Numbered from the stretch's first letter, positions 1 through 64,000 are shown. The stretch is 64,000 nt of DNA from Chitinophaga pinensis (GCA_945888525.1 CAMDAF010000011.1:1-64000); one strand, 5' to 3'. The notes: a model not told the origin generated them from the sequence alone. Made by a program: numbers and translations.

Positions 1-49
1 CTTTTTTGGCTTCAAAAAAAAGAAACCCGCTAAGAAACCAAAAGTATAG
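1..49 (+). CDS. 3' end of a gene entering from the left
   Basis: An open frame running in from the left edge ends with the residues FFGFKKKKPAKKPKV and a TAG stop at 47-49. Only the last 15 residues are visible. The lysine- and proline-rich tail is too short to assign a function. It lies just left of the att-like repeat region, so it may belong to a neighbouring, possibly related, element or to the host. Confidence 0.4.
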   Translation, partial: FFGFKKKKPAKKPKV

Positions 50-56
50 ACAAACC

Positions 57-149
57 TAGACTTTTTTAGAATTTGAAGAACATAAAAAAAGCGTGCAAAA
101 CCTTGATTTTACACGCTTTTAGACTGTTTTAGACAATCTGTCTGCGGAG
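57..149. repeat. Left junction: att-arm-like repeats, hairpin and GCGGAG core
   Basis: This stretch is colinear with the right junction (40630-40725). It holds an AGAC-type repeat at 57-74, a hairpin at 87-120, a second repeat TTTAGACTGTTTTAGAC ending at 134, and GCGGAG at 144-149. The right end has the same order, and GCGGAG begins exactly ten bases after the last AGAC in both places. The bases after GCGGAG (144-166) match the 3' end of the tRNA-Ser gene at 16 of 23 positions. I read this as the distal attachment junction, degenerate or belonging to a tandem element. Confidence 0.5.
87..120. terminator. Palindromic hairpin of the left junction
   Basis: The arms AAAAGCGTGCAAAA and TTTTACACGCTTTT flank the loop CCTTGA, with one mismatch in the stem. 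A near-identical hairpin sits at 40664-40695, but its loop reads TCAAGG, the reverse complement. It could act as a bidirectional terminator insulating the element ends, or as a recombination-associated structure. Confidence 0.5.
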
Positions 150-633
150 GGAGGGGATGGTGAACCATAGCCCTCAAACCCTTATAATTCCTTGACTTTT
201 TAACTTTTATTGCGAACGGGTAACCAGTTGGCATCCCAGTGACCTAAGATGGGGACTTTAACTTCCGCCCCTGTGATTAACCATTAGCAACACAAATATA
301 TACTTTTTACTCGGAGAATTACCAAATGAACGTCCGATAAATTTAATTCTAATACGTTCAATTTTGTACCCAACCTAACAGTCTAGGTTGCATATCTATT
401 ATTCGTAATTCGTTTTTCGAATCCCCGTTATCCTTTAGTTTCCGCTAAAACACTGCAACGACAGGCACTTTTTAAAATCATATCTATTTAGGCAATTGGC
501 AATGGGTATATATATACCATTGCCATATTGCCATGAATGATTTTACCGAATTAATGACTTGATTGAAAAAATCAATTTGTGCAGTTTTTACGTTTTTTGA
601 TTAAAAATAATTTCAAAATCAAAACGGAATATT
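150..633. other. Gene-free left end of the element
   Basis: I find no convincing coding region in these roughly 480 bases. The stretch holds the nested palindrome described at 491-532 and is otherwise AT-rich. It lies directly upstream of the regulator and replication genes, so it is a natural place for a replication origin, a transfer or packaging site, or the promoter region of the plus-strand module. Confidence 0.4.
491..532. promoter_or_regulatory. Large nested palindrome, candidate origin or operator
   Basis: GGCAATTGGCAATGG on the left is answered by CCATTGCCATATTGCC on the right, around a TA-alternating centre (about 506-516). GGCAAT occurs twice in the left arm and ATTGCC twice in the right arm, so the dyad is nested. 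AT-rich centres of this kind suit helix opening at origins or dimeric repressor binding. Which of these it is cannot be told from sequence alone. Confidence 0.45.
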
Positions 634-1026
634 ATGGTTAAACTTCTAAAAGAAACCCTCGATCAACTAAAACTTGTAAAAGTACAAGTGCACTCATTTT
701 CGGCTCGAAAGCAAATGAACTTATTTGAAAGTGAAGTCGCCCCCGAAATTAGCTTTAATGGCTATAAACTTACCCTGGAATACAACAACTACCTTGACTC
801 ACTGTACCAACAGTGCAAAACCAATCTTGAGGAAAAACTCAATGGAATCAACAACAATCCCGAAGAACTTAAAAAAGCAATTGACCTTTACAGATTTGAA
901 GTACGTGAATTCAAAATCAGATATTTTCCAAAGGATAATGAGCAAGTGCTGTTTAACAGGATTGATTTCGTCAAGACCACCCTAGCAGGTATAAATGATG
1001 ATATTAGCTTGAAAAAAAAATTCTAA
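634..1026 (+). CDS. RteC-like regulator, N-terminal part before an A9 frameshift
   Basis: 130 residues, ATG start. The frame runs into an A9 run (1012-1020) and stops six bases later. The following frame (1011-1490) continues without a stop and carries an RteC-like C-terminus, so the two pieces together make a protein of about 285 residues, close to the usual RteC length. In CTnDOT-type elements RteC activates the excision genes. The next gene here is excisionase-like, which fits. The N-terminal part alone is helical and charged, with no motif I can name. Either transcripts slip -1 at A9 or the gene is broken. Confidence 0.6.
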   Translation: MVKLLKETLDQLKLVKVQVHSFSARKQMNLFESEVAPEISFNGYKLTLEYNNYLDSLYQQCKTNLEEKLNGINNNPEELKKAIDLYRFEVREFKIRYFPKDNEQVLFNRIDFVKTTLAGINDDISLKKKF

Positions 1027-1043
1027 GCTTTTTTAATATCCAG

Positions 1044-1490
1044 TTGCAGTTTGTTGAAATGCTTGACCAGCTTTATTTGCATCGAATCCATCATTTGGAT
1101 AAGTATTTCCCCTCAAAGCCTGTAGTACCGGTTACTAATTTAATCGACCTGGGTATCCCTACTTCCAAAGAATTATCAGCCTATCATCTAGGGCAATTAA
1201 GCCTCTTCCCTAAAAACAGTGGTGCGACCAATTTGAAATGGAATCGTGAAAAAATCGCCTTTGTGGAGCTTTTCGTAACGGTACATGAGAGCAAAGCGAT
1301 TATTGGGAAAGATGGCAAACCTGTTTCTAAAAAGGATTTCATGGAGCTCCTTATGTGGTTTTTCAATATTCGGATATCACAATGGTCAAGATTAATCAAT
1401 TCTTCCGGTGATCGTAAAATCCAACGTGAAAGCCAGTATTTAAGCGAGCTGAACAAGATTTTCATAGACTATCTCGACAAAAGGCTCTGA
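1044..1490 (+). CDS. RteC-like regulator, C-terminal part
   Basis: The frame is open from 1011. Inside it the first available starts are TTG at 1044 and ATG at 1059, neither with a ribosome-binding site, which suggests it is read from the upstream frame by a -1 shift. The segment LKWNREKIAFVELFVTVHES followed by a helical region with F-x-I-R resembles the C-terminal core of RteC proteins, where LKWTGSKTDLVELIYAL-type sequence is typical. Predicted role: transcriptional activator of excision or mobilisation genes. Family assignment rests on remembered motif similarity, so it is moderate. Confidence 0.55.
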   Translation: MQFVEMLDQLYLHRIHHLDKYFPSKPVVPVTNLIDLGIPTSKELSAYHLGQLSLFPKNSGATNLKWNREKIAFVELFVTVHESKAIIGKDGKPVSKKDFMELLMWFFNIRISQWSRLINSSGDRKIQRESQYLSELNKIFIDYLDKRL

Positions 1491-1497
1491 AATAAAT

Positions 1498-1527
1498 CTT
1501 ATGTAAGTTACATGTAAGTTACATAAG
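1498..1527. promoter_or_regulatory. Tandem dyad operator upstream of the excisionase-like gene
   Basis: The 11-base unit ATGTAAGTTAC is repeated twice head to tail and bounded by CTT and ATAAG. Each unit is itself an odd-length palindrome (GTAA-G-TTAC). The site lies about 55 bases before the HTH gene at 1580 and just after the RteC-like gene, so it is a likely binding site for one of these regulators. Confidence 0.5.
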
Positions 1528-1579
1528 GAACTTGCCCAAAGGTTTTAGCATTGCATCCTGAATTCAAAATCATGATGCT

Positions 1580-1882
1580 ATGAGTACGAACATTCTAATA
1601 CCACAAACCGACTATGAAACACTTCTTCACAAAGTCTCCGACTTAGAAAAAGAGATTGATAAGCTCAAACAGCTTAATCAAATTGTACCTGAAAAAGACA
1701 GGTACATGGACATGAAAAATGCAAGTGCATTGCTGGGCATTAGCAGAGCTTCTATTTACCGAATTATGCTTCGTGGCGAATTGGGTTATACCAATATTGG
1801 TCGACAGAGGCGGTTACTGATTTCTGACTTGATGAAGTATTCAGAAAACAAACGCAAAAAACCGCTTGGCTCATTACTCTAA
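1580..1882 (+). CDS. Excisionase-like helix-turn-helix protein
   Basis: 100 residues. An N-terminal coiled coil (about 12-38, DLEKEIDKLKQLNQ) is followed by a winged HTH of the MerR/excisionase type (about 43-90), with MKNASALLGISRASIYRIM and a basic end. Such proteins in Bacteroidota integrative elements bend DNA near att sites or activate neighbouring genes. It sits between the RteC-like regulator and the primase-helicase, behind the tandem dyad at 1498-1527. It could be a directionality factor or a replication-control protein. The fold is clear, the role is inferred. Confidence 0.75.
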   Translation: MSTNILIPQTDYETLLHKVSDLEKEIDKLKQLNQIVPEKDRYMDMKNASALLGISRASIYRIMLRGELGYTNIGRQRRLLISDLMKYSENKRKKPLGSLL

Positions 1883-1902
1883 TCCTACAAACCTCATTTT
1901 TT

Positions 1903-3978
1903 ATGTCATTAAGCAAAGAATCCATTTTATACAAAACCAATAAAGGCCTAGATGTATTCAAATACTTCTTGGGAAATCGATTTACTAAAGTTGGTAAATC
2001 TTTTAAAAGCCCGTTCTACCAGGATAGCAAAGCAGCATGCTATTTGTACCTGGACAAAAAATCAAACATTTACAAGTTCAAGGATTTCGGTGATTCCGAA
2101 TACAGTGGTGATTGTTTTTTCTTTGTCGGAAAGATATTCGGATATAGCTGTGATGACAGATCCGATTTTATAAAAATCCTTGAAATCATAGACGGTGAAC
2201 TAGGATTATGCCTAGAAGACCAAAGACAAAAAGTTGATCGTGTAGTACGCGACAACAAAGGCACTGTTTCAGTCGCTAGTAAGATTCCTTCTATTCACGA
2301 TGGTTTTGAAACCGCAAAGAATAAACTCCCTATCCAATACAAAGAGTTCAATGAATCAGAACTAGCATTTTGGAAACAATATGGCATCAGTCATGAAGTA
2401 TTGAAGCGTTACAATGTTTGTTCTATCGATACCTACCATGGCATTTCTAAAGAGAATAAAGAGTTCTTTTTGAAAAGTACTGTTGAGCAGCCCATTTTCG
2501 GTTACCAAGGTAGAAGATACACGAAGCTTTATCGACCCCACTCCCAATTTCGATTTCTTTATACAGGTGAGATTACCGAAAACTACGTTTTTGGACTGGA
2601 GCAACTTCCAGTAAGGGGCGATATCCTTTTCATTACAGGTGGAGAGAAAGATGTTTTGAGCCTTGTGGCGCATGGATTTCATGCGATTTGTTTAAACAGT
2701 GAGACAGCACATATCCCAAAAAACCTGTTACGAGGATTGAGCTATCGTTTCAAGCACATCACTATTCTATATGATTCAGATGAAACAGGCAGAAATTCCA
2801 TGGAAAAGCTCACTAAAGACTATAAGAGCTTTCAAATAAAATCACTTCTACTCCCTCTGCCTGGGACAAAAAAAGCTAAAGACATTTCAGACTTCTTCAA
2901 ACTGGGACACTCAGCCGATGATTTGATGATGCTCTTTTTAGAGATGCTCGATCATTTATACGAGGATACACTATCCGTTATGAAAAGTTGCGAAATAGAT
3001 TTTGATAATCCACCGAAAGCACCGGAACCAGTAATTACCATAAACGATGTAACCATTGGAACACCTGGAAACATAGTCTGTATTGCCGGTGCAGAAGGTA
3101 GCGGTAAAACTAACTACCTAGGAGGGCTTCTTTCAGGCGCAATAAAGCCCGAAGAAGCGGTTATTGATACACTTGGAACATACGTTAAGCAAAACGAGAC
3201 AAAAAAGGCTGTATTGCTCTACGATACCGAGCAATCAGAGTACCAACTCTATAAAAACGTTTCCTATATCGTTAAAAGAGCAACACTTAATCACCCACCT
3301 GCATGGTTTAAAACATTCGGTCTTATTGGAATTTCAAGAAACGAGCGCATGAATCTTATCCTGGAATCAATGGATCGCTTGTATTACGAACACGGAGGCA
3401 TTCACATGGTTGTTATTGATGGTATCGCTGATTTGCTTAACGGGGTCAATGACGAGGAAAGTTCAGTAAAGCTCATCGAGGAACTGTTTCGAATGGCTGC
3501 TATCTACAACACCTGTATCATATGCGTAGTTCATATGGCTCCTTCAGGAATGAAACTACGCGGTCACCTCGGTTCTGAGGTTCAACGTAAAGCTGCCGGG
3601 ATATTACTCATCGAAAAAGAGACAAATGTCAACTGTAGTGTTGTAAAAGCCCTCAAAGTACGTGACGGTTCCCCACTGGATGTTCCACTAATCCAGTTTG
3701 GTTGGAGCAAAACGGAAGGTCGTCACGTCTTCCTAGGTGAAAAAAGCAAGGAAGAATCAGAATCACGTAAACTATCCGAGCTAACTGAGGTAGCCAAAGT
3801 GATTTTTTCAAAGAAACAAACTGTTTCTCCTGCGGATTTAGTGAAACTAGTCATGGAAGAATTGGATGTGAAGGAAAGAATGGCTAGGAATTACATAAAA
3901 TTCATGAAGGATCATGATATCATAGAGAAAAACACTAACAGCAATGGAGATTATTCCCTTCCTTTCCTTCCATTTTAA
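1903..3978 (+). CDS. Toprim primase fused to RecA-like helicase
   Basis: 691 residues. Residues 25-80 resemble a primase zinc-binding region but lack the usual CHC2 cysteines. A Toprim domain follows (about 240-320) with ITGGEKD near 244 and YDSDETG near 289, the acidic metal-binding signatures. A RecA/RepA-like ATPase occupies about 385-610, with Walker A GAEGSGKT near 396 and Walker B VVIDGIADLL near 503. A winged-helix-like end lies at about 640-691. The protein should prime and unwind DNA for replication of the excised circular element. It starts 20 bases after the excisionase-like gene and is followed by a terminator. No separate replication initiator is visible. Confidence 0.85.
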   Translation: MSLSKESILYKTNKGLDVFKYFLGNRFTKVGKSFKSPFYQDSKAACYLYLDKKSNIYKFKDFGDSEYSGDCFFFVGKIFGYSCDDRSDFIKILEIIDGELGLCLEDQRQKVDRVVRDNKGTVSVASKIPSIHDGFETAKNKLPIQYKEFNESELAFWKQYGISHEVLKRYNVCSIDTYHGISKENKEFFLKSTVEQPIFGYQGRRYTKLYRPHSQFRFLYTGEITENYVFGLEQLPVRGDILFITGGEKDVLSLVAHGFHAICLNSETAHIPKNLLRGLSYRFKHITILYDSDETGRNSMEKLTKDYKSFQIKSLLLPLPGTKKAKDISDFFKLGHSADDLMMLFLEMLDHLYEDTLSVMKSCEIDFDNPPKAPEPVITINDVTIGTPGNIVCIAGAEGSGKTNYLGGLLSGAIKPEEAVIDTLGTYVKQNETKKAVLLYDTEQSEYQLYKNVSYIVKRATLNHPPAWFKTFGLIGISRNERMNLILESMDRLYYEHGGIHMVVIDGIADLLNGVNDEESSVKLIEELFRMAAIYNTCIICVVHMAPSGMKLRGHLGSEVQRKAAGILLIEKETNVNCSVVKALKVRDGSPLDVPLIQFGWSKTEGRHVFLGEKSKEESESRKLSELTEVAKVIFSKKQTVSPADLVKLVMEELDVKERMARNYIKFMKDHDIIEKNTNSNGDYSLPFLPF

Positions 3979-4059
3979 GGGTTTATTCCTACCTGTTTCC
4001 GATAGTTTTCCTATGAATTTCCGATAATTTGCCAGTTTCGCCCCCATTTTTCTGGCATT

Positions 4060-4091
4060 ACTCCCACAGATTTCCTGTGGGAGTTTGTTTT
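4060..4091 (+). terminator. Rho-independent terminator after the primase-helicase
   Basis: The arms ACTCCCACAG (4060-4069) and CTGTGGGAGT (4075-4084) form a perfect 10-bp stem with a 5-base loop, followed by TTGTTTTT. It separates the replication module from the defence cassette. Confidence 0.75.
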
Positions 4092-4170
4092 TAAACACAA
4101 TGAAAACTTTTTATTCACTTAACTCTCATAAGTTGTTTTGAACTAAATAAAAAACGTCAAATTCTTTCCT

Positions 4171-4178
4171 TACATTTG
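4171..4178 (+). promoter_or_regulatory. Bacteroidota -7 box of the defence operon
   Basis: TACATTTG matches the Bacteroidota TAnnTTTG consensus and lies 32 bases before the ATG of the XRE gene. I see no clear -33 element, so confidence is limited. Confidence 0.45.
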
Positions 4179-4210
4179 ACCATTGAAGTACAAGTTTTAA
4201 AAAAGACAAT

Positions 4211-4525
4211 ATGCTTGGGTTAAAATTGAGAGAGTTAAGAGAGTCAAATGGTCTTGTTCAAAGACAAATAGCTGCACAACTTGAAGTAGATACAGCATAT
4301 ATAAGTAAAGTTGAAAACGAGGAGAAACCAATAAGTAAAATACATATTTCAAAACTTGCTCAAATTTTCAAAATTCCTGAGAAGGAATTATTAAAAATGT
4401 GGCTAGCTGATAAGATTTATGAATTAATAATTGATGAAGAAAATCCACTTGACGTATTAAAATCTGTACAAAGGCAAATTGTACAAAACACAATAAATCA
4501 AGACAATAAAAAAATGGCGATATGA
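4211..4525 (+). CDS. XRE-family regulator of the restriction cassette
   Basis: 104 residues. A Cro/CI-type HTH fills residues 1-60 (LRELRESNGLVQRQIAAQLE, then AYISKVENEEKPIS). The C-terminus is an acidic helical tail. The stop overlaps the start of the McrB-like gene (ATGA), so they are translationally coupled. This position fits a controller that delays or tunes restriction activity, as C proteins do in restriction-modification systems. Base composition drops sharply towards AT from this gene on compared with the primase. Confidence 0.85.
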   Translation: MLGLKLRELRESNGLVQRQIAAQLEVDTAYISKVENEEKPISKIHISKLAQIFKIPEKELLKMWLADKIYELIIDEENPLDVLKSVQRQIVQNTINQDNKKMAI

Positions 4526-6111
4526 ATTTTATAAGCACAAATACTATAATCAATGCTTATAAAGAGCTAGTAAAAGTTGATGTCAAAAACGCTAGTGTTT
4601 TTCATATTTTCTTGATATTAAAAGGATGTGGAATCAATGAAACAACATCATTGCCAGTTGACACAATTTCAGAAAAAGGATATAGCGTTGGACAAAAACT
4701 CAGTATGCTTTTTAATGAAAATGAACTAAAGCCTGACAAATACGAGTTTATAAATCCATTTAATATGAAAGAATGGGCTGCTCAAGCACCTTCAGAAACA
4801 TTAAAGAAATGGGTATCTTCAAGAATAAAAAACAATATTATTGGTGGAGCAACAACTTGGAGAAAAATTATTCGTGAAGATATTTATAATGATAAAATCA
4901 AATTCGCAAATAATTATGTTGAAGAGATAAAAACTCTTACTATCCCGAATGAAAAAATAAAACTCTGGCCTTTAGCCCTTTGGTACTTTAGATTTTCAGA
5001 ATTCGAGAGTAACTTTAGTCCGAATGAATTGATAGAATTATTTGTAAATGAACTGCAAATAACAGACAGGGAAATAGGATTATTATTTGATAGGTCAATA
5101 GAAATAGAATTGAATTTTTCTACAGAGCCAGTCCAAATGTTGGAAATTCGAAGATTAATTGGAAATCCAGCAAATTATAATAGCGAAAAATACACAAGTT
5201 CAATTTCTCAAGTGAGTGACTTTACACAACAAAATTACATTTCAAAATTTATAATCATGAATACATCAAAAACAATTAGCGAAGACAAAATAATTAAGCT
5301 TTTAAAAGAAAATTATCAAATTATTTTGTCAGGACCTCCCGGAACGTCTAAGTCGTTTTTAGCCGATTCGATTTCAAAAAAAATTGCTAGCAAATCAGAT
5401 AATATATTAAAAATTCAATTCCACCCTCAATATTCTTATCAAGATTTTATTGGTGGCTTCATCGTCAATGGGGATAAAGTTGAAAAAAACAGAGGGACTT
5501 TATTGAAATTCCTTGATAAAATAAAAGGTTCAACAGAGAATTTTGTCCTTATAATTGATGAAATTAACAGGGCAAATGTGGGAAGTGTTTTTGGAGAAAT
5601 CATACAATGTTTAGACAGGAACTATTCATTAAAGACAAACATTGCCGGAATTGAAGAAGATTTACAATTACCCAAAAATTTGTTTGTAATTTCTACAATG
5701 AATACTGCGGATAGGTCTTTAAGTTCAATGGATTTCGCATTGAGAAGACGATTTATTGATATCTACATTGCTCCCAATGAAAATCAATTAATTGATCTCA
5801 CTACAACCGAGTTGAAAATTTCATTAGCCGATTTTTTGAGGAAGATTAATTTAAATCTAAGAACTTCATTACGAAATGATGAATTAGTAATTGGTCAAAC
5901 AGTATTTTATAATCAAGCTTTTTTTAATGAAGGAAAATTCCATTGGAATAATGAGAACCTAGAAGATTTATTTAACTATAAAATATTATCGATGATTGAA
6001 GATTTTTGTAGTAAAGAAAAAAGCAAAATAATCGAAATAACAGGAGGAAAACTACATAATCGATTAAATGGTTCAGAATTTATTGAAGCAATCACAGATT
6101 ATTTGGCATGA
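4522..6111 (+). CDS. McrB-like AAA+ motor of a LlaJI-type restriction system
   Basis: 529 residues. The N-terminal half (1-250) is unassigned and probably recognises DNA. The AAA+ module of the McrB family starts near 265: Walker A GPPGTSKS near 270, Walker B VLIIDEINRAN near 343, then NTADRSLSSMDFALRRRF near 395-412, the sensor and arginine-finger region typical of McrB. It should form a hexameric GTPase or ATPase that translocates DNA and works with the nuclease encoded next (ATGA overlap). In LlaJI the same pair acts with C5 methyltransferases, matching the gene order here. Confidence 0.85.
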   Translation: MNFISTNTIINAYKELVKVDVKNASVFHIFLILKGCGINETTSLPVDTISEKGYSVGQKLSMLFNENELKPDKYEFINPFNMKEWAAQAPSETLKKWVSSRIKNNIIGGATTWRKIIREDIYNDKIKFANNYVEEIKTLTIPNEKIKLWPLALWYFRFSEFESNFSPNELIELFVNELQITDREIGLLFDRSIEIELNFSTEPVQMLEIRRLIGNPANYNSEKYTSSISQVSDFTQQNYISKFIIMNTSKTISEDKIIKLLKENYQIILSGPPGTSKSFLADSISKKIASKSDNILKIQFHPQYSYQDFIGGFIVNGDKVEKNRGTLLKFLDKIKGSTENFVLIIDEINRANVGSVFGEIIQCLDRNYSLKTNIAGIEEDLQLPKNLFVISTMNTADRSLSSMDFALRRRFIDIYIAPNENQLIDLTTTELKISLADFLRKINLNLRTSLRNDELVIGQTVFYNQAFFNEGKFHWNNENLEDLFNYKILSMIEDFCSKEKSKIIEITGGKLHNRLNGSEFIEAITDYLA

Positions 6112-7334
6112 GAATAATTGATGTTTATGAAAACGAATCTATAACACTGGATGATAAGGATATCATCGAGTTGCGCACAATAAAAACTCAAAGTCCCCAG
6201 CTTCCATTTAGTTTGAGTGAAAATAAAATTTCACTTGATGATTATATTATTGGTGAAATTCAATTAAGTGAAAAATTAATTCGAATTAATCCGAGGCACA
6301 AAACATTGTCTCTCGAACATTATTTTGAAATGTTGCTTTTTATTGACAACTTAAATCAGCCTGATTTAAAATCAATTTCGCATTCCGAAAACTCTCACTT
6401 TGGAGTTAATGGCTTAATCGAAAATTTCATAAACCAATGTAATAATTTGATAGCCTTCGGTTTAACAGGTCAATATTTGCCTAAAAAAGTAAAATCACAT
6501 AAACCAAAAGGTAAAATTGTTCATTCTGAATTTGTAAAGAAACTTGTGCCGATTGAAGGAGTTTCTACTATAGTTGATGAATATAAAATTGATAATTCTG
6601 CTAATCAAATTATTAAGGCGGCACTAATGAAAATCTATGAATATAATAGATTAAATGCAGAACTTCGATTTCAAACAATTCGTATTTTATCACACTTTGA
6701 TGCTATTTCAAATTACGTTAAAGAATTAAAAGAAATTGCTGAGGATATTGAGAAATTTAATTCTTCCAATCCCAATTATCCTATCTGCCTAGAGTATTCA
6801 AAAAAAATACTTCTCGATTTCAAATTAGGATATTCAAATGATGGAAGTATTCAGTGGAATGCATTTTTAGAAAATTCAAATGCAACATTTGAAAAGTACA
6901 TTCGAAAAGTTCTTGATAAAGATTTGGATCATATTGTTAGTAAATGGGAAAAACCTAGAATTTTCGCAGAGATGAAGTTGGAAAAAGAAATTGGTCAAAA
7001 AGCATATTCTCCGGACATAATCATTGATTATTTTGAAGGATCTGCTCGAGCAGTTTTTGATGTAAAAAATAAATTTTTCTCTCCAAAAGAGTCAACTTTA
7101 AGCGACCTTACTAGTGTCGCTGATATTTATCAGCTAGTTTTTTATGCAAATCAATTAAATACTTCAATCTGTGGTTTAATATATCCAGCTGACGATTTTT
7201 ACGAACCTATTATTCTTGATTTGCGGGGTATTGATTTGCATTTTTTTCTCGTGACGATCAATATGAATTGTGATTTCAATACAAGAAATAATGCCCTTGT
7301 GAATAGCATCAACTATTGCTTAAAATATACATGA
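6108..7334 (+). CDS. McrC-like PD-(D/E)XK nuclease subunit
   Basis: 408 residues. The N-terminal half matches McrC-type architecture (beta-rich, helical middle). The nuclease core lies near 299-320: the aspartate in YSPDIIIDY, then AVFDVKNK, the D...D-x-K pattern of PD-(D/E)XK enzymes. It cuts DNA when bound to the McrB-like hexamer. The start overlaps the previous stop (ATGA) and the methyltransferase follows after ten bases. In sequence it is McrC or LlaJI R2 type. Which DNA it cuts, methylated or unmethylated, cannot be read from the sequence. Confidence 0.8.
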   Translation: MRIIDVYENESITLDDKDIIELRTIKTQSPQLPFSLSENKISLDDYIIGEIQLSEKLIRINPRHKTLSLEHYFEMLLFIDNLNQPDLKSISHSENSHFGVNGLIENFINQCNNLIAFGLTGQYLPKKVKSHKPKGKIVHSEFVKKLVPIEGVSTIVDEYKIDNSANQIIKAALMKIYEYNRLNAELRFQTIRILSHFDAISNYVKELKEIAEDIEKFNSSNPNYPICLEYSKKILLDFKLGYSNDGSIQWNAFLENSNATFEKYIRKVLDKDLDHIVSKWEKPRIFAEMKLEKEIGQKAYSPDIIIDYFEGSARAVFDVKNKFFSPKESTLSDLTSVADIYQLVFYANQLNTSICGLIYPADDFYEPIILDLRGIDLHFFLVTINMNCDFNTRNNALVNSINYCLKYT

Positions 7335-7344
7335 CAATACAATT

Positions 7345-8454
7345 ATGAAAAAGAAATTTAAATTCATTGACTTATTTTGTGGAATTGGAGGATTTAGACT
7401 ATCGTTTGATGAATTGGGAGGAGAATGTGTATTTTCTTCTGACATTGATAAATATGCATCTCAAACCTATGAACACAATTTTGGAGAATATCCTAGTGGG
7501 GATATAACAAAAATAGATGCGAGTGAGATTCCCGCTTTCGATATATTACTAGGGGGATTCCCATGTCAACCTTTCAGTTATTCTGGTCAAAAGGAAGGTT
7601 TTGAGGATAAGACACGAGGTACATTGTTTTTTGATATAGTAAGAATAATAAAATATCATAAACCAAAAATGTTTTTACTTGAAAATGTAAAAGGTTTAAA
7701 ATCGCACAACAATGGAGAAACACTTAGGATTATTGAAGAAACATTAATCGAACTTGGCTATCATATTCATTGGAAAGTTTTAGATAGTTTGAATTTTGGT
7801 GTTCCTCAAAAAAGAGAACGTTGGTATTGCGTTGGGTTTGATAAAAATGTTGATTTTTCATTTCCCAAAGGAAAAAACAGTAATCCAAAATTAAGGGATA
7901 TAATTATTGAATCAGACAATAATGACAAGAGTTTGAAATTAACCGATTTCGAGATAGAACGTATTGCAAAGCACTTTAAATCAAACGATGTGCGAGTAAA
8001 GCATGATAATTCAAAATATGCTCCTAATACAAAAAAAGGGAAATATGGTATTTATTCATTTCAGAAATCAGATGGCTCATTAAGATTCCATGTTGGAGAT
8101 GTTGCTAAAACACAAATTCAGGAAGCGTTTTATTCATGCATGGATACTTATGCTTGTACTATTATTGCTAATAGAACTCCAAAATTATGGGATATTAAAA
8201 GAAAGTTATCAGTTCGAGAAGCCGCAAGACTTCAAGGGTTTCCTGATAGTTTCAACTTTCCAGTATCAAATAATCAAGCATACAAGCAGTTAGGCAATTC
8301 GGTCGTTGTATCAGTTATCAAAGCTATTGGAAAAGAAATGATTAAGTCTTATTTCGGCGGAGTTATTAGAATTGACTTGTTTTCAAATATTCAAACTAAT
8401 TCTGAATTAGAAATACAGAGGAGTAATAAAACACAACATGTTGGAAATTTATAA
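7345..8454 (+). CDS. C5-cytosine DNA methyltransferase of the restriction cassette
   Basis: 369 residues with the full C5-methyltransferase motif set: motif I DLFCGIGGF (about 9-17), catalytic Cys in GGFPCQPFS (about 70-78), ENV (about 112), QKRERW motif VIII (about 154), a target-recognition region (about 180-290), and ARLQGFPDSF with QLGNSVV near the end. It adds a methyl group to cytosine C5 at a specific site. Its place directly behind McrB/McrC-like genes suggests it protects the element's own DNA, as in LlaJI, where modification blocks cleavage. The sequence specificity is unknown. Confidence 0.9.
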   Translation: MKKKFKFIDLFCGIGGFRLSFDELGGECVFSSDIDKYASQTYEHNFGEYPSGDITKIDASEIPAFDILLGGFPCQPFSYSGQKEGFEDKTRGTLFFDIVRIIKYHKPKMFLLENVKGLKSHNNGETLRIIEETLIELGYHIHWKVLDSLNFGVPQKRERWYCVGFDKNVDFSFPKGKNSNPKLRDIIIESDNNDKSLKLTDFEIERIAKHFKSNDVRVKHDNSKYAPNTKKGKYGIYSFQKSDGSLRFHVGDVAKTQIQEAFYSCMDTYACTIIANRTPKLWDIKRKLSVREAARLQGFPDSFNFPVSNNQAYKQLGNSVVVSVIKAIGKEMIKSYFGGVIRIDLFSNIQTNSELEIQRSNKTQHVGNL

Positions 8455-8470
8455 CCATTAATCGAAAAAT

Positions 8471-8797
8471 ATGAAAAGTCCAATTCAACAATTTATATCT
8501 CAAACTATTGAGGAGATTAAGTTAGGTGTAGATGGTTCTGAATGGCAGTTGCATGATGAAATTGAATTTGAAATTTTAGTGGATGTTGCAGAAAAAACTA
8601 AAGGTGGTTTTGATTTAAAAGTAATTGGTGGATCAAGTGAAACTCAAGGAAATACTGCGCAAAAAGTTAAATTTAAGATTGTCAATGAAAAAATGAGAAT
8701 GAAAAATTCTGCTGCACAAATTAAAGGAGCAGGAAGTTTAATGAAATCAATGTTTCAACCATTAATCGAGCTAGGGAACCAACAAAAGAAAAAGTAA
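8471..8797 (+). CDS. Trypco2-domain protein
   Basis: 108 residues. The N-terminal 75 residues match the trypsin-co-occurring domain pattern: a helix with IEEIKLGV, then beta strands in IEFEILVDVAEKTKGGFD and a VKFKIVNE strand. Such domains occur next to conflict-system proteases and signalling proteins, and their role is not well established. It sits 16 bases after the methyltransferase and two bases before the glycosylase-like gene, so it is co-transcribed with the defence genes. No catalytic residues are visible; it may be an adaptor or sensor. Confidence 0.65.
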   Translation: MKSPIQQFISQTIEEIKLGVDGSEWQLHDEIEFEILVDVAEKTKGGFDLKVIGGSSETQGNTAQKVKFKIVNEKMRMKNSAAQIKGAGSLMKSMFQPLIELGNQQKKK

Positions 8798-8799
8798 CA

Positions 8800-9570
8800 A
8801 TGCCAATATTGCATAAATTTAATGAGTTTGACTTTGGTGATGGTTTTGAAACAACAAATGCCATTTTGACTTCTACTCCATATTTGCCTGAAGTATTAAT
8901 TATTGGAACATTTAACCCTGGAACGCCTAATGCTAATTTTGCAGACTTCTTTTATGGAAGAAATTTTTTCTGGCCTGCATTTAAAAATCTATTTATTCTT
9001 AACCAGCTACAATTACGAACTAGAAGAATACCTAATAGAGGAGGGTTGCCAGATACACTTAATCCCTCATTAGAAGAAATAAAAAACCTATGTACTCAAT
9101 TAAAATTATCTTTTTGTGACTTGATTAGTCAAGTTTTGTTTCACAATAATCCTCGGTATGAAATTTTAAATAACGACAATGTACTTTTCAATCAGCAAGA
9201 GTATAATTTGATTCAAGACGGAAAAAACAAAGGTGTTTTGGGACTGGAAAATTTAAATGCACTGAATCAAGTAGAATGGTCAACTAATCATATAATTTCA
9301 TATTTAGAGAATAATCCACAAATTCACTCAATTTACTTTACACGGAAACCTACCGGGATTTGGGGTGAACAATGGAACACAATTGTTCATCACGATCAAA
9401 TTTCAAATCGGTTATACACAAATATTTTTACTCCATCGGCTCAAGGAAGCCCTGTTTCTCAATCATTAGAACGCCTTTTAAACCACTGGGTACATAATGC
9501 AAATCCTAATTTTGGAAAAATTAATGAGCAATGGTTAACTAATAATGGTGTTCAACTTAATAGATTTTAA
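8800..9570 (+). CDS. Uracil-DNA-glycosylase-superfamily-like protein
   Basis: 256 residues. LIIGTFNPGTP (about 33-43) resembles the first active-site loop of UDG/MUG enzymes, FYGRNFFWPAF (about 51-61) resembles the G-x-x-x-N-x-F-W motif, and NIFTPSAQGS (about 207) resembles the second loop (PSPSPAN in MUG). These suggest a base-excising or base-binding DNA enzyme. Last gene of the defence operon; its end overlaps the end of the convergent ATPase gene by four bases. In this setting it may act on modified phage DNA, but that is inference. Fold confidence is moderate, activity unknown. Confidence 0.55.
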   Translation: MPILHKFNEFDFGDGFETTNAILTSTPYLPEVLIIGTFNPGTPNANFADFFYGRNFFWPAFKNLFILNQLQLRTRRIPNRGGLPDTLNPSLEEIKNLCTQLKLSFCDLISQVLFHNNPRYEILNNDNVLFNQQEYNLIQDGKNKGVLGLENLNALNQVEWSTNHIISYLENNPQIHSIYFTRKPTGIWGEQWNTIVHHDQISNRLYTNIFTPSAQGSPVSQSLERLLNHWVHNANPNFGKINEQWLTNNGVQLNRF

Positions 9571-11168
9571 ATCTCCATTACCCCACCTGCACTGAACCTT
9601 CCAGTTGAAGATGCCTTACCCTTCTCCACTTGTATAATCACATCCACTTCATGCGCATGTTCATTTACACCTTTGAAGTTGCCTTCTTTGGTTGTGTGAT
9701 AAATAAAGATGAAAGATGTGTCCGGGTGCATTTTGCGTAACTGGTCGATAGCATTCACATCCATTCCTGCTTTCGAAACGCTATCAATGAATACGAAGTT
9801 GAATTCTGATAAATTTTCAGGAACCCTGTCTGTGATGAATAAATTTGAGTGCTGCGCTCCCAGGCGTTGAATCTTCTCTTTGAGCGTATAACCAAATCCT
9901 TCCTCTATCGCGCAATACAATACTTTACCATGGTGCGCTGCCAGGTAATTAGCGAAGTCCAGACACATGGTTGACTTACCGGATTTAGGCAAACCATATA
10001 CCATGGCAGTAAATCCTACACTAGGATCACCGATAAGCTCACGGTATTTTCCCTGAAGTCCGATTGTTTGAAATTTCATGGAAAGTAGCTCACCGGAGCT
10101 GACAATCATTCCTTGCTCGTCATCATCGTACCCGTTTAGGCTTTTTTTTTGACTGAATAAGTCTTCCCCCAGGATTCCTAAAAGACCGTTCAATTGAGCT
10201 TTGTTGATGTTCAGAATTGCAGTTTCACCGTCAATGTATGTTTTAAGCGTTGTGTAGGCTTCATTGAGCTTTTCGGCATACTTGTCGTTGCGATTGATTT
10301 TTCCATGCTCTACAGCTTTTTTCATGCGGTTGAATAAGCGTTCTGCTTTGTCCTTCACATCTCGCTTACCATTTAATGAAACGTATGCTTTCAAGAGGGC
10401 TACCGATAACATTCCTTCCTGGCTGTGGGCAATTTCTAAATAACGTTTCAGGTTCTTGCTGTCAATTTTTATTTCAGCCATTTCTCCCATTTTCTCATAG
10501 CAAGTAATTAGCTGTTTTTGCATGAGCTCAATCTCTTTGGCATATTGAGATTCCTTGCCAATCTTCTTTTCAATAATTGCCTTCTGCAATGAGTGAATTA
10601 AGTTCAATACTTGTGCCTGGCTTTTCACTTTGCCGTGCATGGCAGCGTATCGCTTGATAAATTGCACATCGGTATCAATGTGCTCTACATCTTCCGTTTT
10701 ATATTCCGGTTCTGTTTCAGCCTCTACTACTCTCACTAGTGTCATGTCGTTATCTTCGACAAACTCCTTTGCTTCAGCAATTGAATCGAATCGCTCATTA
10801 GCGAACTTTTGGTCAGTTTTTAAGTCCCACACAATGAACTTTGTCGATCCTTTAGATGCCGGACGAATCTCAACACGAAGTCCTTTGTAGTTTTTAGGTT
10901 CAGGGACTACCGTTGGAGCTACTATTTCTGTTTTCGTTTTACTCGGTAAACTTGGAGCTTTTGTAGCCTTTGGTGTTTTGTCTAGGTACTCATCGAGCTT
11001 ATGAAAAAAGGCATCTACCACTCGTTTGATATTCTCGTTTGAGTTGTAGGCAGCCCAGTTATTTTGGCTAGCTCCTTGTACTAATTTATGACCTTTGGCA
11101 AGTGCTTCGGGAAGGTTGTCCCAATCAATGTTCTGTGCTTTTTGAAAGTAGTTGTTTGTATTTAGCAT
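9567..11168 (-). CDS. RecA-like P-loop ATPase closing the 20-kb operon
   Basis: 533 residues. An N-terminal small domain (about 92-150, a WGR- or SH3-like beta segment with IRPASKGSTKFIVWDLKT) is followed by a helical middle. A RecA-type ATPase core lies at the C-terminus with Walker A YGLPKSGKST near 391, Walker B FNFVFIDSVSKAG, and a conserved His in YHTTKEG. It resembles RadA/DnaB-type ATPases rather than terminases or FtsK-type packaging motors. It is the last gene of the operon, three bases after the helicase. Possible roles: recombination, replication, or DNA packaging. An A9 run lies inside it at 10142-10150 but does not break the frame. Confidence 0.75.
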   Translation of the reverse strand: MLNTNNYFQKAQNIDWDNLPEALAKGHKLVQGASQNNWAAYNSNENIKRVVDAFFHKLDEYLDKTPKATKAPSLPSKTKTEIVAPTVVPEPKNYKGLRVEIRPASKGSTKFIVWDLKTDQKFANERFDSIAEAKEFVEDNDMTLVRVVEAETEPEYKTEDVEHIDTDVQFIKRYAAMHGKVKSQAQVLNLIHSLQKAIIEKKIGKESQYAKEIELMQKQLITCYEKMGEMAEIKIDSKNLKRYLEIAHSQEGMLSVALLKAYVSLNGKRDVKDKAERLFNRMKKAVEHGKINRNDKYAEKLNEAYTTLKTYIDGETAILNINKAQLNGLLGILGEDLFSQKKSLNGYDDDEQGMIVSSGELLSMKFQTIGLQGKYRELIGDPSVGFTAMVYGLPKSGKSTMCLDFANYLAAHHGKVLYCAIEEGFGYTLKEKIQRLGAQHSNLFITDRVPENLSEFNFVFIDSVSKAGMDVNAIDQLRKMHPDTSFIFIYHTTKEGNFKGVNEHAHEVDVIIQVEKGKASSTGRFSAGGVMEI

Positions 11169-11171
11169 GAC

Positions 11172-14100
11172 TTAAAAGTTTATGAGTTCTAATTCGATTT
11201 CTAGTGCAAGAGCTTCAAGCTCTAGTTCACTGGTATTGATAATTTCTGTTGCTGTAGCCGGAACCAAGTTAGTTCGGTACTCTAGGAGATAATTCAGCGT
11301 TTCAAATTCCTTAGCTCTGCTTTCGGCACTTCTTCCCTCTACCTGTAAAGCGGATTTCTTAGCTTGGATTTCTTGGCGTAATTCAGCCCATTTAGGCGAA
11401 TTCTGCTCACCTTTGAAGGTTTCTGCTTGGGCTTGGATAGATTGCTTCTCAGCCTCGTATTGAGCCATTACTGGGCTTAAATCGCTATTTAGGGAATAAC
11501 CCCTAGGTTTTAGTAGTGTGCGCTCGGTTTTACGCACTTTTGAGACGTATTCCTTGAAATAGCTCACATAATACCGGTTCGGGAAATAAACCCCTAAAAC
11601 AGCATAAGAACTATCAATTTTACGACCTAGAGCAATGATGTCCTTATCCTGTCTGTCGGTGGCATTAAGTACAGCCTCGACTTCCTCTTTGAGCTCCTTG
11701 GCTTTTTTAATCTGTTTGTTTTCAAATTCACCATCTTCATTCACTTGTGGCGTTTGCTCGAAGTATTTTGATGCAAGTAAGGAGGTATGGAAATTCTTAA
11801 TCGCCTCAATAGATTTTTCCCGATACGTATTGTAATCCTTAATATCGCCTTGGACTTCCTTTAGGGTTTCAATGGCAAGCGTTACTTTTTTGTACTCGCG
11901 GTTGAGCTGCTCTTTGGCTTGGTCAAAGAACATTTGAACCAGTCTATCTACATCGGTAATAAGAGCTAGTTTAATTTCTTCAGGATCCATACTCTCTAAA
12001 TCGAGCACGTTACCTCGGTCACCACGGAACCAAATATCATTGATACGTGAGGTTTTTTCTTCAAGCTTTTGGAATACGAAAACATCCATAGAATCTTGAA
12101 CCAGTGGCATTACAATGCGCACATATTGGAACTGATTGCCCTGTCTCCAAATACGACCTTCAAGCTGACGAATATCGGTTGGATTCCATTCCGGATAACA
12201 ATTGTAAATAACCGTACCACGTTTTTGCAAATCAATTCCTTCTCGAATTGTCGCTGTTCCTATAATGATTTTCACTACTCCGTCTAGGAAAGCTTCTTTT
12301 ATTGTTTCCTTGCGAGTGTCGTTAATTTCAGAGGAGATGATTTCTACTTCATCTACTTTGGTTTTATCATACATCACGCCACGCTTGTATCCAATTTCAT
12401 TCTCCAGGTACTCTTTTATCAAAGGGAAAAACTGTTTACCTCGGTTCATGTAAATCACCTGACCGCTTGGCGTTTCACCATGAGTTTCATGCCAGTCTTT
12501 TACGGACTTTATACAATCCATTACATAGGCAATCTTTGGACTTTCTTGAACGAACTCTTTGTAATTCTCCGGTGTGCCGTTGAGCAAATACGGAGACAAA
12601 GCATTATCCAAACTATACGCCAGGGCACGGAACAAATTACCCATGTCTAATTTTCCTTGCGTTGATTTCTTGGCCATGGCTACAATGCCGTTTTGATTCT
12701 CACGCTGCTTTGGTGTCATGTTGATATAAGTGAGCACCTGTTTGCCTTGTGGTAACCTTTCTTTGGCGTTATCAAAGCTGTAAAGTAAAGGCAAGTTGAT
12801 TTTTTTCGGTCGTTGAACACCTGCTTCTTCGCCAGTCTTGTAAAGAATATGATTGTAGATAAGCTTTTGTAAAATCCTTCGATTGGTGAAGCTTTTAATC
12901 ACTTCCTTCTCCACAATTTCCTCTTTGTAGTTGGCTGTCCACTCAACAGTTGGAAGCACGAACAAATCAAAGAACGTGTCCAGGTTTACAATGCCGTTAT
13001 CACGCAGCGAATCATACGCCACAAGCGAAAGCATTGAATAAATCTCCAGTGGTGAATTACTAAATGGCGTTGCCGTTAGCAGCATCGTATTCCGTCCAAA
13101 CTTTCGCTGAATGAAACTTAAAATCAAAAAGGCTTTCTGTCCAGTTTCAGAGGTAGCGGATTGAATATTGTAACGTTTGTTTCCTTCATCATCACTTTTC
13201 ACCTGGCTAAATACATTCTTACATCGGTGCGCTTCATCCACAACTGCATAATCAAAACCTAGTACATCAATGTCGGCAATTGAGTTTTTCAAACCCACTC
13301 CGATCATCTCCCGAAACTTTTGATATTCGATTTCTTTATCTCGGCTTGATTTCTCTTTGCTTTGTCCAAGAATATTAACAAGCTCAGTAAATAGCTCATC
13401 TGAAACTGAGGTTCCAAATCCTAACCGCTTGAACCCTTCATAAGTAACCATGGTAATGGACTTTTCAGGAACGGCTTTGTTTAGGTTGATTTTATCTACA
13501 ATGTCGGTTCCCATATTGTACCAATCATTCACTGTAATTCCAGTATGAGATAGTACCCCTGAAACAAACTCTCCTGTCTTTTTATCTGTGTAACCGATGA
13601 TTTCATTCATCCACTTTTTGTAGGTCGGTTTAGGTACTACTACAAGTGGACGTTTGCATTTACCGGAATACAGATTGTGCGCTAGGTTTACAATGGCGGT
13701 CATTGTTTTACCAACGCCTACGTCAAAGGCATTGATACCCGATCCCATTGCTTCCATAAAGGCTACACCTTCACGCTGAATGTCGGTTATTTGTAGAATT
13801 CCTGATTTGAACCGAGCAGAACACTCAAAGCCAATTGGAACTTTTGAATAGTTAATATCGGATTGTCCGTTATACAAACGGTTCCAGGCATAGTTCAAAC
13901 GCAGCTGGTCTTCAAATGCCAATACCTCATGTAAGAATTTAGAGAATAGCTTTTCGCCCTCGATTCGTGCATTGGCTTTGAGTTCAGCCTTTTCTTCTTT
14001 GGTGAGTTTATCATCTCGAAGCGCACGGTTAGCGATGTAGTAATCAGCAATATCAATGGCAGAACTTTTTTCAAAATCTGTGTCGTTATTGAGGGTAAAC

Positions 14101-14843
14101 AACCACTTTACAAACAAGTGTTGCAAAGTGTATTTCGTTTCTCCATCAAAACGCACATTGAGTTTCTCCCGGTCTTTTTTGCGTTCAATCTTACCGTTAA
14201 CCTTTTTTAGTTCTTCAGCATTTTCCAAGTCCATGAACTCCTCACGAACCATGGTCACGTAAAATAAATTGGGATCAATAGCAAAATCAGAAATAGCAGT
14301 AATTATCGGGCGTTCCTTTTCATCCGGATTCTCCACAGTAAGCAGTTCGGGCTTAGCTTTTTCAATTACCTCTTTGTGATGCTCATATACCTCAATGCCA
14401 AAATGCTTTTCAATTTCTTCTTTATCGTTTTCAAGCTGCACCAATCGGTCATACATATTGCCATAGGTGTACATGGGAAATGGCATTAGCTCTCCTGCAT
14501 GATAGCACATTGCACCTTGTTTTACTAAGTCAAAGAGTTGTTCCTCCAGGGCTTTTCCTGTTCCTTTTAGGTAGTACTTCTCCCAACCGTTCATAGGCAC
14601 GCCTAGTTTTCGCTTGTACCATATCCAGGCTTTAATTTCAGGCTCCGTGATGCCTTTGTTGTATTTGGCTACTACCTCTGAAAAGGATAGCTTTTTACTG
14701 TCGGCATCGCCCAGTCCTTGAAGCTCCGTGGCTTGTTTTAAAATGCGTTCAACAATATGAGAGTTTCCTCGAACCCTTGTTGAAGTGTATGGGTTAAGTG
14801 TACCCAACTGATGTATAGTAGAAATGCCTGATAAATAGCTCAT
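11172..14843 (-). CDS. SNF2-like helicase, DarB-type anti-restriction candidate
   Basis: 1223 residues. An SF2 helicase core: DVGVGKTMTAI (motif I, near 376), VVDEAHRCKN (motif II, near 540), TATPFSNSPLEIY, then the second RecA domain with GTATIREGIDLQKRG and QLEGRIWRQGNQ (motifs V and VI, near 865-905). A long helical C-terminus follows, ending in LELEALALEIELELINF. Together with the adjacent N6-methyltransferase it resembles a split version of phage P1 DarB, which enters the host with phage DNA and blocks restriction. Start overlaps the previous stop (ATGA). Its C-terminal tail is shared with neighbouring proteins. Confidence 0.8.
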   Translation of the reverse strand: MSYLSGISTIHQLGTLNPYTSTRVRGNSHIVERILKQATELQGLGDADSKKLSFSEVVAKYNKGITEPEIKAWIWYKRKLGVPMNGWEKYYLKGTGKALEEQLFDLVKQGAMCYHAGELMPFPMYTYGNMYDRLVQLENDKEEIEKHFGIEVYEHHKEVIEKAKPELLTVENPDEKERPIITAISDFAIDPNLFYVTMVREEFMDLENAEELKKVNGKIERKKDREKLNVRFDGETKYTLQHLFVKWLFTLNNDTDFEKSSAIDIADYYIANRALRDDKLTKEEKAELKANARIEGEKLFSKFLHEVLAFEDQLRLNYAWNRLYNGQSDINYSKVPIGFECSARFKSGILQITDIQREGVAFMEAMGSGINAFDVGVGKTMTAIVNLAHNLYSGKCKRPLVVVPKPTYKKWMNEIIGYTDKKTGEFVSGVLSHTGITVNDWYNMGTDIVDKINLNKAVPEKSITMVTYEGFKRLGFGTSVSDELFTELVNILGQSKEKSSRDKEIEYQKFREMIGVGLKNSIADIDVLGFDYAVVDEAHRCKNVFSQVKSDDEGNKRYNIQSATSETGQKAFLILSFIQRKFGRNTMLLTATPFSNSPLEIYSMLSLVAYDSLRDNGIVNLDTFFDLFVLPTVEWTANYKEEIVEKEVIKSFTNRRILQKLIYNHILYKTGEEAGVQRPKKINLPLLYSFDNAKERLPQGKQVLTYINMTPKQRENQNGIVAMAKKSTQGKLDMGNLFRALAYSLDNALSPYLLNGTPENYKEFVQESPKIAYVMDCIKSVKDWHETHGETPSGQVIYMNRGKQFFPLIKEYLENEIGYKRGVMYDKTKVDEVEIISSEINDTRKETIKEAFLDGVVKIIIGTATIREGIDLQKRGTVIYNCYPEWNPTDIRQLEGRIWRQGNQFQYVRIVMPLVQDSMDVFVFQKLEEKTSRINDIWFRGDRGNVLDLESMDPEEIKLALITDVDRLVQMFFDQAKEQLNREYKKVTLAIETLKEVQGDIKDYNTYREKSIEAIKNFHTSLLASKYFEQTPQVNEDGEFENKQIKKAKELKEEVEAVLNATDRQDKDIIALGRKIDSSYAVLGVYFPNRYYVSYFKEYVSKVRKTERTLLKPRGYSLNSDLSPVMAQYEAEKQSIQAQAETFKGEQNSPKWAELRQEIQAKKSALQVEGRSAESRAKEFETLNYLLEYRTNLVPATATEIINTSELELEALALEIELELINF

Positions 14844-15490
14844 AGCGTTCTTAATTTAAGTTCGTATTCAAGTGCCAGTGCTTCGATTTCTAGCGTTGCA
14901 ATAGCTGACACACTACCTGGATTCGCACGCATAAATTCCAAAGCATGGGAATTAGCGTCTTGTATGTAGCGATAATTATTGTTCTCCAATAAAAAGTCTC
15001 CATTTTGTATTTGAAAATTGTAATCCACTCCATGAGAGAAGATTTGGATCTTGTATGTTCCGCAGCGATAGTCCACAGCGAAGTCTTCGTTTGGCTCGAA
15101 GTAGTCAATGTACCAATCACCTGGCAAATCAAAAATCAATTGCTTGTCGCCAGTTCCATGTTGAATGGTATTTACAATAAATGTTTTATCGCCCTTAATG
15201 GTGATTGGAAATTCTCTACTTGTTGTAATCACCTGCTCACCGCATACCTTTTCTGGAAAGAGAGCAAACCAGGTGTTGAATGTGCAAAGCTCCGTGAAGG
15301 TCAATGGTTCATTGGAATAGTCCTTTTGTTTGAGATAAACATTTGCTATGTCTTGCTCTTTATATCCTGCAGGCATCACTCCATTTCGCAGCAGTGCTGC
15401 ATTGAACTCTTTAGATTCAATCTTTGTGAGCATATCCCGATACATATCGATTCGGGCACGGTAATATCTTGGTTGTTCGCTATAATACAT
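14840..15490 (-). CDS. Unrecognised protein with the shared LEIEALALE tail
   Basis: If started at the ATG at 15490 (MYYSEQPRYY, an 11-base overlap with the methyltransferase end), this is a 216-residue protein. The frame is open further upstream to 15898 and that extension also looks meaningful (see findings). It has a helical start, a beta-rich middle (ITIKGDKTFIVNTIQ, IDYFEPNEDFAVDYRCGTYK), and ends in ATLEIEALALEYELKLRTL, close to the end of the helicase encoded next. I recognise no family. Its place between methyltransferase and helicase suggests an anti-restriction or particle-loaded protein. Confidence 0.6.
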   Translation of the reverse strand: MYYSEQPRYYRARIDMYRDMLTKIESKEFNAALLRNGVMPAGYKEQDIANVYLKQKDYSNEPLTFTELCTFNTWFALFPEKVCGEQVITTSREFPITIKGDKTFIVNTIQHGTGDKQLIFDLPGDWYIDYFEPNEDFAVDYRCGTYKIQIFSHGVDYNFQIQNGDFLLENNNYRYIQDANSHALEFMRANPGSVSAIATLEIEALALEYELKLRTL

Positions 15491-16238
15491 CTCTTTCGTG
15501 TTGTTTAATCCTTGTAAAGATGAATTCTGCGATATCTGGTACGATTGCGTTTCCAAGTCCTTTGATACGTTGAGCATCGTCCAGTTTTCGGGATACCCCA
15601 TCATGTATTCCAAAAGATTTGGGCAAAGTCTTTTTTTTGTTATTCCTGCATATTGTTCTGCTAGATTCCCATTTTGGTGATTGTGAAATCGTTTCCCTAA
15701 ACTCGCTGCTGAAAATGATGCCCTCGTTTGACCGTCCGAAGCCGATGGGGTAAGCCACAATCCAAAGTCTTTTGCGAAGGTGGGGTGCGCCAAATTCGGC
15801 AGCAGATATAATTGTCCATTCCGCATCATACCCGATGACGGCAAGGTCATATAAGACCTTTTCAAACCCTTTTTTTGTGAGAGCTGGGACATTTTCAATT
15901 ACAACATATTTGGGTTTAACTTCTTCAATAATTCGAGCAAACTCACTCCACAATCCACTTCGTTTACCTTTGATTCCATTTGCTTTAAATTGATGATTTG
16001 AACTCCATGTTTTGGCATTTGAAATATCTTGACATGGGAAACCACCTGATAGAACATCAACATAAGGAGGACTTGAAAGCTCAACAATGTCATCATAGAT
16101 TTTATCATGGTTGAAATTATTTCGCAGAATTGATTGACAATACAAGTCAATCTCACAGCACCAAATGTTATTAAAGCCAACATTTTGTGCTGCAAGGTCA
16201 AAACCTCCAATACCGCTGAATAAACTTCCATGTTTCAT
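15480..16238 (-). CDS. Phage-type C5-cytosine DNA methyltransferase
   Basis: 252 residues, shorter than many bacterial enzymes but complete in motifs: SLFSGIGGFDLAA (motif I, 5-17), GGFPCQDIS with catalytic Cys69, ENVPAL (115-120), GAPHLRKRLWIVAYP (motif VIII), and IKGLGNAIVPDIAEFIF (motif X). The target-recognition region is very short. Start overlaps the radC stop (TAATG). It probably modifies the element's DNA to escape host restriction. The last 400 bases overlap a second open frame. It is distinct from the methyltransferase at 7345 in the defence cassette. Confidence 0.9.
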   Translation of the reverse strand: MKHGSLFSGIGGFDLAAQNVGFNNIWCCEIDLYCQSILRNNFNHDKIYDDIVELSSPPYVDVLSGGFPCQDISNAKTWSSNHQFKANGIKGKRSGLWSEFARIIEEVKPKYVVIENVPALTKKGFEKVLYDLAVIGYDAEWTIISAAEFGAPHLRKRLWIVAYPIGFGRSNEGIIFSSEFRETISQSPKWESSRTICRNNKKKTLPKSFGIHDGVSRKLDDAQRIKGLGNAIVPDIAEFIFTRIKQHERDVL

Positions 16239-16996
16239 TAAATCATTTGATATTCAGATTCTAGTAATGGAATAACTGCCGCAGGAACCATTTGGTCATG
16301 CAGCACTTTATGAATAACAAGTTGCTCTACCTGCTCATAGCCTTGTGGTGATTGCATCATGGCATAGAGATTTGGAGCATTAGCCTCCGTCACTCTTTTG
16401 AGTTGCTTTAATATTTCATCACGCAACTTTAGTTCTATTGCATTTGGAATAGTGCTTGAACCACTTAGGGAAGATTCTGCACTTTCAGCAAACGAGTAAT
16501 ACCCTTGACTAGTAACAATGATATGGTCAAGTAATGCGATGTCAAAAAGCTTCAAAGCTGATTTGATTCTTCGGGTAAGTTGACGATCTGCCTCTGACGG
16601 TTTTAGATTTCCGCTAGGGTGATTATGCGATATAATCACTGACTTCGCAAGTGTTTTTAGCGCAACCGCAGCAACAATTTCAACATCTACCATGGTGGCA
16701 TTAATCGTACCTGTTGAATGATGATAGTAGCCAATGATTTTATTGGCTTGGTTCAAATAAATGGCAATGAAATGTTCTTGAATTTCTATACCCTTTAATA
16801 TTCGGTCTTTGAGAAAATCAAATACATCCTTTGAACTTGTAACTTGACCAAAGAAGTAAGCCTCGGTATTGAATGTAACTTCAATTTCACGAATCTTAAA
16901 CTGAGCATCTAGTTCATCTAATTGGGTTTCTAGGTCAGCATAGCTGCTTTTGTCAAAAACCATTTGAGGCGTTATGGGTGCAGTGGAATAGCTCAT
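16238..16996 (-). CDS. radC: RadC/JAB-domain protein
   Basis: 252 residues. The JAB1/MPN metal-binding motif is intact: H124 and H126 in SHNHPSGNLKPSEAD with D137, and a glutamate upstream. RadC proteins are common in mobile elements of Bacteroidota; their biochemical role is uncertain, and DNA repair has been proposed and disputed. An N-terminal extension of about 50 residues and a C-terminal extension of about 80 residues flank the domain. The end (MVPAAVIPLLESEYQMI) resembles the tails of the helicase and the 216-residue protein. Start and stop are coupled to neighbours (TAATG). Confidence 0.85.
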   Translation of the reverse strand: MSYSTAPITPQMVFDKSSYADLETQLDELDAQFKIREIEVTFNTEAYFFGQVTSSKDVFDFLKDRILKGIEIQEHFIAIYLNQANKIIGYYHHSTGTINATMVDVEIVAAVALKTLAKSVIISHNHPSGNLKPSEADRQLTRRIKSALKLFDIALLDHIIVTSQGYYSFAESAESSLSGSSTIPNAIELKLRDEILKQLKRVTEANAPNLYAMMQSPQGYEQVEQLVIHKVLHDQMVPAAVIPLLESEYQMI

Positions 16997-17754
16997 TATT
17001 TTCTTTTTAATACAATGATGTCAGTGGGTACTTGTGAATACTTAAATACCGGAGGAAGCCTGTACGCATCCAAGATGTCGCACACTTTCTCTAGCTCTGA
17101 TTTTTCGGTTTGATACGTGATGCCGTTTCTCAAAAAATTACTACCTGTGAGATATACCATCAGTCCTCCAGGCTTTAATAGTTGAAGTCCGTAGTACATG
17201 AAAAACAATTCTATTTGGTGCATCTTAGGTCTAGTGAAATAAGAACTGTACTTGTTCTTATACTTACCATAGGGGGGATTACCAATGACTAGCGAAAATG
17301 GATAACCTTCTAACCAAGTTGGTTTGTCTTTTAATCGTTGGGTAAATCGAGGCTCTTGTAAAAATGCCGTTTCAAAATAGCCGTCAAAGATTTTTGCTTC
17401 CGGGTAAAGAATTTGAGCAATGCGCCTAGAGGTTGGATTGATTTCAAAGCCATAGCATTTGCTTTTATCCGGTGCATTAGCAAGTAAATTACCTGTGGCA
17501 CAACTTGGTTCTAATACAGTTCCCGATGCTTTAAATCCAAAGCGGTATGCCAATTCCCACATGAGCTCACAGATATAATCGGGAGTAAAGAACTCATACA
17601 ATACGCCTTCACCTGTTGCACCTTTAGAACCTTGTCCACCGGATCCACTGTAGCCTGCAATAAACATCTTGTCCGCAGTCGAATACGATTCGGAGTTTTT
17701 ATCCTTTTTTAGAATAAACTGTTCAATCTGTTTATTGAGCTCAAATTGGTTCAT
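16996..17754 (-). CDS. N6-adenine DNA methyltransferase
   Basis: 252 residues. Motif I VLEPSCATGNLLA (80-92) binds AdoMet and the catalytic NPPY sits at 159-162, the signature of N6-adenine (or N4-cytosine) methyltransferases. FFTPDYICELMWEL upstream is typical of type I HsdM-like and DarB-like enzymes. No target-recognition domain is visible, so it may be non-specific or rely on a partner. With the SNF2-like helicase of the same operon it may form an anti-restriction unit. Coupled to both neighbours by one-base stop/start overlaps. Confidence 0.85.
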   Translation of the reverse strand: MNQFELNKQIEQFILKKDKNSESYSTADKMFIAGYSGSGGQGSKGATGEGVLYEFFTPDYICELMWELAYRFGFKASGTVLEPSCATGNLLANAPDKSKCYGFEINPTSRRIAQILYPEAKIFDGYFETAFLQEPRFTQRLKDKPTWLEGYPFSLVIGNPPYGKYKNKYSSYFTRPKMHQIELFFMYYGLQLLKPGGLMVYLTGSNFLRNGITYQTEKSELEKVCDILDAYRLPPVFKYSQVPTDIIVLKRK

Positions 17755-18425
17755 TACACGGCTTGGGTTTCTAATAGTCCGTTTTTACCTAATACTTTTA
17801 GGATATAGGCATACCCCTCAGAGCTTTTTGGTTTCACTCTGTCTAGTACCTGTTCAATACTACCTTCTCCAGGTTTGTAGAAATAACCCATTCCATATCT
17901 GAGCAATACCTTATCCAATCTTAGTAAGCCTGCTTCCTGGTGTTGGTCAATGAGAATTCCTAAAAGCATCGCTCCACATAGGATGTTGAATTCAGGATTG
18001 AGCATATCAGCTCTAGTCACAACATTCCCTGTGTAGTTGTTCTCTTTAATTTTATGGGAGAGATATTTCTGTTTAAGCGGCCCATTGATACGGTTGCCTA
18101 AATACTTTTTCAACACAGCCAATTCTCCGGCTGTAAGTCTACCTTGTTTGTTCTCCAGGTAAATAGTGTCGTTGGCTGCTTGTGGCTTTAATTGCATAAG
18201 TCCTGCTGCACCGACATAACTAACCACACTCGGATTTCCGGCACTTTCTGTAAAGATTACCGATAGAATCAATGCGCCAGGAACTTTGGTAAGTTCTTCA
18301 GCTTGCTTGATTTCTTTGTAGTATTTCTTTCCAATCTGATCGAGCTTCGCCTTGTTTTGAGGCAGTGCTGCATTGGAATAAAACACCCTTGGTGTCATTG
18401 GGATTGGTACTTCAAGTGCTGCCAT
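17754..18425 (-). CDS. Lytic transglycosylase (SLT fold)
   Basis: 223 residues. The SLT catalytic signature is clear: LILSVIFTESAGNPSV with catalytic Glu60, followed by GAAGLMQLKPQA. It cleaves peptidoglycan glycan strands. No signal peptide is visible, so it probably acts from inside a particle or after lysis. Tailless membrane phages such as PRD1 carry a virion transglycosylase for cell-wall penetration. It follows a small membrane protein and a spanin-like gene, so it may equally belong to a lysis module. Confidence 0.85.
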   Translation of the reverse strand: MAALEVPIPMTPRVFYSNAALPQNKAKLDQIGKKYYKEIKQAEELTKVPGALILSVIFTESAGNPSVVSYVGAAGLMQLKPQAANDTIYLENKQGRLTAGELAVLKKYLGNRINGPLKQKYLSHKIKENNYTGNVVTRADMLNPEFNILCGAMLLGILIDQHQEAGLLRLDKVLLRYGMGYFYKPGEGSIEQVLDRVKPKSSEGYAYILKVLGKNGLLETQAV

Positions 18426-18428
18426 AAC

Positions 18429-18566
18429 TTATGCTTTGAAAAATGTGATTACACGGTTTTCTTTCTGTGCTGCCGTTACTGGAGCGTTGTCGTCTTTGTC
18501 TGTGCCTTTTTTGCTCATTAACGCTAAAATTGCTAATGCAGCAGCACCAAAAAATATCTTGTTCAT
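18429..18566 (-). CDS. Small membrane protein, 45 residues
   Basis: The protein begins MNKIFFGAAALAILALM, one hydrophobic segment, then a charged tail with KKGTDKDDN. The start overlaps the stop of the upstream DUF6549 gene (ATGA), and the transglycosylase starts three bases after its stop. Tight coupling on both sides supports it as a real gene. It could be a virion membrane protein or a holin-like peptide. Confidence 0.65.
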   Translation of the reverse strand: MNKIFFGAAALAILALMSKKGTDKDDNAPVTAAQKENRVITFFKA

Positions 18567-19180
18567 TGCTTTTGTATTTGGATGAATTGACTGTATTTAA
18601 TTGTTGCGTTGGGGTTTGATACGCTCACTCGCTGTTGCAGCTTTCTAGGGGAGAATATCCATAGCCATGGACGTATTCGCTCTCCTTTATAAACCACTTG
18701 GGTAAGAGTATCGGTACTATGAATTTGTAATCGCTGTGAATCGCCCTGGTTAATACCACTGATTTGATACCATTGGTCTTTATAGTCAAAAACCTTCACA
18801 TGAATGGTATCACTGACTATGCTATCTCTGACCAATGTGATAATGTTCTTTTGAGTTTCTATTACCGTACTTGAAACTTGAGTAGCACTAGAAACTTTCA
18901 CGCCCATATCTTTAATAGCCTTTGCTTCTTTTGGAAACAATGATTTCAGTTCATTGGTACGAAGAAGTAAAACATCCGTTTGAGCAGCGAGTGTTCCATT
19001 TTGAGTTTTCACAAAAGAGATTTCACTACTCAGCGTTTGCATATTGAGTGACAATCTTTGATTGTCCTGTTTTAACTCTCGGTTGCTTCTAATTAGCAGA
19101 ACTAGAGCTGTTATCAGAGCTACGAGCATTAAAACTCTTTGCACTTCTCTGTTTTTTAGGATATTGATTACTACATTCAT
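18563..19180 (-). CDS. DUF6549-type i-spanin-like protein
   Basis: 205 residues. One N-terminal membrane helix (about 15-32, LMLVALITALVLLI), a coiled coil (about 33-85), then a conserved region with VRDSIVSDTIHVKVFDYKD, QWYQISG, DTLTQVVYKGER and a proline/tryptophan segment. This matches the DUF6549 family found in Bacteroidota phages and elements, whose layout resembles inner-membrane spanins. It probably spans the periplasm and helps in envelope disruption or particle assembly. It overlaps the upstream two-helix membrane protein by 92 bases in another frame, as spanin and holin genes often do. Confidence 0.7.
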   Translation of the reverse strand: MNVVINILKNREVQRVLMLVALITALVLLIRSNRELKQDNQRLSLNMQTLSSEISFVKTQNGTLAAQTDVLLLRTNELKSLFPKEAKAIKDMGVKVSSATQVSSTVIETQKNIITLVRDSIVSDTIHVKVFDYKDQWYQISGINQGDSQRLQIHSTDTLTQVVYKGERIRPWLWIFSPRKLQQRVSVSNPNATIKYSQFIQIQKQ

Positions 19181-19352
19181 TTTTTGAGGGTCTTGTGGTT
19201 TGCGACCAGATGTATGCCGATAAAATGGTCATAATTCCTGCAATGGAAGCTGTGGCAACTGTTTCCATTTTGGAAGCAATTGCCAGCAGTGTTACCAGTG
19301 CTAAAAATCCAGCAGCAAATAGGGTTAATTTGAATCTGGTTCTAGATGTCAT
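19089..19352 (-). CDS. Two-helix membrane protein, holin-like
   Basis: 87 residues. Two hydrophobic segments (about 9-26, LTLFAAGFLALVTLLAIA, and about 31-49, VATASIAGIMTILSAYIW) and a polar, serine- and arginine-rich tail. Size and topology fit a phage holin. Its 3' part overlaps the spanin-like gene out of frame by 92 bases; the tail composition is what such an overlap produces. Holins have no conserved sequence, so the function is inferred from position beside the spanin and the transglycosylase. Confidence 0.55.
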   Translation of the reverse strand: MTSRTRFKLTLFAAGFLALVTLLAIASKMETVATASIAGIMTILSAYIWSQTTRPSKNECSNQYPKKQRSAKSFNARSSDNSSSSAN

Positions 19353-19359
19353 AGGAATT

Positions 19360-20208
19360 TTATATTAAGGCTTTCTCTTGGCTAGGATCAATAAGATTGT
19401 GTACCAAATAACCACTAGCAAAGTATGTGTCCTGACTTTCTACATTGATGTTTACCACATTCACAGTTTCATCTACTCTTACCTTGCTTATAATTTCAAT
19501 CCACTGTCCGTATTCATCAAGTAAACTATCGCCAATAATTACATCGTTGGCTCTTACAAATGAGTATTGACCATTTCGTTGAACAAGCATTGGATGTTCT
19601 AGCGTAATTTCCAACGAATCATTAATCAGGAAGTAGTAACTGAATTGAGACTTTTGAATACCAACAACAGTCGATGAACTTTCAGTTGAGTTGAAGCTCG
19701 AAGTGGTAAAAGTTTTCCAGGCGTTTTCATTAGCACTATCCAATCCTTCAATAGCGACAGTCTTGAGAATGTCTCCAATTTCTAGGTCTTCAATTGCTTT
19801 TGTCATTCCATCAGAAAGGGTAATCAACGTGCCATAAACAAGGCATCCGCCAGTACCTCCTGTTCCGCCAGTACCTCCTCCAGTTCCCGGATCTGTTGTA
19901 CCACCTCCTGAAGTTGTGGTTGTAGTTCCGCATCCATCAAGACAAACATTTTCCCAAAGGCCACCTTTGAGAATTTGCAATGCCATCATCCTTGAATTTG
20001 GAGATATGCCTAAACGGTAATCTCCTTCTTGTACTTCTCCATTTGGGTTTAAAACCCAATACAGAAAACCTCCAACCAATAATGGATAGTGGCCAGTTTG
20101 ACCGGGGCTTGAACCCACTCCGCCATCAAATTGTTTTCTTCCTGGAACGACCTGATCTGAATTCAAATCAACAACACCGTCCACTTGCTTTGCAGCTATT
20201 TTCTCCAT
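19360..20208 (-). CDS. Spike-like protein with a C-terminal Hint self-processing domain
   Basis: 282 residues. The N-terminus (VDGVVDLNSDQVVPGRKQF) looks like a phage fibre repeat. A glycine/threonine linker (94-121) leads into a Hint domain: Cys122 in GCLVYGTLITLSDG, the conserved LEHPMLV segment, and the C-terminal TYFASGYLVHN ending at Asn271, followed by 11 residues. These are the nucleophile, block-B-like His and terminal HN expected of bacterial intein-like or Hedgehog-type domains. It may cleave or crosslink itself after assembly. It sits directly after a fibre gene. Confidence 0.8.
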   Translation of the reverse strand: MEKIAAKQVDGVVDLNSDQVVPGRKQFDGGVGSSPGQTGHYPLLVGGFLYWVLNPNGEVQEGDYRLGISPNSRMMALQILKGGLWENVCLDGCGTTTTTSGGGTTDPGTGGGTGGTGGTGGCLVYGTLITLSDGMTKAIEDLEIGDILKTVAIEGLDSANENAWKTFTTSSFNSTESSSTVVGIQKSQFSYYFLINDSLEITLEHPMLVQRNGQYSFVRANDVIIGDSLLDEYGQWIEIISKVRVDETVNVVNINVESQDTYFASGYLVHNLIDPSQEKALI

Positions 20209-20230
20209 TTACTGGTGATTAAAAGTTGAA

Positions 20231-21148
20231 TTAATAAGAGTAGTTTACTACAACGTCATCTGTGGTTTCAGTGATGTAAGGAACATTGAAAGAGACGTTT
20301 CTCGAACCTTGCGTATTGGTTACGTTTTTCACTCTTACTCCATTGAAGAAAACATCAATTGCAAATCCCAATTTTGGAGTTTGTGTAAGTGTCACAGCCA
20401 CAGCAGTTCCAGCAGCTCCACTAATTCCCGTGAAAGACTCAGTAGTTTCAGTGAATGAATCTTCTTTACCGTTGGCAGTAGTTTGAGCAGCAGCGGCAGC
20501 TGTTGCAGCATTGTTCGCTGTGGTCTGAGCTGAACTTGCAGCAGTCGAAGCAGAGTTTGCTGTACTTTGAGCGTTACTTGCAGCAGTGGATGCACTGTTT
20601 GCTGTGGTTTGAGCAGTAGCAGCATTCGCTAACGCAGAATCAGCCGTTGATTTGATTGTGTCAAGATTGACGTTACCTGTAACAGTAATCTTGTCAAGTT
20701 TCCCCTTGTATGTTCCGTTGAAAGCATAGGTATCAGCATTGCTTTCGTATGCAGCTTTAACGGCAGCAGCAGTCAAGGCATTGGTAAACAAGTCCTCGTC
20801 TGCAATCTTTTTGAATGTCGAAGTAGAACCAGTACCAGTTGTTACAGCAGTAACAATGTACAATGCCCACTTAGTGTCACCGTCATCATTTACAAAAACA
20901 CGGTCAGTTACTTTCAAACCAGTTAAGGCGTTTCGTGCTGTAGTGTCCGCTACGTTGAACGCGTTTTTAGCACCAGTAACCAACGCATCTACCTCTGTTT
21001 TAGAATAGATGCTCAAATTGGTTCGTGCAGTTCCGGCATTGACATCCGAAAGGTTATTTGCAATTTTTACAACTTGTGCATCTAAAGCTCTTGTTGCAAG
21101 GTCAGCCGACAGGCCTTCAATCTGTTTGATTTTAATGAATTCACTCAT
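20231..21148 (-). CDS. Fibre protein with alanine/serine/threonine heptad-like repeats
   Basis: 305 residues. The N-terminus has NNLSDVNAGTARTNLSIYSK, a hallmark of phage tail fibres. A middle domain (about 75-160) precedes a low-complexity repeat (about 160-225) of units such as AASNAQSTANSAST, probably a trimeric coiled-coil shaft. The C-terminus (about 245-305) is a beta domain with FFNGVRVK and TDDVVVNYSY, similar in pattern to the end of the next protein (21166). It is expected to bind a cell-surface receptor. No chaperone is visible. Confidence 0.8.
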   Translation of the reverse strand: MSEFIKIKQIEGLSADLATRALDAQVVKIANNLSDVNAGTARTNLSIYSKTEVDALVTGAKNAFNVADTTARNALTGLKVTDRVFVNDDGDTKWALYIVTAVTTGTGSTSTFKKIADEDLFTNALTAAAVKAAYESNADTYAFNGTYKGKLDKITVTGNVNLDTIKSTADSALANAATAQTTANSASTAASNAQSTANSASTAASSAQTTANNAATAAAAAQTTANGKEDSFTETTESFTGISGAAGTAVAVTLTQTPKLGFAIDVFFNGVRVKNVTNTQGSRNVSFNVPYITETTDDVVVNYSY

Positions 21149-21165
21149 GGTATGTTATTTTTATT

Positions 21166-21588
21166 TTAGTTTTTTATTAGGGTTAAATGCTTGATGTAAA
21201 CATGGTCTGTGGGCTCTAAATTGAAGCCCCCATGCCAGTTTAATGTGCCCGAATTGATATCAAAAGCACTGTTGATTCCATAATCATAAATGGCTCCATT
21301 TACCACTAGGAATAATCCTTCTGGATCAGTTGTATTTACATTGACAGAAAACTGAGTTTGTCCACTAACACTTACTGCCATTGGTATCTTTTGCCAATCA
21401 GCTCTCCAGGTGTTAGTGTATGTTCCACCGCCTCCAGAAGAAAGGTCTCCTTGTACGTTGTTAATCCGGTAACTCTCGCCACGGATAAGAATTTCATCAT
21501 TGATTGGGTCGCCCAATAACTCCAGGATTTCACGCACCGTGAAATTCTTTTGCTCTCCAGTTCTGATATGTGTTAATGAAAATGCCAT
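21166..21588 (-). CDS. Receptor-binding-like beta protein
   Basis: 140 residues. The N-terminal half has IRTGEQKNFTVREILELLGD and a short glycine linker. The C-terminal half (70-140) carries TQFSVNVNTTDPEGLFLVVN, then GAIYDYG, and PTDHVYIKHL, the fold pattern of phage receptor-binding tips. The same pattern ends the fibre protein encoded next. Its ATG overlaps the stop of the -1 frame of the glucosaminidase gene (TAATG), which indicates translational coupling to that extended frame. Confidence 0.65.
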   Translation of the reverse strand: MAFSLTHIRTGEQKNFTVREILELLGDPINDEILIRGESYRINNVQGDLSSGGGGTYTNTWRADWQKIPMAVSVSGQTQFSVNVNTTDPEGLFLVVNGAIYDYGINSAFDINSGTLNWHGGFNLEPTDHVYIKHLTLIKN

Positions 21589-22141
21589 TACTTTTTCTTT
21601 ATCCAGTTTTTATAGATGTATCGCCCCGTTAGGAAAATCACTGCGGCTGCTCCGAGTGTGAATCCTCCTGTGACGAGTAAATTTTTTTTTTAGCTATGTC
21701 CAAGATGTTCTCATAGTTTTTAATGAGTCCATTCATATAAGATGTGCGGTTATCTCCATTGCTCTCAGAGATATATGGACTATGCGCAATCTTATTTGCA
21801 TACTGTTTATAGTCTTTTGCTACAGCGTGTGCAGAAGGGTAATTTTTAGAAATTAACCGAGCAAAGTCATAAAAGCTATCCTGTGGAGATTCATAAGTTC
21901 TGAATTTGAGTTTGTATTGGTTCTGCGCTTGATACACGCCACCTTTCCAATACTCATTTTTGGAGCCACCTGCCGTTATTCCAAAGAAGTTATTGTACCT
22001 CTTTGAAAGATTGGAAGTACCCCAGGCACTCTCAAATGAACCTTGCGCCAAAATCACCAAAGGATCCATATTGAATTTCTCTCCGGCTTTTTTAGCGTAG
22101 TTATAATTATCTACCACGTATTGTTCTGTTTTGATGCTCAT
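21588..22141 (-). CDS. Glucosaminidase with a membrane anchor reached by a -1 shift
   Basis: The catalytic domain is of the FlgJ/LytG-type glucosaminidase family: ILAQGSFESAWGTS with Glu37, then NNFFGITAGG and the YNG-like YMNGLIKNY end. In the zero frame the protein ends with a polar tail at 21638. At an A10 run (21682-21691 read on the minus strand) a -1 shift instead yields NLLVTGGFTLGAAAVIFLTG and a basic end, a clear membrane anchor. The shifted frame stops at 21588-21590, overlapping the next start (TAATG). I chose the ATG at 22141 because it overlaps the previous stop (ATGA). About 184 residues when shifted. Confidence 0.75.
21682..21691 (-). promoter_or_regulatory. A10 slippage site in the glucosaminidase gene
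   Basis: Ten consecutive A on the coding strand directly precede the point where the two frames diverge. Runs this long support RNA-polymerase slippage or ribosomal -1 frameshifting. A sequencing error of one base would give the same picture. Confidence 0.5.
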
Positions 22142-23193
22142 ATTTGCTCTAATTGAATGAATCTTCTTTCTACCCATCGAATTTTATTATCAACGGTTCT
22201 GAACTGCAAGAACTCAGCTTTACCAGTATTCAGCCCCATGATGTATTGCCCCAAGATGGTATTGGGTTCAGCCATGTTGATTGCAACTAATTGATCATTT
22301 AAAATGGGTGTTCTAGACCTAGTTAAAATTCTAGGCATAGGCATTCCTTTTAATGTGAAATAATCAACAGGTTTCATCCAACCTGTGGCGTTTTTTGTTT
22401 TGGGATAGGTATCCCACATCGTTTTGTAGTAAGAGAAAATCTCCACATAGTTCGATGAGCTAGACACCCAGTAGGTGTAGCGTTTTTTGTTTTGATTTTT
22501 GTATTTGGTAGGTGCATATTGAGCACGTACTACAAATGCTACTTCAATGAATTTGACATTATTTACATCATCGAAATACTGCCTTCCCGTTGCATAACCC
22601 AAAAACTCACCAGGTTCAGTGTAGCGAATGATATTCTTTTCTGAAAACACTTCATAGAATGCTCCATGATTGGTAGCATCAGGGGAGGTTCTAAGTGCCA
22701 CTGACTTTTTACAAACCACTAATTGATTCGGTTTTGCAAATTGTACTGGAGCTGCGCCACCTCCTGAAGTATCTTTGTTTGAATTGCTGCTTACAATGGT
22801 TAGGAATTTTTGGTAGTCGCTTGTTGAAAGCTCACTCTGTAAATCATCTAGTAGATTGTTCTGATAGAGATTCTTGTATGCTTTAGAGACATTATCCAAA
22901 TTGGTAACAGTTCTTGCCGTATCTAAAACTGAGGATGTGTTGGTCGTGTCCATACTCATCATCCAACTGATCCCTGAAGGATTCATCGCAGAACGTAGAG
23001 CCATGGCTTGACGAACATCCGGATTGTCATCTGCTTTAGATTGCGCATCATTTTTATTAATGCCTGCAATCAAATTTTTGCCCAAGCGGTAAGTCAAATA
23101 AATTCCACCCACCACCAACAATCCATTGATGAGTTTGGATTGATTATTCTCAACCACTTGAATGATGCGTTCTTTAGTTCCTTGTTCTGCCAT
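22138..23193 (-). CDS. Membrane-anchored protein with an SH3-like beta region
   Basis: 351 residues. An N-terminal membrane helix (about 17-38, KLINGLLVVGGIYLTYRLG), a helical region (40-150), then a beta-rich domain (about 155-260) beginning LVVCKKSVALRTSPDA, which resembles a bacterial SH3-type wall-binding repeat, and a proline-rich C-terminus. I do not recognise a family. The stop overlaps the glucosaminidase start (ATGA), so it may position that hydrolase on peptidoglycan. A virion membrane protein is possible. Confidence 0.6.
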   Translation of the reverse strand: MAEQGTKERIIQVVENNQSKLINGLLVVGGIYLTYRLGKNLIAGINKNDAQSKADDNPDVRQAMALRSAMNPSGISWMMSMDTTNTSSVLDTARTVTNLDNVSKAYKNLYQNNLLDDLQSELSTSDYQKFLTIVSSNSNKDTSGGGAAPVQFAKPNQLVVCKKSVALRTSPDATNHGAFYEVFSEKNIIRYTEPGEFLGYATGRQYFDDVNNVKFIEVAFVVRAQYAPTKYKNQNKKRYTYWVSSSSNYVEIFSYYKTMWDTYPKTKNATGWMKPVDYFTLKGMPMPRILTRSRTPILNDQLVAINMAEPNTILGQYIMGLNTGKAEFLQFRTVDNKIRWVERRFIQLEQI

Positions 23194-23204
23194 GGTGATA
23201 TGGT

Positions 23205-23378
23205 TTACAGCATACTTTTAATTTTCAATTTCACTAGAGGCATCTCAATCTTTTTAGAAATGGTGATGAGCTCTTGTAAGGAGAAATTGTTTGCAATAGT
23301 TTGCAATGCTTTTTGTGCGTGTCGGGCTTCTTGGTCAGATGCCACCTTGACTGAAATATTTACATCTTGATTTGCCAT
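23205..23378 (-). CDS. Small protein of 57 residues
   Basis: It begins MANQDVNISVKVASDQEARH and has two short predicted helices (LQTIANNF and ELITISKKI), with a basic end. No family is recognised. It starts three bases after the coiled-coil gene and ends 12 bases before the next, in frame and without internal stops. Its composition fits a small structural or scaffold protein. Confidence 0.6.
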   Translation of the reverse strand: MANQDVNISVKVASDQEARHAQKALQTIANNFSLQELITISKKIEMPLVKLKIKSML

Positions 23379-23380
23379 GA

Positions 23381-24190
23381 TTATGCGCTTGTTGTGTTTG
23401 TATTTGCTTGTGGTTGAGTGATGAAGTGAAGGATGCGCTGCATAGTGCCACGGTCTTTTTCAATCTCCGATAGCATCAAATACATCGTACCCAATTCCTG
23501 ATTATTCATGGACTGGATGAAGGAAGTAATCATTTCCAAAATGGTCTCACGTTGAGTGTCCTTTGGTTCGCCTTTACTTTCTTCAATTCCCTTTGCCTTT
23601 TCTTCATCGGTTCCGGCAAGGAAATTCATTGCTGCCCCAACGGGCGTATCGTTAAAGAACTTAGCAAGCCCAGGCAGTGCCATTCCAATGATGTTAGAAT
23701 AGTACTCGACTTGCTTTTTGGCTTCAATCGTGTTCTGCATATCCTGAACTTGAAACTCTAAGTCCTCATTGATAGCTTGTAACTTTTGAAGCTCTGCACT
23801 CATGCGTTCTAACTCACGAGAACGTTCCATTTCAGAGAACTTGCGCTGTACGAGATCGTTTACTTCCGCTTCACCTAGTCCAGAATAACTGGATAAGGAT
23901 TTTGGAATATCTTCGTCAGCATCCGTCCATTGAAAAGTCTTTGACCATATCAAACTACCGGTTTCCAGGTCTTTGAATTCTACTCTTACCTTGTCAGGAT
24001 TTTCAGATTTATCATAGCTTCGAACCAATTCAGAAAAGTTGGCAATTGTTGCTTGTTCAATGCTATTGAGCTTTTTACCGTTGCGATAAAAGCTTGCATT
24101 AAAAGCCACATTTTCGTGTCCCTGTTTCGGGAAGGTTTTTATCATCTTTTGGCTTACCTCGATGACATGATAAATCTTTTTCTTTTTCAT
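23381..24190 (-). CDS. Coiled-coil protein of unknown function
   Basis: 269 residues. The first 110 residues are mixed alpha/beta (VIEVSQKMIKTFPKQGHENV). Residues about 118-160 form a strong coiled coil (MERSRELERMSAELQKLQ). A hydrophobic patch with YYSNIIGMALPGLAKFF (about 168-185) could touch a membrane. The C-terminus is helical and polar. It overlaps its upstream neighbour by one base (TAATG). I cannot assign a family; position among particle-like genes suggests an assembly or scaffolding role. Confidence 0.55.
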   Translation of the reverse strand: MKKKKIYHVIEVSQKMIKTFPKQGHENVAFNASFYRNGKKLNSIEQATIANFSELVRSYDKSENPDKVRVEFKDLETGSLIWSKTFQWTDADEDIPKSLSSYSGLGEAEVNDLVQRKFSEMERSRELERMSAELQKLQAINEDLEFQVQDMQNTIEAKKQVEYYSNIIGMALPGLAKFFNDTPVGAAMNFLAGTDEEKAKGIEESKGEPKDTQRETILEMITSFIQSMNNQELGTMYLMLSEIEKDRGTMQRILHFITQPQANTNTTSA

Positions 24191-24513
24191 TATTCCTTGA
24201 CGATTTGTATGAATTCAATGATTGGATAGGTGACAACCTTTTCCGGCAACTCAATTGCTATTAGCCCACTGAATTCTTCCAGGCCTTCTAGTGCGTTTTG
24301 AGCTGCTGTTATTTCTAGGCTATTGGTATCTGAAATGATTCGTGTACCAATAGGCAGAACAGAAGCATTAGTGAGTAACAAATACTCATTGTATGCTTCA
24401 ATTTCGTAGCGTTGTTTAGGGGATTTAGTCACCACAGTTTTGAAACTCTGTAACTGAATTCCTATCTCACGCTGTTTGTATTGTTGATGGATGTGATTTA
24501 GATGATCGAACAT
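24190..24513 (-). CDS. Small protein of 107 residues, unknown function
   Basis: It starts MFDHLNHIHQQYKQREIGIQ, then runs through short strands (YEIEAYNEYLLLTNASVLP, IISDTNSLEI) to VVTYPIIEFIQIVKE. It looks like a small beta-rich domain after a helix. It overlaps the upstream beta protein by 16 bases and the downstream gene by one base. In tailless phages the genes beside capsid genes often encode vertex or connector proteins, but nothing in the sequence proves this. Confidence 0.55.
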   Translation of the reverse strand: MFDHLNHIHQQYKQREIGIQLQSFKTVVTKSPKQRYEIEAYNEYLLLTNASVLPIGTRIISDTNSLEITAAQNALEGLEEFSGLIAIELPEKVVTYPIIEFIQIVKE

Positions 24514-25043
24514 AACTGGTCAGGATTTGATTGTTCTTCATATTTATCTTCGTCATCCATGGGATTTGGACATGAGCAGTCATCTGTTTCATTCTCTGCA
24601 ACAGGTATTTCCTTTTGCTCAGTTTCAGTAACAGGCTTATTGCTTTTTACTTGCGGTTTCTCTACGCTGTCAGTGCATCTGAGATATAAACTCACGATGT
24701 AAGGAGCGAATACGTTGTGTGGGCAAGTGTCCAAGTAAACACCAACTACCAATTGACCTGGTAGCAGGTTTACATCGAGCGATTGATATTCGTGTGTTTC
24801 CTCCGGTTCATAGAACGGTTGCGCTGAAACAGCAGCAACAATGGCTTCTTCTTTGAGTGAATTAAATGAGGCGGTGAACCAACCAATCTCAGGGATGAGT
24901 AAATCCGTTCCAATACCACGCACATGAACAGCCTTGAACCCGGTGCATCGTTTCAAATAAGATGGAACCTTATGTTGAAAGCGAATGATTTGCCCAGGTC
25001 TATCAACTTGTAAGCGTATGATATTGTACCGTGTTACTCCCAT
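24498..25043 (-). CDS. Beta-rich protein B, paralogue of the 132-residue protein
   Basis: 181 residues. Residues 1-130 are strand-rich. The opening IIRLQVDRPGQIIRFQHKV and the segment PYIVSLYLRCT (about 121-131) match the positions of RVRVTQPGEAIRFN and PYEVKIYLWLT in the neighbour at 25052. The last 45 residues are an acidic, glutamate-rich tail with a CSCPNP cluster. The pair could be single-jelly-roll capsid subunits, as in phages with two major capsid proteins. The relation between the two is seen in sequence; the capsid role is inferred. Confidence 0.6.
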   Translation of the reverse strand: MGVTRYNIIRLQVDRPGQIIRFQHKVPSYLKRCTGFKAVHVRGIGTDLLIPEIGWFTASFNSLKEEAIVAAVSAQPFYEPEETHEYQSLDVNLLPGQLVVGVYLDTCPHNVFAPYIVSLYLRCTDSVEKPQVKSNKPVTETEQKEIPVAENETDDCSCPNPMDDEDKYEEQSNPDQLCSII

Positions 25044-25051
25044 AGATTGAC

Positions 25052-25450
25052 TTATTTTTCATTGGTGAGCCACAGATATATTTTCACTTCGTAGGGGTAG
25101 CCATAAGCTCCGTAGCCGTTTTCTGAGACTACTGGAACTTGACCATCTGTAAAACGTCCTTCCACTGTACTTCCGGCAGCATCCAGTTGCTCCTCAAAAA
25201 AGAAAAACTTCTTATTGGGAGCAACCTGGTTGCCACTGGTTAACAGTTTCACTTCATGCACATCCTCGAATACCTCCTGATTGTTCACTTTGAGCCCCAA
25301 CAAGCAACCAGGTACGAAGCGTTCTTCAGGCACAGAAACATAAATGCCTCTGATGCGTGCGTATTGCTTATCGGTTTGTGCATTGAATCGAATTGCCTCA
25401 CCCGGTTGAGTGACACGAACTCGAATCTGTTGAAACTTGTGGTTTTTCAT
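25052..25450 (-). CDS. Beta-rich protein A, candidate jelly-roll capsid subunit
   Basis: 132 residues, almost all short strands and loops, with no helix or membrane segment. Shared blocks with the next gene are I-R-x-x-V-x-x-P-G-x-x-I-R-F near the start, a R-x-x-G-x-x-x-x-V block near 33-41, and P-Y-x-V-x-x-Y-L-x-x-T at the end. The size fits a single beta-barrel. Adjacent to a 234-residue protein that is also strand-rich. No match to a named family can be made by eye. Confidence 0.6.
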   Translation of the reverse strand: MKNHKFQQIRVRVTQPGEAIRFNAQTDKQYARIRGIYVSVPEERFVPGCLLGLKVNNQEVFEDVHEVKLLTSGNQVAPNKKFFFFEEQLDAAGSTVEGRFTDGQVPVVSENGYGAYGYPYEVKIYLWLTNEK

Positions 25451-25471
25451 GGTGAATTTCTCTTAATAGGA

Positions 25472-26176
25472 TTACGCTTTGATTACAGCAGTACCACGAA
25501 GGATTGCCTTCAGGTATGAATGGTCAGGAGCATTTGCGGCCCACTCGATATTGAACTCGATGGATTGTTGGTCACGAATGATTTTTGGATTGTCCAATAC
25601 CCACAAGCCTTTGAATGTATCCTTACCAGTGGTTTGGAATACTTCGCAAGAAGTGTTTGGGATCAATACGGTTCCGTTGGCTTTGAACTCGAATTCACCG
25701 TCACGAACATAGTCCGGAACAACATCGTAGTTCACTGTGCCTGGAGAGTCATTGCTGTCTCCAACACCACCTAACAATTGGATACCGTACAAAAGGAAGT
25801 AGTTTCCTTTTTCTAATTTGCCACTTGAAATGTTGCTAGTGCCAACAACTTTGTTGTCGTCATCTTTGAACATTTTAATGACTTTGGATCCAGTGATTGT
25901 TTTAACCACATAGTAAGCGGTATCAACAGCCTGCAAACTTTGGTTTGCTAATCCTTGTTGAATTTCTTTTGGAAGCATAGCAATACGCTTCTCAAACTCT
26001 GCACGAGAACGAGAGCCAGTGGCATTCGTTGCTACACGTGTTTGAGTTTGCATTTTGCGGAACAACTTCTTTTTTTCGTTGGGGCCGCTGAGGTCAAGTG
26101 CTTGCAAGAAATCGTCTTCTGACATTGCACCTAGCAAGTTGTACTCGCTGTTTTCGATTTGTCCGAGAGTTAACAT
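25472..26176 (-). CDS. Candidate major particle protein, 234 residues
   Basis: The N-terminal third (1-95) is helical and polar, with a basic patch (KKKLFRKMQTQTRVA). The rest is strand-rich with hydrophobic/aromatic alternation (YVVKTITGSKVIKMF, NYFLLYGIQLLGGV, QSIEFNIEWAANAPDH, LKAILRGTAV). An N-terminal arm followed by a beta barrel is typical of capsid proteins. It has no catalytic motif. It stands in the middle of the particle-like genes, with longer intergenic gaps (21 and 31 bases) on both sides that leave room for a strong own ribosome site. Major-capsid status is a guess. Confidence 0.55.
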   Translation of the reverse strand: MLTLGQIENSEYNLLGAMSEDDFLQALDLSGPNEKKKLFRKMQTQTRVATNATGSRSRAEFEKRIAMLPKEIQQGLANQSLQAVDTAYYVVKTITGSKVIKMFKDDDNKVVGTSNISSGKLEKGNYFLLYGIQLLGGVGDSNDSPGTVNYDVVPDYVRDGEFEFKANGTVLIPNTSCEVFQTTGKDTFKGLWVLDNPKIIRDQQSIEFNIEWAANAPDHSYLKAILRGTAVIKA

Positions 26177-26207
26177 GATACTGATGATTTATTTGATTTG
26201 TGAATTA

Positions 26208-26732
26208 TTAAATGATTTCGATGTAGGCTAAATCTTCCTCAGCAACGCCTTCTACCATGCGAGATGGTGTAGCGATATCTTCGGGATTAAAAGCTGTTGG
26301 TGATGAGAGAGCAGGCAAGTCAGGATTGTAGCGTTCTACTGATAAATTCATTGGCTCACGGTACACAGTTGGTTCACCCAAGCCGTCTACACCGTTGAAG
26401 CTGAAATCAGCCAGACCTGCTAACAAGTCCTTTTTCAAAAACACTTTCACACCGGAAAGAAGTCCTGATGCACCAACACCTGTTGCAAGCATTTTCATGT
26501 TCGGGTCTTTTAGCATCAAGTTTCCGGCAGTACCAACGCCCAAAAGGACAATAGGTCGTGCCAGTGCTTTCGCATTGAATCCAGTTGCAGTTGCATCTAC
26601 ATTCAACACCTTATCAATCATTTTTCCGCCCACCGAGCCGATAACAACACCGCCAGTGAGCATAGCCAAGGTTTTGATTTCGTCCATCACAGCTTGGCTA
26701 CTGATTTTGGTTTTTTTTGTTCTTGTTGCCAT
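26208..26732 (-). CDS. Glycine-rich membrane protein, 174 residues
   Basis: Three hydrophobic, glycine-rich segments: LAMLTGGVVIGSVGGKMI (about 22-39), PIVLLGVGTAGNLML (about 61-75) and MLATGVGASGLLSG (about 81-94). The rest is a polar, proline-rich C-terminus ending DLAYIEII. It starts with a basic stretch (MATRTKKTKIS). Glycine-zipper membrane proteins are frequent in internal-membrane phages. No family is recognised. Confidence 0.6.
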   Translation of the reverse strand: MATRTKKTKISSQAVMDEIKTLAMLTGGVVIGSVGGKMIDKVLNVDATATGFNAKALARPIVLLGVGTAGNLMLKDPNMKMLATGVGASGLLSGVKVFLKKDLLAGLADFSFNGVDGLGEPTVYREPMNLSVERYNPDLPALSSPTAFNPEDIATPSRMVEGVAEEDLAYIEII

Positions 26733-26750
26733 GGTTTGCGTATTTATTGA

Positions 26751-28610
26751 TTATAAAAGTTTCATTACTTTAGGAGGCATACTTTTGTTGGTATGCGTTG
26801 ATTTTGCAGTGCTCTTGCGTTTTGCAGGAGCAGTCTTTGATTTGGTTGTTGTGGTTTTTCTTCGTGTCTTGTAACCGGATAATCCACTAGCTTTTTTCTT
26901 TGGCTTCACCATTTGATAAATACCAAAGGCAAGTAAACCGCCACCGATAACAGCAGGAACCGGATTCGCTTTGATAAAGCTCATGATTCCACCACTACCG
27001 CTTGATGAAGATGCAGGAGCATCTGTTGTAGTTGGTGCAGTAGCACTCGCATCAGCCGTTGTACTTGCTGTTCGAAGCGCAACAGCAGAGGATGCTGATG
27101 GGTCAGCTTCACTTGCTTGAATTTCAGCAGCAGCGGCAGCAGCTCCAGGATCGGCTGTAACTTGACTGGTAAGAGTATTCATATCCACGTTTTCGTTCTT
27201 GCCGATTAGTCCTGATTCTTTCAAGATTTTAATCGTTGCAATAATTACAGGAGTTGCAGCAGCGATAACGGTTGCAGAAGCAGGGTCACCCAAGTAGCCC
27301 AACATTTGGTCTTCAACTATTCCGCTCAGATTTCCGGCACGACCTTTCAAAATGGCATTTTTGAGTGCATCACGACTACCTTGAAGCTTGTCAGCGAATA
27401 GTTTTTCTACTTTGCTTAATGCGTTTTTACTCTTTTGCCATGTGGCAGCATTGACACCTTTGGCAGCAGCTTGTTGTTGCGTACCATAAGCCCATTTTAA
27501 CTTAGATGCCATTTTACCCAAGTTGAGCTTCATAGCAAGTAAGAATCCTCCACGAGCTGCAATACTTAATGGATTGTACTTTACAACCGCCTTTACAGCA
27601 ACTTTGGCTGCATCACCAACTTTCTGTCCAACCGTTTTTACCGTGTTCTTTACATTGGTAAAAAAGCCTTTGATGTTGATACCGCTTAGTGCTAACTCAT
27701 CCGGGTCGTAATCAATACCATTCATGGCAGTTACACCATTGCGCAAATTGAGTTGAGATTCATTCTTTGAAAGAATGTCTAATGCTTCGTCACGCTTGTC
27801 GGTGTACCAATACTGAATCGCGTAGTCCAACATTTTAAGCAGTGCCTGTGGATCATCCACGGTCGATACCATGTTTGGATTTTGTGCCACTGCATTGCGA
27901 GTTGCTACGATATTTTGATAGAGTTTATCCAAGTCTGATTGATTGGTGACTGCACCTAAACCAATACCGGAAAGTGATGTTGCCATTACTGCATCATAGT
28001 GGTCATTGCCTGACACACCACTGAGCACGGCTACGTTTATGCCTTTTAAGTTCATGTTATAATCCATTTTATCGGTGTATTTTTTCTCATAGTTGAATTC
28101 AGAAACCACTCCGTCAATCACACAGTAGTTCGTTCCGTCCATTGGGACAATCACGTACACGTGTTGCCATGAATCTTGGCTGTACTTGGTGATTCTGAAC
28201 TTGTGAGGAATTTGCAGATTGGTTAAGATGCTTGAAGCGAAAATGCTCATGCAGTCACAGTCAACCCCAGTGGCTCTTTCAGCCCAACTTCTTGCAGGTC
28301 TGCGAAGCTGCTCTAGACCTCGTTTATCCAACTTGTATTGGATATAGGAGTACATGAATTCCCAAATGGCTTTGCAAGTATCAATGGTGGAAGACCGCCT
28401 GAGTAATGGAGCGATTCGCTTGGTGTCGTCAAGGTATTTCCAAACGACTTTCTCCATTAACTCAACCGTATCGGTTACCTCACCATCATTAATGATGACA
28501 CGGTCACGCTCATCAGGTGGTGGGAAATACGGATTATAGCGGCTTCCATCTTTGATGCTGCGATAACCACTGGTTACAGTTTTGCTTGGTATGTGAGATA
28601 GTGCCTGCAT
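26751..28610 (-). CDS. Transglutaminase-fold protein with a C-terminal membrane helix
   Basis: 619 residues. A transglutaminase-like cysteine-protease domain occupies about 70-175: Cys118 or Cys120 in GVDCDCMSIF, His150 in SWQHVYVIV and Asp166 in CVIDGVV form the triad. Residues 180-430 are helical, 450-540 alanine/threonine-rich, then a membrane helix AVIGGGLLAFGIYQMV (about 554-569) and a very basic tail. Transglutaminase-fold proteins occur as structural proteins in several Bacteroidota phages. It may process or crosslink particle proteins. Its start abuts the upstream stop. Confidence 0.75.
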   Translation of the reverse strand: MQALSHIPSKTVTSGYRSIKDGSRYNPYFPPPDERDRVIINDGEVTDTVELMEKVVWKYLDDTKRIAPLLRRSSTIDTCKAIWEFMYSYIQYKLDKRGLEQLRRPARSWAERATGVDCDCMSIFASSILTNLQIPHKFRITKYSQDSWQHVYVIVPMDGTNYCVIDGVVSEFNYEKKYTDKMDYNMNLKGINVAVLSGVSGNDHYDAVMATSLSGIGLGAVTNQSDLDKLYQNIVATRNAVAQNPNMVSTVDDPQALLKMLDYAIQYWYTDKRDEALDILSKNESQLNLRNGVTAMNGIDYDPDELALSGINIKGFFTNVKNTVKTVGQKVGDAAKVAVKAVVKYNPLSIAARGGFLLAMKLNLGKMASKLKWAYGTQQQAAAKGVNAATWQKSKNALSKVEKLFADKLQGSRDALKNAILKGRAGNLSGIVEDQMLGYLGDPASATVIAAATPVIIATIKILKESGLIGKNENVDMNTLTSQVTADPGAAAAAAEIQASEADPSASSAVALRTASTTADASATAPTTTDAPASSSSGSGGIMSFIKANPVPAVIGGGLLAFGIYQMVKPKKKASGLSGYKTRRKTTTTKSKTAPAKRKSTAKSTHTNKSMPPKVMKLL

Positions 28611-29110
28611 TAAATCAATTTTTCAGAGGGCGACTGATAAAACAGTCCGTTTACATAGGTGGTGAAATACATTTCCATAGGCACACCCAACTGAGCAACC
28701 AGGTTCTTTTTATTACCCGATTTCCAGGCAGTTATTACAGCAGGTATTTTTGTGACGATATTCTTGATAAGTCCGGCAAGAATTGACCAGGACAATTCAA
28801 GCTCAATCGTATCAATCTTGGTTACGGCAAGTGGCTGAATGACGATTTCTTTATTCTCGGCATCAGATTGCGTTAAGAACTTGTTTTTAGATGTTAGTGT
28901 TACCACTGGTTTTGTGATGCGGATGCTATCACGAGAAGGATTATTGACTTCAACTTCTGTTCTGAAGGTCAAACCACCTAAGTTGATTGAGTGAATGCGA
29001 GGGTTGACCATCTTCATGGTAGAAACGTCAGATACATTCTGCATTTTTAGCAGTCTGACCATACCATAAACAAGGCCTGCACCTATCGCTATACCCAATA
29101 CTTTATTCAT
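28610..29110 (-). CDS. LEA14-like beta protein with an N-terminal membrane helix
   Basis: 166 residues. A membrane helix (about 4-20, VLGIAIGAGLVYGMVRLL) is followed by a beta-sandwich region with INLGGLTFRTEVEVNNPS and KPVVTLTSK, the N-P-S pattern seen in LEA14/WHy domains. The C-terminus has a second mildly hydrophobic part (SILAGLIKNIV). It overlaps the first gene of the operon by eight bases. Probably a membrane-anchored particle or envelope protein. Confidence 0.6.
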   Translation of the reverse strand: MNKVLGIAIGAGLVYGMVRLLKMQNVSDVSTMKMVNPRIHSINLGGLTFRTEVEVNNPSRDSIRITKPVVTLTSKNKFLTQSDAENKEIVIQPLAVTKIDTIELELSWSILAGLIKNIVTKIPAVITAWKSGNKKNLVAQLGVPMEMYFTTYVNGLFYQSPSEKLI

Positions 29111-29351
29111 CGTCTCCGAAGTTTTCTTTGAAATACTTATTGAGTTTTGCGGAAATGTTGTCGAGAGCTTTTTTTACCACATAACCGGCAGCAGCGGATG
29201 CAGCAGCATATAAAACAACAGTAGTGAGACCAGGAAGGGTAATCGCCATTAAAAGAGGCTTTGCTGTTACAGCTTTTCCTACGCCTCCAACGACACCTGA
29301 AACGGTGGTAAATATCGAAGTGTGTGAGTGATGTGGCATGAAGTCTTGCAT
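29103..29351 (-). CDS. First gene of the 20-kb operon, small membrane protein
   Basis: 82 residues from the ATG at 29351 (MQDFMPHHSH); another ATG at 29339 and a TTG at 29363 are possible. A hydrophobic, glycine/alanine-rich stretch (LLMAITLPGLTTVVLYAAASAAAGYVV in part, about 37-62) ends in a charged amphipathic helix. Typical of small virion membrane proteins. It opens the operon downstream of the inverted repeat at 29421-29455, with TCTCTTTG at 29372-29379 as a one-mismatch -7 box. Confidence 0.6.
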   Translation of the reverse strand: MQDFMPHHSHTSIFTTVSGVVGGVGKAVTAKPLLMAITLPGLTTVVLYAAASAAAGYVVKKALDNISAKLNKYFKENFGDDE

Positions 29352-29420
29352 TTCAAAACACAAGATTCAGACAAAGAGATGATGTGGAGTTGCTAATTGA
29401 TTTTGTAGGTTGAACTAAGT

Positions 29421-29455
29421 ATCCATTTGTTACCATTCGTAAGTAACACATGGAT
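29421..29455. promoter_or_regulatory. 13-bp inverted repeat upstream of the 20-kb operon
   Basis: The arms ATCCATTTGTTAC (29421-29433) and GTAACACATGGAT (29443-29455) pair at 12 of 13 positions across a 9-base spacer that holds CGTAA. It sits about 70-100 bases before the first start codon, in the divergent region between the particle operon and the copper cassette. Likely a dimeric regulator site controlling the operon. Confidence 0.55.
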
Positions 29456-29570
29456 TTAAAAGTCAATAAATACAAATTCTTTGAGCCATTTTGTAAAATA
29501 ATCACACAACTATTTTTTTTTTGCCAAATTTTTTACTTAACTTTCCTGCGAGTTTCTTTAATTTCAAACT

Positions 29571-29957
29571 TTGAAAAGGTATATTGCAATTCTGCTATCG
29601 ATTTTTTATCTATCTCTGTCAATAGGATTGACAGTTAATAGACATTATTGTGGCGGTAAATTAGCATCAATTGAACTCGGTTTAACACATAAAAACTCAT
29701 GTCCATGTGGTGATAAACCCATGAAAAAAGATTGTTGTAAAGACATTTACAAAATTTACAAATTAATCTCACACTTTGACAACTCGATTCATATTGATTA
29801 TAATCATGAAACATTTTTTATAGGAGATATTACAACGCCTATTGTTGGGAAATTATGCTTCTATCAAAGCATCGACCTTGTTTCAAATTATTATCATCCT
29901 CCACCTTTAAGTAGAAAAATCCCAATATTTTTATTGGATAGATCCTTATTAATTTGA
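29571..29957 (+). CDS. HYC_CC_PP family protein
   Basis: 128 residues from a TTG start; an in-frame stop lies just upstream at 29559. A signal peptide or membrane helix (about 4-20) is followed by NRHYCGGKLASIELG, then CPCGDKPMKKDCC and a YYHPPPLS end, which give the family its name. These small envelope proteins accompany copper and other heavy-metal resistance genes in Bacteroidota; cysteine and histidine pairs suggest metal binding. It opens the copper cassette. The base composition is far more AT-rich than in the neighbouring particle operon, marking separate cargo. Confidence 0.75.
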   Translation: MKRYIAILLSIFYLSLSIGLTVNRHYCGGKLASIELGLTHKNSCPCGDKPMKKDCCKDIYKIYKLISHFDNSIHIDYNHETFFIGDITTPIVGKLCFYQSIDLVSNYYHPPPLSRKIPIFLLDRSLLI

Positions 29958-29980
29958 TTTTCTAAATTGAGTAATTACTT

Positions 29981-30007
29981 GACACTTTAACTAGTGTCGG
30001 GTTTTTT
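29981..30007 (+). terminator. Terminator-like hairpin after the HYC_CC_PP gene
   Basis: GACACT (29981-29986) pairs with AGTGTC (29993-29998) and is followed by GGGTTTTTT. The six-base stem is short but the T run is clear. It may be a terminator or an attenuator for the downstream copper genes. Confidence 0.55.
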
Positions 30008-30008
30008 C

Positions 30009-30029
30009 GTGCATTATTCTCTAATGCAC
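30009..30029. promoter_or_regulatory. Perfect 8-bp hairpin in the copper-cassette leader
   Basis: GTGCATTA and TAATGCAC flank the loop TTCTC. It follows the terminator-like hairpin by one base and precedes the lipoprotein gene by 27 bases. It could be an operator for a metal-responsive regulator or an mRNA structure. Confidence 0.4.
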
Positions 30030-30056
30030 TTTAACTTAATTTATTAAATCAAAAAA

Positions 30057-30290
30057 ATGAAATACATAAGGTATAGTGCATTAAATATCTTGTTAATCGC
30101 ATTTGTGATTCAGATAATTGCATGTTCAAACAAAAGTAACCATATTGCCTATCAGTGTCCCATGGAATGCCAAATAGACACGGTATTTAAATATGAAGGC
30201 AAATGCCCCATTTGCAAAATGGAATTAATAGGGATTGATACTATCCCTGAAAAAACTACAATCATTAACAATTTCAAACAAAAACAATAA
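30057..30290 (+). CDS. Heavy-metal-binding lipoprotein
   Basis: 77 residues. A lipoprotein signal peptide ends in VIQIIACSN, with the Cys as lipid attachment site. The mature part holds YQCPMECQIDT and GKCPICKMEL, the paired C-P-M/C-P-x-C motif of the heavy-metal-binding domain found in CusB-type proteins. It likely binds copper in the periplasm and hands it on. Second gene of the copper cassette, two bases before the next gene. Confidence 0.85.
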   Translation: MKYIRYSALNILLIAFVIQIIACSNKSNHIAYQCPMECQIDTVFKYEGKCPICKMELIGIDTIPEKTTIINNFKQKQ

Positions 30291-30292
30291 AA

Positions 30293-31174
30293 ATGAACAA
30301 AAATTTAATTTTTGCTTTTGCATTGATGTTCGTTGCGACGATTTCCAATGCTCAAACTGTACCTAACGGGACATTTCAAAACTGGACAAATTCAAGTGGT
30401 TATTGGACTCCAGACAACTGGGCTACAACAAATAGCTTAACTTCCTCAGCGAGTGTTTATACAGCTGTAAAAGGAGGTACTTCATCAGACTATTATATTA
30501 AACTTACATCTCAAAACATTCCTGGTATAGGTGTTGTTCCTGGGATTGCAGCAAGCGGAAATTTAAACACTACAACTATGAAGGCAACTTCAGGATTTCC
30601 CTTTGCTTTTAGGCCGACTAATTTTACTGGAAAATGGCAATATATGGGAAATTCATCCAACGACGTTGGTTCAATTCGAGTATATCTAACAAAATGGAAT
30701 AGTGCTATGGGAATGAGAGACACAGTTGGTTACCTAATAAAAAATTTAACTGGAATGGTAATGTCATGGGCCACTTTTAGCTTGCCAATTACTTATAACA
30801 ATTCCAATACACCTGATAGTTGCATTATAATTTTGAATGCAAGTGGAGCAAATCCTGAAGCTGGTAGTTATTTGTATGCAGATAATTTAGACTTTACCGG
30901 AATAACATCTGGAGTTAATGAAATTGAAAAATTAGGATCTATAAAAATTGTACCTAATCCAGCAGTAAATTCTATAAATATCGAATTAAGTGAATTGAAA
31001 CTTGATGCTAATAATATTTCAATATTGGATCTTAATGGTAAAGTTCTAATCACTCAGGATATAAAAAATCAGGCTAAACAAAATTTAGACATTTCAGTGA
31101 TACCAAGTGGAATATACTTTATTACGATTAATACTCAAAATGGAAATATTACTCAAAAATTCATTAAACAATGA
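30293..31174 (+). CDS. Secreted protein with a T9SS sorting domain
   Basis: 293 residues. A signal peptide (to about 20, ...SNAQ) is followed by a beta-rich domain (about 22-200) starting VPNGTFQNWTNSSGYWTPDNW, typical of a family of T9SS-exported proteins. The C-terminal 80 residues are a type A sorting domain: KIVPNPAVNSINIELSE, the ISILDLNGKVL motif and a basic end (KFIKQ). It is delivered to the cell surface by the host's type IX system. The function in copper resistance is unknown. It overlaps the oxidase start by four bases. Confidence 0.8.
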   Translation: MNKNLIFAFALMFVATISNAQTVPNGTFQNWTNSSGYWTPDNWATTNSLTSSASVYTAVKGGTSSDYYIKLTSQNIPGIGVVPGIAASGNLNTTTMKATSGFPFAFRPTNFTGKWQYMGNSSNDVGSIRVYLTKWNSAMGMRDTVGYLIKNLTGMVMSWATFSLPITYNNSNTPDSCIIILNASGANPEAGSYLYADNLDFTGITSGVNEIEKLGSIKIVPNPAVNSINIELSELKLDANNISILDLNGKVLITQDIKNQAKQNLDISVIPSGIYFITINTQNGNITQKFIKQ

Positions 31175-32889
31175 AACTTAAATTAATTTCATTACTCATG
31201 GTTTTCAGTTGTTTGAGCGTATCAATGATATACGCTCAAACAGCAATTCCTATTCCAGACACACTCTCTGGGAACAGCATTATATTGAATATGCACAAAG
31301 ACAGTGTCCAATTTTTCACAGGTAAAAAGACAAATTCTTTAGCATTCAATCAATATAAATACTTAGGTCCAACACTTATTTTAAATAACGGTCAGAATGT
31401 TAGTATAACCGTCAACAATCAAATTAATGATACAACCAATGTGCATTGGCATGGTCTACATGTTGCATCAAAGAATGATGGCGGCCCACATACTATGATA
31501 ATGAATGGATCTAGTTGGAATCCTCAATTTCAAATACTAGACAAGGCATCAACATTTTGGTATCATCCACACTTTCATGGTAAGACCGCTGAACAAGCGA
31601 TAAAAGGAGCCGCAGGTTTAATTATTGTAAGAGATTCTATAGAATCAACCCTTGCACTACCAAGAAGATATGGATTGGATGATTTTCCAGTCATTGTTCA
31701 ATCTGTTCAACTTGACAGCAATAATCAGTTAATGCCAAAAGGGATGGAGGATAGTACATTATTGGTTAACGGTATTAGAGCAAATTATGGGTACTCAGCT
31801 TATTTAAATGTGCCATCTCAAATAGTAAGACTGCGACTTTTAAATGCTTCTGGTGAAAGAACATTTAATTTTGGCTTCACGAATAATTATAGCTTTAAAA
31901 TTATTGGAAGTGATGGAGGATTATTAAATGCTCCAATCCAAACAACAAGAATTAGAATATCTCCAGGTGAGAGATATGAAATATTAATTGATTTATCAAG
32001 TTTAAACGGACAATCATTGTATTTAATGAGCTATGCATCTGAATTACCTATGGGAGTTCAAGGTGGGCCTACTATGCCAATGCCTCCAGGTTCTCCTCCT
32101 ATGAATAGTCCTCTAAACGGAGTGAATTTTAATATTTTAAAATTGAATGTGGGTTCTCAAACAAACAATCCAATCACAACAATTCCGACAAGTTTGGTTC
32201 AGTTACAGTCTATTCCAACATCACAAGCTGTAAGAACACGAACAATTGAAATGACAGCATTAAATCAAATGTCAATGGATGGCCCATTTTATTTTAATGG
32301 AAAATTATTCGACATGGATTCAATCAATTATATAATACCAATTGATGATACTGAAATATGGGAAATCAAGAATTCTACCATGGTAGCTCATCCTTTCCAC
32401 ATCCATGATGTACAATTTAATTTACTAGAAAGAGATGGCAATATGCCTCCAACATTTGAACGTGGGAGAAAAGATGTTGTATTAATAAAGTCAAATGAAA
32501 CAATCAAATTCATTACCAAATTTGAAACATTCACAGACACAGTTGTTCCTTATGTATACCACTGCCACATTTTAATGCACGAAGATGATGGTATGATGGG
32601 GCAATTTTTGGTCGTTCCCAAAAATTTCGCTGGCGTTAACAACAACCTAGAATTAACAAAGCCTCTTGTAATATATCCAAATCCTTCTAATGAATATTTC
32701 ATTTTAGACATGCCTCAAAATGAAGCATTTGATTTGCGAATTTTTGACATGAATGGCAAATTAGTTAAAGCATTGAATTCGGAAACTAACAAGAAAATAA
32801 TGATTTCGGACTTAAAAACAAGTAATTATGTGGTTTTTGTGAAAACTAACAAAGGTTTGTATTCTTCTAAGCTACTGATAGCACATTAA
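31171..32889 (+). CDS. Multicopper oxidase with a T9SS tail
   Basis: 572 residues. A signal peptide (to about 23, ...IYAQ), then three cupredoxin domains with all four copper motifs: HWHGLH (about 92), WYHPHFHG (about 130), HPFHIHDVQF (about 408) and YHCHILMHEDDGMMG (about 467). The C-terminal 80 residues carry a T9SS sorting domain (VIYPNPSNEYFILDM, FDMNGKLVKAL). It should oxidise Cu(I) to the less toxic Cu(II), or oxidise phenols, at the cell surface. One of three such oxidases in the cassette. Confidence 0.9.
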   Translation: MKLKLISLLMVFSCLSVSMIYAQTAIPIPDTLSGNSIILNMHKDSVQFFTGKKTNSLAFNQYKYLGPTLILNNGQNVSITVNNQINDTTNVHWHGLHVASKNDGGPHTMIMNGSSWNPQFQILDKASTFWYHPHFHGKTAEQAIKGAAGLIIVRDSIESTLALPRRYGLDDFPVIVQSVQLDSNNQLMPKGMEDSTLLVNGIRANYGYSAYLNVPSQIVRLRLLNASGERTFNFGFTNNYSFKIIGSDGGLLNAPIQTTRIRISPGERYEILIDLSSLNGQSLYLMSYASELPMGVQGGPTMPMPPGSPPMNSPLNGVNFNILKLNVGSQTNNPITTIPTSLVQLQSIPTSQAVRTRTIEMTALNQMSMDGPFYFNGKLFDMDSINYIIPIDDTEIWEIKNSTMVAHPFHIHDVQFNLLERDGNMPPTFERGRKDVVLIKSNETIKFITKFETFTDTVVPYVYHCHILMHEDDGMMGQFLVVPKNFAGVNNNLELTKPLVIYPNPSNEYFILDMPQNEAFDLRIFDMNGKLVKALNSETNKKIMISDLKTSNYVVFVKTNKGLYSSKLLIAH

Positions 32890-32911
32890 ATAAGCAACAA
32901 ATATTAGCCTT

Positions 32912-33760
32912 ATGAAATATTCAAAAATATTTTTTTTTACGATTATTAAAATCGAAGCTGTCATATTTTTTATAAGTATGTCTGCGTGCCAAGCCCAAAT
33001 TAAAAATGAAAAAACTGTTTATAAAACCGTTTATGGCAACTGTGAAATGTGTAAGAGCACCATTGAGAACGCCGGAAGTAAATCCAAGTCTTATTCGACA
33101 ATTTGGAATAAAGAAAACAAAATAGCAACCATAAGTTTCGATAGTATCAAATCGAATGCTGATTTGGTTCTTAAACAAATAGCTTTAGCTGGTTATGATA
33201 ACGAGAAGTTTATAGCCCCTGATAATATTTATCAAAATCTACCTAAGTGTTGTCAATATGAACGGCCAGAAAAAAAAGAAAACAAAACACCCGTATCAAC
33301 AACGGCATTTCAATCGGACACAACACAACCAAACGGATTGCAATCAGTCTATGATGCTTACTTTGAATTAAAAGATGCATTAATATTAGGAGATGCTAAA
33401 ATTGTATCTACAAAAGCTGATAAAATATTAAAAGCACTAAATGCAATCCAAATGGAAACATTAGGTAACCATCATGATGCATACATGAACGTAGAAATAA
33501 AACTTAAGTCAATTTCTCAAAAAATCCAAGAAAGTAATGAAATCGAAATTCAACGAAATCAATTTTCTGAACTTTCAACGGCAGTATATAAGCTATTAAA
33601 AATTACAAAAGCAGAAACAACAGTATATTACGATCACTGTCCAATGTTTAATAATGGAAAAGGAGCGGATTGGCTAAGCAAAGAAGTTGATATTAAAAAC
33701 CCTTATTATGGTTCCATGATGTTAAACTGTGGCAAGGTGATAGAAACTATTAAACAATAA
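32912..33760 (+). CDS. HMA-like and DUF3347 copper-binding lipoprotein
   Basis: 282 residues. A signal peptide with a possible lipobox (ISMSAC, Cys26). A heavy-metal-associated fold follows (about 33-90) with GNCEMCKSTIENA, the C-x-x-C metal-binding loop. The C-terminal half is a DUF3347 domain (about 140-280): VYDAYFELKDAL..., with YDHCPMFNNGKGADWLSK and GSMMLNCGKV giving Cys/Met/His ligands. DUF3347 is associated with copper efflux proteins. It probably buffers copper in the periplasm. A T9 run lies in the signal-peptide codons. Confidence 0.85.
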   Translation: MKYSKIFFFTIIKIEAVIFFISMSACQAQIKNEKTVYKTVYGNCEMCKSTIENAGSKSKSYSTIWNKENKIATISFDSIKSNADLVLKQIALAGYDNEKFIAPDNIYQNLPKCCQYERPEKKENKTPVSTTAFQSDTTQPNGLQSVYDAYFELKDALILGDAKIVSTKADKILKALNAIQMETLGNHHDAYMNVEIKLKSISQKIQESNEIEIQRNQFSELSTAVYKLLKITKAETTVYYDHCPMFNNGKGADWLSKEVDIKNPYYGSMMLNCGKVIETIKQ

Positions 33761-33764
33761 ATCC

Positions 33765-34325
33765 ATGAAGCTATACATCAAAAATATGGTGTGCAGCCGT
33801 TGCATTTTAGTTGTTAAATCTAAGTTGCTAAAACTTGGGCTTAACCCTATTTCGGTAGGTTTAGGAGAAGTAGAGCTTAAAGAAAATATTAGCAAACAAC
33901 AAAAAGAAAAACTTGCTAAAAATTTACAGTTATTGGGTTTTGAGTTGATAGATACAAAAAAAAGCAAAACTATAGAACGTATAAAAAATTTAATAATTGT
34001 GTTGGTTCATCAAAAAAACAACCAACTTGCTACAACTTTATCCAACTATTTATCAAAGGATTTATTGCAAGACTATAACACACTAAGCAATCTATTTTCC
34101 GAAGTGGAAGGAATAACAATTGAGCAATATTTTATTGCACAAAAAATAGAAAAGGTTAAGGAGTTGTTAATGTACAACGAACTTAGTTTAAGCCAAATAG
34201 CATTTCAACTCAATTACAGCAGTACAGCCTATTTAAGCAATCAGTTTAAAAAAGTAACTGGCTTTACACCCACCTATTTTAAGCAATTAAAAGACAAAAA
34301 ACGTAAACAAATTGAAGCATTGTAA
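33765..34325 (+). CDS. AraC-family regulator with a metal-binding N-terminus
   Basis: 186 residues. Residues 1-65 resemble a heavy-metal-associated domain, with MVCSRCILVVKSKL supplying a C-x-x-C pair and later strands typical of the ferredoxin-like fold. Residues about 90-186 are an AraC HTH: LSLSQIAFQLNYSSTAYLSN and FKKVTGFTPTYFK. A direct fusion of sensor and DNA-binding domain suggests a one-component copper-sensing activator or repressor of this cassette. Five bases after the previous gene, with a separate transcription unit after it. Confidence 0.8.
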   Translation: MKLYIKNMVCSRCILVVKSKLLKLGLNPISVGLGEVELKENISKQQKEKLAKNLQLLGFELIDTKKSKTIERIKNLIIVLVHQKNNQLATTLSNYLSKDLLQDYNTLSNLFSEVEGITIEQYFIAQKIEKVKELLMYNELSLSQIAFQLNYSSTAYLSNQFKKVTGFTPTYFKQLKDKKRKQIEAL

Positions 34326-34406
34326 ATCTTACAATTCATCCTTAAAATATCACAATAGACATACAACTGTTTTGTTTCATTTTTGCATTTATAAAAAAAA
34401 CAAACA

Positions 34407-35138
34407 ATGACGATCACATATCAAATAACAGGAATGACTTGTAGTAGTTGCGAAGCCAAAGTAAAAAGCAATTTATTAATGTTGCCAAACGTAACAGCAG
34501 CTGAAGTCTCAAAAACCACTAATACGGCAACAATAACTATGGATAAACAAATTTCCATATACAGTTTGCAAGATGCAATTGGTGGTATTGATAGCAAATA
34601 TACGATTGTTGCTTTACATCAAAGCGAAGTTACACAACAAGCAAAAGGGTGGATAGAAATCTATAAACCGATTTTGTTGATCTTCTCTTACATAACATTT
34701 GTTGCTTCAATTATTTCCTTCAAAAGCCAGAATTTAACGTTCAATATTCATCTTTTTATGAATGTATTTATGGCTGGTTTCTTTTTGGTATTCTCATTCT
34801 TTAAAATTATCAATTTAAAAGGCTTTGCTGATAGTTATAAAATGTACGATGTTGTTGCAAAGGCAGTACCGGGATGGGCTTATCTATATGCTTTTATCGA
34901 ATTAAGTTTAGGAATAGCCTACACCATTAATTTCAATCCATTTATTACAAACTTTGTTACATTAATTGTAATGAGTATTAGCATTGTTGGAGTGCTCAAA
35001 AGCGTACTAAATAAACAAAATATTCAATGTGCTTGTCTAGGTGCAGTGTTCAATCTGCCAATGAGTACAATCACTATTATAGAAGATGCGTTAATGATTG
35101 TAATGAGTGCTACTATGCTTATTACATTAATTCCATAG
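34407..35138 (+). CDS. HMA-domain protein fused to a MauE/DoxX-like membrane domain
   Basis: 243 residues. An HMA domain with GMTCSSCEAKVKSNL (about 8-22) occupies 1-68. Four membrane helices follow: ILLIFSYITFVASII, NVFMAGFFLVFSFFKII, AYLYAFIELSLGIAYTI and FVTLIVMSISIVGVL, then a loop with QCACLGAVF and a final helix. This matches MauE/DoxX-type metal-associated membrane proteins common in Bacteroidota copper loci. It may move copper or redox equivalents across the inner membrane. It is not a P-type ATPase, and none is present in the cassette. Confidence 0.8.
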   Translation: MTITYQITGMTCSSCEAKVKSNLLMLPNVTAAEVSKTTNTATITMDKQISIYSLQDAIGGIDSKYTIVALHQSEVTQQAKGWIEIYKPILLIFSYITFVASIISFKSQNLTFNIHLFMNVFMAGFFLVFSFFKIINLKGFADSYKMYDVVAKAVPGWAYLYAFIELSLGIAYTINFNPFITNFVTLIVMSISIVGVLKSVLNKQNIQCACLGAVFNLPMSTITIIEDALMIVMSATMLITLIP

Positions 35139-35215
35139 CTCCAAATTATAAGATTCTCGCATTTTCAATAGTAAAACATTCATTTATTTAACCCCTAAAA
35201 AAGTAAAGATAAAAG

Positions 35216-36667
35216 TTGAAAACCAAAACATTTGCCAGTTTTATTTTGGTCATATTTACAACCATCTCCTGTAAAAAAACAGGAATGGACAACATGAATA
35301 TGGCTGGACAACCTGTACTTGTAACAGAAGGAAATTTTACAACCCCTCTGGCATTTCCAACTATAACAGGAGCTAATACCACACTGACAGCTCAAAATGT
35401 TTCTAGTAATATAAATGGATTTGGAATTATCAGCAGTTTAGGCTACTCGGCAAATGGTATGCTAGGCCCAACCATAAAAATAAATAGTGGCAGCTCAGTA
35501 AATATCAATTTGGTAAATCATCTAAATGAAAAAACAAACATTCATTGGCATGGACTAAAAATACCATCAAACATGGATGGACACCCAGAAAATTCAATTG
35601 ACGCAGGAGGTTCTTTCAATTATAATTTTACTGTAAATCAAAGAGCTGGTATGTATTGGTATCATCCTCATGCCGAAATGTTAACAGGAAAGCAAGTTTT
35701 TAAAGGATTAGCAGGATTGTTTATTGTAAACGACACAGAGGAAAATTCTTTGAATTTACCTTCAGGTAATAGAGAAATACCCTTGGTTATTCAGGATAAA
35801 AGAATTTCATTGGGCAGCATACCTTATTCGCCAACTATGATGGAAGTTATGACAGGATTAATGGGTCAATATATTTTCGTAAATGGTGTTTATGCTCCTT
35901 ATCAAAATGTTGAAACGGCCAAATATAGAGTTAGGATATTAAATGGTTCAAATGCTAGAATTTACAATTTAGCACTTTCAAACGGTTCTCCTTTTACTAT
36001 AATTGGAAATGACGGAGGCTTACTAGCTTCACCTCATTCGGTTAATAATTTAATTGTAGCTCCTGGGGAACGAGTTGATTTAATTATTGATTTTAGTACT
36101 TTATCTATAAACTCTGAATTGTATTTAATTAGTAAAACATTTAATGGTGGAGATGCGCAAGGGACACAAGAATTTAAATTAATTAAATTTAAAATCACAA
36201 ATCAAGTAACAGACAATTTCAATATACCTGCTAGTCTATCATCAATCAATCAGTTGACTGAAGGTATGGCTACAATTTCAAGAAATTTTGATATTCAAAA
36301 TTCAAGTATGAATATGTCTGGAAATGCAATGACTCATACAATTAATAACAAATCATTTGACATCAACAGAATAGATGAATTAATTAATAATGGTGCAATT
36401 GAAATTTGGACATTTGATAATACCAATGGGAAAGAACCTCATCCAATGCATTTGCACGGAGTTCAATTTCAAGTATTAAGTAGAACTGGTGGCCGAGCTG
36501 CACTTATGTCAAATGAAAGTGGATGGAAAGATATGGTTTTATGTATGCCAGGTGAAAAGGTAAAAATAATCATTCCGTTCAATTCATATTCAGGAAAGTT
36601 CTTATTTCATTGTCACAACCTAGAACATGAGGATAATGGAATGATGGGGCAATATAAAGTAAATTAA
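35216..36667 (+). CDS. Multicopper oxidase lipoprotein
   Basis: 483 residues from a TTG start; an in-frame TAA lies directly upstream. The lipoprotein signal ends in TTISCKK. Copper motifs are complete: HWHGLKIP (about 112), WYHPHAEM (about 149), HPMHLHGVQF (about 406) and FHCHNLEHEDNGMMG (about 462). It should oxidise Cu(I) in the periplasm or on the outer membrane. Unlike the oxidase at 31171 it has no sorting tail, so the enzymes differ in location. Confidence 0.9.
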   Translation: MKTKTFASFILVIFTTISCKKTGMDNMNMAGQPVLVTEGNFTTPLAFPTITGANTTLTAQNVSSNINGFGIISSLGYSANGMLGPTIKINSGSSVNINLVNHLNEKTNIHWHGLKIPSNMDGHPENSIDAGGSFNYNFTVNQRAGMYWYHPHAEMLTGKQVFKGLAGLFIVNDTEENSLNLPSGNREIPLVIQDKRISLGSIPYSPTMMEVMTGLMGQYIFVNGVYAPYQNVETAKYRVRILNGSNARIYNLALSNGSPFTIIGNDGGLLASPHSVNNLIVAPGERVDLIIDFSTLSINSELYLISKTFNGGDAQGTQEFKLIKFKITNQVTDNFNIPASLSSINQLTEGMATISRNFDIQNSSMNMSGNAMTHTINNKSFDINRIDELINNGAIEIWTFDNTNGKEPHPMHLHGVQFQVLSRTGGRAALMSNESGWKDMVLCMPGEKVKIIIPFNSYSGKFLFHCHNLEHEDNGMMGQYKVN

Positions 36668-36689
36668 ATAATAAAATGAAATTCCTAAA

Positions 36690-38942
36690 ATGGATATACG
36701 GGCATATAAAGAATCTCTTTCAAAAAAAGTGTTGCCAATAGCATTACTTTTTTTATTTTTTGTCAATAAAGTAAATGCTCAAAAAACGGTTCACTACGAT
36801 TTATATATTCGTGATACAACTGTTAAATTTACTGGAATAGCTAAAAGAGCCATTGCAGTAAATGGTCAAATTCCTATGCCCACACTTACTTTCACTGAAG
36901 GAGACACAGCTGAAATTGTTGTACATAATGAACTAAATGAACAAACATCGTTGCATTGGCACGGATTATTCCTACCCAACAAAGAAGATGGAGTGCCATA
37001 CCTTACACAAATGCCAATTGAGCCACACTCTGTTTACACCTATCGGTTTCCTATCATTCAAAACGGCACACATTGGTATCATTCTCACAGTGGATTGCAA
37101 GAGCAAATAGGTATGTATGGTAGTTTCGTAATGTTAAAACGAAACGACGATAAAACTTTTCGCAAAGGCATTGATGATTTGCCAACAATACCAGTAATAT
37201 TAAGCGAATGGACTGACTATAAACCTGAAAACATACATCGAATGTTGCACAATGCAACAGATTGGTTTGCTATAAAAAAAGGGACAACACAATCATACAG
37301 CGAAGCTATTCAACAAGGCCATTTTAAAACCAAACTCAAAAACGAGTGGAAACGAATGACAGCAATGGATGTAAGTGATGTCTTTTATGATAAAATTTTA
37401 TTAAATGGCACCAACGAATCTAATGTTCAGAATTATAATCCAGGAGATAAAATTCGACTTAGAATTTCAAATGGCGGAGCCTCCTCATATTTTTGGCTAA
37501 CTTATGCAGGTGGAAAAATAACAGTTGTTGCCAATGATGGAAATGATGTTGAGCCAGTCGAAGTTGACAGACTACTTATTGCAGTCAGCGAAACATATGA
37601 TATAATTATAACATTACCATTTGACAACAATTCATATGAATTCCTTGCTACGACAGAAGATCGACTTTATTCAGCTTCACTATATCTTGGCAATGGACGC
37701 ATCCAATTAGCCAATCCTTTACCGAAGCTTAAATATTTTGAAGGGATGAAGATGATGAATGATATGATGAAAATGAATGGAAGACTTGATGATATGGGAA
37801 TGAATATGAGCCTTAATAAAATGGACATGAACGTAGTAATGTATCCTGAAATTACAGGCACCGGTAAACCTATTCAAAATGACAATGACCCAAACAGATA
37901 TAATGCAAATTCTTTAGCAAATATTACCACGCTAAATTATGCGATGCTCAAATCAACCGCAAATACAAGTCTTCCACAAGATGCTCCAATAAAAGAATTA
38001 CATTTTGAACTCACGGGAAATATGAATCGATATGTCTGGAGTTTAAATAACAAAGTAGTAAGCGAAACAGATAAAATACTCATAAAAAAAGGGGAAAATG
38101 TACGAATGATTATTTATAATGGCTCTATGATGCGACATCCTATGCATCTTCACGGACATGATTTTCGTTTATTAAATGGAAATGGAAATAACGCTCCATT
38201 AAAGAACATTGTAGATATAATGCCAATGGAAACCGACACGCTTGAATTTAATGCTAATGTTGAAGGCGATTGGTTTTTTCACTGTCATATTCTTTACCAT
38301 ATGATGAGTGGAATGGGTAGAGTATTTACTTATCAGGATCAAACACCAAATCCATATATTCCAAATCCAAATTATGCTTGGCGTAAATTAAAATCAGAGG
38401 ACAAGAAATTTCATTTAATGGCAGAAAATGATTTTGCCACAAATGGGAATGATGGAATATTAATGTTTCAAAATACACGATGGAGTTTCGGCTCTGAATG
38501 GCGTTTAGGTTATAATGATATGCATGGATACGAAACAGAAACACATATTGGCCGTTATATTGGAAGAATGCAATGGTTTATGCCATTCATAGGTTTTGAT
38601 TGGCGTTATAGAAACCAAAAAATTGAAATGAATTTTCAAGAAAGAAACATTTTTGGACAATCAAATACCAAAGACAATAGAGCTTTAGTAAGTTTCGGAT
38701 TTAACTATACATTGCCAATGTTAGTGCGTTTTCAAACAGAATTTTTTATGGATGGTAGTTTTAGATTACAACTAGCTAGGGAGGATATTCCTATTTCTAA
38801 AAAAATAAGAGCAATGTTCATGGTGAATTCCGACAAGGAATATATGGCAGGGTTTGATTATATTTTAAATAGAAATATTCGCATTCGTTCTCATTATGAT
38901 AGCGATATGGGATTAGGGATTGGTTTGTTCTTAAATTACTAA
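36690..38942 (+). CDS. Multicopper oxidase fused to a CopB-like outer-membrane barrel
   Basis: 750 residues. A signal peptide (to about 30, ...VNAQ). Oxidase part about 31-555 with HWHGLFLP, WYHSHSGLQ, HPMHLHGHDF and FHCHILYHMMSGMG, and a methionine-rich loop (about 350-385, MKMMNDMMKMNGRLDDMGMN) that probably binds Cu(I). From about 570 the sequence turns into alternating aromatic strands (WSFGSEWRLGYND, FIGFDWRYRNQK, SFGFNYTLPM) ending in LGIGLFLNY, like CopB outer-membrane barrels, where the final residue is aromatic. CopA and CopB functions seem joined in one chain. Confidence 0.85.
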   Translation: MDIRAYKESLSKKVLPIALLFLFFVNKVNAQKTVHYDLYIRDTTVKFTGIAKRAIAVNGQIPMPTLTFTEGDTAEIVVHNELNEQTSLHWHGLFLPNKEDGVPYLTQMPIEPHSVYTYRFPIIQNGTHWYHSHSGLQEQIGMYGSFVMLKRNDDKTFRKGIDDLPTIPVILSEWTDYKPENIHRMLHNATDWFAIKKGTTQSYSEAIQQGHFKTKLKNEWKRMTAMDVSDVFYDKILLNGTNESNVQNYNPGDKIRLRISNGGASSYFWLTYAGGKITVVANDGNDVEPVEVDRLLIAVSETYDIIITLPFDNNSYEFLATTEDRLYSASLYLGNGRIQLANPLPKLKYFEGMKMMNDMMKMNGRLDDMGMNMSLNKMDMNVVMYPEITGTGKPIQNDNDPNRYNANSLANITTLNYAMLKSTANTSLPQDAPIKELHFELTGNMNRYVWSLNNKVVSETDKILIKKGENVRMIIYNGSMMRHPMHLHGHDFRLLNGNGNNAPLKNIVDIMPMETDTLEFNANVEGDWFFHCHILYHMMSGMGRVFTYQDQTPNPYIPNPNYAWRKLKSEDKKFHLMAENDFATNGNDGILMFQNTRWSFGSEWRLGYNDMHGYETETHIGRYIGRMQWFMPFIGFDWRYRNQKIEMNFQERNIFGQSNTKDNRALVSFGFNYTLPMLVRFQTEFFMDGSFRLQLAREDIPISKKIRAMFMVNSDKEYMAGFDYILNRNIRIRSHYDSDMGLGIGLFLNY

Positions 38943-39191
38943 TCAGGGCTCTCCTAGATAATTGACAATTAATTCAACTTGTTTAGGTGTGAGTAATTTT
39001 TGACCATTTTTAAATCCATAAACACTAAGGTTTTTATTCAATTCTACATTTATCTTTAACCACCGAGATAATTGAATGGAAGCACTTTTTTTACTAATAT
39101 TTGGGAAATACATTTGTGCGAGCTCTCCATATCCGAAAGCTCGCACTTTAAATTTTTCTTCTTGCATTGCGTGTCGGTTTAAATGTGACAC
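38943..39191 (-). CDS. DUF4248-family protein
   Basis: 82 residues. VRAFGYGELAQMYFPNISKK and SASIQLSRWL, then TPKQVELIVNYLGEP, match the DUF4248 family, small proteins common in Bacteroidota elements and phages. An HTH-like fold is likely. It lies eight bases after the integrase gene in the same direction, so it may be co-transcribed and affect recombination direction. The end abuts the oxidase stop. Confidence 0.75.
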   Translation of the reverse strand: MSHLNRHAMQEEKFKVRAFGYGELAQMYFPNISKKSASIQLSRWLKINVELNKNLSVYGFKNGQKLLTPKQVELIVNYLGEP

Positions 39192-39198
39192 AGCAACT

Positions 39199-40452
39199 TT
39201 AATTTGTGACGTACATTGAGGCAGGCAATTGTTGACTTAATTTCTCAGCCAATATTTTCATGTCACTTCCAACTTTCTCATCTACAATCCGAGCATAATG
39301 CTGCGTACTGGTGATGTTCTTATGGCCGAGCATTTTACTTACTGATTCAATCGGTACGCCATTCATCATGGTTACTGTGGTTGCGAATGTGTGTCGTGCA
39401 ATATGGTAAGACAATTGTTTTGTGATGCCACAGAGGTCAGCGATTTCCTTCAAATAAGCATTCATCTTCTGATTGCTTAAAATTGGCAACACCGGGTCGT
39501 TAGGGAATAGCAAATCCAATTTTACATACTTATCGAGTACTACTTTTGCCATAGGCAGAATCGGAATGTTTGCTCGTCCTCCTGTTTTTTGTCTACGTGT
39601 ACGAATCCAATACCCATAATCTTCGCTTCCTTCAATTTCCAAACGCTTTAATTTCTTTACATCAATGTATGCAAGTCCGGTATAGCAGGAGAAAATAAAA
39701 AAGTCACATACACGGTTTAGACGTTCGTAAGGAGAATTAAACTCTAACAACTTATTGAGTTCTTCCTGAGTGAGGTAAGGTCTATCGACTTCTTTTAGCG
39801 TAAGGCTAATAGATGCAAATGGATCCTTCAATAGCCAACCATTTTTAATACAAACACAAGTAATGCGTTTGAGATTTTGCAAAAACTTAGTGGCGGTATT
39901 GAAGTTACAGCCCTTCTCCGTTTTCAGGTACAAGTTAAATTGCTGTATCATGTGATAATCTATTGCTTTAATAGAAACATCACTGGTACGGTAATATTTC
40001 AGCAAAAAGGCCGCAAAGTGGTTTTTCGCTGCTCTGTACTTCTGATAGGTAGTATAGGTGTTCTCCTTACCAATCAACTTTCGAAGATTCTCAATGTAAT
40101 CTTCCCATACTTCGATAATCATCTTCGCTTTTGCTGAGTTTATGCCCAGAATGGCATCACGCAACATCTGCGGAGAGACATCATCATGTAGTGTTAAAAG
40201 CTCATTGTATTTCTTGTGAGCCTTTATCCGCAACGCTTCGAGGTATTCATTGAACACACGGGCTTCCGTGGTTCTACCTTTCATTTGGTAGCGGTGTGGA
40301 TCCCAATCTTGTGACTTGAGATACCGTTTTGTTTGTAGGACAACACGTTGTCCGTTAATGTTGATGCGAAGCATCACGGGGCAGTCCCCGTTCTTTTTTT
40401 CTTTTGTACGGTTGAGATAAAATGTCAACCCATACGATGTTTTTGACGACAT
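39199..40452 (-). CDS. Tyrosine recombinase (integrase) of the element
   Basis: 417 residues. An N-terminal arm-binding part (LTFYLNRTKEKKNGDCPVML) and a SAM-like core-binding domain (about 105-205) precede the catalytic domain. Catalytic residues: Arg in a CYTGLAYIDVKKL-type box (the usual TGLR arginine is replaced here by A-Y, with the box otherwise intact), Lys in RRQKTGGRANIP, HIARHTFAT, GHKNITSTQHYARI with the nucleophilic Tyr. It recombines att sites at the tRNA-Ser 3' end 265 bases away. Reads away from the tRNA, the usual layout. Start ATG at 40452 follows a leader hairpin. Confidence 0.9.
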   Translation of the reverse strand: MSSKTSYGLTFYLNRTKEKKNGDCPVMLRININGQRVVLQTKRYLKSQDWDPHRYQMKGRTTEARVFNEYLEALRIKAHKKYNELLTLHDDVSPQMLRDAILGINSAKAKMIIEVWEDYIENLRKLIGKENTYTTYQKYRAAKNHFAAFLLKYYRTSDVSIKAIDYHMIQQFNLYLKTEKGCNFNTATKFLQNLKRITCVCIKNGWLLKDPFASISLTLKEVDRPYLTQEELNKLLEFNSPYERLNRVCDFFIFSCYTGLAYIDVKKLKRLEIEGSEDYGYWIRTRRQKTGGRANIPILPMAKVVLDKYVKLDLLFPNDPVLPILSNQKMNAYLKEIADLCGITKQLSYHIARHTFATTVTMMNGVPIESVSKMLGHKNITSTQHYARIVDEKVGSDMKILAEKLSQQLPASMYVTN

Positions 40453-40475
40453 GGCGATTGTTTTTAAAAATCGCC
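40453..40475 (-). promoter_or_regulatory. Hairpin at the integrase start codon
   Basis: On the minus strand GGCGATT and AATCGCC flank nine bases, and the hairpin ends directly before the ATG. With the -7 box at 40489-40496 the leader would be about 30 bases long and nearly all inside the hairpin, so it could limit integrase translation. Confidence 0.4.
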
Positions 40476-40488
40476 CCCATTTTGATTA

Positions 40489-40496
40489 CAAAAGTA
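40489..40496 (-). promoter_or_regulatory. -7 box of the integrase gene
   Basis: Read on the minus strand the site is TACTTTTG, a full TAnnTTTG match, 37 bases before the integrase ATG. Confidence 0.5.
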
Positions 40497-40540
40497 CACT
40501 ACCCGAACACGCAATGCAAGCCACAACACTATGTTTTTCA

Positions 40541-40712
40541 GTCTCATAGCGTCTCAAATTGTCCACTACTTGTTACCCATTTTTGAAATCTAGCAAGGGG
40601 TAACCAGTTAGATAGCAAAAGTTGATACAAATTGAGACTTTATGAGACAGAACTAAAAACAAAAAAGCGTGTAAAATCAAGGTTTTACACGCTTTGAGAC
40701 TGTATGAGACAG
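40541..40712. repeat. Integrase-arm-like GAGAC repeats at the right end
   Basis: Three copies of TTGAGAC-nn-TATGAGAC occur: 40541-40558 (inverted), 40632-40648 and 40694-40710. In each, two GAGAC words are ten bases apart, one helical turn, as expected for arm-type integrase or excisionase binding. Related TAGAC copies lie at 57-74 and 118-134 at the left junction. Confidence 0.65.
40664..40695. terminator. Perfect 13-bp hairpin beside the tRNA
   Basis: AAAGCGTGTAAAA pairs perfectly with TTTTACACGCTTT around the loop TCAAGG. It lies 23 bases past the tRNA CCA end and can terminate tRNA transcription going left. The left junction has the same hairpin in inverted orientation. Confidence 0.65.
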
Positions 40713-40717
40713 TCACT

Positions 40718-40807
40718 TGGCGGAGAGAGAGGGATTCGAACCCTCGGTACAGTTTCCCATACGGCAGTTTAGCAAACTGCTACTTTCGGCCACTCAGTCA
40801 TCTCTCC
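40718..40807 (-). tRNA. tRNA-Ser (anticodon GCT), integration site
   Basis: On the minus strand the gene starts GGAGAGATGACTGAGTGG, has the anticodon loop TTGCTAA (anticodon GCT at 40773-40771), a long variable arm typical of class II tRNA-Ser, the T-arm GGGTTCGAATCCC, and a matching TCTCTCC acceptor strand, discriminator G and an encoded CCA (40718-40720). The element abuts its 3' end. All arms pair properly, so the tRNA remains functional after integration. Confidence 0.95.
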
Positions 40808-40927
40808 GTTTATGGGGTTGCAAAAATAATCTTTTCTTCAATAAAACAAAATGAAATTTTTATGTAGATAAAAAAAAGAAAATAACCTTCAATTAACCCG
40901 AGCATTTTTGTATTATTGAATCGTTTT

Positions 40928-43573
40928 ATGAACATTAAAGACTGCTTTAAATTCCGAGACATTAAAACTTACGGAAGCACAGAATGGCTCGCTAACAACG
41001 CCAAAAAATACCGCTCAGTCTTCGATGAGCAAGAAGCCGCATATATCTATTGTGAATTCTCTTTTTTCAATAAAAAATACGACGAGGAAAATTGGGACAT
41101 CCGTCTCCGCCTTAAATGTATCAACGAAAAAGATGAAGAAATTTGCGACCTAGTGTGCGATCGCTCTGTTGACAAACGCGACAATATTGTTTATGTACGC
41201 GAAGGATGGGGCGTAAAAACAGCCGCTACCTATTGGAAATCGGGCCCATACCGATGGGAAGCCTATGTGAACGATGAACTTACTGCAACAAAAAGTTTTT
41301 ACGTCGAACGCCAAGGCATCGTTAAAAACGGCATCAATCCTTTCTTTAAAATTGACAACCTCAAACTCTACGAAGGTCCCGATGCCAATATGCTTGAACT
41401 TGAACGCAAATACTACGTTGGATTCAATGCACTTAGCACCCGCTATATTTGGATAGAGCTCAATGCCCATAATTTAACCAGAAAAAGTGTCGATTGGGCT
41501 TGTGAACTTACGTTTAATTTTAAAACGTCTGCAGGTTATCTAAAAGGTTCTGCAACAAAACTATTTTTTGTAAAACCGGAAGAGGATATTTTTACCAGCA
41601 CCGTTGGTTGGGGTAGCGACATGCTCGGCACTTGGGGCCGTGGGCGTTATTACATCGAAGTGGTGTTCATGGATGAGCTTGTCGCCAGTGTGCCATTCGA
41701 GGTGGGCGACGATTATGTTGAAGCCATGGAAGAAGATTTTGTGCCTTTGGTTCAATCTGGTTTCTACTTCGATGAGGATTTCGAAATCCCTGATGACGAC
41801 GACTTAGACGACAATACACCTAAATCGGATACAAAACTGCCGCCTGTTCCCGATTCATACGAAAATGTAATGCACGACCTCGATGCGATGGTGGGTCTTA
41901 ACAACATTAAAGACAAAGTCAAAGAATACACCAATTACCTCAAATTTATTGCCCTGCGCAAAGAAAAAGGGGTTACCGATAACGAACACATCAATCTACA
42001 CGCCGTATTCAAAGGCAATCCGGGCACAGGTAAAACCACCGTTGCACGCATGTTGGGACGCATCTACAAAGAAATGGGTCTACTTAAAAAAGGCCACGTG
42101 CATGAGGTTGACCGCGGCGATTTAGTGGCTGAGTTTATTGGACAAACTGCGCCAAAAACCAAAGAAGCCATTAAAAAAGCCAAAGATGGCATCTTGTTTA
42201 TTGATGAAGCGTATTCGCTTGCCAGAAAAGACGACGACAGCAAAGACTTTGGAAAAGAAGCCATAGAAATCTTGTTAAAAGAGCTAAGTGATTCAAATGA
42301 TATCGCCATTATTGTGGCGGGTTATCCATCTGAGATGAATATCTTTATGGAATCAAATCCTGGATTAAAATCGCGCTTTAATATGACTTACGATTTCCCT
42401 GATTATTTGCCTCAAGAACTGATCAAAATTGCAACGTATGCCTGCGAAAAACGCGGGGTTAAATTAAGCGAAGAAGCCAGCACTGAATTGTATAAGCACC
42501 TAGTCGATTCTTACCGCGAACGCGATAAATTCTTCGGCAACGCCCGTATGGTGAATTCATTAATTGATGAATTTAAAATGAACCTGGGTCTGAGGGTTAT
42601 GAAAACCAAAGACCCTAACAAATTAACCATAGAAAGTTTGAGCAGCATACAAAAAGAAGACATAGAAAAATCTTATCTGAAACTTCAAGGTGAACTGGCT
42701 GACATTCCAATCGATGAAGAACTGTTAAAAGAATCGGTAAGCAAACTAAAACGTTTAACTGGTTTAGCTAAAGTTAAAGCAGATATAGAAGAACTCATCA
42801 AATTGGTGCGTTATTACAAAGAGTCTGGTAAAAACCCTAGAGAAATTTTCTCTTTACACTCTGTGTTTACAGGAAACCCTGGTACAGGTAAAACAACCGT
42901 GGCCCGTATTTTAGCTCAAATATACAAGGCCCTTGGCATTCTTGAACGCGGACATTTGGTTGAATGCGACCGCCAATCTTTGGTGGGCGGATATATCGGT
43001 CAAACAGCCATCAAAACAGCTGAAATAATTGACAAGGCGATGGGCGGTGTCTTGTTTATAGATGAGGCATATGCCTTAACCGAAGGTGGGGGCAGCGACT
43101 ATGGCAAAGAAGCCATCGAAGCTTTACTTAAAAGAATGGAAGACCACCGCGGTAAATTTATTGTTATTGCGGCCGGATATACCCAAAACATGGAGCGTTT
43201 CTTAGAAGCCAACCCTGGTTTGAAATCGCGCTTCGACCGTACTTTTCACTTCGAAGACTTCGCGCCAGAAGACCTATACAGCATCGCCATTCAGCAGCTA
43301 GCCGACCACAACATCACCCCAGATGACGCCGCAAAAGTAAGGTTACACGAATACATAGAATACATGCACAAAAAGCGTGATAAATTCTTTGGAAACGGCC
43401 GTGCGGTGCGCAAAGTAATAGAAGAAGCCGTGCGCAACCAGCACTTGCGCCTGAGCGAGTTGCCAAAAACAAAACGTACACCAAAAGCCATTGGAACTAT
43501 GATTTTAGAAGATGTGGCTGAGTTTAAAGCAGATAATATACCGACCCAAAAAACCGGTATCGGATTCAAATAA
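40928..43573 (+). CDS. Double AAA+ CbxX/CfqX-type ATPase
   Basis: 881 residues from the ATG at 40928 (a TTG at 40916 is possible). Residues 1-290 form a beta-rich domain ([15 protein letters not shown]) with acidic stretches. Two AAA+ modules follow, each with GNPGTGKTT (about 363 and 648), VLFIDEAY or ILFIDEAY (about 423 and 710) and a KSRF arginine-finger region, the CbxX/SpoVK type. Such proteins remodel or unfold partners; in Bacteroidota this two-module form with an N-terminal beta region is common but unstudied as far as I know. First host gene after the tRNA. Confidence 0.8.
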
Positions 43574-43576
43574 AAA

Positions 43577-44713
43577 ATGTTTACACTAAACCCCTCCTTT
43601 CCAGCACTTATTTGTTTAAGCCTGCTCTTGCTATTTATCATTATACAGTTGGTATACCCTTTTGCCTATTATTTAAAATTAATAAAACACCCTAAGCAAG
43701 TTATTATTGACCAAAATTGGCAATCTGTTAGCATTATTGTTTGTGCCCGTAGCGAGTTTCAAAACCTACAAACTTTAGTCCCTGCTTTGCTGGGGCTCGA
43801 CTATCCTGATTTTGAAATTGTCATTGTTGACGATGCTTCTTGGGATGGCAGCACACGCTACTTAGAAGATTTGCAAAAAACCGAACCACGCATAAAAGCT
43901 GTCTTTGTAACGGAAGACATGAAAAAGCAATATGTAGGAAAAAAGCTAGCTTTGTCATTGGGCTTAAAAGCGGCTAAAAACGAAATCATTTTGCTCAGTG
44001 ATGCCGACTGTATACCTAACAGCAATCAATGGATTAAATACATGGTAGAACCCTACCATACAAACCCCAATATTGAAATTGTTTTGGGCTATTCGCCATT
44101 TAACAAGACTACAAATTTCGTAAACCTAGTTGCACGCATGGAAAATGCATACACAGGAATATCGTATTTATCCTATGCTTTAAATAAGGATCCGTATATG
44201 GGCGTGGGTAGAAACTTGAGCTATAAACGCGCTTTGTTTTTCAAAAACAAAGGTTTTGCAAGCCATTTGCATATTGCACCTGGCGACGACGACTTGTTTA
44301 TAAACGAAGTGGCCAACGCCAGCAATACCGCTATTTGTTGCCATTCAGACGCTTTTGTAACAACCAAAGCTAAACTAAGTTTTGCGGAGTGGTTCCAACA
44401 AAAAAAGAGACACAATTTTGCAGGCAAATACTACAAAAAAAACCACCAAATGAAACTCGTTTTCTTTGCATTTAGCCACGCCATGCTTTGGTTTGCTTTT
44501 TTCGCCAATCTATTTTTCTTTGACAGCTTTGCTTGGGCCTTGTCATTATTGGGTCTGTATTGGCTCATCAAATGGCCATTTGTGTTTTACGCATTCAAAA
44601 AACTAAAACAAAAAGGATTGGCGCTTTGGATGCCAATATTTGATTTCTTATATGTGATTTACAATGCCTATTTTGGATTCATCACATTATTTGGCAGACA
44701 GAAGAAATGGTAA
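43577..44713 (+). CDS. Membrane glycosyltransferase, family 2
   Basis: 378 residues. One membrane helix (about 8-28) is followed by a GT-A domain: VSIIVCARSEFQNLQ, FEIVIVDDASWDGS (nucleotide-binding Asp) and LLSDADC (D-x-D-type). The substrate-binding region contains GVGRNLSYKR and PGDDDLFINEV. Two or three C-terminal membrane helices end the protein. Probably adds a sugar to a lipid or polysaccharide at the inner membrane. It overlaps rsmG by seven bases. Confidence 0.85.
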   Translation: MFTLNPSFPALICLSLLLLFIIIQLVYPFAYYLKLIKHPKQVIIDQNWQSVSIIVCARSEFQNLQTLVPALLGLDYPDFEIVIVDDASWDGSTRYLEDLQKTEPRIKAVFVTEDMKKQYVGKKLALSLGLKAAKNEIILLSDADCIPNSNQWIKYMVEPYHTNPNIEIVLGYSPFNKTTNFVNLVARMENAYTGISYLSYALNKDPYMGVGRNLSYKRALFFKNKGFASHLHIAPGDDDLFINEVANASNTAICCHSDAFVTTKAKLSFAEWFQQKKRHNFAGKYYKKNHQMKLVFFAFSHAMLWFAFFANLFFFDSFAWALSLLGLYWLIKWPFVFYAFKKLKQKGLALWMPIFDFLYVIYNAYFGFITLFGRQKKW

Positions 44714-45330
44714 GCGTTGAAGAAATATTCCGTCAATTCCCAAAGCTGAGTGCACATCAAAAAGTCCAGTTTGAGCAATTGTATCCTTTGTATAAAGAGT
44801 GGAATGAAAAAATCAATGTCATTTCGAGGAAAGACATTGATGAATTATACACCCGACATGTGCTGCATGCCTTAAGTGTTGCAAAGTTCGCCGATTTCAC
44901 TCAAGTTCATTCTGTTTTAGACATTGGCACCGGTGGCGGATTCCCAGGCATTCCATTGGCCATACTGTTTCCAGACATCGATTTCCATTTGGTGGATTCT
45001 ATTGGCAAAAAAATACAAGTGGTTCAAGCTGTTGCCGAGGCCTTAGATTTAAAAAACGTAAAGGCTGAGCATGCAAGAGCCGAACAAATAACAGGCAAGT
45101 ACGATGTGGTTACTTGCAGGGCAGTAACCCAATTGGTCGATTTCTATGGATGGATTAGCAAGAATTTAAAACCAGATTCAGAAGTTATTTGCTTGAAGGG
45201 TGGCGATTTGGTGGATGAAATTTACAATTTCAAACAGCGCTATCCAAAGAAAAAAGTATTTATTAGAAACATCTCCGAATTGTTTTCCGACGGATTCTTC
45301 GAAACCAAGAAAGTCTTAACCGTCGTTTGA
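44707..45330 (+). CDS. rsmG: 16S rRNA (guanine-527-N7) methyltransferase RsmG
   Basis: 207 residues, the usual RsmG length. The opening helix and WNEKINVISRKDIDELYTRH are family signatures. The AdoMet-binding site is LDIGTGGGFPGIPLAILFP, followed by VDSIGKKIQVV and the VTCRAVTQL motif. It methylates G527 of 16S rRNA in the 530 loop; loss gives low-level streptomycin resistance in other bacteria. It starts inside the glycosyltransferase gene's last codons. Confidence 0.95.
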   Translation: MVSVEEIFRQFPKLSAHQKVQFEQLYPLYKEWNEKINVISRKDIDELYTRHVLHALSVAKFADFTQVHSVLDIGTGGGFPGIPLAILFPDIDFHLVDSIGKKIQVVQAVAEALDLKNVKAEHARAEQITGKYDVVTCRAVTQLVDFYGWISKNLKPDSEVICLKGGDLVDEIYNFKQRYPKKKVFIRNISELFSDGFFETKKVLTVV

Positions 45331-45622
45331 TTTCTCTTACTCGGTAAAACAAAAAGCCATTGACTTTCGTCAATAGCTTTAAGTGCGTAATTGTGTTGTT
45401 AAATTAATAGCAACCGAGAAAAATCTCGCCACTGAAGGTCGTAATGCAAACACGGTGCATTCTGATGTGAATTTCATAAGGTTTGAGAAAAAATCCGCTG
45501 CCATCCTTATCCGACAGCAGCGGATTAATCTTGAAAATCAACAAACGCATTATGAATGTCTTCACTTTATATCTTTATAAACTGTCCTTAAACCATAGGC
45601 CAAAGACAGTTTAAGTTTTTGT
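45331..45622. other. Gene-free stretch with three hairpins
   Basis: No credible gene is seen. Hairpins occur at 45353-45380 (AAAGC-ATTGAC with GTCAAT-GCTTT, a plausible rsmG terminator), at 45492-45526 (AATCCGCTG with CAGCGGATT, 17-base loop) and at 45579-45612 (AAACTGTC with GACAGTTT, followed by T-rich sequence). The last two could belong to a small RNA; no known RNA family is recognised. Confidence 0.4.
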
Positions 45623-45847
45623 TTAATCTTGATCGGCCATATATGAATCTTTATTTCGAACACTAATCATCTCTGTCTTAACCTTCCCATTCCTAAAAAC
45701 ATCGCGCCCCAATGAAACCTGTTTGCTTTGTGCAAAAGCCAAAAAAGGCGCAAAACAAAAAGCCAATAAAATGATATACAATACCATTGATTTGACAAAA
45801 CCCTCTTTGGATTGTTGCCCTTCGTCTAGTTTGCTGATATTTAACAT
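45623..45847 (-). CDS. Small membrane protein, 74 residues
   Basis: A polar N-terminus (MLNISKLDEGQQSKEGFVKS) leads into one hydrophobic segment (about 21-40, MVLYIILLAFCFAPFLAFAQ) that ends like a signal peptide, then a charged tail. If the ATG at residue 21 is used, it would be a 54-residue secreted or lipoprotein-like peptide. No family is recognised. Confidence 0.4.
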   Translation of the reverse strand: MLNISKLDEGQQSKEGFVKSMVLYIILLAFCFAPFLAFAQSKQVSLGRDVFRNGKVKTEMISVRNKDSYMADQD

Positions 45848-46310
45848 ATTATTATAAGTTTTTTTACTTAGTGCGCAATAAATCTTATTTTTTTCATTGC
45901 CCTATAACCAAATATACAACCCGAATGATTTAGAAAATACTTTAAGAAATAATTTGTCAAAAAACCCACACATTTTTTTAAAAAAACTACACAATTCACT
46001 GATATTCAAATAAATAATTTTAACATATATTTTCAGATTATTATCATAATTGAGCCCAAATCACGAATTTTATTGAAATTTGATTTACAAAAACACCCAA
46101 AACCTGCTTGAAGCTTTTTTTACAGTTTTCATCAAATCATTCATCAAAATCAGCGAAATACCAAACGACGTATACAATTATCATTCAATACATTGAACAC
46201 AAAACAGTATATTTATTTCAACAATTTTAAATATTCATAAAATATATAATTTTTGAAGCATATAAAAAGCCGATGCAAATGCATCGGCTTTTTACTAATT
46301 AATTTTTATT
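45848..46310. other. AT-rich intergenic stretch
   Basis: I see no gene in these roughly 460 bases. It is strongly AT-rich, with runs of A and T. The only clear structure is the terminator at 46264-46293. Confidence 0.5.
46264..46293. terminator. Bidirectional terminator after nhaD
   Basis: AAAAAGCCGATGC pairs perfectly with GCATCGGCTTTTT around the loop AAAT. It lies 18 bases past the nhaD stop codon. Confidence 0.8.
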
Positions 46311-47600
46311 CTAATGAACGGCAAATACCGGGTATATGGCCATGTATACCAAAGCCCCCGCGATATAACCTAACAAGGCTAACCATGATATTTTTTTCAA
46401 GTACCATATAAAATCTATTTTCTCCATACCCATAACAGCTACACCGGCAGCTGAACCAATGATCAAACAACTTCCACCAGTACCTGCAGCGTAGGCGATA
46501 AACTCCCATATCTTAGAATCTAGAGGGAAATCAGCCAAAGGATACATTTTTATGGTAGCGGCCACAATAGGCACATTGTCAATAACAGCAGACAACAAAC
46601 CAATTGACAAGGCAATTAAATCTTGGTTGCCTATGGTTCTGTCCATCCATGCGGCTAATTCAGCCAACACACCTGTTCCTTGCAAACTGGCTATTCCTAA
46701 TAATATACCCAAGAAGAACAAAACACTTGGAACATCAATTTTTGATATTGCATGAATAGCTGAATATGGCTTTTTCTCTTCTTCTGACATGTCAATATGT
46801 ATTAATTCAGACACAACCCATAAAACAGAAAGTCCAAACAACATCCCTAAATATGGAGGCAAATGGGTTACAGTTTTAAATACCGGAACAAAAAGCAAAG
46901 CACCTATCCCCATTATCAATATGAGCAAACTTCCTTTTACTTTCTCTTCTTTTTCAGCTTTAGTATAATCGTAAGCATCACGCTTTACTTCGCCTTTCAA
47001 TCTAAAACCTACCACAATCAAAGGAACTATCATACAAACCAGCGAAGGCAAAAACAATGTTTTCATAATATTGACACTGCTAATTTGCCCTCCTATCCAC
47101 AACATGGTTGTAGTTACGTCACCAATAGGCGACCAAGCACCTCCTGCGTTGGCTGCTATTACCACCATACCAGCAAAAAACAGTCTTTGTTCTTTGTCGT
47201 GCACCAATTTTCTAAGCAAAGAAACCATTACGATAGCTGTGGTTAAATTATCTAATACAGCAGATAAGAAAAAGGTTATGATTGAAACAATCCACAACAA
47301 CTTGCGGGCGTTTTTAGTCGTAATGCGGTTGGTTATAATTTTAAAACCTTGATGGGCATCTATTAGTTCAACAATGGTCATTGCGCCTAACAAGAAAAAT
47401 AAGATTTGAGCAATTGAAGCCAATTCCAAATTCAATTCGCTGCTTATATGGTCAATGTTGTGGGGATCAACCAAGGCCCAAATGGCCCACATCAATGCAC
47501 CGATTAATAAAGCTGGTGCGGTTTTGTTAATTTTAAGTGGGTGTTCAAAGGCTATAGCTGCATAACCAAGAATGAATATAGCAATAAGTATAAGTTCCAT
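46311..47600 (-). CDS. nhaD: Sodium/proton antiporter, NhaD family
   Basis: 429 residues with about 11-13 membrane helices. Family features are the segment LDNLTTAIVMVSLLRKL (about 115-131), NAGGAWSPIGDVTTTMLWIG (about 150-169) and AVIDNVPIVAATIKM in the second half; the paired D-N-x-P/T motifs form the ion-binding sites of the Ion Transporter superfamily. It exports sodium or lithium in exchange for protons. Single gene, closed by the terminator at 46264. Confidence 0.9.
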   Translation of the reverse strand: MELILIAIFILGYAAIAFEHPLKINKTAPALLIGALMWAIWALVDPHNIDHISSELNLELASIAQILFFLLGAMTIVELIDAHQGFKIITNRITTKNARKLLWIVSIITFFLSAVLDNLTTAIVMVSLLRKLVHDKEQRLFFAGMVVIAANAGGAWSPIGDVTTTMLWIGGQISSVNIMKTLFLPSLVCMIVPLIVVGFRLKGEVKRDAYDYTKAEKEEKVKGSLLILIMGIGALLFVPVFKTVTHLPPYLGMLFGLSVLWVVSELIHIDMSEEEKKPYSAIHAISKIDVPSVLFFLGILLGIASLQGTGVLAELAAWMDRTIGNQDLIALSIGLLSAVIDNVPIVAATIKMYPLADFPLDSKIWEFIAYAAGTGGSCLIIGSAAGVAVMGMEKIDFIWYLKKISWLALLGYIAGALVYMAIYPVFAVH

Positions 47601-47669
47601 ATCGCTTGCAATATTACGGCGAATATTGCTTCAAAATAAATAAAAACTGTAAAATTAAACCCTTAAGAC

Positions 47670-48170
47670 TTATGCCCTTTTATACACCGGCACCGTGCTG
47701 CATGGTTCACCATACATAATAGATTTAACAATGGGTGTTAACTTTTCTGTTAAATACACATAAGCACTAACTGGTACTGGCTTTTTACTGCAACCTTTTA
47801 CCACCACCCTTTGGTCTTTATATGCCTCAAAGTTTATTGCATCAATTTCATTTTTAAACAAAGAAAATTCCAATACATTTAAATCTCCAAACACAAACGA
47901 CTTAGCTAGCCCAGACAATTTATTGGCCACAAGCATAAAAGCCCAAGTTGGAACGATGGCATCGGCGCTGCAAACAATGGCCACATGTTTTCCAGTATAT
48001 TTTGTCCAATCGTTGGTTTTGATAAAGTCGCGAAACTCCTTCTCTTTAAGCATCAAGCCCATAAACAACTGCTCCTTGATATCGTATACTTCTCTTGGCG
48101 ATTCGTCGTAATACGTTTCCAAATCGATGGTGGCAAGTCCGCTTTCGGATACTTTATTAATTATGGTGTC
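47670..48170 (-). CDS. DUF2480-family protein
   Basis: 166 residues from the ATG at 48170; an in-frame ATG at 48194 is less likely. The sequence IINKVSESGLATIDLETYY, LFMGLMLKEKEFRDFIK and VAIVCSADAIVPTWAFMLVA matches the DUF2480 family, which is almost confined to Bacteroidota and widely conserved there. The function is unknown. A TAnnTTTG box read on the minus strand lies at 48182-48189, which would give a very short leader. Confidence 0.8.
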   Translation of the reverse strand, partial: DTIINKVSESGLATIDLETYYDESPREVYDIKEQLFMGLMLKEKEFRDFIKTNDWTKYTGKHVAIVCSADAIVPTWAFMLVANKLSGLAKSFVFGDLNVLEFSLFKNEIDAINFEAYKDQRVVVKGCSKKPVPVSAYVYLTEKLTPIVKSIMYGEPCSTVPVYKRA

Positions 48171-48255
48171 CATTGGTCTTACAAAATTAATCAAACCTTT
48201 GATAAAGCGTTAATTAATTTTTCTGAGTGCACCATAAAGGCCTAGTAATTTTCGT

Positions 48256-48263
48256 TACTTTTG
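48256..48263 (+). promoter_or_regulatory. -7 box of the O-acetylation cluster
   Basis: TACTTTTG, a full TAnnTTTG match, 21 bases before the ATG at 48285. Confidence 0.55.
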
Positions 48264-48284
48264 CAGCTTACAGCAAGCAGGCAC

Positions 48285-49730
48285 ATGAAACCAGTAAAAG
48301 TTTTATTATTTATTATTTTAACCTTGTGCTCTCTCGGCTTGGCATCTAAGTTTTTAGCTAAGCTATCAATAAATGTTGCCGGCGAAAAAGTACAAGCCCT
48401 TTCTGATTTTACCCAAAAATATACCGAAAAGCCAGATTCTACTGCCTATTTCGCTGAACTTCAAAAACAAGAAGAATCAAAATCTTTGCAAGAACGCAAA
48501 GAAGCCATACTTAAAAAACCAAGCCGTTCCACCGCCGATACATTGGTTTTAATGCAAGTTGAGGCTCTTGAGAGTCCCGCGAAATTTTACTTTGCAAACG
48601 AAAACCGAGCGCCAATGGATAAGTTTTTCGACGAACTCAACAAAGTAAAAAGCGACAACACCAGTTTGCGTATCATCCATTACGGCGACTCCCAAATTGA
48701 AATGGACCGCATTAGTTCATATATCCGTGAGCAGCTTCAACGCAGCTATGGAGGCAGTGGCATGGGCCTTTTACCCGCTTTGGAAGTAACCCCTAAATAC
48801 ACCGTTGCGGTTCAGTCTGTTGGTTCTTGGAACCGTCGACTAACCTTTGGTGGCGGCGAAAACAGAGCCAAGCACAACCGCTACGGGCCAATGGCTTATT
48901 TCTGCAAAAAAGAAAGTGAAGTGGCCAGCGTAATTATAACTGCCCGCGAAAACACCAGCCATAAAAACAAACATTTTACCCGTTGTAAAGTGATCATTGG
49001 GGCCATTGACCGTCCTTTAGAAATCACTTCGGCAGTTAACGGAAAAACCGGTGAAGTAAAAACCTTGCAAGCTTCCACTTCTGAGCAAATGGTCGAATTT
49101 TCGGCTGATAGTGCGGAAGGCCAGATAGGTTTGAAATTTGTTGGGGCCAATGCCGATATACTTGGCATTTCTTTAGAAGGAAATTCAGGGATTAGTTTGG
49201 ACAACATCCCCATGCGTGGTTGTTCTGGAACCATTTTCAGACGCATCAATGCAGAAACTTTGCGCAAGACCTACCAAATGTTGGGTGTAAAAGCATTAAT
49301 CCTACAATTTGGAGGAAACGCACTTCCTGGCATGAGCAGCAAAACAAGTGCCGATGCCTATGGCAAAAAATTCTTTGATGAAATCAGATATTTAAAATCC
49401 ATTGATCCAGAACTAATTGTTTTTGTTATCGGCCCTGCCGATATGAGCGTAAAATTCAACGGAACTTTCCAAACCCATCAGCAGCTCACCAATGTGCGCG
49501 ATGCACTTAAAAAAGCAACCATAGACAATGGCGGCATTTTTTGGGACATGTACGAAGCCATGGGCGGCAGCGGCAGCATGGTGCAATGGGTAAAATCAAA
49601 ACCAGCCTTAGGTTCTCCCGATTATATACACTTCAGTCAAAAAGGTGCCGTTAAAATCTCTGAAATTTTCTACCAATCGCTAATGAAAGAATACGACATG
49701 TACCTTTTAAGAAAAAAAATACAAAACTGA
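48285..49730 (+). CDS. SGNH-hydrolase-fold periplasmic protein 1
   Basis: 481 residues from the ATG at 48285. An N-terminal membrane anchor (about 3-22) is followed by a helical region and an SGNH domain (about 120-480): IIHYGDSQIEMDR (block I with catalytic Ser), a central beta domain, ILQFGGNALPG and, near the end, SPDYIHFSQKGAVKI with the D-x-x-H pair. Together with the next SGNH protein and the MBOAT gene it should transfer or remove acetyl groups on a periplasmic or surface polysaccharide, as AlgJ/AlgX do with AlgI. Confidence 0.8.
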   Translation: MKPVKVLLFIILTLCSLGLASKFLAKLSINVAGEKVQALSDFTQKYTEKPDSTAYFAELQKQEESKSLQERKEAILKKPSRSTADTLVLMQVEALESPAKFYFANENRAPMDKFFDELNKVKSDNTSLRIIHYGDSQIEMDRISSYIREQLQRSYGGSGMGLLPALEVTPKYTVAVQSVGSWNRRLTFGGGENRAKHNRYGPMAYFCKKESEVASVIITARENTSHKNKHFTRCKVIIGAIDRPLEITSAVNGKTGEVKTLQASTSEQMVEFSADSAEGQIGLKFVGANADILGISLEGNSGISLDNIPMRGCSGTIFRRINAETLRKTYQMLGVKALILQFGGNALPGMSSKTSADAYGKKFFDEIRYLKSIDPELIVFVIGPADMSVKFNGTFQTHQQLTNVRDALKKATIDNGGIFWDMYEAMGGSGSMVQWVKSKPALGSPDYIHFSQKGAVKISEIFYQSLMKEYDMYLLRKKIQN

Positions 49731-49734
49731 GAAC

Positions 49735-51006
49735 TTGAGAAAACTTTTCACATACCTCATTTTATGTTTTGCAAGCATTAGCCAGCTGCAAGCCCAAGAC
49801 GGAGCTGTGAACATCAACCAATATCCTTTTGTCAATTACAGCCTTAACCAAGTTGAGTTTTTTAAAGACAGTATGGATTTTTACGGTTTTTACCGAAAGC
49901 TCGATGCGCTGATCACAACAGGTAAAGGGAAAATAAACATTGTGCATTTCGGTGGATCACATATCCAAGCCGATGTTTGGTCGGGCAGAATGCGCGAAAA
50001 CTTCAACCAATTTATTAACCAAAAACAAGCTGCAAGAGGTTGGGTATATCCATTTAAAATGGGCTTTACAAAAAACAACAACCCAAGCAACTACACCTTT
50101 AATTACACTGGCAAATGGGATGGCTGCAGGGCAGTAAACAGTTCTTGTGGTGGAGACATTGGCATGAATGCAATAAAAACAACCACCTACGACTCTGCCG
50201 CCGCATTTACCATTACCATGGGGCAAACAGGCAAGACCGAATATTTGTTTGACCGCATCAAGGTGTTTTACGACCAACACCATCAGAGTTTTGAAATAGG
50301 TCTTGACTCTCCATACAGTGCCAAACAAATTATTGTCAATAAAAAAGGGGGATACACTGAATTTATTTTTGAGCAACCCATGAAGCAAGTAGGTTTCAAA
50401 TGCTTCAAAACAGATTCCATTCAAAACATTTTTACCCTTTTTGGTTTGTTCTGCGATCTTGATGCGCCAGGAATAAACTACAATGCAATTGGAGCCAATG
50501 GCGCCTCTATTCCCACCTATTTAAAATGTTCTTTGATGGAACAACAATTGGCAGCCATTAAACCCGATTTAATTATATTTTCAGTTGGAATTAACGATGC
50601 CTTCGACCCTAATTTTTGCCAATCTTGTTACGAAAACAATTACCGCACCTGGTTGGCCATTGTTAAAAAAGTTGCGCCAAATGCAGCCATACTTTTCACC
50701 ACCAATACCGACAGTTACAAAAAAGGCCGCAAAGGCAAATATTTCCAAAACGCAACAGGACTTGAAGTTAAATCTGCTATGCGCAACCTCTCCTTCCAAT
50801 ACAATACTGGGGTTTGGGATTTGTTCTCTATTATGGGTGGTTTGGGCAGTATAGAATTTTGGATCAATAACCAAATGGCTGCGCGCGACCATGTGCATTT
50901 ATCCAACTCAGGTTACAGACTTTTAGGCGATTTAATGTTTAACGCCTTTATACGCAAATACGAAGATTATTTAAAAACCCCAATTGCCCACTTGAAACAT
51001 GAATGA
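49735..51006 (+). CDS. SGNH-hydrolase-fold periplasmic protein 2
   Basis: 423 residues from a TTG start that begins MRKLFTYLILCFASISQLQA, a signal peptide. The SGNH blocks are NIVHFGGSHIQADVWSGR (Ser replaced in the usual G-D-S position by G-G-S-H), IFSVGINDAF, and RDHVHLSNSGYRLLGD with the D-x-x-H pair. Paralogue of the preceding gene and five bases from it. The altered block I may mean a binding rather than a catalytic role. Its end overlaps the MBOAT start by eight bases. Confidence 0.8.
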   Translation: MRKLFTYLILCFASISQLQAQDGAVNINQYPFVNYSLNQVEFFKDSMDFYGFYRKLDALITTGKGKINIVHFGGSHIQADVWSGRMRENFNQFINQKQAARGWVYPFKMGFTKNNNPSNYTFNYTGKWDGCRAVNSSCGGDIGMNAIKTTTYDSAAAFTITMGQTGKTEYLFDRIKVFYDQHHQSFEIGLDSPYSAKQIIVNKKGGYTEFIFEQPMKQVGFKCFKTDSIQNIFTLFGLFCDLDAPGINYNAIGANGASIPTYLKCSLMEQQLAAIKPDLIIFSVGINDAFDPNFCQSCYENNYRTWLAIVKKVAPNAAILFTTNTDSYKKGRKGKYFQNATGLEVKSAMRNLSFQYNTGVWDLFSIMGGLGSIEFWINNQMAARDHVHLSNSGYRLLGDLMFNAFIRKYEDYLKTPIAHLKHE

Positions 51007-52669
51007 GATATTGACGCAAGAACTCCGCAATTTTTTCCTCTTCTCTCCCGAACACCTGCTTATATTTACTGAGATAAGCTTTTGGATCTTTTATACCCTT
51101 GTTTTTGCCATATTTACGGTGATTCACAAACAGTATAACTTAAAAAACTTGTTCTTGTTCTTGGTCAGCATTTTCTTCTACTACAAAACGTCTGGCTTCT
51201 TTTTCTTATTGCTTTTATTCACAATAGGCAATGAATTTGCCGTCGCGCAACTGATACACCATTCACAAAACGAATTGAAACGGAAAGCACTTTTAATCTA
51301 CAGTGTGGCAATCAACTTAGGCCTGCTTAGTTTTTTTAAATACGCGTATTTCTTTACCGATTCTTACAACCAAATATTCCATACAGAGAACAAAGTTTTT
51401 AATTTTTTTGCCCATTGGAGCAATGGATTTATTGGCACCCATTTTGACATTGACAACATTCTATTGCCTGTAGGTATTTCGTTTTACACCTTCCATACTT
51501 TAAGCTATACCATTGATGTGTATAGACGAAAAATGCCTGCGGTTAAAAACTTATTTGACTTTGGTTTTTACGTTTCATTTTTTCCGGTACTATTGGCCGG
51601 ACCAATTGTAAAAGCAAAAGATTTTATTCCTCAAATAAGGGCCCCATTCAATTTAAACAAATTCCAATTCGGCATGGCTGTGTTTATGATTTTAAATGGA
51701 TTGTTAAAAAAAATGGTGGTAGGCGACTACATAGCCGTCAACTTTATTGACCGTATTTTTGGCAATCCACTGCTGTTCTCAGGGGTTGAGAACCTTTTGG
51801 CCGTTATTGGCTATTCCCTTCAGGTGTACCTCGACTTTTCTGGTTACACCGACATTGCTATTGGCATTTCTATGCTGATGGGTTACCGCATCAAAACAAA
51901 TTTCAATTCGCCATACAAAGCAACCCACGTGGGAGAGTTTTGGAAGCGTTGGCACATCTCTTTATCTACTTGGCTGCAAGAATACCTTTACATACCATTA
52001 GGAGGCAATAGACGCGGCAGTATTGCATCTTATGTTATTATTGCCATACTGAGTATATTCATTGCCCTAATGCTAGACGCTACTTGGATATTGTGGTTGG
52101 TTGGGTCAATTGCCTTTGTCTTATTGGTGCTTTCATTTATTTCCGAAAAAGTAAAACACGCAGTTAACACCAATATCAACTTAATGATTACAATGTTGCT
52201 CGGTGGTTTGTGGCACGGAGCGACTCTTAACTTCATTATTTGGGGTGGATTGAACGGCTTAGGCTTGGTGGTTTCTAAATTCTGGAGAAAGATTAGTCCT
52301 TACGAAAAAATCAAAACACTGCCTGTTCATTTCTGGAAAGTGCTTATTACATTTTCATTCATAACCTTTACCCGTATTTATTTTAGGGCAGAAGACATGA
52401 ACCAGGCCAATGAGGTTATTGACAAAATAGCAGGTGACTTAAACTTTGGAATACTTCCAGATATTTTCATTAATTTTAAAGAAGTGTTCTTGCTCATGGC
52501 CTTGGCATTTATTGTCCATTGGTTGCCGAATGGCATCAAATGGCAGTATAAAAAACTGTTTATCAAATCGCCTGTGTGGGCCAAAGTTACCATGACCATA
52601 TTAACCGTTATCTTCATTTACCAAACCATGGCAAGTGAAATGAAACCGTTTATTTATTTTCAATTCTAA
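50999..52669 (+). CDS. MBOAT O-acyltransferase, AlgI/DltB type
   Basis: 556 residues with about 10-12 membrane helices. Family motifs are LPVGISFYTFHTLSYTIDVY, FWKRWHISLSTWLQEYLYIP and the invariant His in GLWHGATLNFIIWGGLNGLG. It moves acyl, usually acetyl, groups across the inner membrane to periplasmic acceptors, working with the two SGNH proteins encoded upstream. The polysaccharide modified is unknown. The glycosyltransferases downstream may build it. Confidence 0.9.
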   Translation: MNEILTQELRNFFLFSPEHLLIFTEISFWIFYTLVFAIFTVIHKQYNLKNLFLFLVSIFFYYKTSGFFFLLLLFTIGNEFAVAQLIHHSQNELKRKALLIYSVAINLGLLSFFKYAYFFTDSYNQIFHTENKVFNFFAHWSNGFIGTHFDIDNILLPVGISFYTFHTLSYTIDVYRRKMPAVKNLFDFGFYVSFFPVLLAGPIVKAKDFIPQIRAPFNLNKFQFGMAVFMILNGLLKKMVVGDYIAVNFIDRIFGNPLLFSGVENLLAVIGYSLQVYLDFSGYTDIAIGISMLMGYRIKTNFNSPYKATHVGEFWKRWHISLSTWLQEYLYIPLGGNRRGSIASYVIIAILSIFIALMLDATWILWLVGSIAFVLLVLSFISEKVKHAVNTNINLMITMLLGGLWHGATLNFIIWGGLNGLGLVVSKFWRKISPYEKIKTLPVHFWKVLITFSFITFTRIYFRAEDMNQANEVIDKIAGDLNFGILPDIFINFKEVFLLMALAFIVHWLPNGIKWQYKKLFIKSPVWAKVTMTILTVIFIYQTMASEMKPFIYFQF

Positions 52670-52711
52670 GGCCAATTCATTTGAAACTGAAAAAAATTAG
52701 TTTCAAGTTCC

Positions 52712-52719
52712 TATTTTTG
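52712..52719 (+). promoter_or_regulatory. -7 box before the glycosyltransferase pair
   Basis: TATTTTTG, a full TAnnTTTG match, 16 bases before the ATG at 52735. Confidence 0.45.
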
Positions 52720-52734
52720 TAATGAAGTATCCCT

Positions 52735-53700
52735 ATGCAAATTCGCTACATAAGCTACGGAACCAGCAAAACAGGTGGTTATAGACATGAAAAGTGTTTG
52801 TTCGAATCTTGCCTACGCTTTTTAGCCATTAACCACAAAATAGAAGCGAAACTCATTCGTAAAAGCCAATTGTTTGAATCTCCTGCCGCGCATATTTACT
52901 TAATGCTATGGGCCTTTTTTCAAAGTGCAGGTGACATCAACATTGTAACCGCACGAACAGGTGTATCGGCCATATTGCGAAACTTATTCAATAAAAAACA
53001 AGTATGGATCGTTTTGCACAATTACGATTCCAACGACAATAAGTCTTTAAGCCTTAATTGGTATTACCATTTTCTGTTTTATCTATTGCGAAAACAAAAA
53101 AACGAACGCATTAAAGTCGTGGTGGTAGCCAACTACTGGAAACGGTTTTTTGAAAAAGAAATCGAATTGCCAAAAGTGCATGTATTCCCCAACTTATTTG
53201 ACACGCTTGCTTATGAAAAGCACCGAAGCAAACACAAAGACAATTGGGTACACTTAGGGCAATTCAGCAGCAAAAACGACGATGGAATATTTCCCTTGGC
53301 TGAAAAATTGAGTGCAGAAGGTTATTATTGTTATTTTAGCACACTCAACCCAAATGAAGCCAACGAAAACAAAAACTTTGATGTTTTATATTTCCCGCAT
53401 TTTAACGAATACCTTGAGCATATTTCACGCTCAATTTGCACTCTGGCACTGAGTCGAATCAAGGAAGGGTGGAACAGGGTGGCGCACGAAAGCATGTTGC
53501 TAGGAACCCCTGTCATAGGATATGATGCGGGCGGATTGGGCGACTTGCTAAAAGAAAGCAAAAGCATGGTAGTCAATTCAGTTGACGAGGTATATGAATG
53601 CATTACACAAAATCTTTTTGTGCTGCCTGATTCAAGCTTCACTGAAAAATACGATCTTAATAATTTTGCAAAATACACCATTCAAATTTGCCCGAACTAG
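52735..53700 (+). CDS. Glycosyltransferase, GT-B type
   Basis: 321 residues. The C-terminal half has the GT-B sugar-nucleotide site: LALSRIKEGWNRVAHESMLL and GTPVIGYDAGGLGDLLKES, typical of GT4-like enzymes. The N-terminal half begins IRYISYGTSKTGGYRHEKC and holds NIVTARTGVSAILRN. The enzyme likely adds a sugar in the assembly of a surface glycan. It overlaps the next glycosyltransferase gene by 13 bases. Confidence 0.8.
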   Translation: MQIRYISYGTSKTGGYRHEKCLFESCLRFLAINHKIEAKLIRKSQLFESPAAHIYLMLWAFFQSAGDINIVTARTGVSAILRNLFNKKQVWIVLHNYDSNDNKSLSLNWYYHFLFYLLRKQKNERIKVVVVANYWKRFFEKEIELPKVHVFPNLFDTLAYEKHRSKHKDNWVHLGQFSSKNDDGIFPLAEKLSAEGYYCYFSTLNPNEANENKNFDVLYFPHFNEYLEHISRSICTLALSRIKEGWNRVAHESMLLGTPVIGYDAGGLGDLLKESKSMVVNSVDEVYECITQNLFVLPDSSFTEKYDLNNFAKYTIQICPN

Positions 53701-54641
53701 TTTCCATATTGATGCCTATTTTAAATGCTGAAACAAGCATTAAAAAAGCAATTGAATCGTGTCTAGCCCAAAGCTATACAAACCTAGAAATTATCATTTT
53801 AGACAATGGATCAACAGACCAAAGTGCAGAGATAATAAAAACAATTCAAGATTCTAGAATTCGATTGATTAAAAGCGAAACCAATATTGGCATTTCCGCA
53901 GGAAGAAACATCTTATTAAAAGAGGCCAATGGCGATTTTATCGCTTGGCTAGATGCAGATGATGAAATGCGAGAAAACCGTATCCAAAAACAAGTGGATT
54001 ATTTCCATCTGAATCCGGACACAGATTTACTTGGCACATGGATTTTTGTAGAACAAAATCAAATAAAAAAAGCACCGTTAAGCCACCCACAGATTGGCGC
54101 TGCGCTGTGGTTTAAAAACTGCATGTACCAGCCAAGTATGATGAGCCGCAACTTCTATCAGAATGAAAATGTTTTTTACAATGAAACCTATGCAAATACT
54201 TTAGAAGATTATGAGTTATGGTACCGTTTGAAAGACAAAAAGAAATTCGCCAATATTGACAAGCCACTTACACACTACAAACTCAGCACGGCTGAGGAGT
54301 TAATGTCAAAAAAAACAAAAGGGAATTTTGAGGAAAATTTAGAGCGTTTATGGTCTGTAAAATGGGGAGAGATTTCAGAGACTATTGCAGAGAAAGACAA
54401 AAAACTTTTTCAGTATTTCTTATACAACAATAAGGTGTTGTCAACGCAAGAAATCGATTCTTTATCAAAGACCTTGCAAACCATTGAAAGACATTTCAAA
54501 AACAACAATTACAGCTTAATTTGTTCATTTCACCGTCTTCGCCTATGGCGCAACGCCAATGTTTTTGTAAAATTAACAAATCTGCATTTGCTGCTTGCTG
54601 TTTTTCAATACCCAAGCATTCAAAAACTGCATTTACGCTAG
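53688..54641 (+). CDS. Glycosyltransferase, family 2
   Basis: 317 residues from a TTG start inside the previous gene. The GT-A domain is standard: VSILMPILNAETSIKKAIES, LEIIILDNGSTDQS, and AWLDADDEM with the D-x-D metal site. After about 200 residues the enzyme becomes helical. It probably works with the preceding enzyme on the same glycan. The stop codon abuts the end of the convergent lhgO gene. Confidence 0.9.
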   Translation: MPELVSILMPILNAETSIKKAIESCLAQSYTNLEIIILDNGSTDQSAEIIKTIQDSRIRLIKSETNIGISAGRNILLKEANGDFIAWLDADDEMRENRIQKQVDYFHLNPDTDLLGTWIFVEQNQIKKAPLSHPQIGAALWFKNCMYQPSMMSRNFYQNENVFYNETYANTLEDYELWYRLKDKKKFANIDKPLTHYKLSTAEELMSKKTKGNFEENLERLWSVKWGEISETIAEKDKKLFQYFLYNNKVLSTQEIDSLSKTLQTIERHFKNNNYSLICSFHRLRLWRNANVFVKLTNLHLLLAVFQYPSIQKLHLR

Positions 54642-55841
54642 TTAAGCCAACTGCTTTAAGGCCAGCTCAGAAATTGATTTCCCAATGGCCAATGAGCTTG
54701 TAGCGGCAGGGCTCGGGGCATTTAAAACGTGCACTTGACCCGGCAATTCTTTGATGTAAAAATCATCGATCAAACCACCGTCTTTATCGCAAGCCTGGGC
54801 ACGAACCCCTGCACCACCGGGCACCAAATCAGAAGATTGAATACCCGGCATTAGTTTTTGTAAAGCATGGGTAAATGCACCCTTGTTAAACGAGCGGTAC
54901 ATTTCGCCAAAACCAGTTTTCCAATATTTCTTAGCCACTTTTATAAAACCACTCCAAGTGAGCGATTCAAACAATTCGGACAAATTGATTGTTGACTTTT
55001 TATACCCCTCGCGGGCAAAAGCCAATACAGCATTTGGCCCGGCTTCAATTTCCCCATCAATGCGGCGGGTAAAGTGCACGCCTAAGAAAGGAAAATTAGG
55101 ATCAGGCACCGGATATATCAAATGGTTGACCATGCTGCGTTTGTCTTCGCGCAATGAATAATATTCACCTCTAAATGGAATGATTTTAACTTCCAAATCA
55201 GGAATGGTAAATGAGGCCACTTTGTCTGAATACAAACCAGCACAATTCACCATTAAGCGGGAAGAAATTATTGCCGCCTCCGTTTTTATTTCTACTCCAT
55301 CGACAACACTTTTAACCCCAGAAACTTTGGTTTTAAATTTAATTTCGCCACCCAAACGTATAAATACTTCAGCGTATTTTTCTGCCACCACTTTATAGTC
55401 TACAATGCCTGTTTGTGGCACCACAATTCCCCGCACCCCGTAAGTTTGAGGCTCTATGGCTTTTATTTCAGCAGAATCGATGTAACGAAGACCTTCTAAT
55501 CCATTTTCAATTCCACGTTGGTATATATTATCAAGCGCAGCTAATTCACTTTCTGAAGTTGCTACTATAATTTTACCACAAAGCTCATAAGGGATATTTT
55601 GTTCCTTGCAAAAATCGATTAACTGATGGTAGCCGTCCATACAATTTTTGGCTTTTAAGCTGCCAGGTTTGTAATAAATTCCACTGTGAATAACCCCGCT
55701 GTTATTGCCCGTTTGGTGGGCAGCTACTTTATTTTCTTTTTCTAATACCAAGACGTTTAAACTTGGTTTTGCTTTCTTCAGTTGAAGCGCGGTTGCAAGT
55801 CCTACAATCCCGGCTCCAATTACCACAACATCGTATTTCAT
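54642..55841 (-). CDS. lhgO: L-2-hydroxyglutarate oxidase
   Basis: 399 residues. An N-terminal FAD-binding fold with VVVIGAGIVGLATALQLKKA, VLEKENKVAAHQTGNNSGVI and HSGIYYKPGSLKAKNCMDG, the family signature. The C-terminus carries GGAGVRAQACDKDG and LNAPSPAATSSLAIG. It oxidises L-2-hydroxyglutarate to 2-oxoglutarate, passing electrons to oxygen or the quinone pool. It directly follows a LapA-like gene with no gap. Confidence 0.92.
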   Translation of the reverse strand: MKYDVVVIGAGIVGLATALQLKKAKPSLNVLVLEKENKVAAHQTGNNSGVIHSGIYYKPGSLKAKNCMDGYHQLIDFCKEQNIPYELCGKIIVATSESELAALDNIYQRGIENGLEGLRYIDSAEIKAIEPQTYGVRGIVVPQTGIVDYKVVAEKYAEVFIRLGGEIKFKTKVSGVKSVVDGVEIKTEAAIISSRLMVNCAGLYSDKVASFTIPDLEVKIIPFRGEYYSLREDKRSMVNHLIYPVPDPNFPFLGVHFTRRIDGEIEAGPNAVLAFAREGYKKSTINLSELFESLTWSGFIKVAKKYWKTGFGEMYRSFNKGAFTHALQKLMPGIQSSDLVPGGAGVRAQACDKDGGLIDDFYIKELPGQVHVLNAPSPAATSSLAIGKSISELALKQLA

Positions 55842-56153
55842 TTACGGATTCGTATTGTCTTTATTGATTAATTTTTGTTCAAGAATTTCTACTCGGTTTT
55901 CCAACTCCTTAATGAGTTTGCTTTTCCTTTTAGAGTGTTTGCTAATTGGCCAGATGAGAATCAGTGTAAAACTCAATCCCAACATAAAACAAATAACAAA
56001 CAGCAATACCAAAGGGGCACTGCCTTCCCAAAACCAAAGTTTCACGGGCGTATCGGTGCTATTTTGCACGGAAAACACAACGATCAATAGCAAAATGGCC
56101 ATTGAAAGGAGAATTTTCCATCCATAGTTTGCAGGCTTATCGGATATTTCCAT
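55842..56153 (-). CDS. LapA-like membrane protein (DUF1049)
   Basis: 103 residues. Two membrane helices (about 12-31, ILLSMAILLLIVVFSVQNST, and about 46-67, LVLLFVICFMLGLSFTLIL) with the S-V-Q-N-S segment between, which is typical of the LapA domain, then a short coiled coil (ELENRVEILEQKLI). Such proteins help assemble lipopolysaccharide in other bacteria. Probably co-transcribed with lhgO; a -7 box lies at 56172-56179. Confidence 0.8.
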   Translation of the reverse strand: MEISDKPANYGWKILLSMAILLLIVVFSVQNSTDTPVKLWFWEGSAPLVLLFVICFMLGLSFTLILIWPISKHSKRKSKLIKELENRVEILEQKLINKDNTNP

Positions 56154-56171
56154 TGTAAATTTATTTTAGGG

Positions 56172-56179
56172 CAAATGTA
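56172..56179 (-). promoter_or_regulatory. -7 box of the LapA-lhgO operon
   Basis: On the minus strand the site reads TACATTTG, a full TAnnTTTG match, 19 bases before the ATG at 56153. Confidence 0.5.
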
Positions 56180-56325
56180 CGAAATTTTATTTTGAGTAAA
56201 CTGATTTGACTTAGTTGAAGAGATAGCCAAAGCGCACGCTTGCATACCCGACAAGAGGCAAATTGCTTACCGCTTGATAAAAACCATATTTAAAGGGATC
56301 TTGAGACAAAATTAGGAAAAAATAA

Positions 56326-56745
56326 TTAAATATGCTTAGCCACCATAAAGACAGGATTGCCGCAGGCGTATTCTTCAACACAACGCTTTTGCTTTTCTTG
56401 CAAACTTTCAGATTTGATGTTGCTTAAAACAAAGCCTGACTTTTCAAAGTATACAGGAATTTCAGTTACAACATAGACTGTATCCAAACTGTGTTTTTGC
56501 AACAAAGCCTTAACGATATCAATTCCAATTCCGGCCCCGCGGTAATCTTCCAACACACCTAAGGAACACAATTCATAAAACCCATCTTCATGTTGCCTCA
56601 CTCTGCCAGCCGCTATGAGTTCTCCCTTGTCTTTACAAACAAAAAACTCTGAATAATGTACCTCTTCCATATCGAGATTTAGAGTCTCTAACAACTCAAT
56701 GATGTCTGGCAAATCGGTGTTTAAGGCTTGTATAGTATTGCTCAC
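56326..56745 (-). CDS. GNAT-family N-acetyltransferase
   Basis: 139 residues from a GTG start. The GNAT core is clear: ELIAAGRVRQHEDG, CSLGVLEDYRGAGIGIDIVK (the acetyl-CoA loop Q/R-x-x-G-x-G), and VYVVTEIPVYFEKSGFVL. The end has an ArgA-like segment (LQEKQKRCVEEYACG) which would fit an N-acetylglutamate synthase, but the length also fits a generic enzyme. The -7 box is at 56765-56772. Confidence 0.8.
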   Translation of the reverse strand: MSNTIQALNTDLPDIIELLETLNLDMEEVHYSEFFVCKDKGELIAAGRVRQHEDGFYELCSLGVLEDYRGAGIGIDIVKALLQKHSLDTVYVVTEIPVYFEKSGFVLSNIKSESLQEKQKRCVEEYACGNPVFMVAKHI

Positions 56746-56764
56746 GTTTAATTGATAATTGCAA

Positions 56765-56772
56765 CAAAGATA
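56765..56772 (-). promoter_or_regulatory. -7 box of the acetyltransferase gene
   Basis: On the minus strand the site reads TATCTTTG, a full TAnnTTTG match, 20 bases before the GTG. Confidence 0.5.
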
Positions 56773-56821
56773 CTTTATTTAAGAAAGTAAAAAGGCCATT
56801 GCATTAAATTCAATATCAAAA

Positions 56822-56845
56822 AAAACGCCAGCTTGCTGGCGTTTT
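56822..56845. terminator. Terminator between two minus-strand genes
   Basis: AAAACGCCAG and CTGGCGTTTT form a perfect ten-base stem around the loop CTTG. It closes the transcript of the gene at 56866. Confidence 0.75.
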
Positions 56846-56865
56846 AAAATATCTGAAATTGGCAT

Positions 56866-57780
56866 TTATTTCAACAAGTAACCAAGTTTAAATTGAAGAT
56901 TCCCACACAACGGAAAACTCTGTGCCCCAATTTGAAATCCGTAACGGGTTTTATCATAATAATCATAGGCATTTTGACCGCCATTTGATTCATATTGGTA
57001 TACATAACTTGACAAATACGTGTAATAATTTTCGCTCTGACGGCTGTAAGTGCCCATACCAATACCGCCGCTGATATCAAATGATATGCGGTTTGCAAAA
57101 ATATACTGCTTTCCAATGTTAAGTGTAAACATGAAGAAATTGGTGTTTGCTCTTTTGTTTTCCTCTATTAATTTCTGTGAAGACATGCCTGTAATTGGAT
57201 TGTAATTTGACTCCCATACATCGTATCTATTTTGAACCATACCAAACGAAACCGTTGGTTGAAAGTAAGAGCCATTCATTAAGTGAGAATAACGGTCAGA
57301 TCTGCTTTTCATATCAGGCAAACGGTACATTCTTATACCACCATTGAATATTGCACCGATTGGTGTTTTAATGCCCTCTGGCTTTCCCAAGCCAATCATA
57401 TTCAAACCCAACTCATAGCTTAATCCTGGTCTGAACGATTTTTCTACATTCAAATGCAATCTATGCCCCATAGGCGACAAAAAATTGAACTTTATGTTGT
57501 AGTTGTGGTTGTCAGCATAAACCGATTTGTCTCTTATAGGATCAGCAAAAGTTTGCACCAATCCAGAAGCAAAAACGATTTTAAGAATGTCTGTTTTTTC
57601 CAAAACCAAAACAATATCATTCGGATTTACAATTGGCTTGTATTTTACCTCGTCTAAGCCAATTTCGGTAACTTTACCCAAAACAACTTCTTTGTTTTTT
57701 TTGTAAATCGTGTCACTTACATTTTGAGAATAGGCCGATAGACCAATCATCAATCCTAGTGCTAAAAATAAATTCTTCAT
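56866..57780 (-). CDS. Outer-membrane-type protein, unknown function
   Basis: 304 residues from the ATG at 57780 (a longer frame to 57831 is unlikely). A signal peptide (MKNLFLALGLMIGLSAYSQ) is followed by a segment with DTIYKKNKEVVLGKVTEIGL, a motif common in secreted Bacteroidota proteins, then amphipathic strands rich in Tyr and Gly (YIFANRISFDISGGIGMG) and an end LQFKLGYLLK. A small beta barrel with an N-terminal periplasmic domain is likely. No specific function can be given. Confidence 0.7.
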   Translation of the reverse strand: MKNLFLALGLMIGLSAYSQNVSDTIYKKNKEVVLGKVTEIGLDEVKYKPIVNPNDIVLVLEKTDILKIVFASGLVQTFADPIRDKSVYADNHNYNIKFNFLSPMGHRLHLNVEKSFRPGLSYELGLNMIGLGKPEGIKTPIGAIFNGGIRMYRLPDMKSRSDRYSHLMNGSYFQPTVSFGMVQNRYDVWESNYNPITGMSSQKLIEENKRANTNFFMFTLNIGKQYIFANRISFDISGGIGMGTYSRQSENYYTYLSSYVYQYESNGGQNAYDYYDKTRYGFQIGAQSFPLCGNLQFKLGYLLK

Positions 57781-57802
57781 TATATTTTTTGTTTGTTTGA
57801 TA

Positions 57803-57810
57803 CAAATATA
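57803..57810 (-). promoter_or_regulatory. -7 box of the outer-membrane-type gene
   Basis: On the minus strand the site reads TATATTTG, a full TAnnTTTG match, 23 bases before the ATG at 57780. Confidence 0.55.
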
Positions 57811-57832
57811 AACTATTTCCGGCAAAAGCAAA

Positions 57833-57864
57833 AAAAGGGAGCAAACTTGTGTTTGCTCCCTTTT
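57833..57864. terminator. Terminator of the groES-groEL operon
   Basis: AAAAGGGAGCAAAC pairs perfectly with GTTTGCTCCCTTTT around the loop TTGT. It lies 22 bases past the groEL stop codon. Confidence 0.85.
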
Positions 57865-57885
57865 ACTATTTTATAAAGTTTATGC

Positions 57886-59520
<1,635 letters not shown>

Positions 59521-59555
59521 CTATTTTTGATTTTTTTAAAATTTTAATGATTCAC

Positions 59556-59825
59556 TTAGATGATGGCGAAAATATCTGCTTCGCGCATAATCAAATAGTC
59601 TTTTCCTTCGACTGAAATCTCGGTACCAGCATATTTGCCATACAATACAGTGTCTCCAGGTTTGCAAGTCATTGGTTCGTCTTTTTTACCTGTGCCAACT
59701 GCCACAACTGTTCCTCTTTGTGGTTTTTCTTTTGCAGTATCTGGAATGATAATGCCTCCCGCTGTTTTTAGCTCTGCGACTGCAGGCTCAATTAATACTC
59801 TGTCTGCTAATGGTTTAATATTCAT
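59556..59825 (-). CDS. groES: 10-kDa co-chaperonin GroES
   Basis: 89 residues. The start [20 protein letters not shown], the mobile loop around [18 protein letters not shown], and [14 protein letters not shown] match GroES. It caps GroEL. The two genes form one operon with a 38-base gap. No CIRCE element is visible upstream; a different dyad lies at 59908-59928. Confidence 0.98.
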
Positions 59826-59907
59826 AACGATTTATTTAGAATTTATATCTCCAAACAATCACGAACCATGCCATTAAAAATATTCTGCCACTATGAGGTA
59901 AAAGTTC

Positions 59908-59928
59908 GACAAGATTGGACACCTTGTC
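59908..59928 (-). promoter_or_regulatory. Dyad upstream of groES
   Basis: GACAAG and CTTGTC are separated by nine bases. The spacing is the same as in CIRCE but the sequence is different. It lies 83-103 bases before the groES start and could bind a heat-shock regulator. Confidence 0.35.
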
Positions 59929-59972
59929 AGTTTTTGTGTCAAACATGTTAGCAAGCATAGGCGGCATTAACG

Positions 59973-59980
59973 TAAATTTG
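59973..59980 (+). promoter_or_regulatory. -7 box of the cyanophycinase-like gene
   Basis: TAAATTTG, a full TAnnTTTG match, 22 bases before the ATG at 60003. Confidence 0.5.
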
Positions 59981-60002
59981 CACTTTCATTTACTTAGAAT
60001 TC

Positions 60003-60878
60003 ATGCAGCAGTTTGAACCGAAAGGTATTTTAATTCCAGTTGGAGGAGCAGAAGACAAGGGAACCGACCTAGAGTTGGGAATTATCTCAAGAAACAATTT
60101 GAACTTTTTCGAGATGGGTATACTTAGCAGTATTGTCAGTGTTATCGATTTAGAAAATCCTAGAATTGAAGTGGTAACAACCGCATCACAAATCCCTGAC
60201 GAAGTGGCCATAAACTATCTTGAAGCTTTCGGGAAATTAGGCTGCAACAATGTAGGACACATGAAAATAAGGAACCGCGAGGATGCCATGCAAGAGGAAT
60301 ACCTTGAGCGCTTAAAATCTTGCGATGCTTTAATGTTCAGCGGCGGAAATCAATTGCGTTTGACGTCAATATTTGGCGGCACCGATTTCTTAGATATTTT
60401 GCACGAACGTTACGAAAACGAACGTTTTATTATAGCCGGAACCAGCGCTGGCGCAATGGCCATGAGCAATACCATGATTTACCATGGCAATGCAAGTGAT
60501 GCCCATTTGAAAGGCGAAGTAAAAATAACCACCGGTTTGGCTTTTGTTAAAGATGTCATCATCGATTCGCATTTCAACAAACGCGGCCGTTTTGCCCGCT
60601 TGGCTCAAGCAGTTGCAGCAAACCCTTCGGCCATTGGCATAGGTTTGGGTGAAGACACCGGTTTGATTATCCGCAACGGATACGAAATGGAAGCCATTGG
60701 CAGTGGTGCAGTTGTAATTATTGATGGCAGACACATACGCCACAACAATATTGCTGACGTTGAAGAAGGCATGCCAATTTCGGTTGAAAATATCATTGTT
60801 CACGTGATGGAAAAAGGCAACCAGTACAATTCAAAAACCAAGATTTTTGAATCGGCGAATGTCAATGTGGTGGAATAA
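60003..60878 (+). CDS. Cyanophycinase-like S51 peptidase
   Basis: 291 residues. The S51 family signature is present: ILIPVGGAEDKG near the start, ALMFSGGNQLRL, the nucleophile Ser in IIAGTSAGAMAMS, and DSHFNKRGRFARLAQA. Cyanophycinases cut the arginine-aspartate storage polymer cyanophycin to beta-Asp-Arg dipeptides. No cyanophycin synthetase gene lies in this window, so the enzyme may act on stored polymer made elsewhere or on other isopeptides. Confidence 0.88.
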   Translation: MQQFEPKGILIPVGGAEDKGTDLELGIISRNNLNFFEMGILSSIVSVIDLENPRIEVVTTASQIPDEVAINYLEAFGKLGCNNVGHMKIRNREDAMQEEYLERLKSCDALMFSGGNQLRLTSIFGGTDFLDILHERYENERFIIAGTSAGAMAMSNTMIYHGNASDAHLKGEVKITTGLAFVKDVIIDSHFNKRGRFARLAQAVAANPSAIGIGLGEDTGLIIRNGYEMEAIGSGAVVIIDGRHIRHNNIADVEEGMPISVENIIVHVMEKGNQYNSKTKIFESANVNVVE

Positions 60879-60912
60879 TAAATAACTCTAATTTAATTCT
60901 TAATTTCGCAGC

Positions 60913-61659
60913 ATGCTAGGAGCTTGGTTGGCTAAAATATTAGTATGGTCTATCATCTGGAAATGGATCAAACGCATTGTATTGTTTTTTTTCATTACTA
61001 CTATTGGATGGGTTTTCTTGTATAAGTTTGTTCCTGTACCCCTCACCTTTTTTATGTTGCAGCGCTGTGTTGATCAAAAAATGGAAGGTGAAACGGTGCA
61101 GTTAAAAAAAGATTGGGTCTCAAGCGATGAGATTTCCAATTATGTAGAATTGGCGGTTGTATGTGCTGAGGACCAAAACTACTTGAAGCACAATGGCTTT
61201 GACTTTGGAGCGATTCAAAAAGCCATAAAATACAACGAAAAGATGGAGGACAGAGGCAAATCAAAACGCCGTGGCGCCAGTACCATAAGTCAGCAAACTG
61301 CTAAAAATGTATTTCTTTGGCATGGTAGAAGTTGGATACGCAAAGGCTTTGAGGTATATTTTACTTTCTTGATTGAAACGCTCTGGAGCAAAGAGCGCAT
61401 TATGGAGGTGTACTTAAATGTGATCGAATTGGGCAATGGCGTTTATGGTGTTGAGGCGGCCTCACACGAGTTCTTAAACAAGTCTGCAGCCAAACTAACA
61501 ATAAACGATGCTGCCTTAATGGCTGTTGTGTTGCCAAATCCAAGGAAATTCTCTATTGCACATCCAAGTGGATATACGCTAAAACGCAGAGCATGGTGTG
61601 CACAACAAATGCGCTTCTGGGGTCTAAAATTAGACTACGACAAATCAAAAGACGAATAA
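60913..61659 (+). CDS. mtgA: Monofunctional peptidoglycan glycosyltransferase
   Basis: 248 residues. A membrane anchor (about 19-40) and a GT51 domain with VVCAEDQNYLKHNGFDFGAI (catalytic Glu), RRGASTISQQTAKNVFLW and KERIMEVYLNVIELGNGVYG, the conserved blocks of MtgA. It polymerises lipid II into glycan strands without crosslinking. It follows the cyanophycinase-like gene by 34 bases. Confidence 0.93.
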   Translation: MLGAWLAKILVWSIIWKWIKRIVLFFFITTIGWVFLYKFVPVPLTFFMLQRCVDQKMEGETVQLKKDWVSSDEISNYVELAVVCAEDQNYLKHNGFDFGAIQKAIKYNEKMEDRGKSKRRGASTISQQTAKNVFLWHGRSWIRKGFEVYFTFLIETLWSKERIMEVYLNVIELGNGVYGVEAASHEFLNKSAAKLTINDAALMAVVLPNPRKFSIAHPSGYTLKRRAWCAQQMRFWGLKLDYDKSKDE

Positions 61660-61899
61660 ACCGAGTAGTTTCTACTGCCCCTGATGGCAGCGGCAGCGCC
61701 AAGCGTTAATGGCCTAGGGTTTGTTGGCCTTGCAAGGCGCACGGCAGTAAGCCCATGCAAGCCTTACAAACACAGGACAGGAACAATTGGCCTATAGCGA
61801 ACAGCAGGAAATGGCAGACAAATCAAGATAAATTTCATTTTAAACTTTCGTTATAAAATCTTACTTTTGCCCCATCTAATCGAGTCTCAGTAAAATTTC
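61660..61899. other. Intergenic region before pyrH
   Basis: 240 bases without a gene. The first part (61670-61800) is unusually GC-rich for this genome (GATGGCAGCGGCAGCG, GTTGGCCTTGCAAGGCG) with several short inverted repeats, then it becomes AT-rich up to the -7 box at 61862-61869. Confidence 0.45.
61862..61869 (+). promoter_or_regulatory. -7 box of pyrH
   Basis: TACTTTTG, a full TAnnTTTG match, 30 bases before the ATG at 61900. Confidence 0.6.
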
Positions 61900-62607
61900 A
61901 TGAAATACAAACGCATACTACTTAAACTAAGCGGTGAAGCCCTAATGGGTGAACAGCAATTCGGAATCGACCCAAAGGTTCTAGAGCAATACGCCAACGA
62001 AATCAAAGAAACATCTTCTATGGGTGTTGAGGTGGCCGTGGTAATTGGTGGTGGCAATATTTTTAGAGGTGTGCAAGGGGTTCAAGGTGGTGTGGTTGAC
62101 AGGGCGCAAGGCGATTACATGGGCATGTTGGCAACCGTTATCAACGCCATGGCTTTGCAAGGTGCTTTGGAAAAAATCCAAGTTAAAACCCGTTTGTTAT
62201 CGGCTATTAAAATGGAACAAATTTGCGAGCCTTTCATCAGAAGACGCGCGGTTCGTCACCTCGAAAAAGGCCGTGTAGTAATCTTCGGTGCAGGCACAGG
62301 TAATCCTTATTTCACCACCGATACAGCTGCCTCTTTGAGAGCGGTTGAAATAGAAGCTGATTTAATTTTAAAAGGCACCCGTGTAGACGGTGTGTATACC
62401 GCAGACCCTGAGAAAGACAGCGATGCAACCAAATTCGACACCATTACATTCAGTGAAGTGTATGAAAGAGGTTTGAGCATTATGGACCTTACCGCTATTA
62501 CCCTTTGTCAAGAAAACAAATTGCCAATCTTGGTGTTCGATATGAACAAAAAAGGCAACTTGAAACGTTTGATGGAAGGCGAAAAGGTTGGAACGCTGGT
62601 GCATTAG
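61900..62607 (+). CDS. pyrH: UMP kinase
   Basis: 235 residues, standard for bacterial Pyr[15 protein letters not shown] at the start, [13 protein letters not shown], the [20 protein letters not shown] segment and [16 protein letters not shown] are family signatures. It converts UMP to UDP in pyrimidine synthesis, as a hexamer regulated by GTP and UTP. frr, its usual downstream partner, is not present here. Confidence 0.97.
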
Positions 62608-63219
62608 CTTTAAGGGTTACTTCGTTATCTCATTTATTCAAATCATTGCGTTTCATTAGAGGGGATAGGGTTTAGTATTCGATAATGCTTCATTATCTCA
62701 TTTATTCAAATCATTGCGTTTCATTAGAGGGGATAGGGTTTAGGGGTTAGGGGTTAGTTTATATTCGTAATACTTCTTTGTCTCGTTTCTAAACTATTTA
62801 ACTTGATCTTTTTAATATAAAGTAGATTCCATGATATTCTATTTTGCAAATTCCATGTATTCAATCCTGAAAAAACGTAAAGATCAATCTCTATCTATAA
62901 AAACTATCCCCTAGACCCTAAAACTGTACCCTATCCCCTAGACCCTATAACCTAAACACTTTTCTACCTGAACTTTGGCACCAATTTTATTTATGTAAAT
63001 ATTAAGAGCGGTTCTAAAACTCTTTGATTTTAAAAATTGTAATGACCTCAGCTTCCGAAACACAAACTATACCCTATCCCCTAGACCCTATCCCCTAAAA
63101 CTATCCCCTAGACCCTATCCCCTAAAACTAGACCCTATCCCCCAGTCCCTTTGACTTCGGAGTCTTGACGAAGAAGGCTTGCATCTTGCCCCTCCTTCCC
63201 CTATCTTTGCCTTTAACAT
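62608..63219. repeat. Repeat-rich intergenic region
   Basis: Two identical 51-base direct repeats lie at 62625-62675 and 62693-62743 (start TTATCTCATTTATTC, end ATAGGGTTTAG). They end in TAGGGG-type words (GGGGATAGGGTTTAGGGG). In the right part the complementary words CCCCTAGACCCTA and CCCTATCCCCTA occur many times (62907-62952 and 63068-63145). The two sides could pair over several hundred bases. I find no gene in it. It may be a slippage-prone repeat or a recombination or nucleoid site. Confidence 0.65.
63202..63209 (+). promoter_or_regulatory. -7 box of the BatA-type gene
   Basis: TATCTTTG, a full TAnnTTTG match, ten bases before the ATG at 63220. Confidence 0.5.
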
Positions 63220-64000
63220 ATGACTTGGCTGTATCCTTCTTTTCTTTGGGCGTTGTTTGCTTTGTCTATTCCCATTATTATCCATCTGTTTAATTTTAGG
63301 CGGTATAAAAAAATCCTCTTTCCAAATGTCCGTTTGCTGCAGCAAATTGATCACCAGACCAAGAGCGGCAACAAACTGAAAAAATATTTAATACTTGCTG
63401 CACGCCTTTTGGCCATTGCATTTTTGGTGTTTGCTTTTGCCCAGCCAATAATCATAGATTCAAAACAAGCCGTTAAAGGTGGCAAAAAACACATCAGCAT
63501 TATTTTCGACAACAGCTATAGCATGAACCTTCAAGGCAAGGAAGGTCCTTTGTTGGAAGCAGCCAAAAACCGCGCCCGAGCAATTGTTAGCAGCGCCAAT
63601 AACGGCGATGAATTCAATATAATTACTGCCGACATGGATGCATCGATGATGCATTTCACCGGTAAGCAAGCCTGTTTGGAAAACATAGACAAGATAAAAA
63701 TTAGCAGCAACGCCTATCCTTTGCAAAATTTATTGGCACTTCAAAACAGCCAATTGTATAAATTTAATGGCGACAAATTGGCCTATTGTATTTCTGATTT
63801 TCAAGCAAAAAACAGTAAACTTTCAAGCAATCCTTTAGACAGTTCCATTAAGCAAACATGGGTTAAAATACCGTCTGAAATAAACAACAATTTAAGCATA
63901 GATACCGCTTATTTATTGTCGCCAATATTACAAGCAAAACAAGCCATAACTTTAATGGCTGCAGTGAGCAACTTTACGGAGAAAGACATTGAAAACAACA
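63220..64000 (+). CDS. BatA/VWA-domain membrane protein, 5' part
   Basis: 260 residues visible; the frame is open at the right edge. The start WLYPSFLWALFALSIPIIIH is the BatA N-terminal double-membrane-helix domain, with a second helix near 55-73 (LILAARLLAIAFLVFAFAQP). A von Willebrand factor A-like segment follows (ISIIFDNSYSMNLQGKEG, with the D-x-S-x-S metal-ion site). Such proteins are conserved in Bacteroidota, are often followed by DUF4159 or CARDB-type regions, and their role is poorly known. Confidence 0.85.
   Translation, partial: MTWLYPSFLWALFALSIPIIIHLFNFRRYKKILFPNVRLLQQIDHQTKSGNKLKKYLILAARLLAIAFLVFAFAQPIIIDSKQAVKGGKKHISIIFDNSYSMNLQGKEGPLLEAAKNRARAIVSSANNGDEFNIITADMDASMMHFTGKQACLENIDKIKISSNAYPLQNLLALQNSQLYKFNGDKLAYCISDFQAKNSKLSSNPLDSSIKQTWVKIPSEINNNLSIDTAYLLSPILQAKQAITLMAAVSNFTEKDIENN

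Follow-up and report, generated by a model that had tools for sequence, protein, structure and literature searches.

A minus-strand operon in Chitinophaga pinensis as the putative particle and lysis module of an integrated, tailless virus distantly related to Salisaeta icosahedral phage 1

The minus-strand operon at 9567-29351 of a 64,000-nucleotide stretch of Chitinophaga pinensis DNA (the whole of which is here called the window) very probably serves particle assembly and lysis for an integrated, cargo-carrying temperate virus with a tailless, icosahedral, single-jelly-roll particle, a virus distantly related to the salt-lake phage Salisaeta icosahedral phage 1 (SSIP-1). An integrated non-tailed virus with cargo had been proposed in an earlier note on this DNA, and that proposal is now supported by beta-sandwich models of capsid candidates, a lack of tailed-phage modules, profile matches to SSIP-1, and an integrase and att repeats. 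The limits given in that note for the element were too small, as the 20-kb operon is part of a roughly 40-kb element in the bacterial chromosome, which occupies about 150-40735 and extends beyond both ends of the operon. We infer particle formation by this element from its gene content.

Gene calls placed more than 20 genes in the operon, all on the same strand and mostly overlapping or abutting as described in the earlier note, from g01 (29351) to g23 (9567). The first genes encode a small membrane protein (g01, 29103-29351), a membrane-anchored protein that is LEA/WHy-like by eye and had no Pfam match (g02, 28610-29110), a 619-aa transglutaminase-fold protein with hydrophobic segments (g03, 26751-28610) and a putative membrane-associated virion protein (g04, 26208-26732). 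Three capsid candidates (g05 to g07) are followed by a conserved small protein (g08, 24190-24513), two conserved putative virion proteins (g10 and g09, 22138-24190, of which g09 is a coiled coil), and g12 with the glucosaminidase g11 (21166-22177; PF01832, 1e-20). The fibre g13 (20231-21148; phrog_32345, 6.5e-37) is related to the PhiPA3 tail fibre (tblastn, 52% over 44% of the query), and g14 is a spike or fibre protein with a Hint domain (19360-20208; PF07591, phrog_38766). Lysis functions are represented by g16 and g15 (18563-19352), a DUF6549 spanin-like protein (PF20186, 7e-48) and a small membrane protein, with the SLT transglycosylase g17 (17754-18425; PF01464) alongside. The remaining genes encode an N6 DNA methylase (g18, 16996-17754), RadC (g19, 16238-16996; a copy in the G129 element is 44% identical), a C5 cytosine methyltransferase (15480-16238) that is inserted in the window's member and absent at this position from most relatives, g21 (14840-15490; 216 aa, 216-218 aa in relatives), an SNF2/DarB-like helicase (g22, 11172-14843; PF00176) and a RecA/KaiC-like ATPase (g23, 9567-11168). 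An open reading frame at 14840-15898 consists of the 216-aa gene (about 14840-15490) and an N-terminal extension overlapping dcm.

Several functions read from the sequence in the earlier note were recovered by profiles: the glucosaminidase, transglycosylase, spanin-like protein, helicase and ATPase as PF01832, PF01464, DUF6549, SNF2 and RecA/KaiC-like, a fibre-type protein through the PHROG match of g13, and the transglutaminase fold through a weak DUF553 match, backed by a Cys-His-Asp triad that does not vary among relatives. The count of at least five membrane-segment proteins was right, two of those five being lysis genes; strong hydrophobic segments occur in g01, g02, g03, g15 and g16, a borderline one in g04 and a weaker one in g10. 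Across the g01-g10 block, Pfam and PHROGs gave the weak transglutaminase match and sub-threshold matches (coiled-coil, annexin or of similar kind), and none of the virion genes tested was named by NCBIfam.

The link to SSIP-1 emerged from HMMs built without SSIP-1 sequences, which matched g03 to gp34 (E=6e-17), g23 to gp40 (E=1e-17) and g18 to the methylase domain of gp43 (E=4e-16), all three of these SSIP-1 proteins being annotated as structural. Comparison with 20 SSIP-1 proteins by hhalign gave 97.7% and 98.2% for g03-gp34 and g23-gp40, with every other pair far lower except g02-gp34 (67%), which we discounted because one sequence in the g02 alignment is probably a fusion; a weak match of g09 to gp29 was discounted as coiled coil. 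Where gp34 and g03 align, the triad positions (Asp-Cys, His and Asp) are preserved, and both proteins have hydrophobic segments towards the C-terminus. Because transglutaminase and methylase folds are common, and ATPases similar to g23 and gp40 (both in PHROG 6891) occur in Bacteroidota tailed phages and so are not exclusive, what counts for us is the three matches taken together and the one to gp34. SSIP-1, offered as one of several comparators in the earlier note, is thus a real profile match. It has been placed among the vertical single-beta-barrel viruses with two major capsid proteins (MCPs) (PMC4958249, PMC6356626), has been listed as 'single jelly roll?' (PMC6260650), and its genome 'hardly shares any similarity' with others (PMC6356626). 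Its annotated integrase, its 43.8-kb genome and the capsid of single-beta-barrel type with two MCPs that published work has deduced for it resemble the window element and its candidates, as do the transglutaminase-fold virion protein with a C-terminal hydrophobic segment (gp34), the ATPase (gp40) and the N6-methylase protein (gp43). Unlike SSIP-1, the window family is integrated, carries defence or metal cargo, encodes methylase and helicase as separate genes and has a lysis set of DUF6549, SLT and glucosaminidase proteins; the window capsid candidates have no significant sequence match in SSIP-1.

Capsid candidates were modelled with AlphaFold2 from alignments of family members. The model of g05 (25472-26176; pLDDT 84.7), our best major-capsid candidate, has a helical N-terminal arm and a C-terminal beta sandwich, and that of g06 (25052-25450; pLDDT 90.7) has eight strands. 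The top Foldseek matches of g05 were the viral jelly-roll capsid proteins of EhV-201, SGIV and PBCV-1, followed by SPV1, SH1 and the FLiP penton, with probabilities up to 1.00 and low TM-scores (about 0.2-0.45), and furin matched too; g06 gave weak matches, with no PDB match below E 0.018. Searching BFVD with g05 returned capsid proteins and the unnamed I1ZBH9, which at 211 aa is of the same length as SSIP-1 gp46. When gp45 and gp46 were taken as candidate SSIP-1 major capsid proteins, hhalign aligned a divergent subset of the g05 family with them end to end at 66%, whereas the full family gave 2.8%. A PDB sequence search with two family alignments (A1 and A3) returned nothing meaningful. A jelly-roll-like fold of g05 is supported, its role as MCP is putative, and the models of g05 and g06 are consistent with single jelly rolls. 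Structure prediction at 25472 and 25052, as advised in the earlier note, therefore yielded confident beta-sandwich models with viral jelly-roll matches for the former and weaker ones for the latter, rather than the lack of any beta-barrel fold among the candidates that would have counted against a virus. The products at 25052 and 24498, both proposed there for structure prediction, are paralogous by their HMM match lists: those of g06 and g07 (24498-25043), the latter also a candidate capsid protein, merge at about two per locus in 61 loci.

These predictions bear on placement among known virus groups. Bamfordvirae are characterized by one MCP with two jelly rolls, and the window candidates, of 132 and 234 aa, have strands for one barrel each. 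Helvetiavirae have two MCPs, each a single jelly roll; g05 and g06 are predicted beta sandwiches with putative MCP roles. Like Helvetiavirae (SH1, P23-77 and HHIV-2; Sphaerolipoviridae and relatives), the window has at least two small capsid candidates of single-jelly-roll type, and proviruses related to that group also lie next to tRNA and integrase genes (PMC5332951), but no sequence similarity to them was found and the window has no FtsK/HerA packaging ATPase, which is common to most Varidnaviria (PMC8328091). Profile scans of the window gave only RecA/KaiC-like, SNF2, Toprim/AAA_25 and McrB P-loops, and we therefore do not file the element under Helvetiavirae. The 533-aa g23 is the candidate packaging motor. 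Phages and proviruses of the Tectiliviricetes and FLiP types (PRD1, PM2, FLiP) are similarly tailless, have membrane proteins and muralytic enzymes and are in some cases integrated; in contrast to these, the window has no double-jelly-roll model among its conserved capsid candidates (132-234 aa) and no FtsK-type ATPase.

The element is bounded at one end by a primase-helicase and HTH arm and at the other by a tyrosine integrase (39199-40452, minus strand; PF00589, Arm-DNA-bind_5) on the 3' side of tRNA-Ser(gct) (40718-40807, minus strand), the integration target, and similarity to the closest sister genomes ends at the 3' end of this tRNA. About 25 loci have a homologous integrase upstream of the operon, in many cases next to tRNA-Ser or tmRNA. 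In four relatives (G492, G493, G496 and G497) the far side, beyond the primase, carries a 15-16 bp direct repeat of the 3' end of tRNA-Ser or tmRNA; so bounded, the elements measure 44.8, 51.6, 47.4 and 51.0 kb. The claim of integration is borne out by these integrases and repeats: the temperate-provirus signature of an integrase with attL and attR at a tRNA or tmRNA gene is seen in those four relatives, and its integrase and tRNA in the window. The window has the same gene order, with the plus-strand genes for an HTH_17 excisionase-like protein (1580-1882; PF12728; a homologue is likewise placed in L156 and L157), a Toprim primase-helicase (1903-3978; PF13155, PF13481; homologues in relatives) and a repressor-like HTH_3 regulator (4211-4525; PF01381). 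A putative far attachment site at about 85-170, adjoining the start of contig C11, is an imperfect copy of 40640-40735 (hairpin and CTCCGC; 73% over 126 bp), no exact att core being found at this end; the primase-to-repeat spacing is about 1.75 kb in the window and 1.69 kb in G492 and G493. The G129 element has a serine recombinase instead, the end of which overlaps a marC-like gene.

Related elements are widespread in Bacteroidota. A search of 395 Bacteroidota genomes with g03 found strong homologues in seven others, all of the class Bacteroidia, in frames of 331-661 aa and with two copies in two of the seven; when the g03 alignment was used to scan 84,980 genomes, 269 relatives came to light, practically all of them in Bacteroidota, and 80 were kept. 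Some are cultured strains (Marinilabilia, among them M. salmonicolor JCM 21150; Pontibacter, among them P. pamirensis; Hymenobacter). Iterated HMM searches of relatives' loci found g02 in 85, g03 in 96, g04 in 51, g05 in 80, g08 in 56, g09 in 72 and g10 in 67, and the order of the g01-g10 block is largely constant; the search for the same operon elsewhere in Bacteroidota, which the earlier note had advised, thus found it in many genomes, with other cargo. A scan of 2.9 million IMG/VR contigs, with patterns nearly identical to those of the genome scan, confirmed five contigs as against the 269 genome loci, so that virus collections seem largely to miss these elements. Single-protein scans of viral contigs with g05 and with g03 gave nothing, and SSIP-1 gp46 and gp40 as queries matched only SSIP-1 itself. 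We found no description of such proviruses in the open-access literature searched, and Bacteroidota elements of similar layout seem not to have been described previously.

The cargo genes claimed earlier correspond to two slots. Between integrase and g01 the window carries copper and multicopper-oxidase genes (29571-38942, plus strand), while the same slot holds Hachiman in L041, Avs4 in L049, Zorya-like genes with a DarT-like domain in L053 and candidate defence genes in L043 and L064; the second slot of the window holds McrBC-type restriction genes and a C5 cytosine methyltransferase (4522-8454, plus strand; AAA_5, McrBC PF10117, MTase_II). Similar Bacteroidota elements often carry anti-phage defence genes. 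As cargo makes up about 13 kb of 40 and the particle is a predicted one, the operon might instead specify a non-replicating particle, akin to a gene-transfer agent or a bacteriocin, that was domesticated from such a virus. The virion genes are under purifying selection, as such a particle would predict and a virus too: in close loci pN was far below pS in every virion gene compared (0.045 vs 0.717 for g05), a contrast that we use alone because pS is near saturation. Domestication is nevertheless improbable, given that integrase, primase and regulators are kept and that similar elements with att repeats occupy different tRNA and tmRNA sites in several genera.

A tailed prophage, or a remnant of one, whose head and tail genes escaped recognition is more doubtful still. 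Its case draws on the resemblance of g13 to jumbo-phage tail fibres, on glucosaminidase and SLT domains, which are common in tailed phages, and on the g23-like ATPases of Bacteroidota tailed phages. Pfam and PHROGs scans, however, agree with the absences listed in the earlier note, as they contained no match to terminase, portal, HK97 capsid, tail-tube, sheath, tape-measure or relaxase genes, all but the relaxase being markers of Caudoviricetes, and no profile match to a tailed head or tail module, a conjugation apparatus or an injection system, any of which would have spoken against its reading. The largest g01-g10 protein, of 619 aa, has a transglutaminase domain and is thus no tape measure. 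Searching 50,697 phage records by tblastn gave no match for g03, and none or chance matches for g05, and the beta-sandwich models of g05 and g06 also argue against a tailed phage. Least likely of all is that an integrative conjugative element or a non-viral island uses this operon to span the envelope and secrete or transfer DNA, because the tRNA-linked integrase, cargo, membrane proteins, and DarB-like helicase and RadC of kinds also found on conjugative elements are set against a lysis cassette, homologues of SSIP-1 virion proteins and the absence of relaxase, coupling-protein and T4SS genes from the Pfam and PHROGs scans.

The putative virus may also mark proteins for its particle. The adjacent but unrelated g21 and g22 share a C-terminus, (L/I)E(L/M/I)EALALE(L/I/Y)EL, represented in the window by LEIEALALEYELKL and LELEALALEIELELINF, respectively, and found in almost all of the related elements that were read and extend to these genes, L155 being without it. 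An HMM of this tag gave 15-28 bits on tag sequences, the very ones from which it was built, whereas no shuffled C-terminus, in five sets of 2,584, scored above 8.5. A similar tag is present on the G129 helicase and on a methylase in L101. In the Marinilabilia element, an unrelated strawberry-notch helicase and LPD1 protein share a different tag, ALELEMEMxFEF, a pair that emerged from 15,762 within-locus pair comparisons in which the tag model was not used. Given the structural annotation of the SSIP-1 methylase protein, such tags are most simply read as marking DNA-accompanying proteins for loading, and the tag of g21 and g22 is a candidate virion-loading signal. Separately, LxGxG repeats were considered as adenovirus-protease-like maturation sites and set aside, being enriched but partly within glycine-rich hydrophobic segments and few in SSIP-1.

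In the life cycle that we envisage, the Toprim primase-helicase would replicate the genome after excision. The shell would be formed by g05 with the g06/g07 pair, with g01-g04 and g10 as membrane or inner proteins; the particle may have an internal membrane, the sequences themselves showing hydrophobic segments. With its intact Cys-His-Asp triad, g03 may be a structural or processing enzyme, and g23 would power DNA packaging. Host binding may be mediated by g13 and g14, peptidoglycan cutting by g11 and g17, and cell lysis assisted by g15 and g16, while g22, g21, RadC and the methylase would have roles in DNA protection and processing, and the common tag of g21 and g22 would bring these two into the particle.

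Whether these elements together form a large, undescribed tailless temperate lineage of Bacteroidota, with single-jelly-roll shells, a motor of RecA rather than FtsK/HerA type, swappable defence cargo and tag-loaded DNA-processing proteins, is in our judgement evenly balanced. With these proviruses SSIP-1, hitherto an orphan, gains hundreds of distant relatives, and as some of them are cultured, capsid assembly, packaging and lysogeny of the SSIP-1 group become testable. Proviruses that carry defence systems between bacteria seem to be a component of Bacteroidota genomes that virus collections largely miss.

A conserved C-terminal tag is common to two adjacent but unrelated proteins in the window, the SNF2/DarB-like helicase (g22, 11172-14843) and the 216-aa protein encoded next to it (g21, 14840-15490). 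The Marinilabilia element carries a tag that differs from that of the window, borne by the products of L158:10828-14703 and L158:16228-18276. Such a shared tag is a candidate virion-loading signal. The motif [LIM]xGxG was found at about 2-6 fold above shuffles in the families of the operon genes g02, g03, g04, g09 and g10 and of the helicase g22, and showed no enrichment over shuffles in g06-g08 or the lysis genes; these motifs are possible sites of maturation cleavage.

At 15480-15898, two overlapping frames each resemble the C-terminal part of cytosine methyltransferases, one having the end GLGNAIVPDIAEFIF and the other matching phrog_1008, an arrangement that may reflect a frameshift or dual coding.

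Relatives of the window's element include a more divergent branch (L021-L026, L038 and L039), in which the capsid candidate g05 is shorter (about 190-210 aa) and g02, where seen, is located differently. Another member of the family, L105, comes from a contig that was assigned to Candidatus Gracilibacteria, probably through a binning error. The slot adjoining the integrase holds Hachiman in L041, PDC-M16 in L043, Avs4 in L049, Zorya-like genes with a DarT-like domain in L053 and DpdF/PDC-S41-type genes in L064.

The window's spike gene (19360-20208) contains a Hint (intein-type) domain, as does that of L049, judged by length, whereas the version in most relatives is about 95 aa. The fibre protein (20231-21148) shares 52% identity with a tail fibre of jumbo phage PhiPA3 over 44% of the fibre length, a sequence likeness that looks as if receptor-binding parts had been exchanged between tailless and tailed phages.
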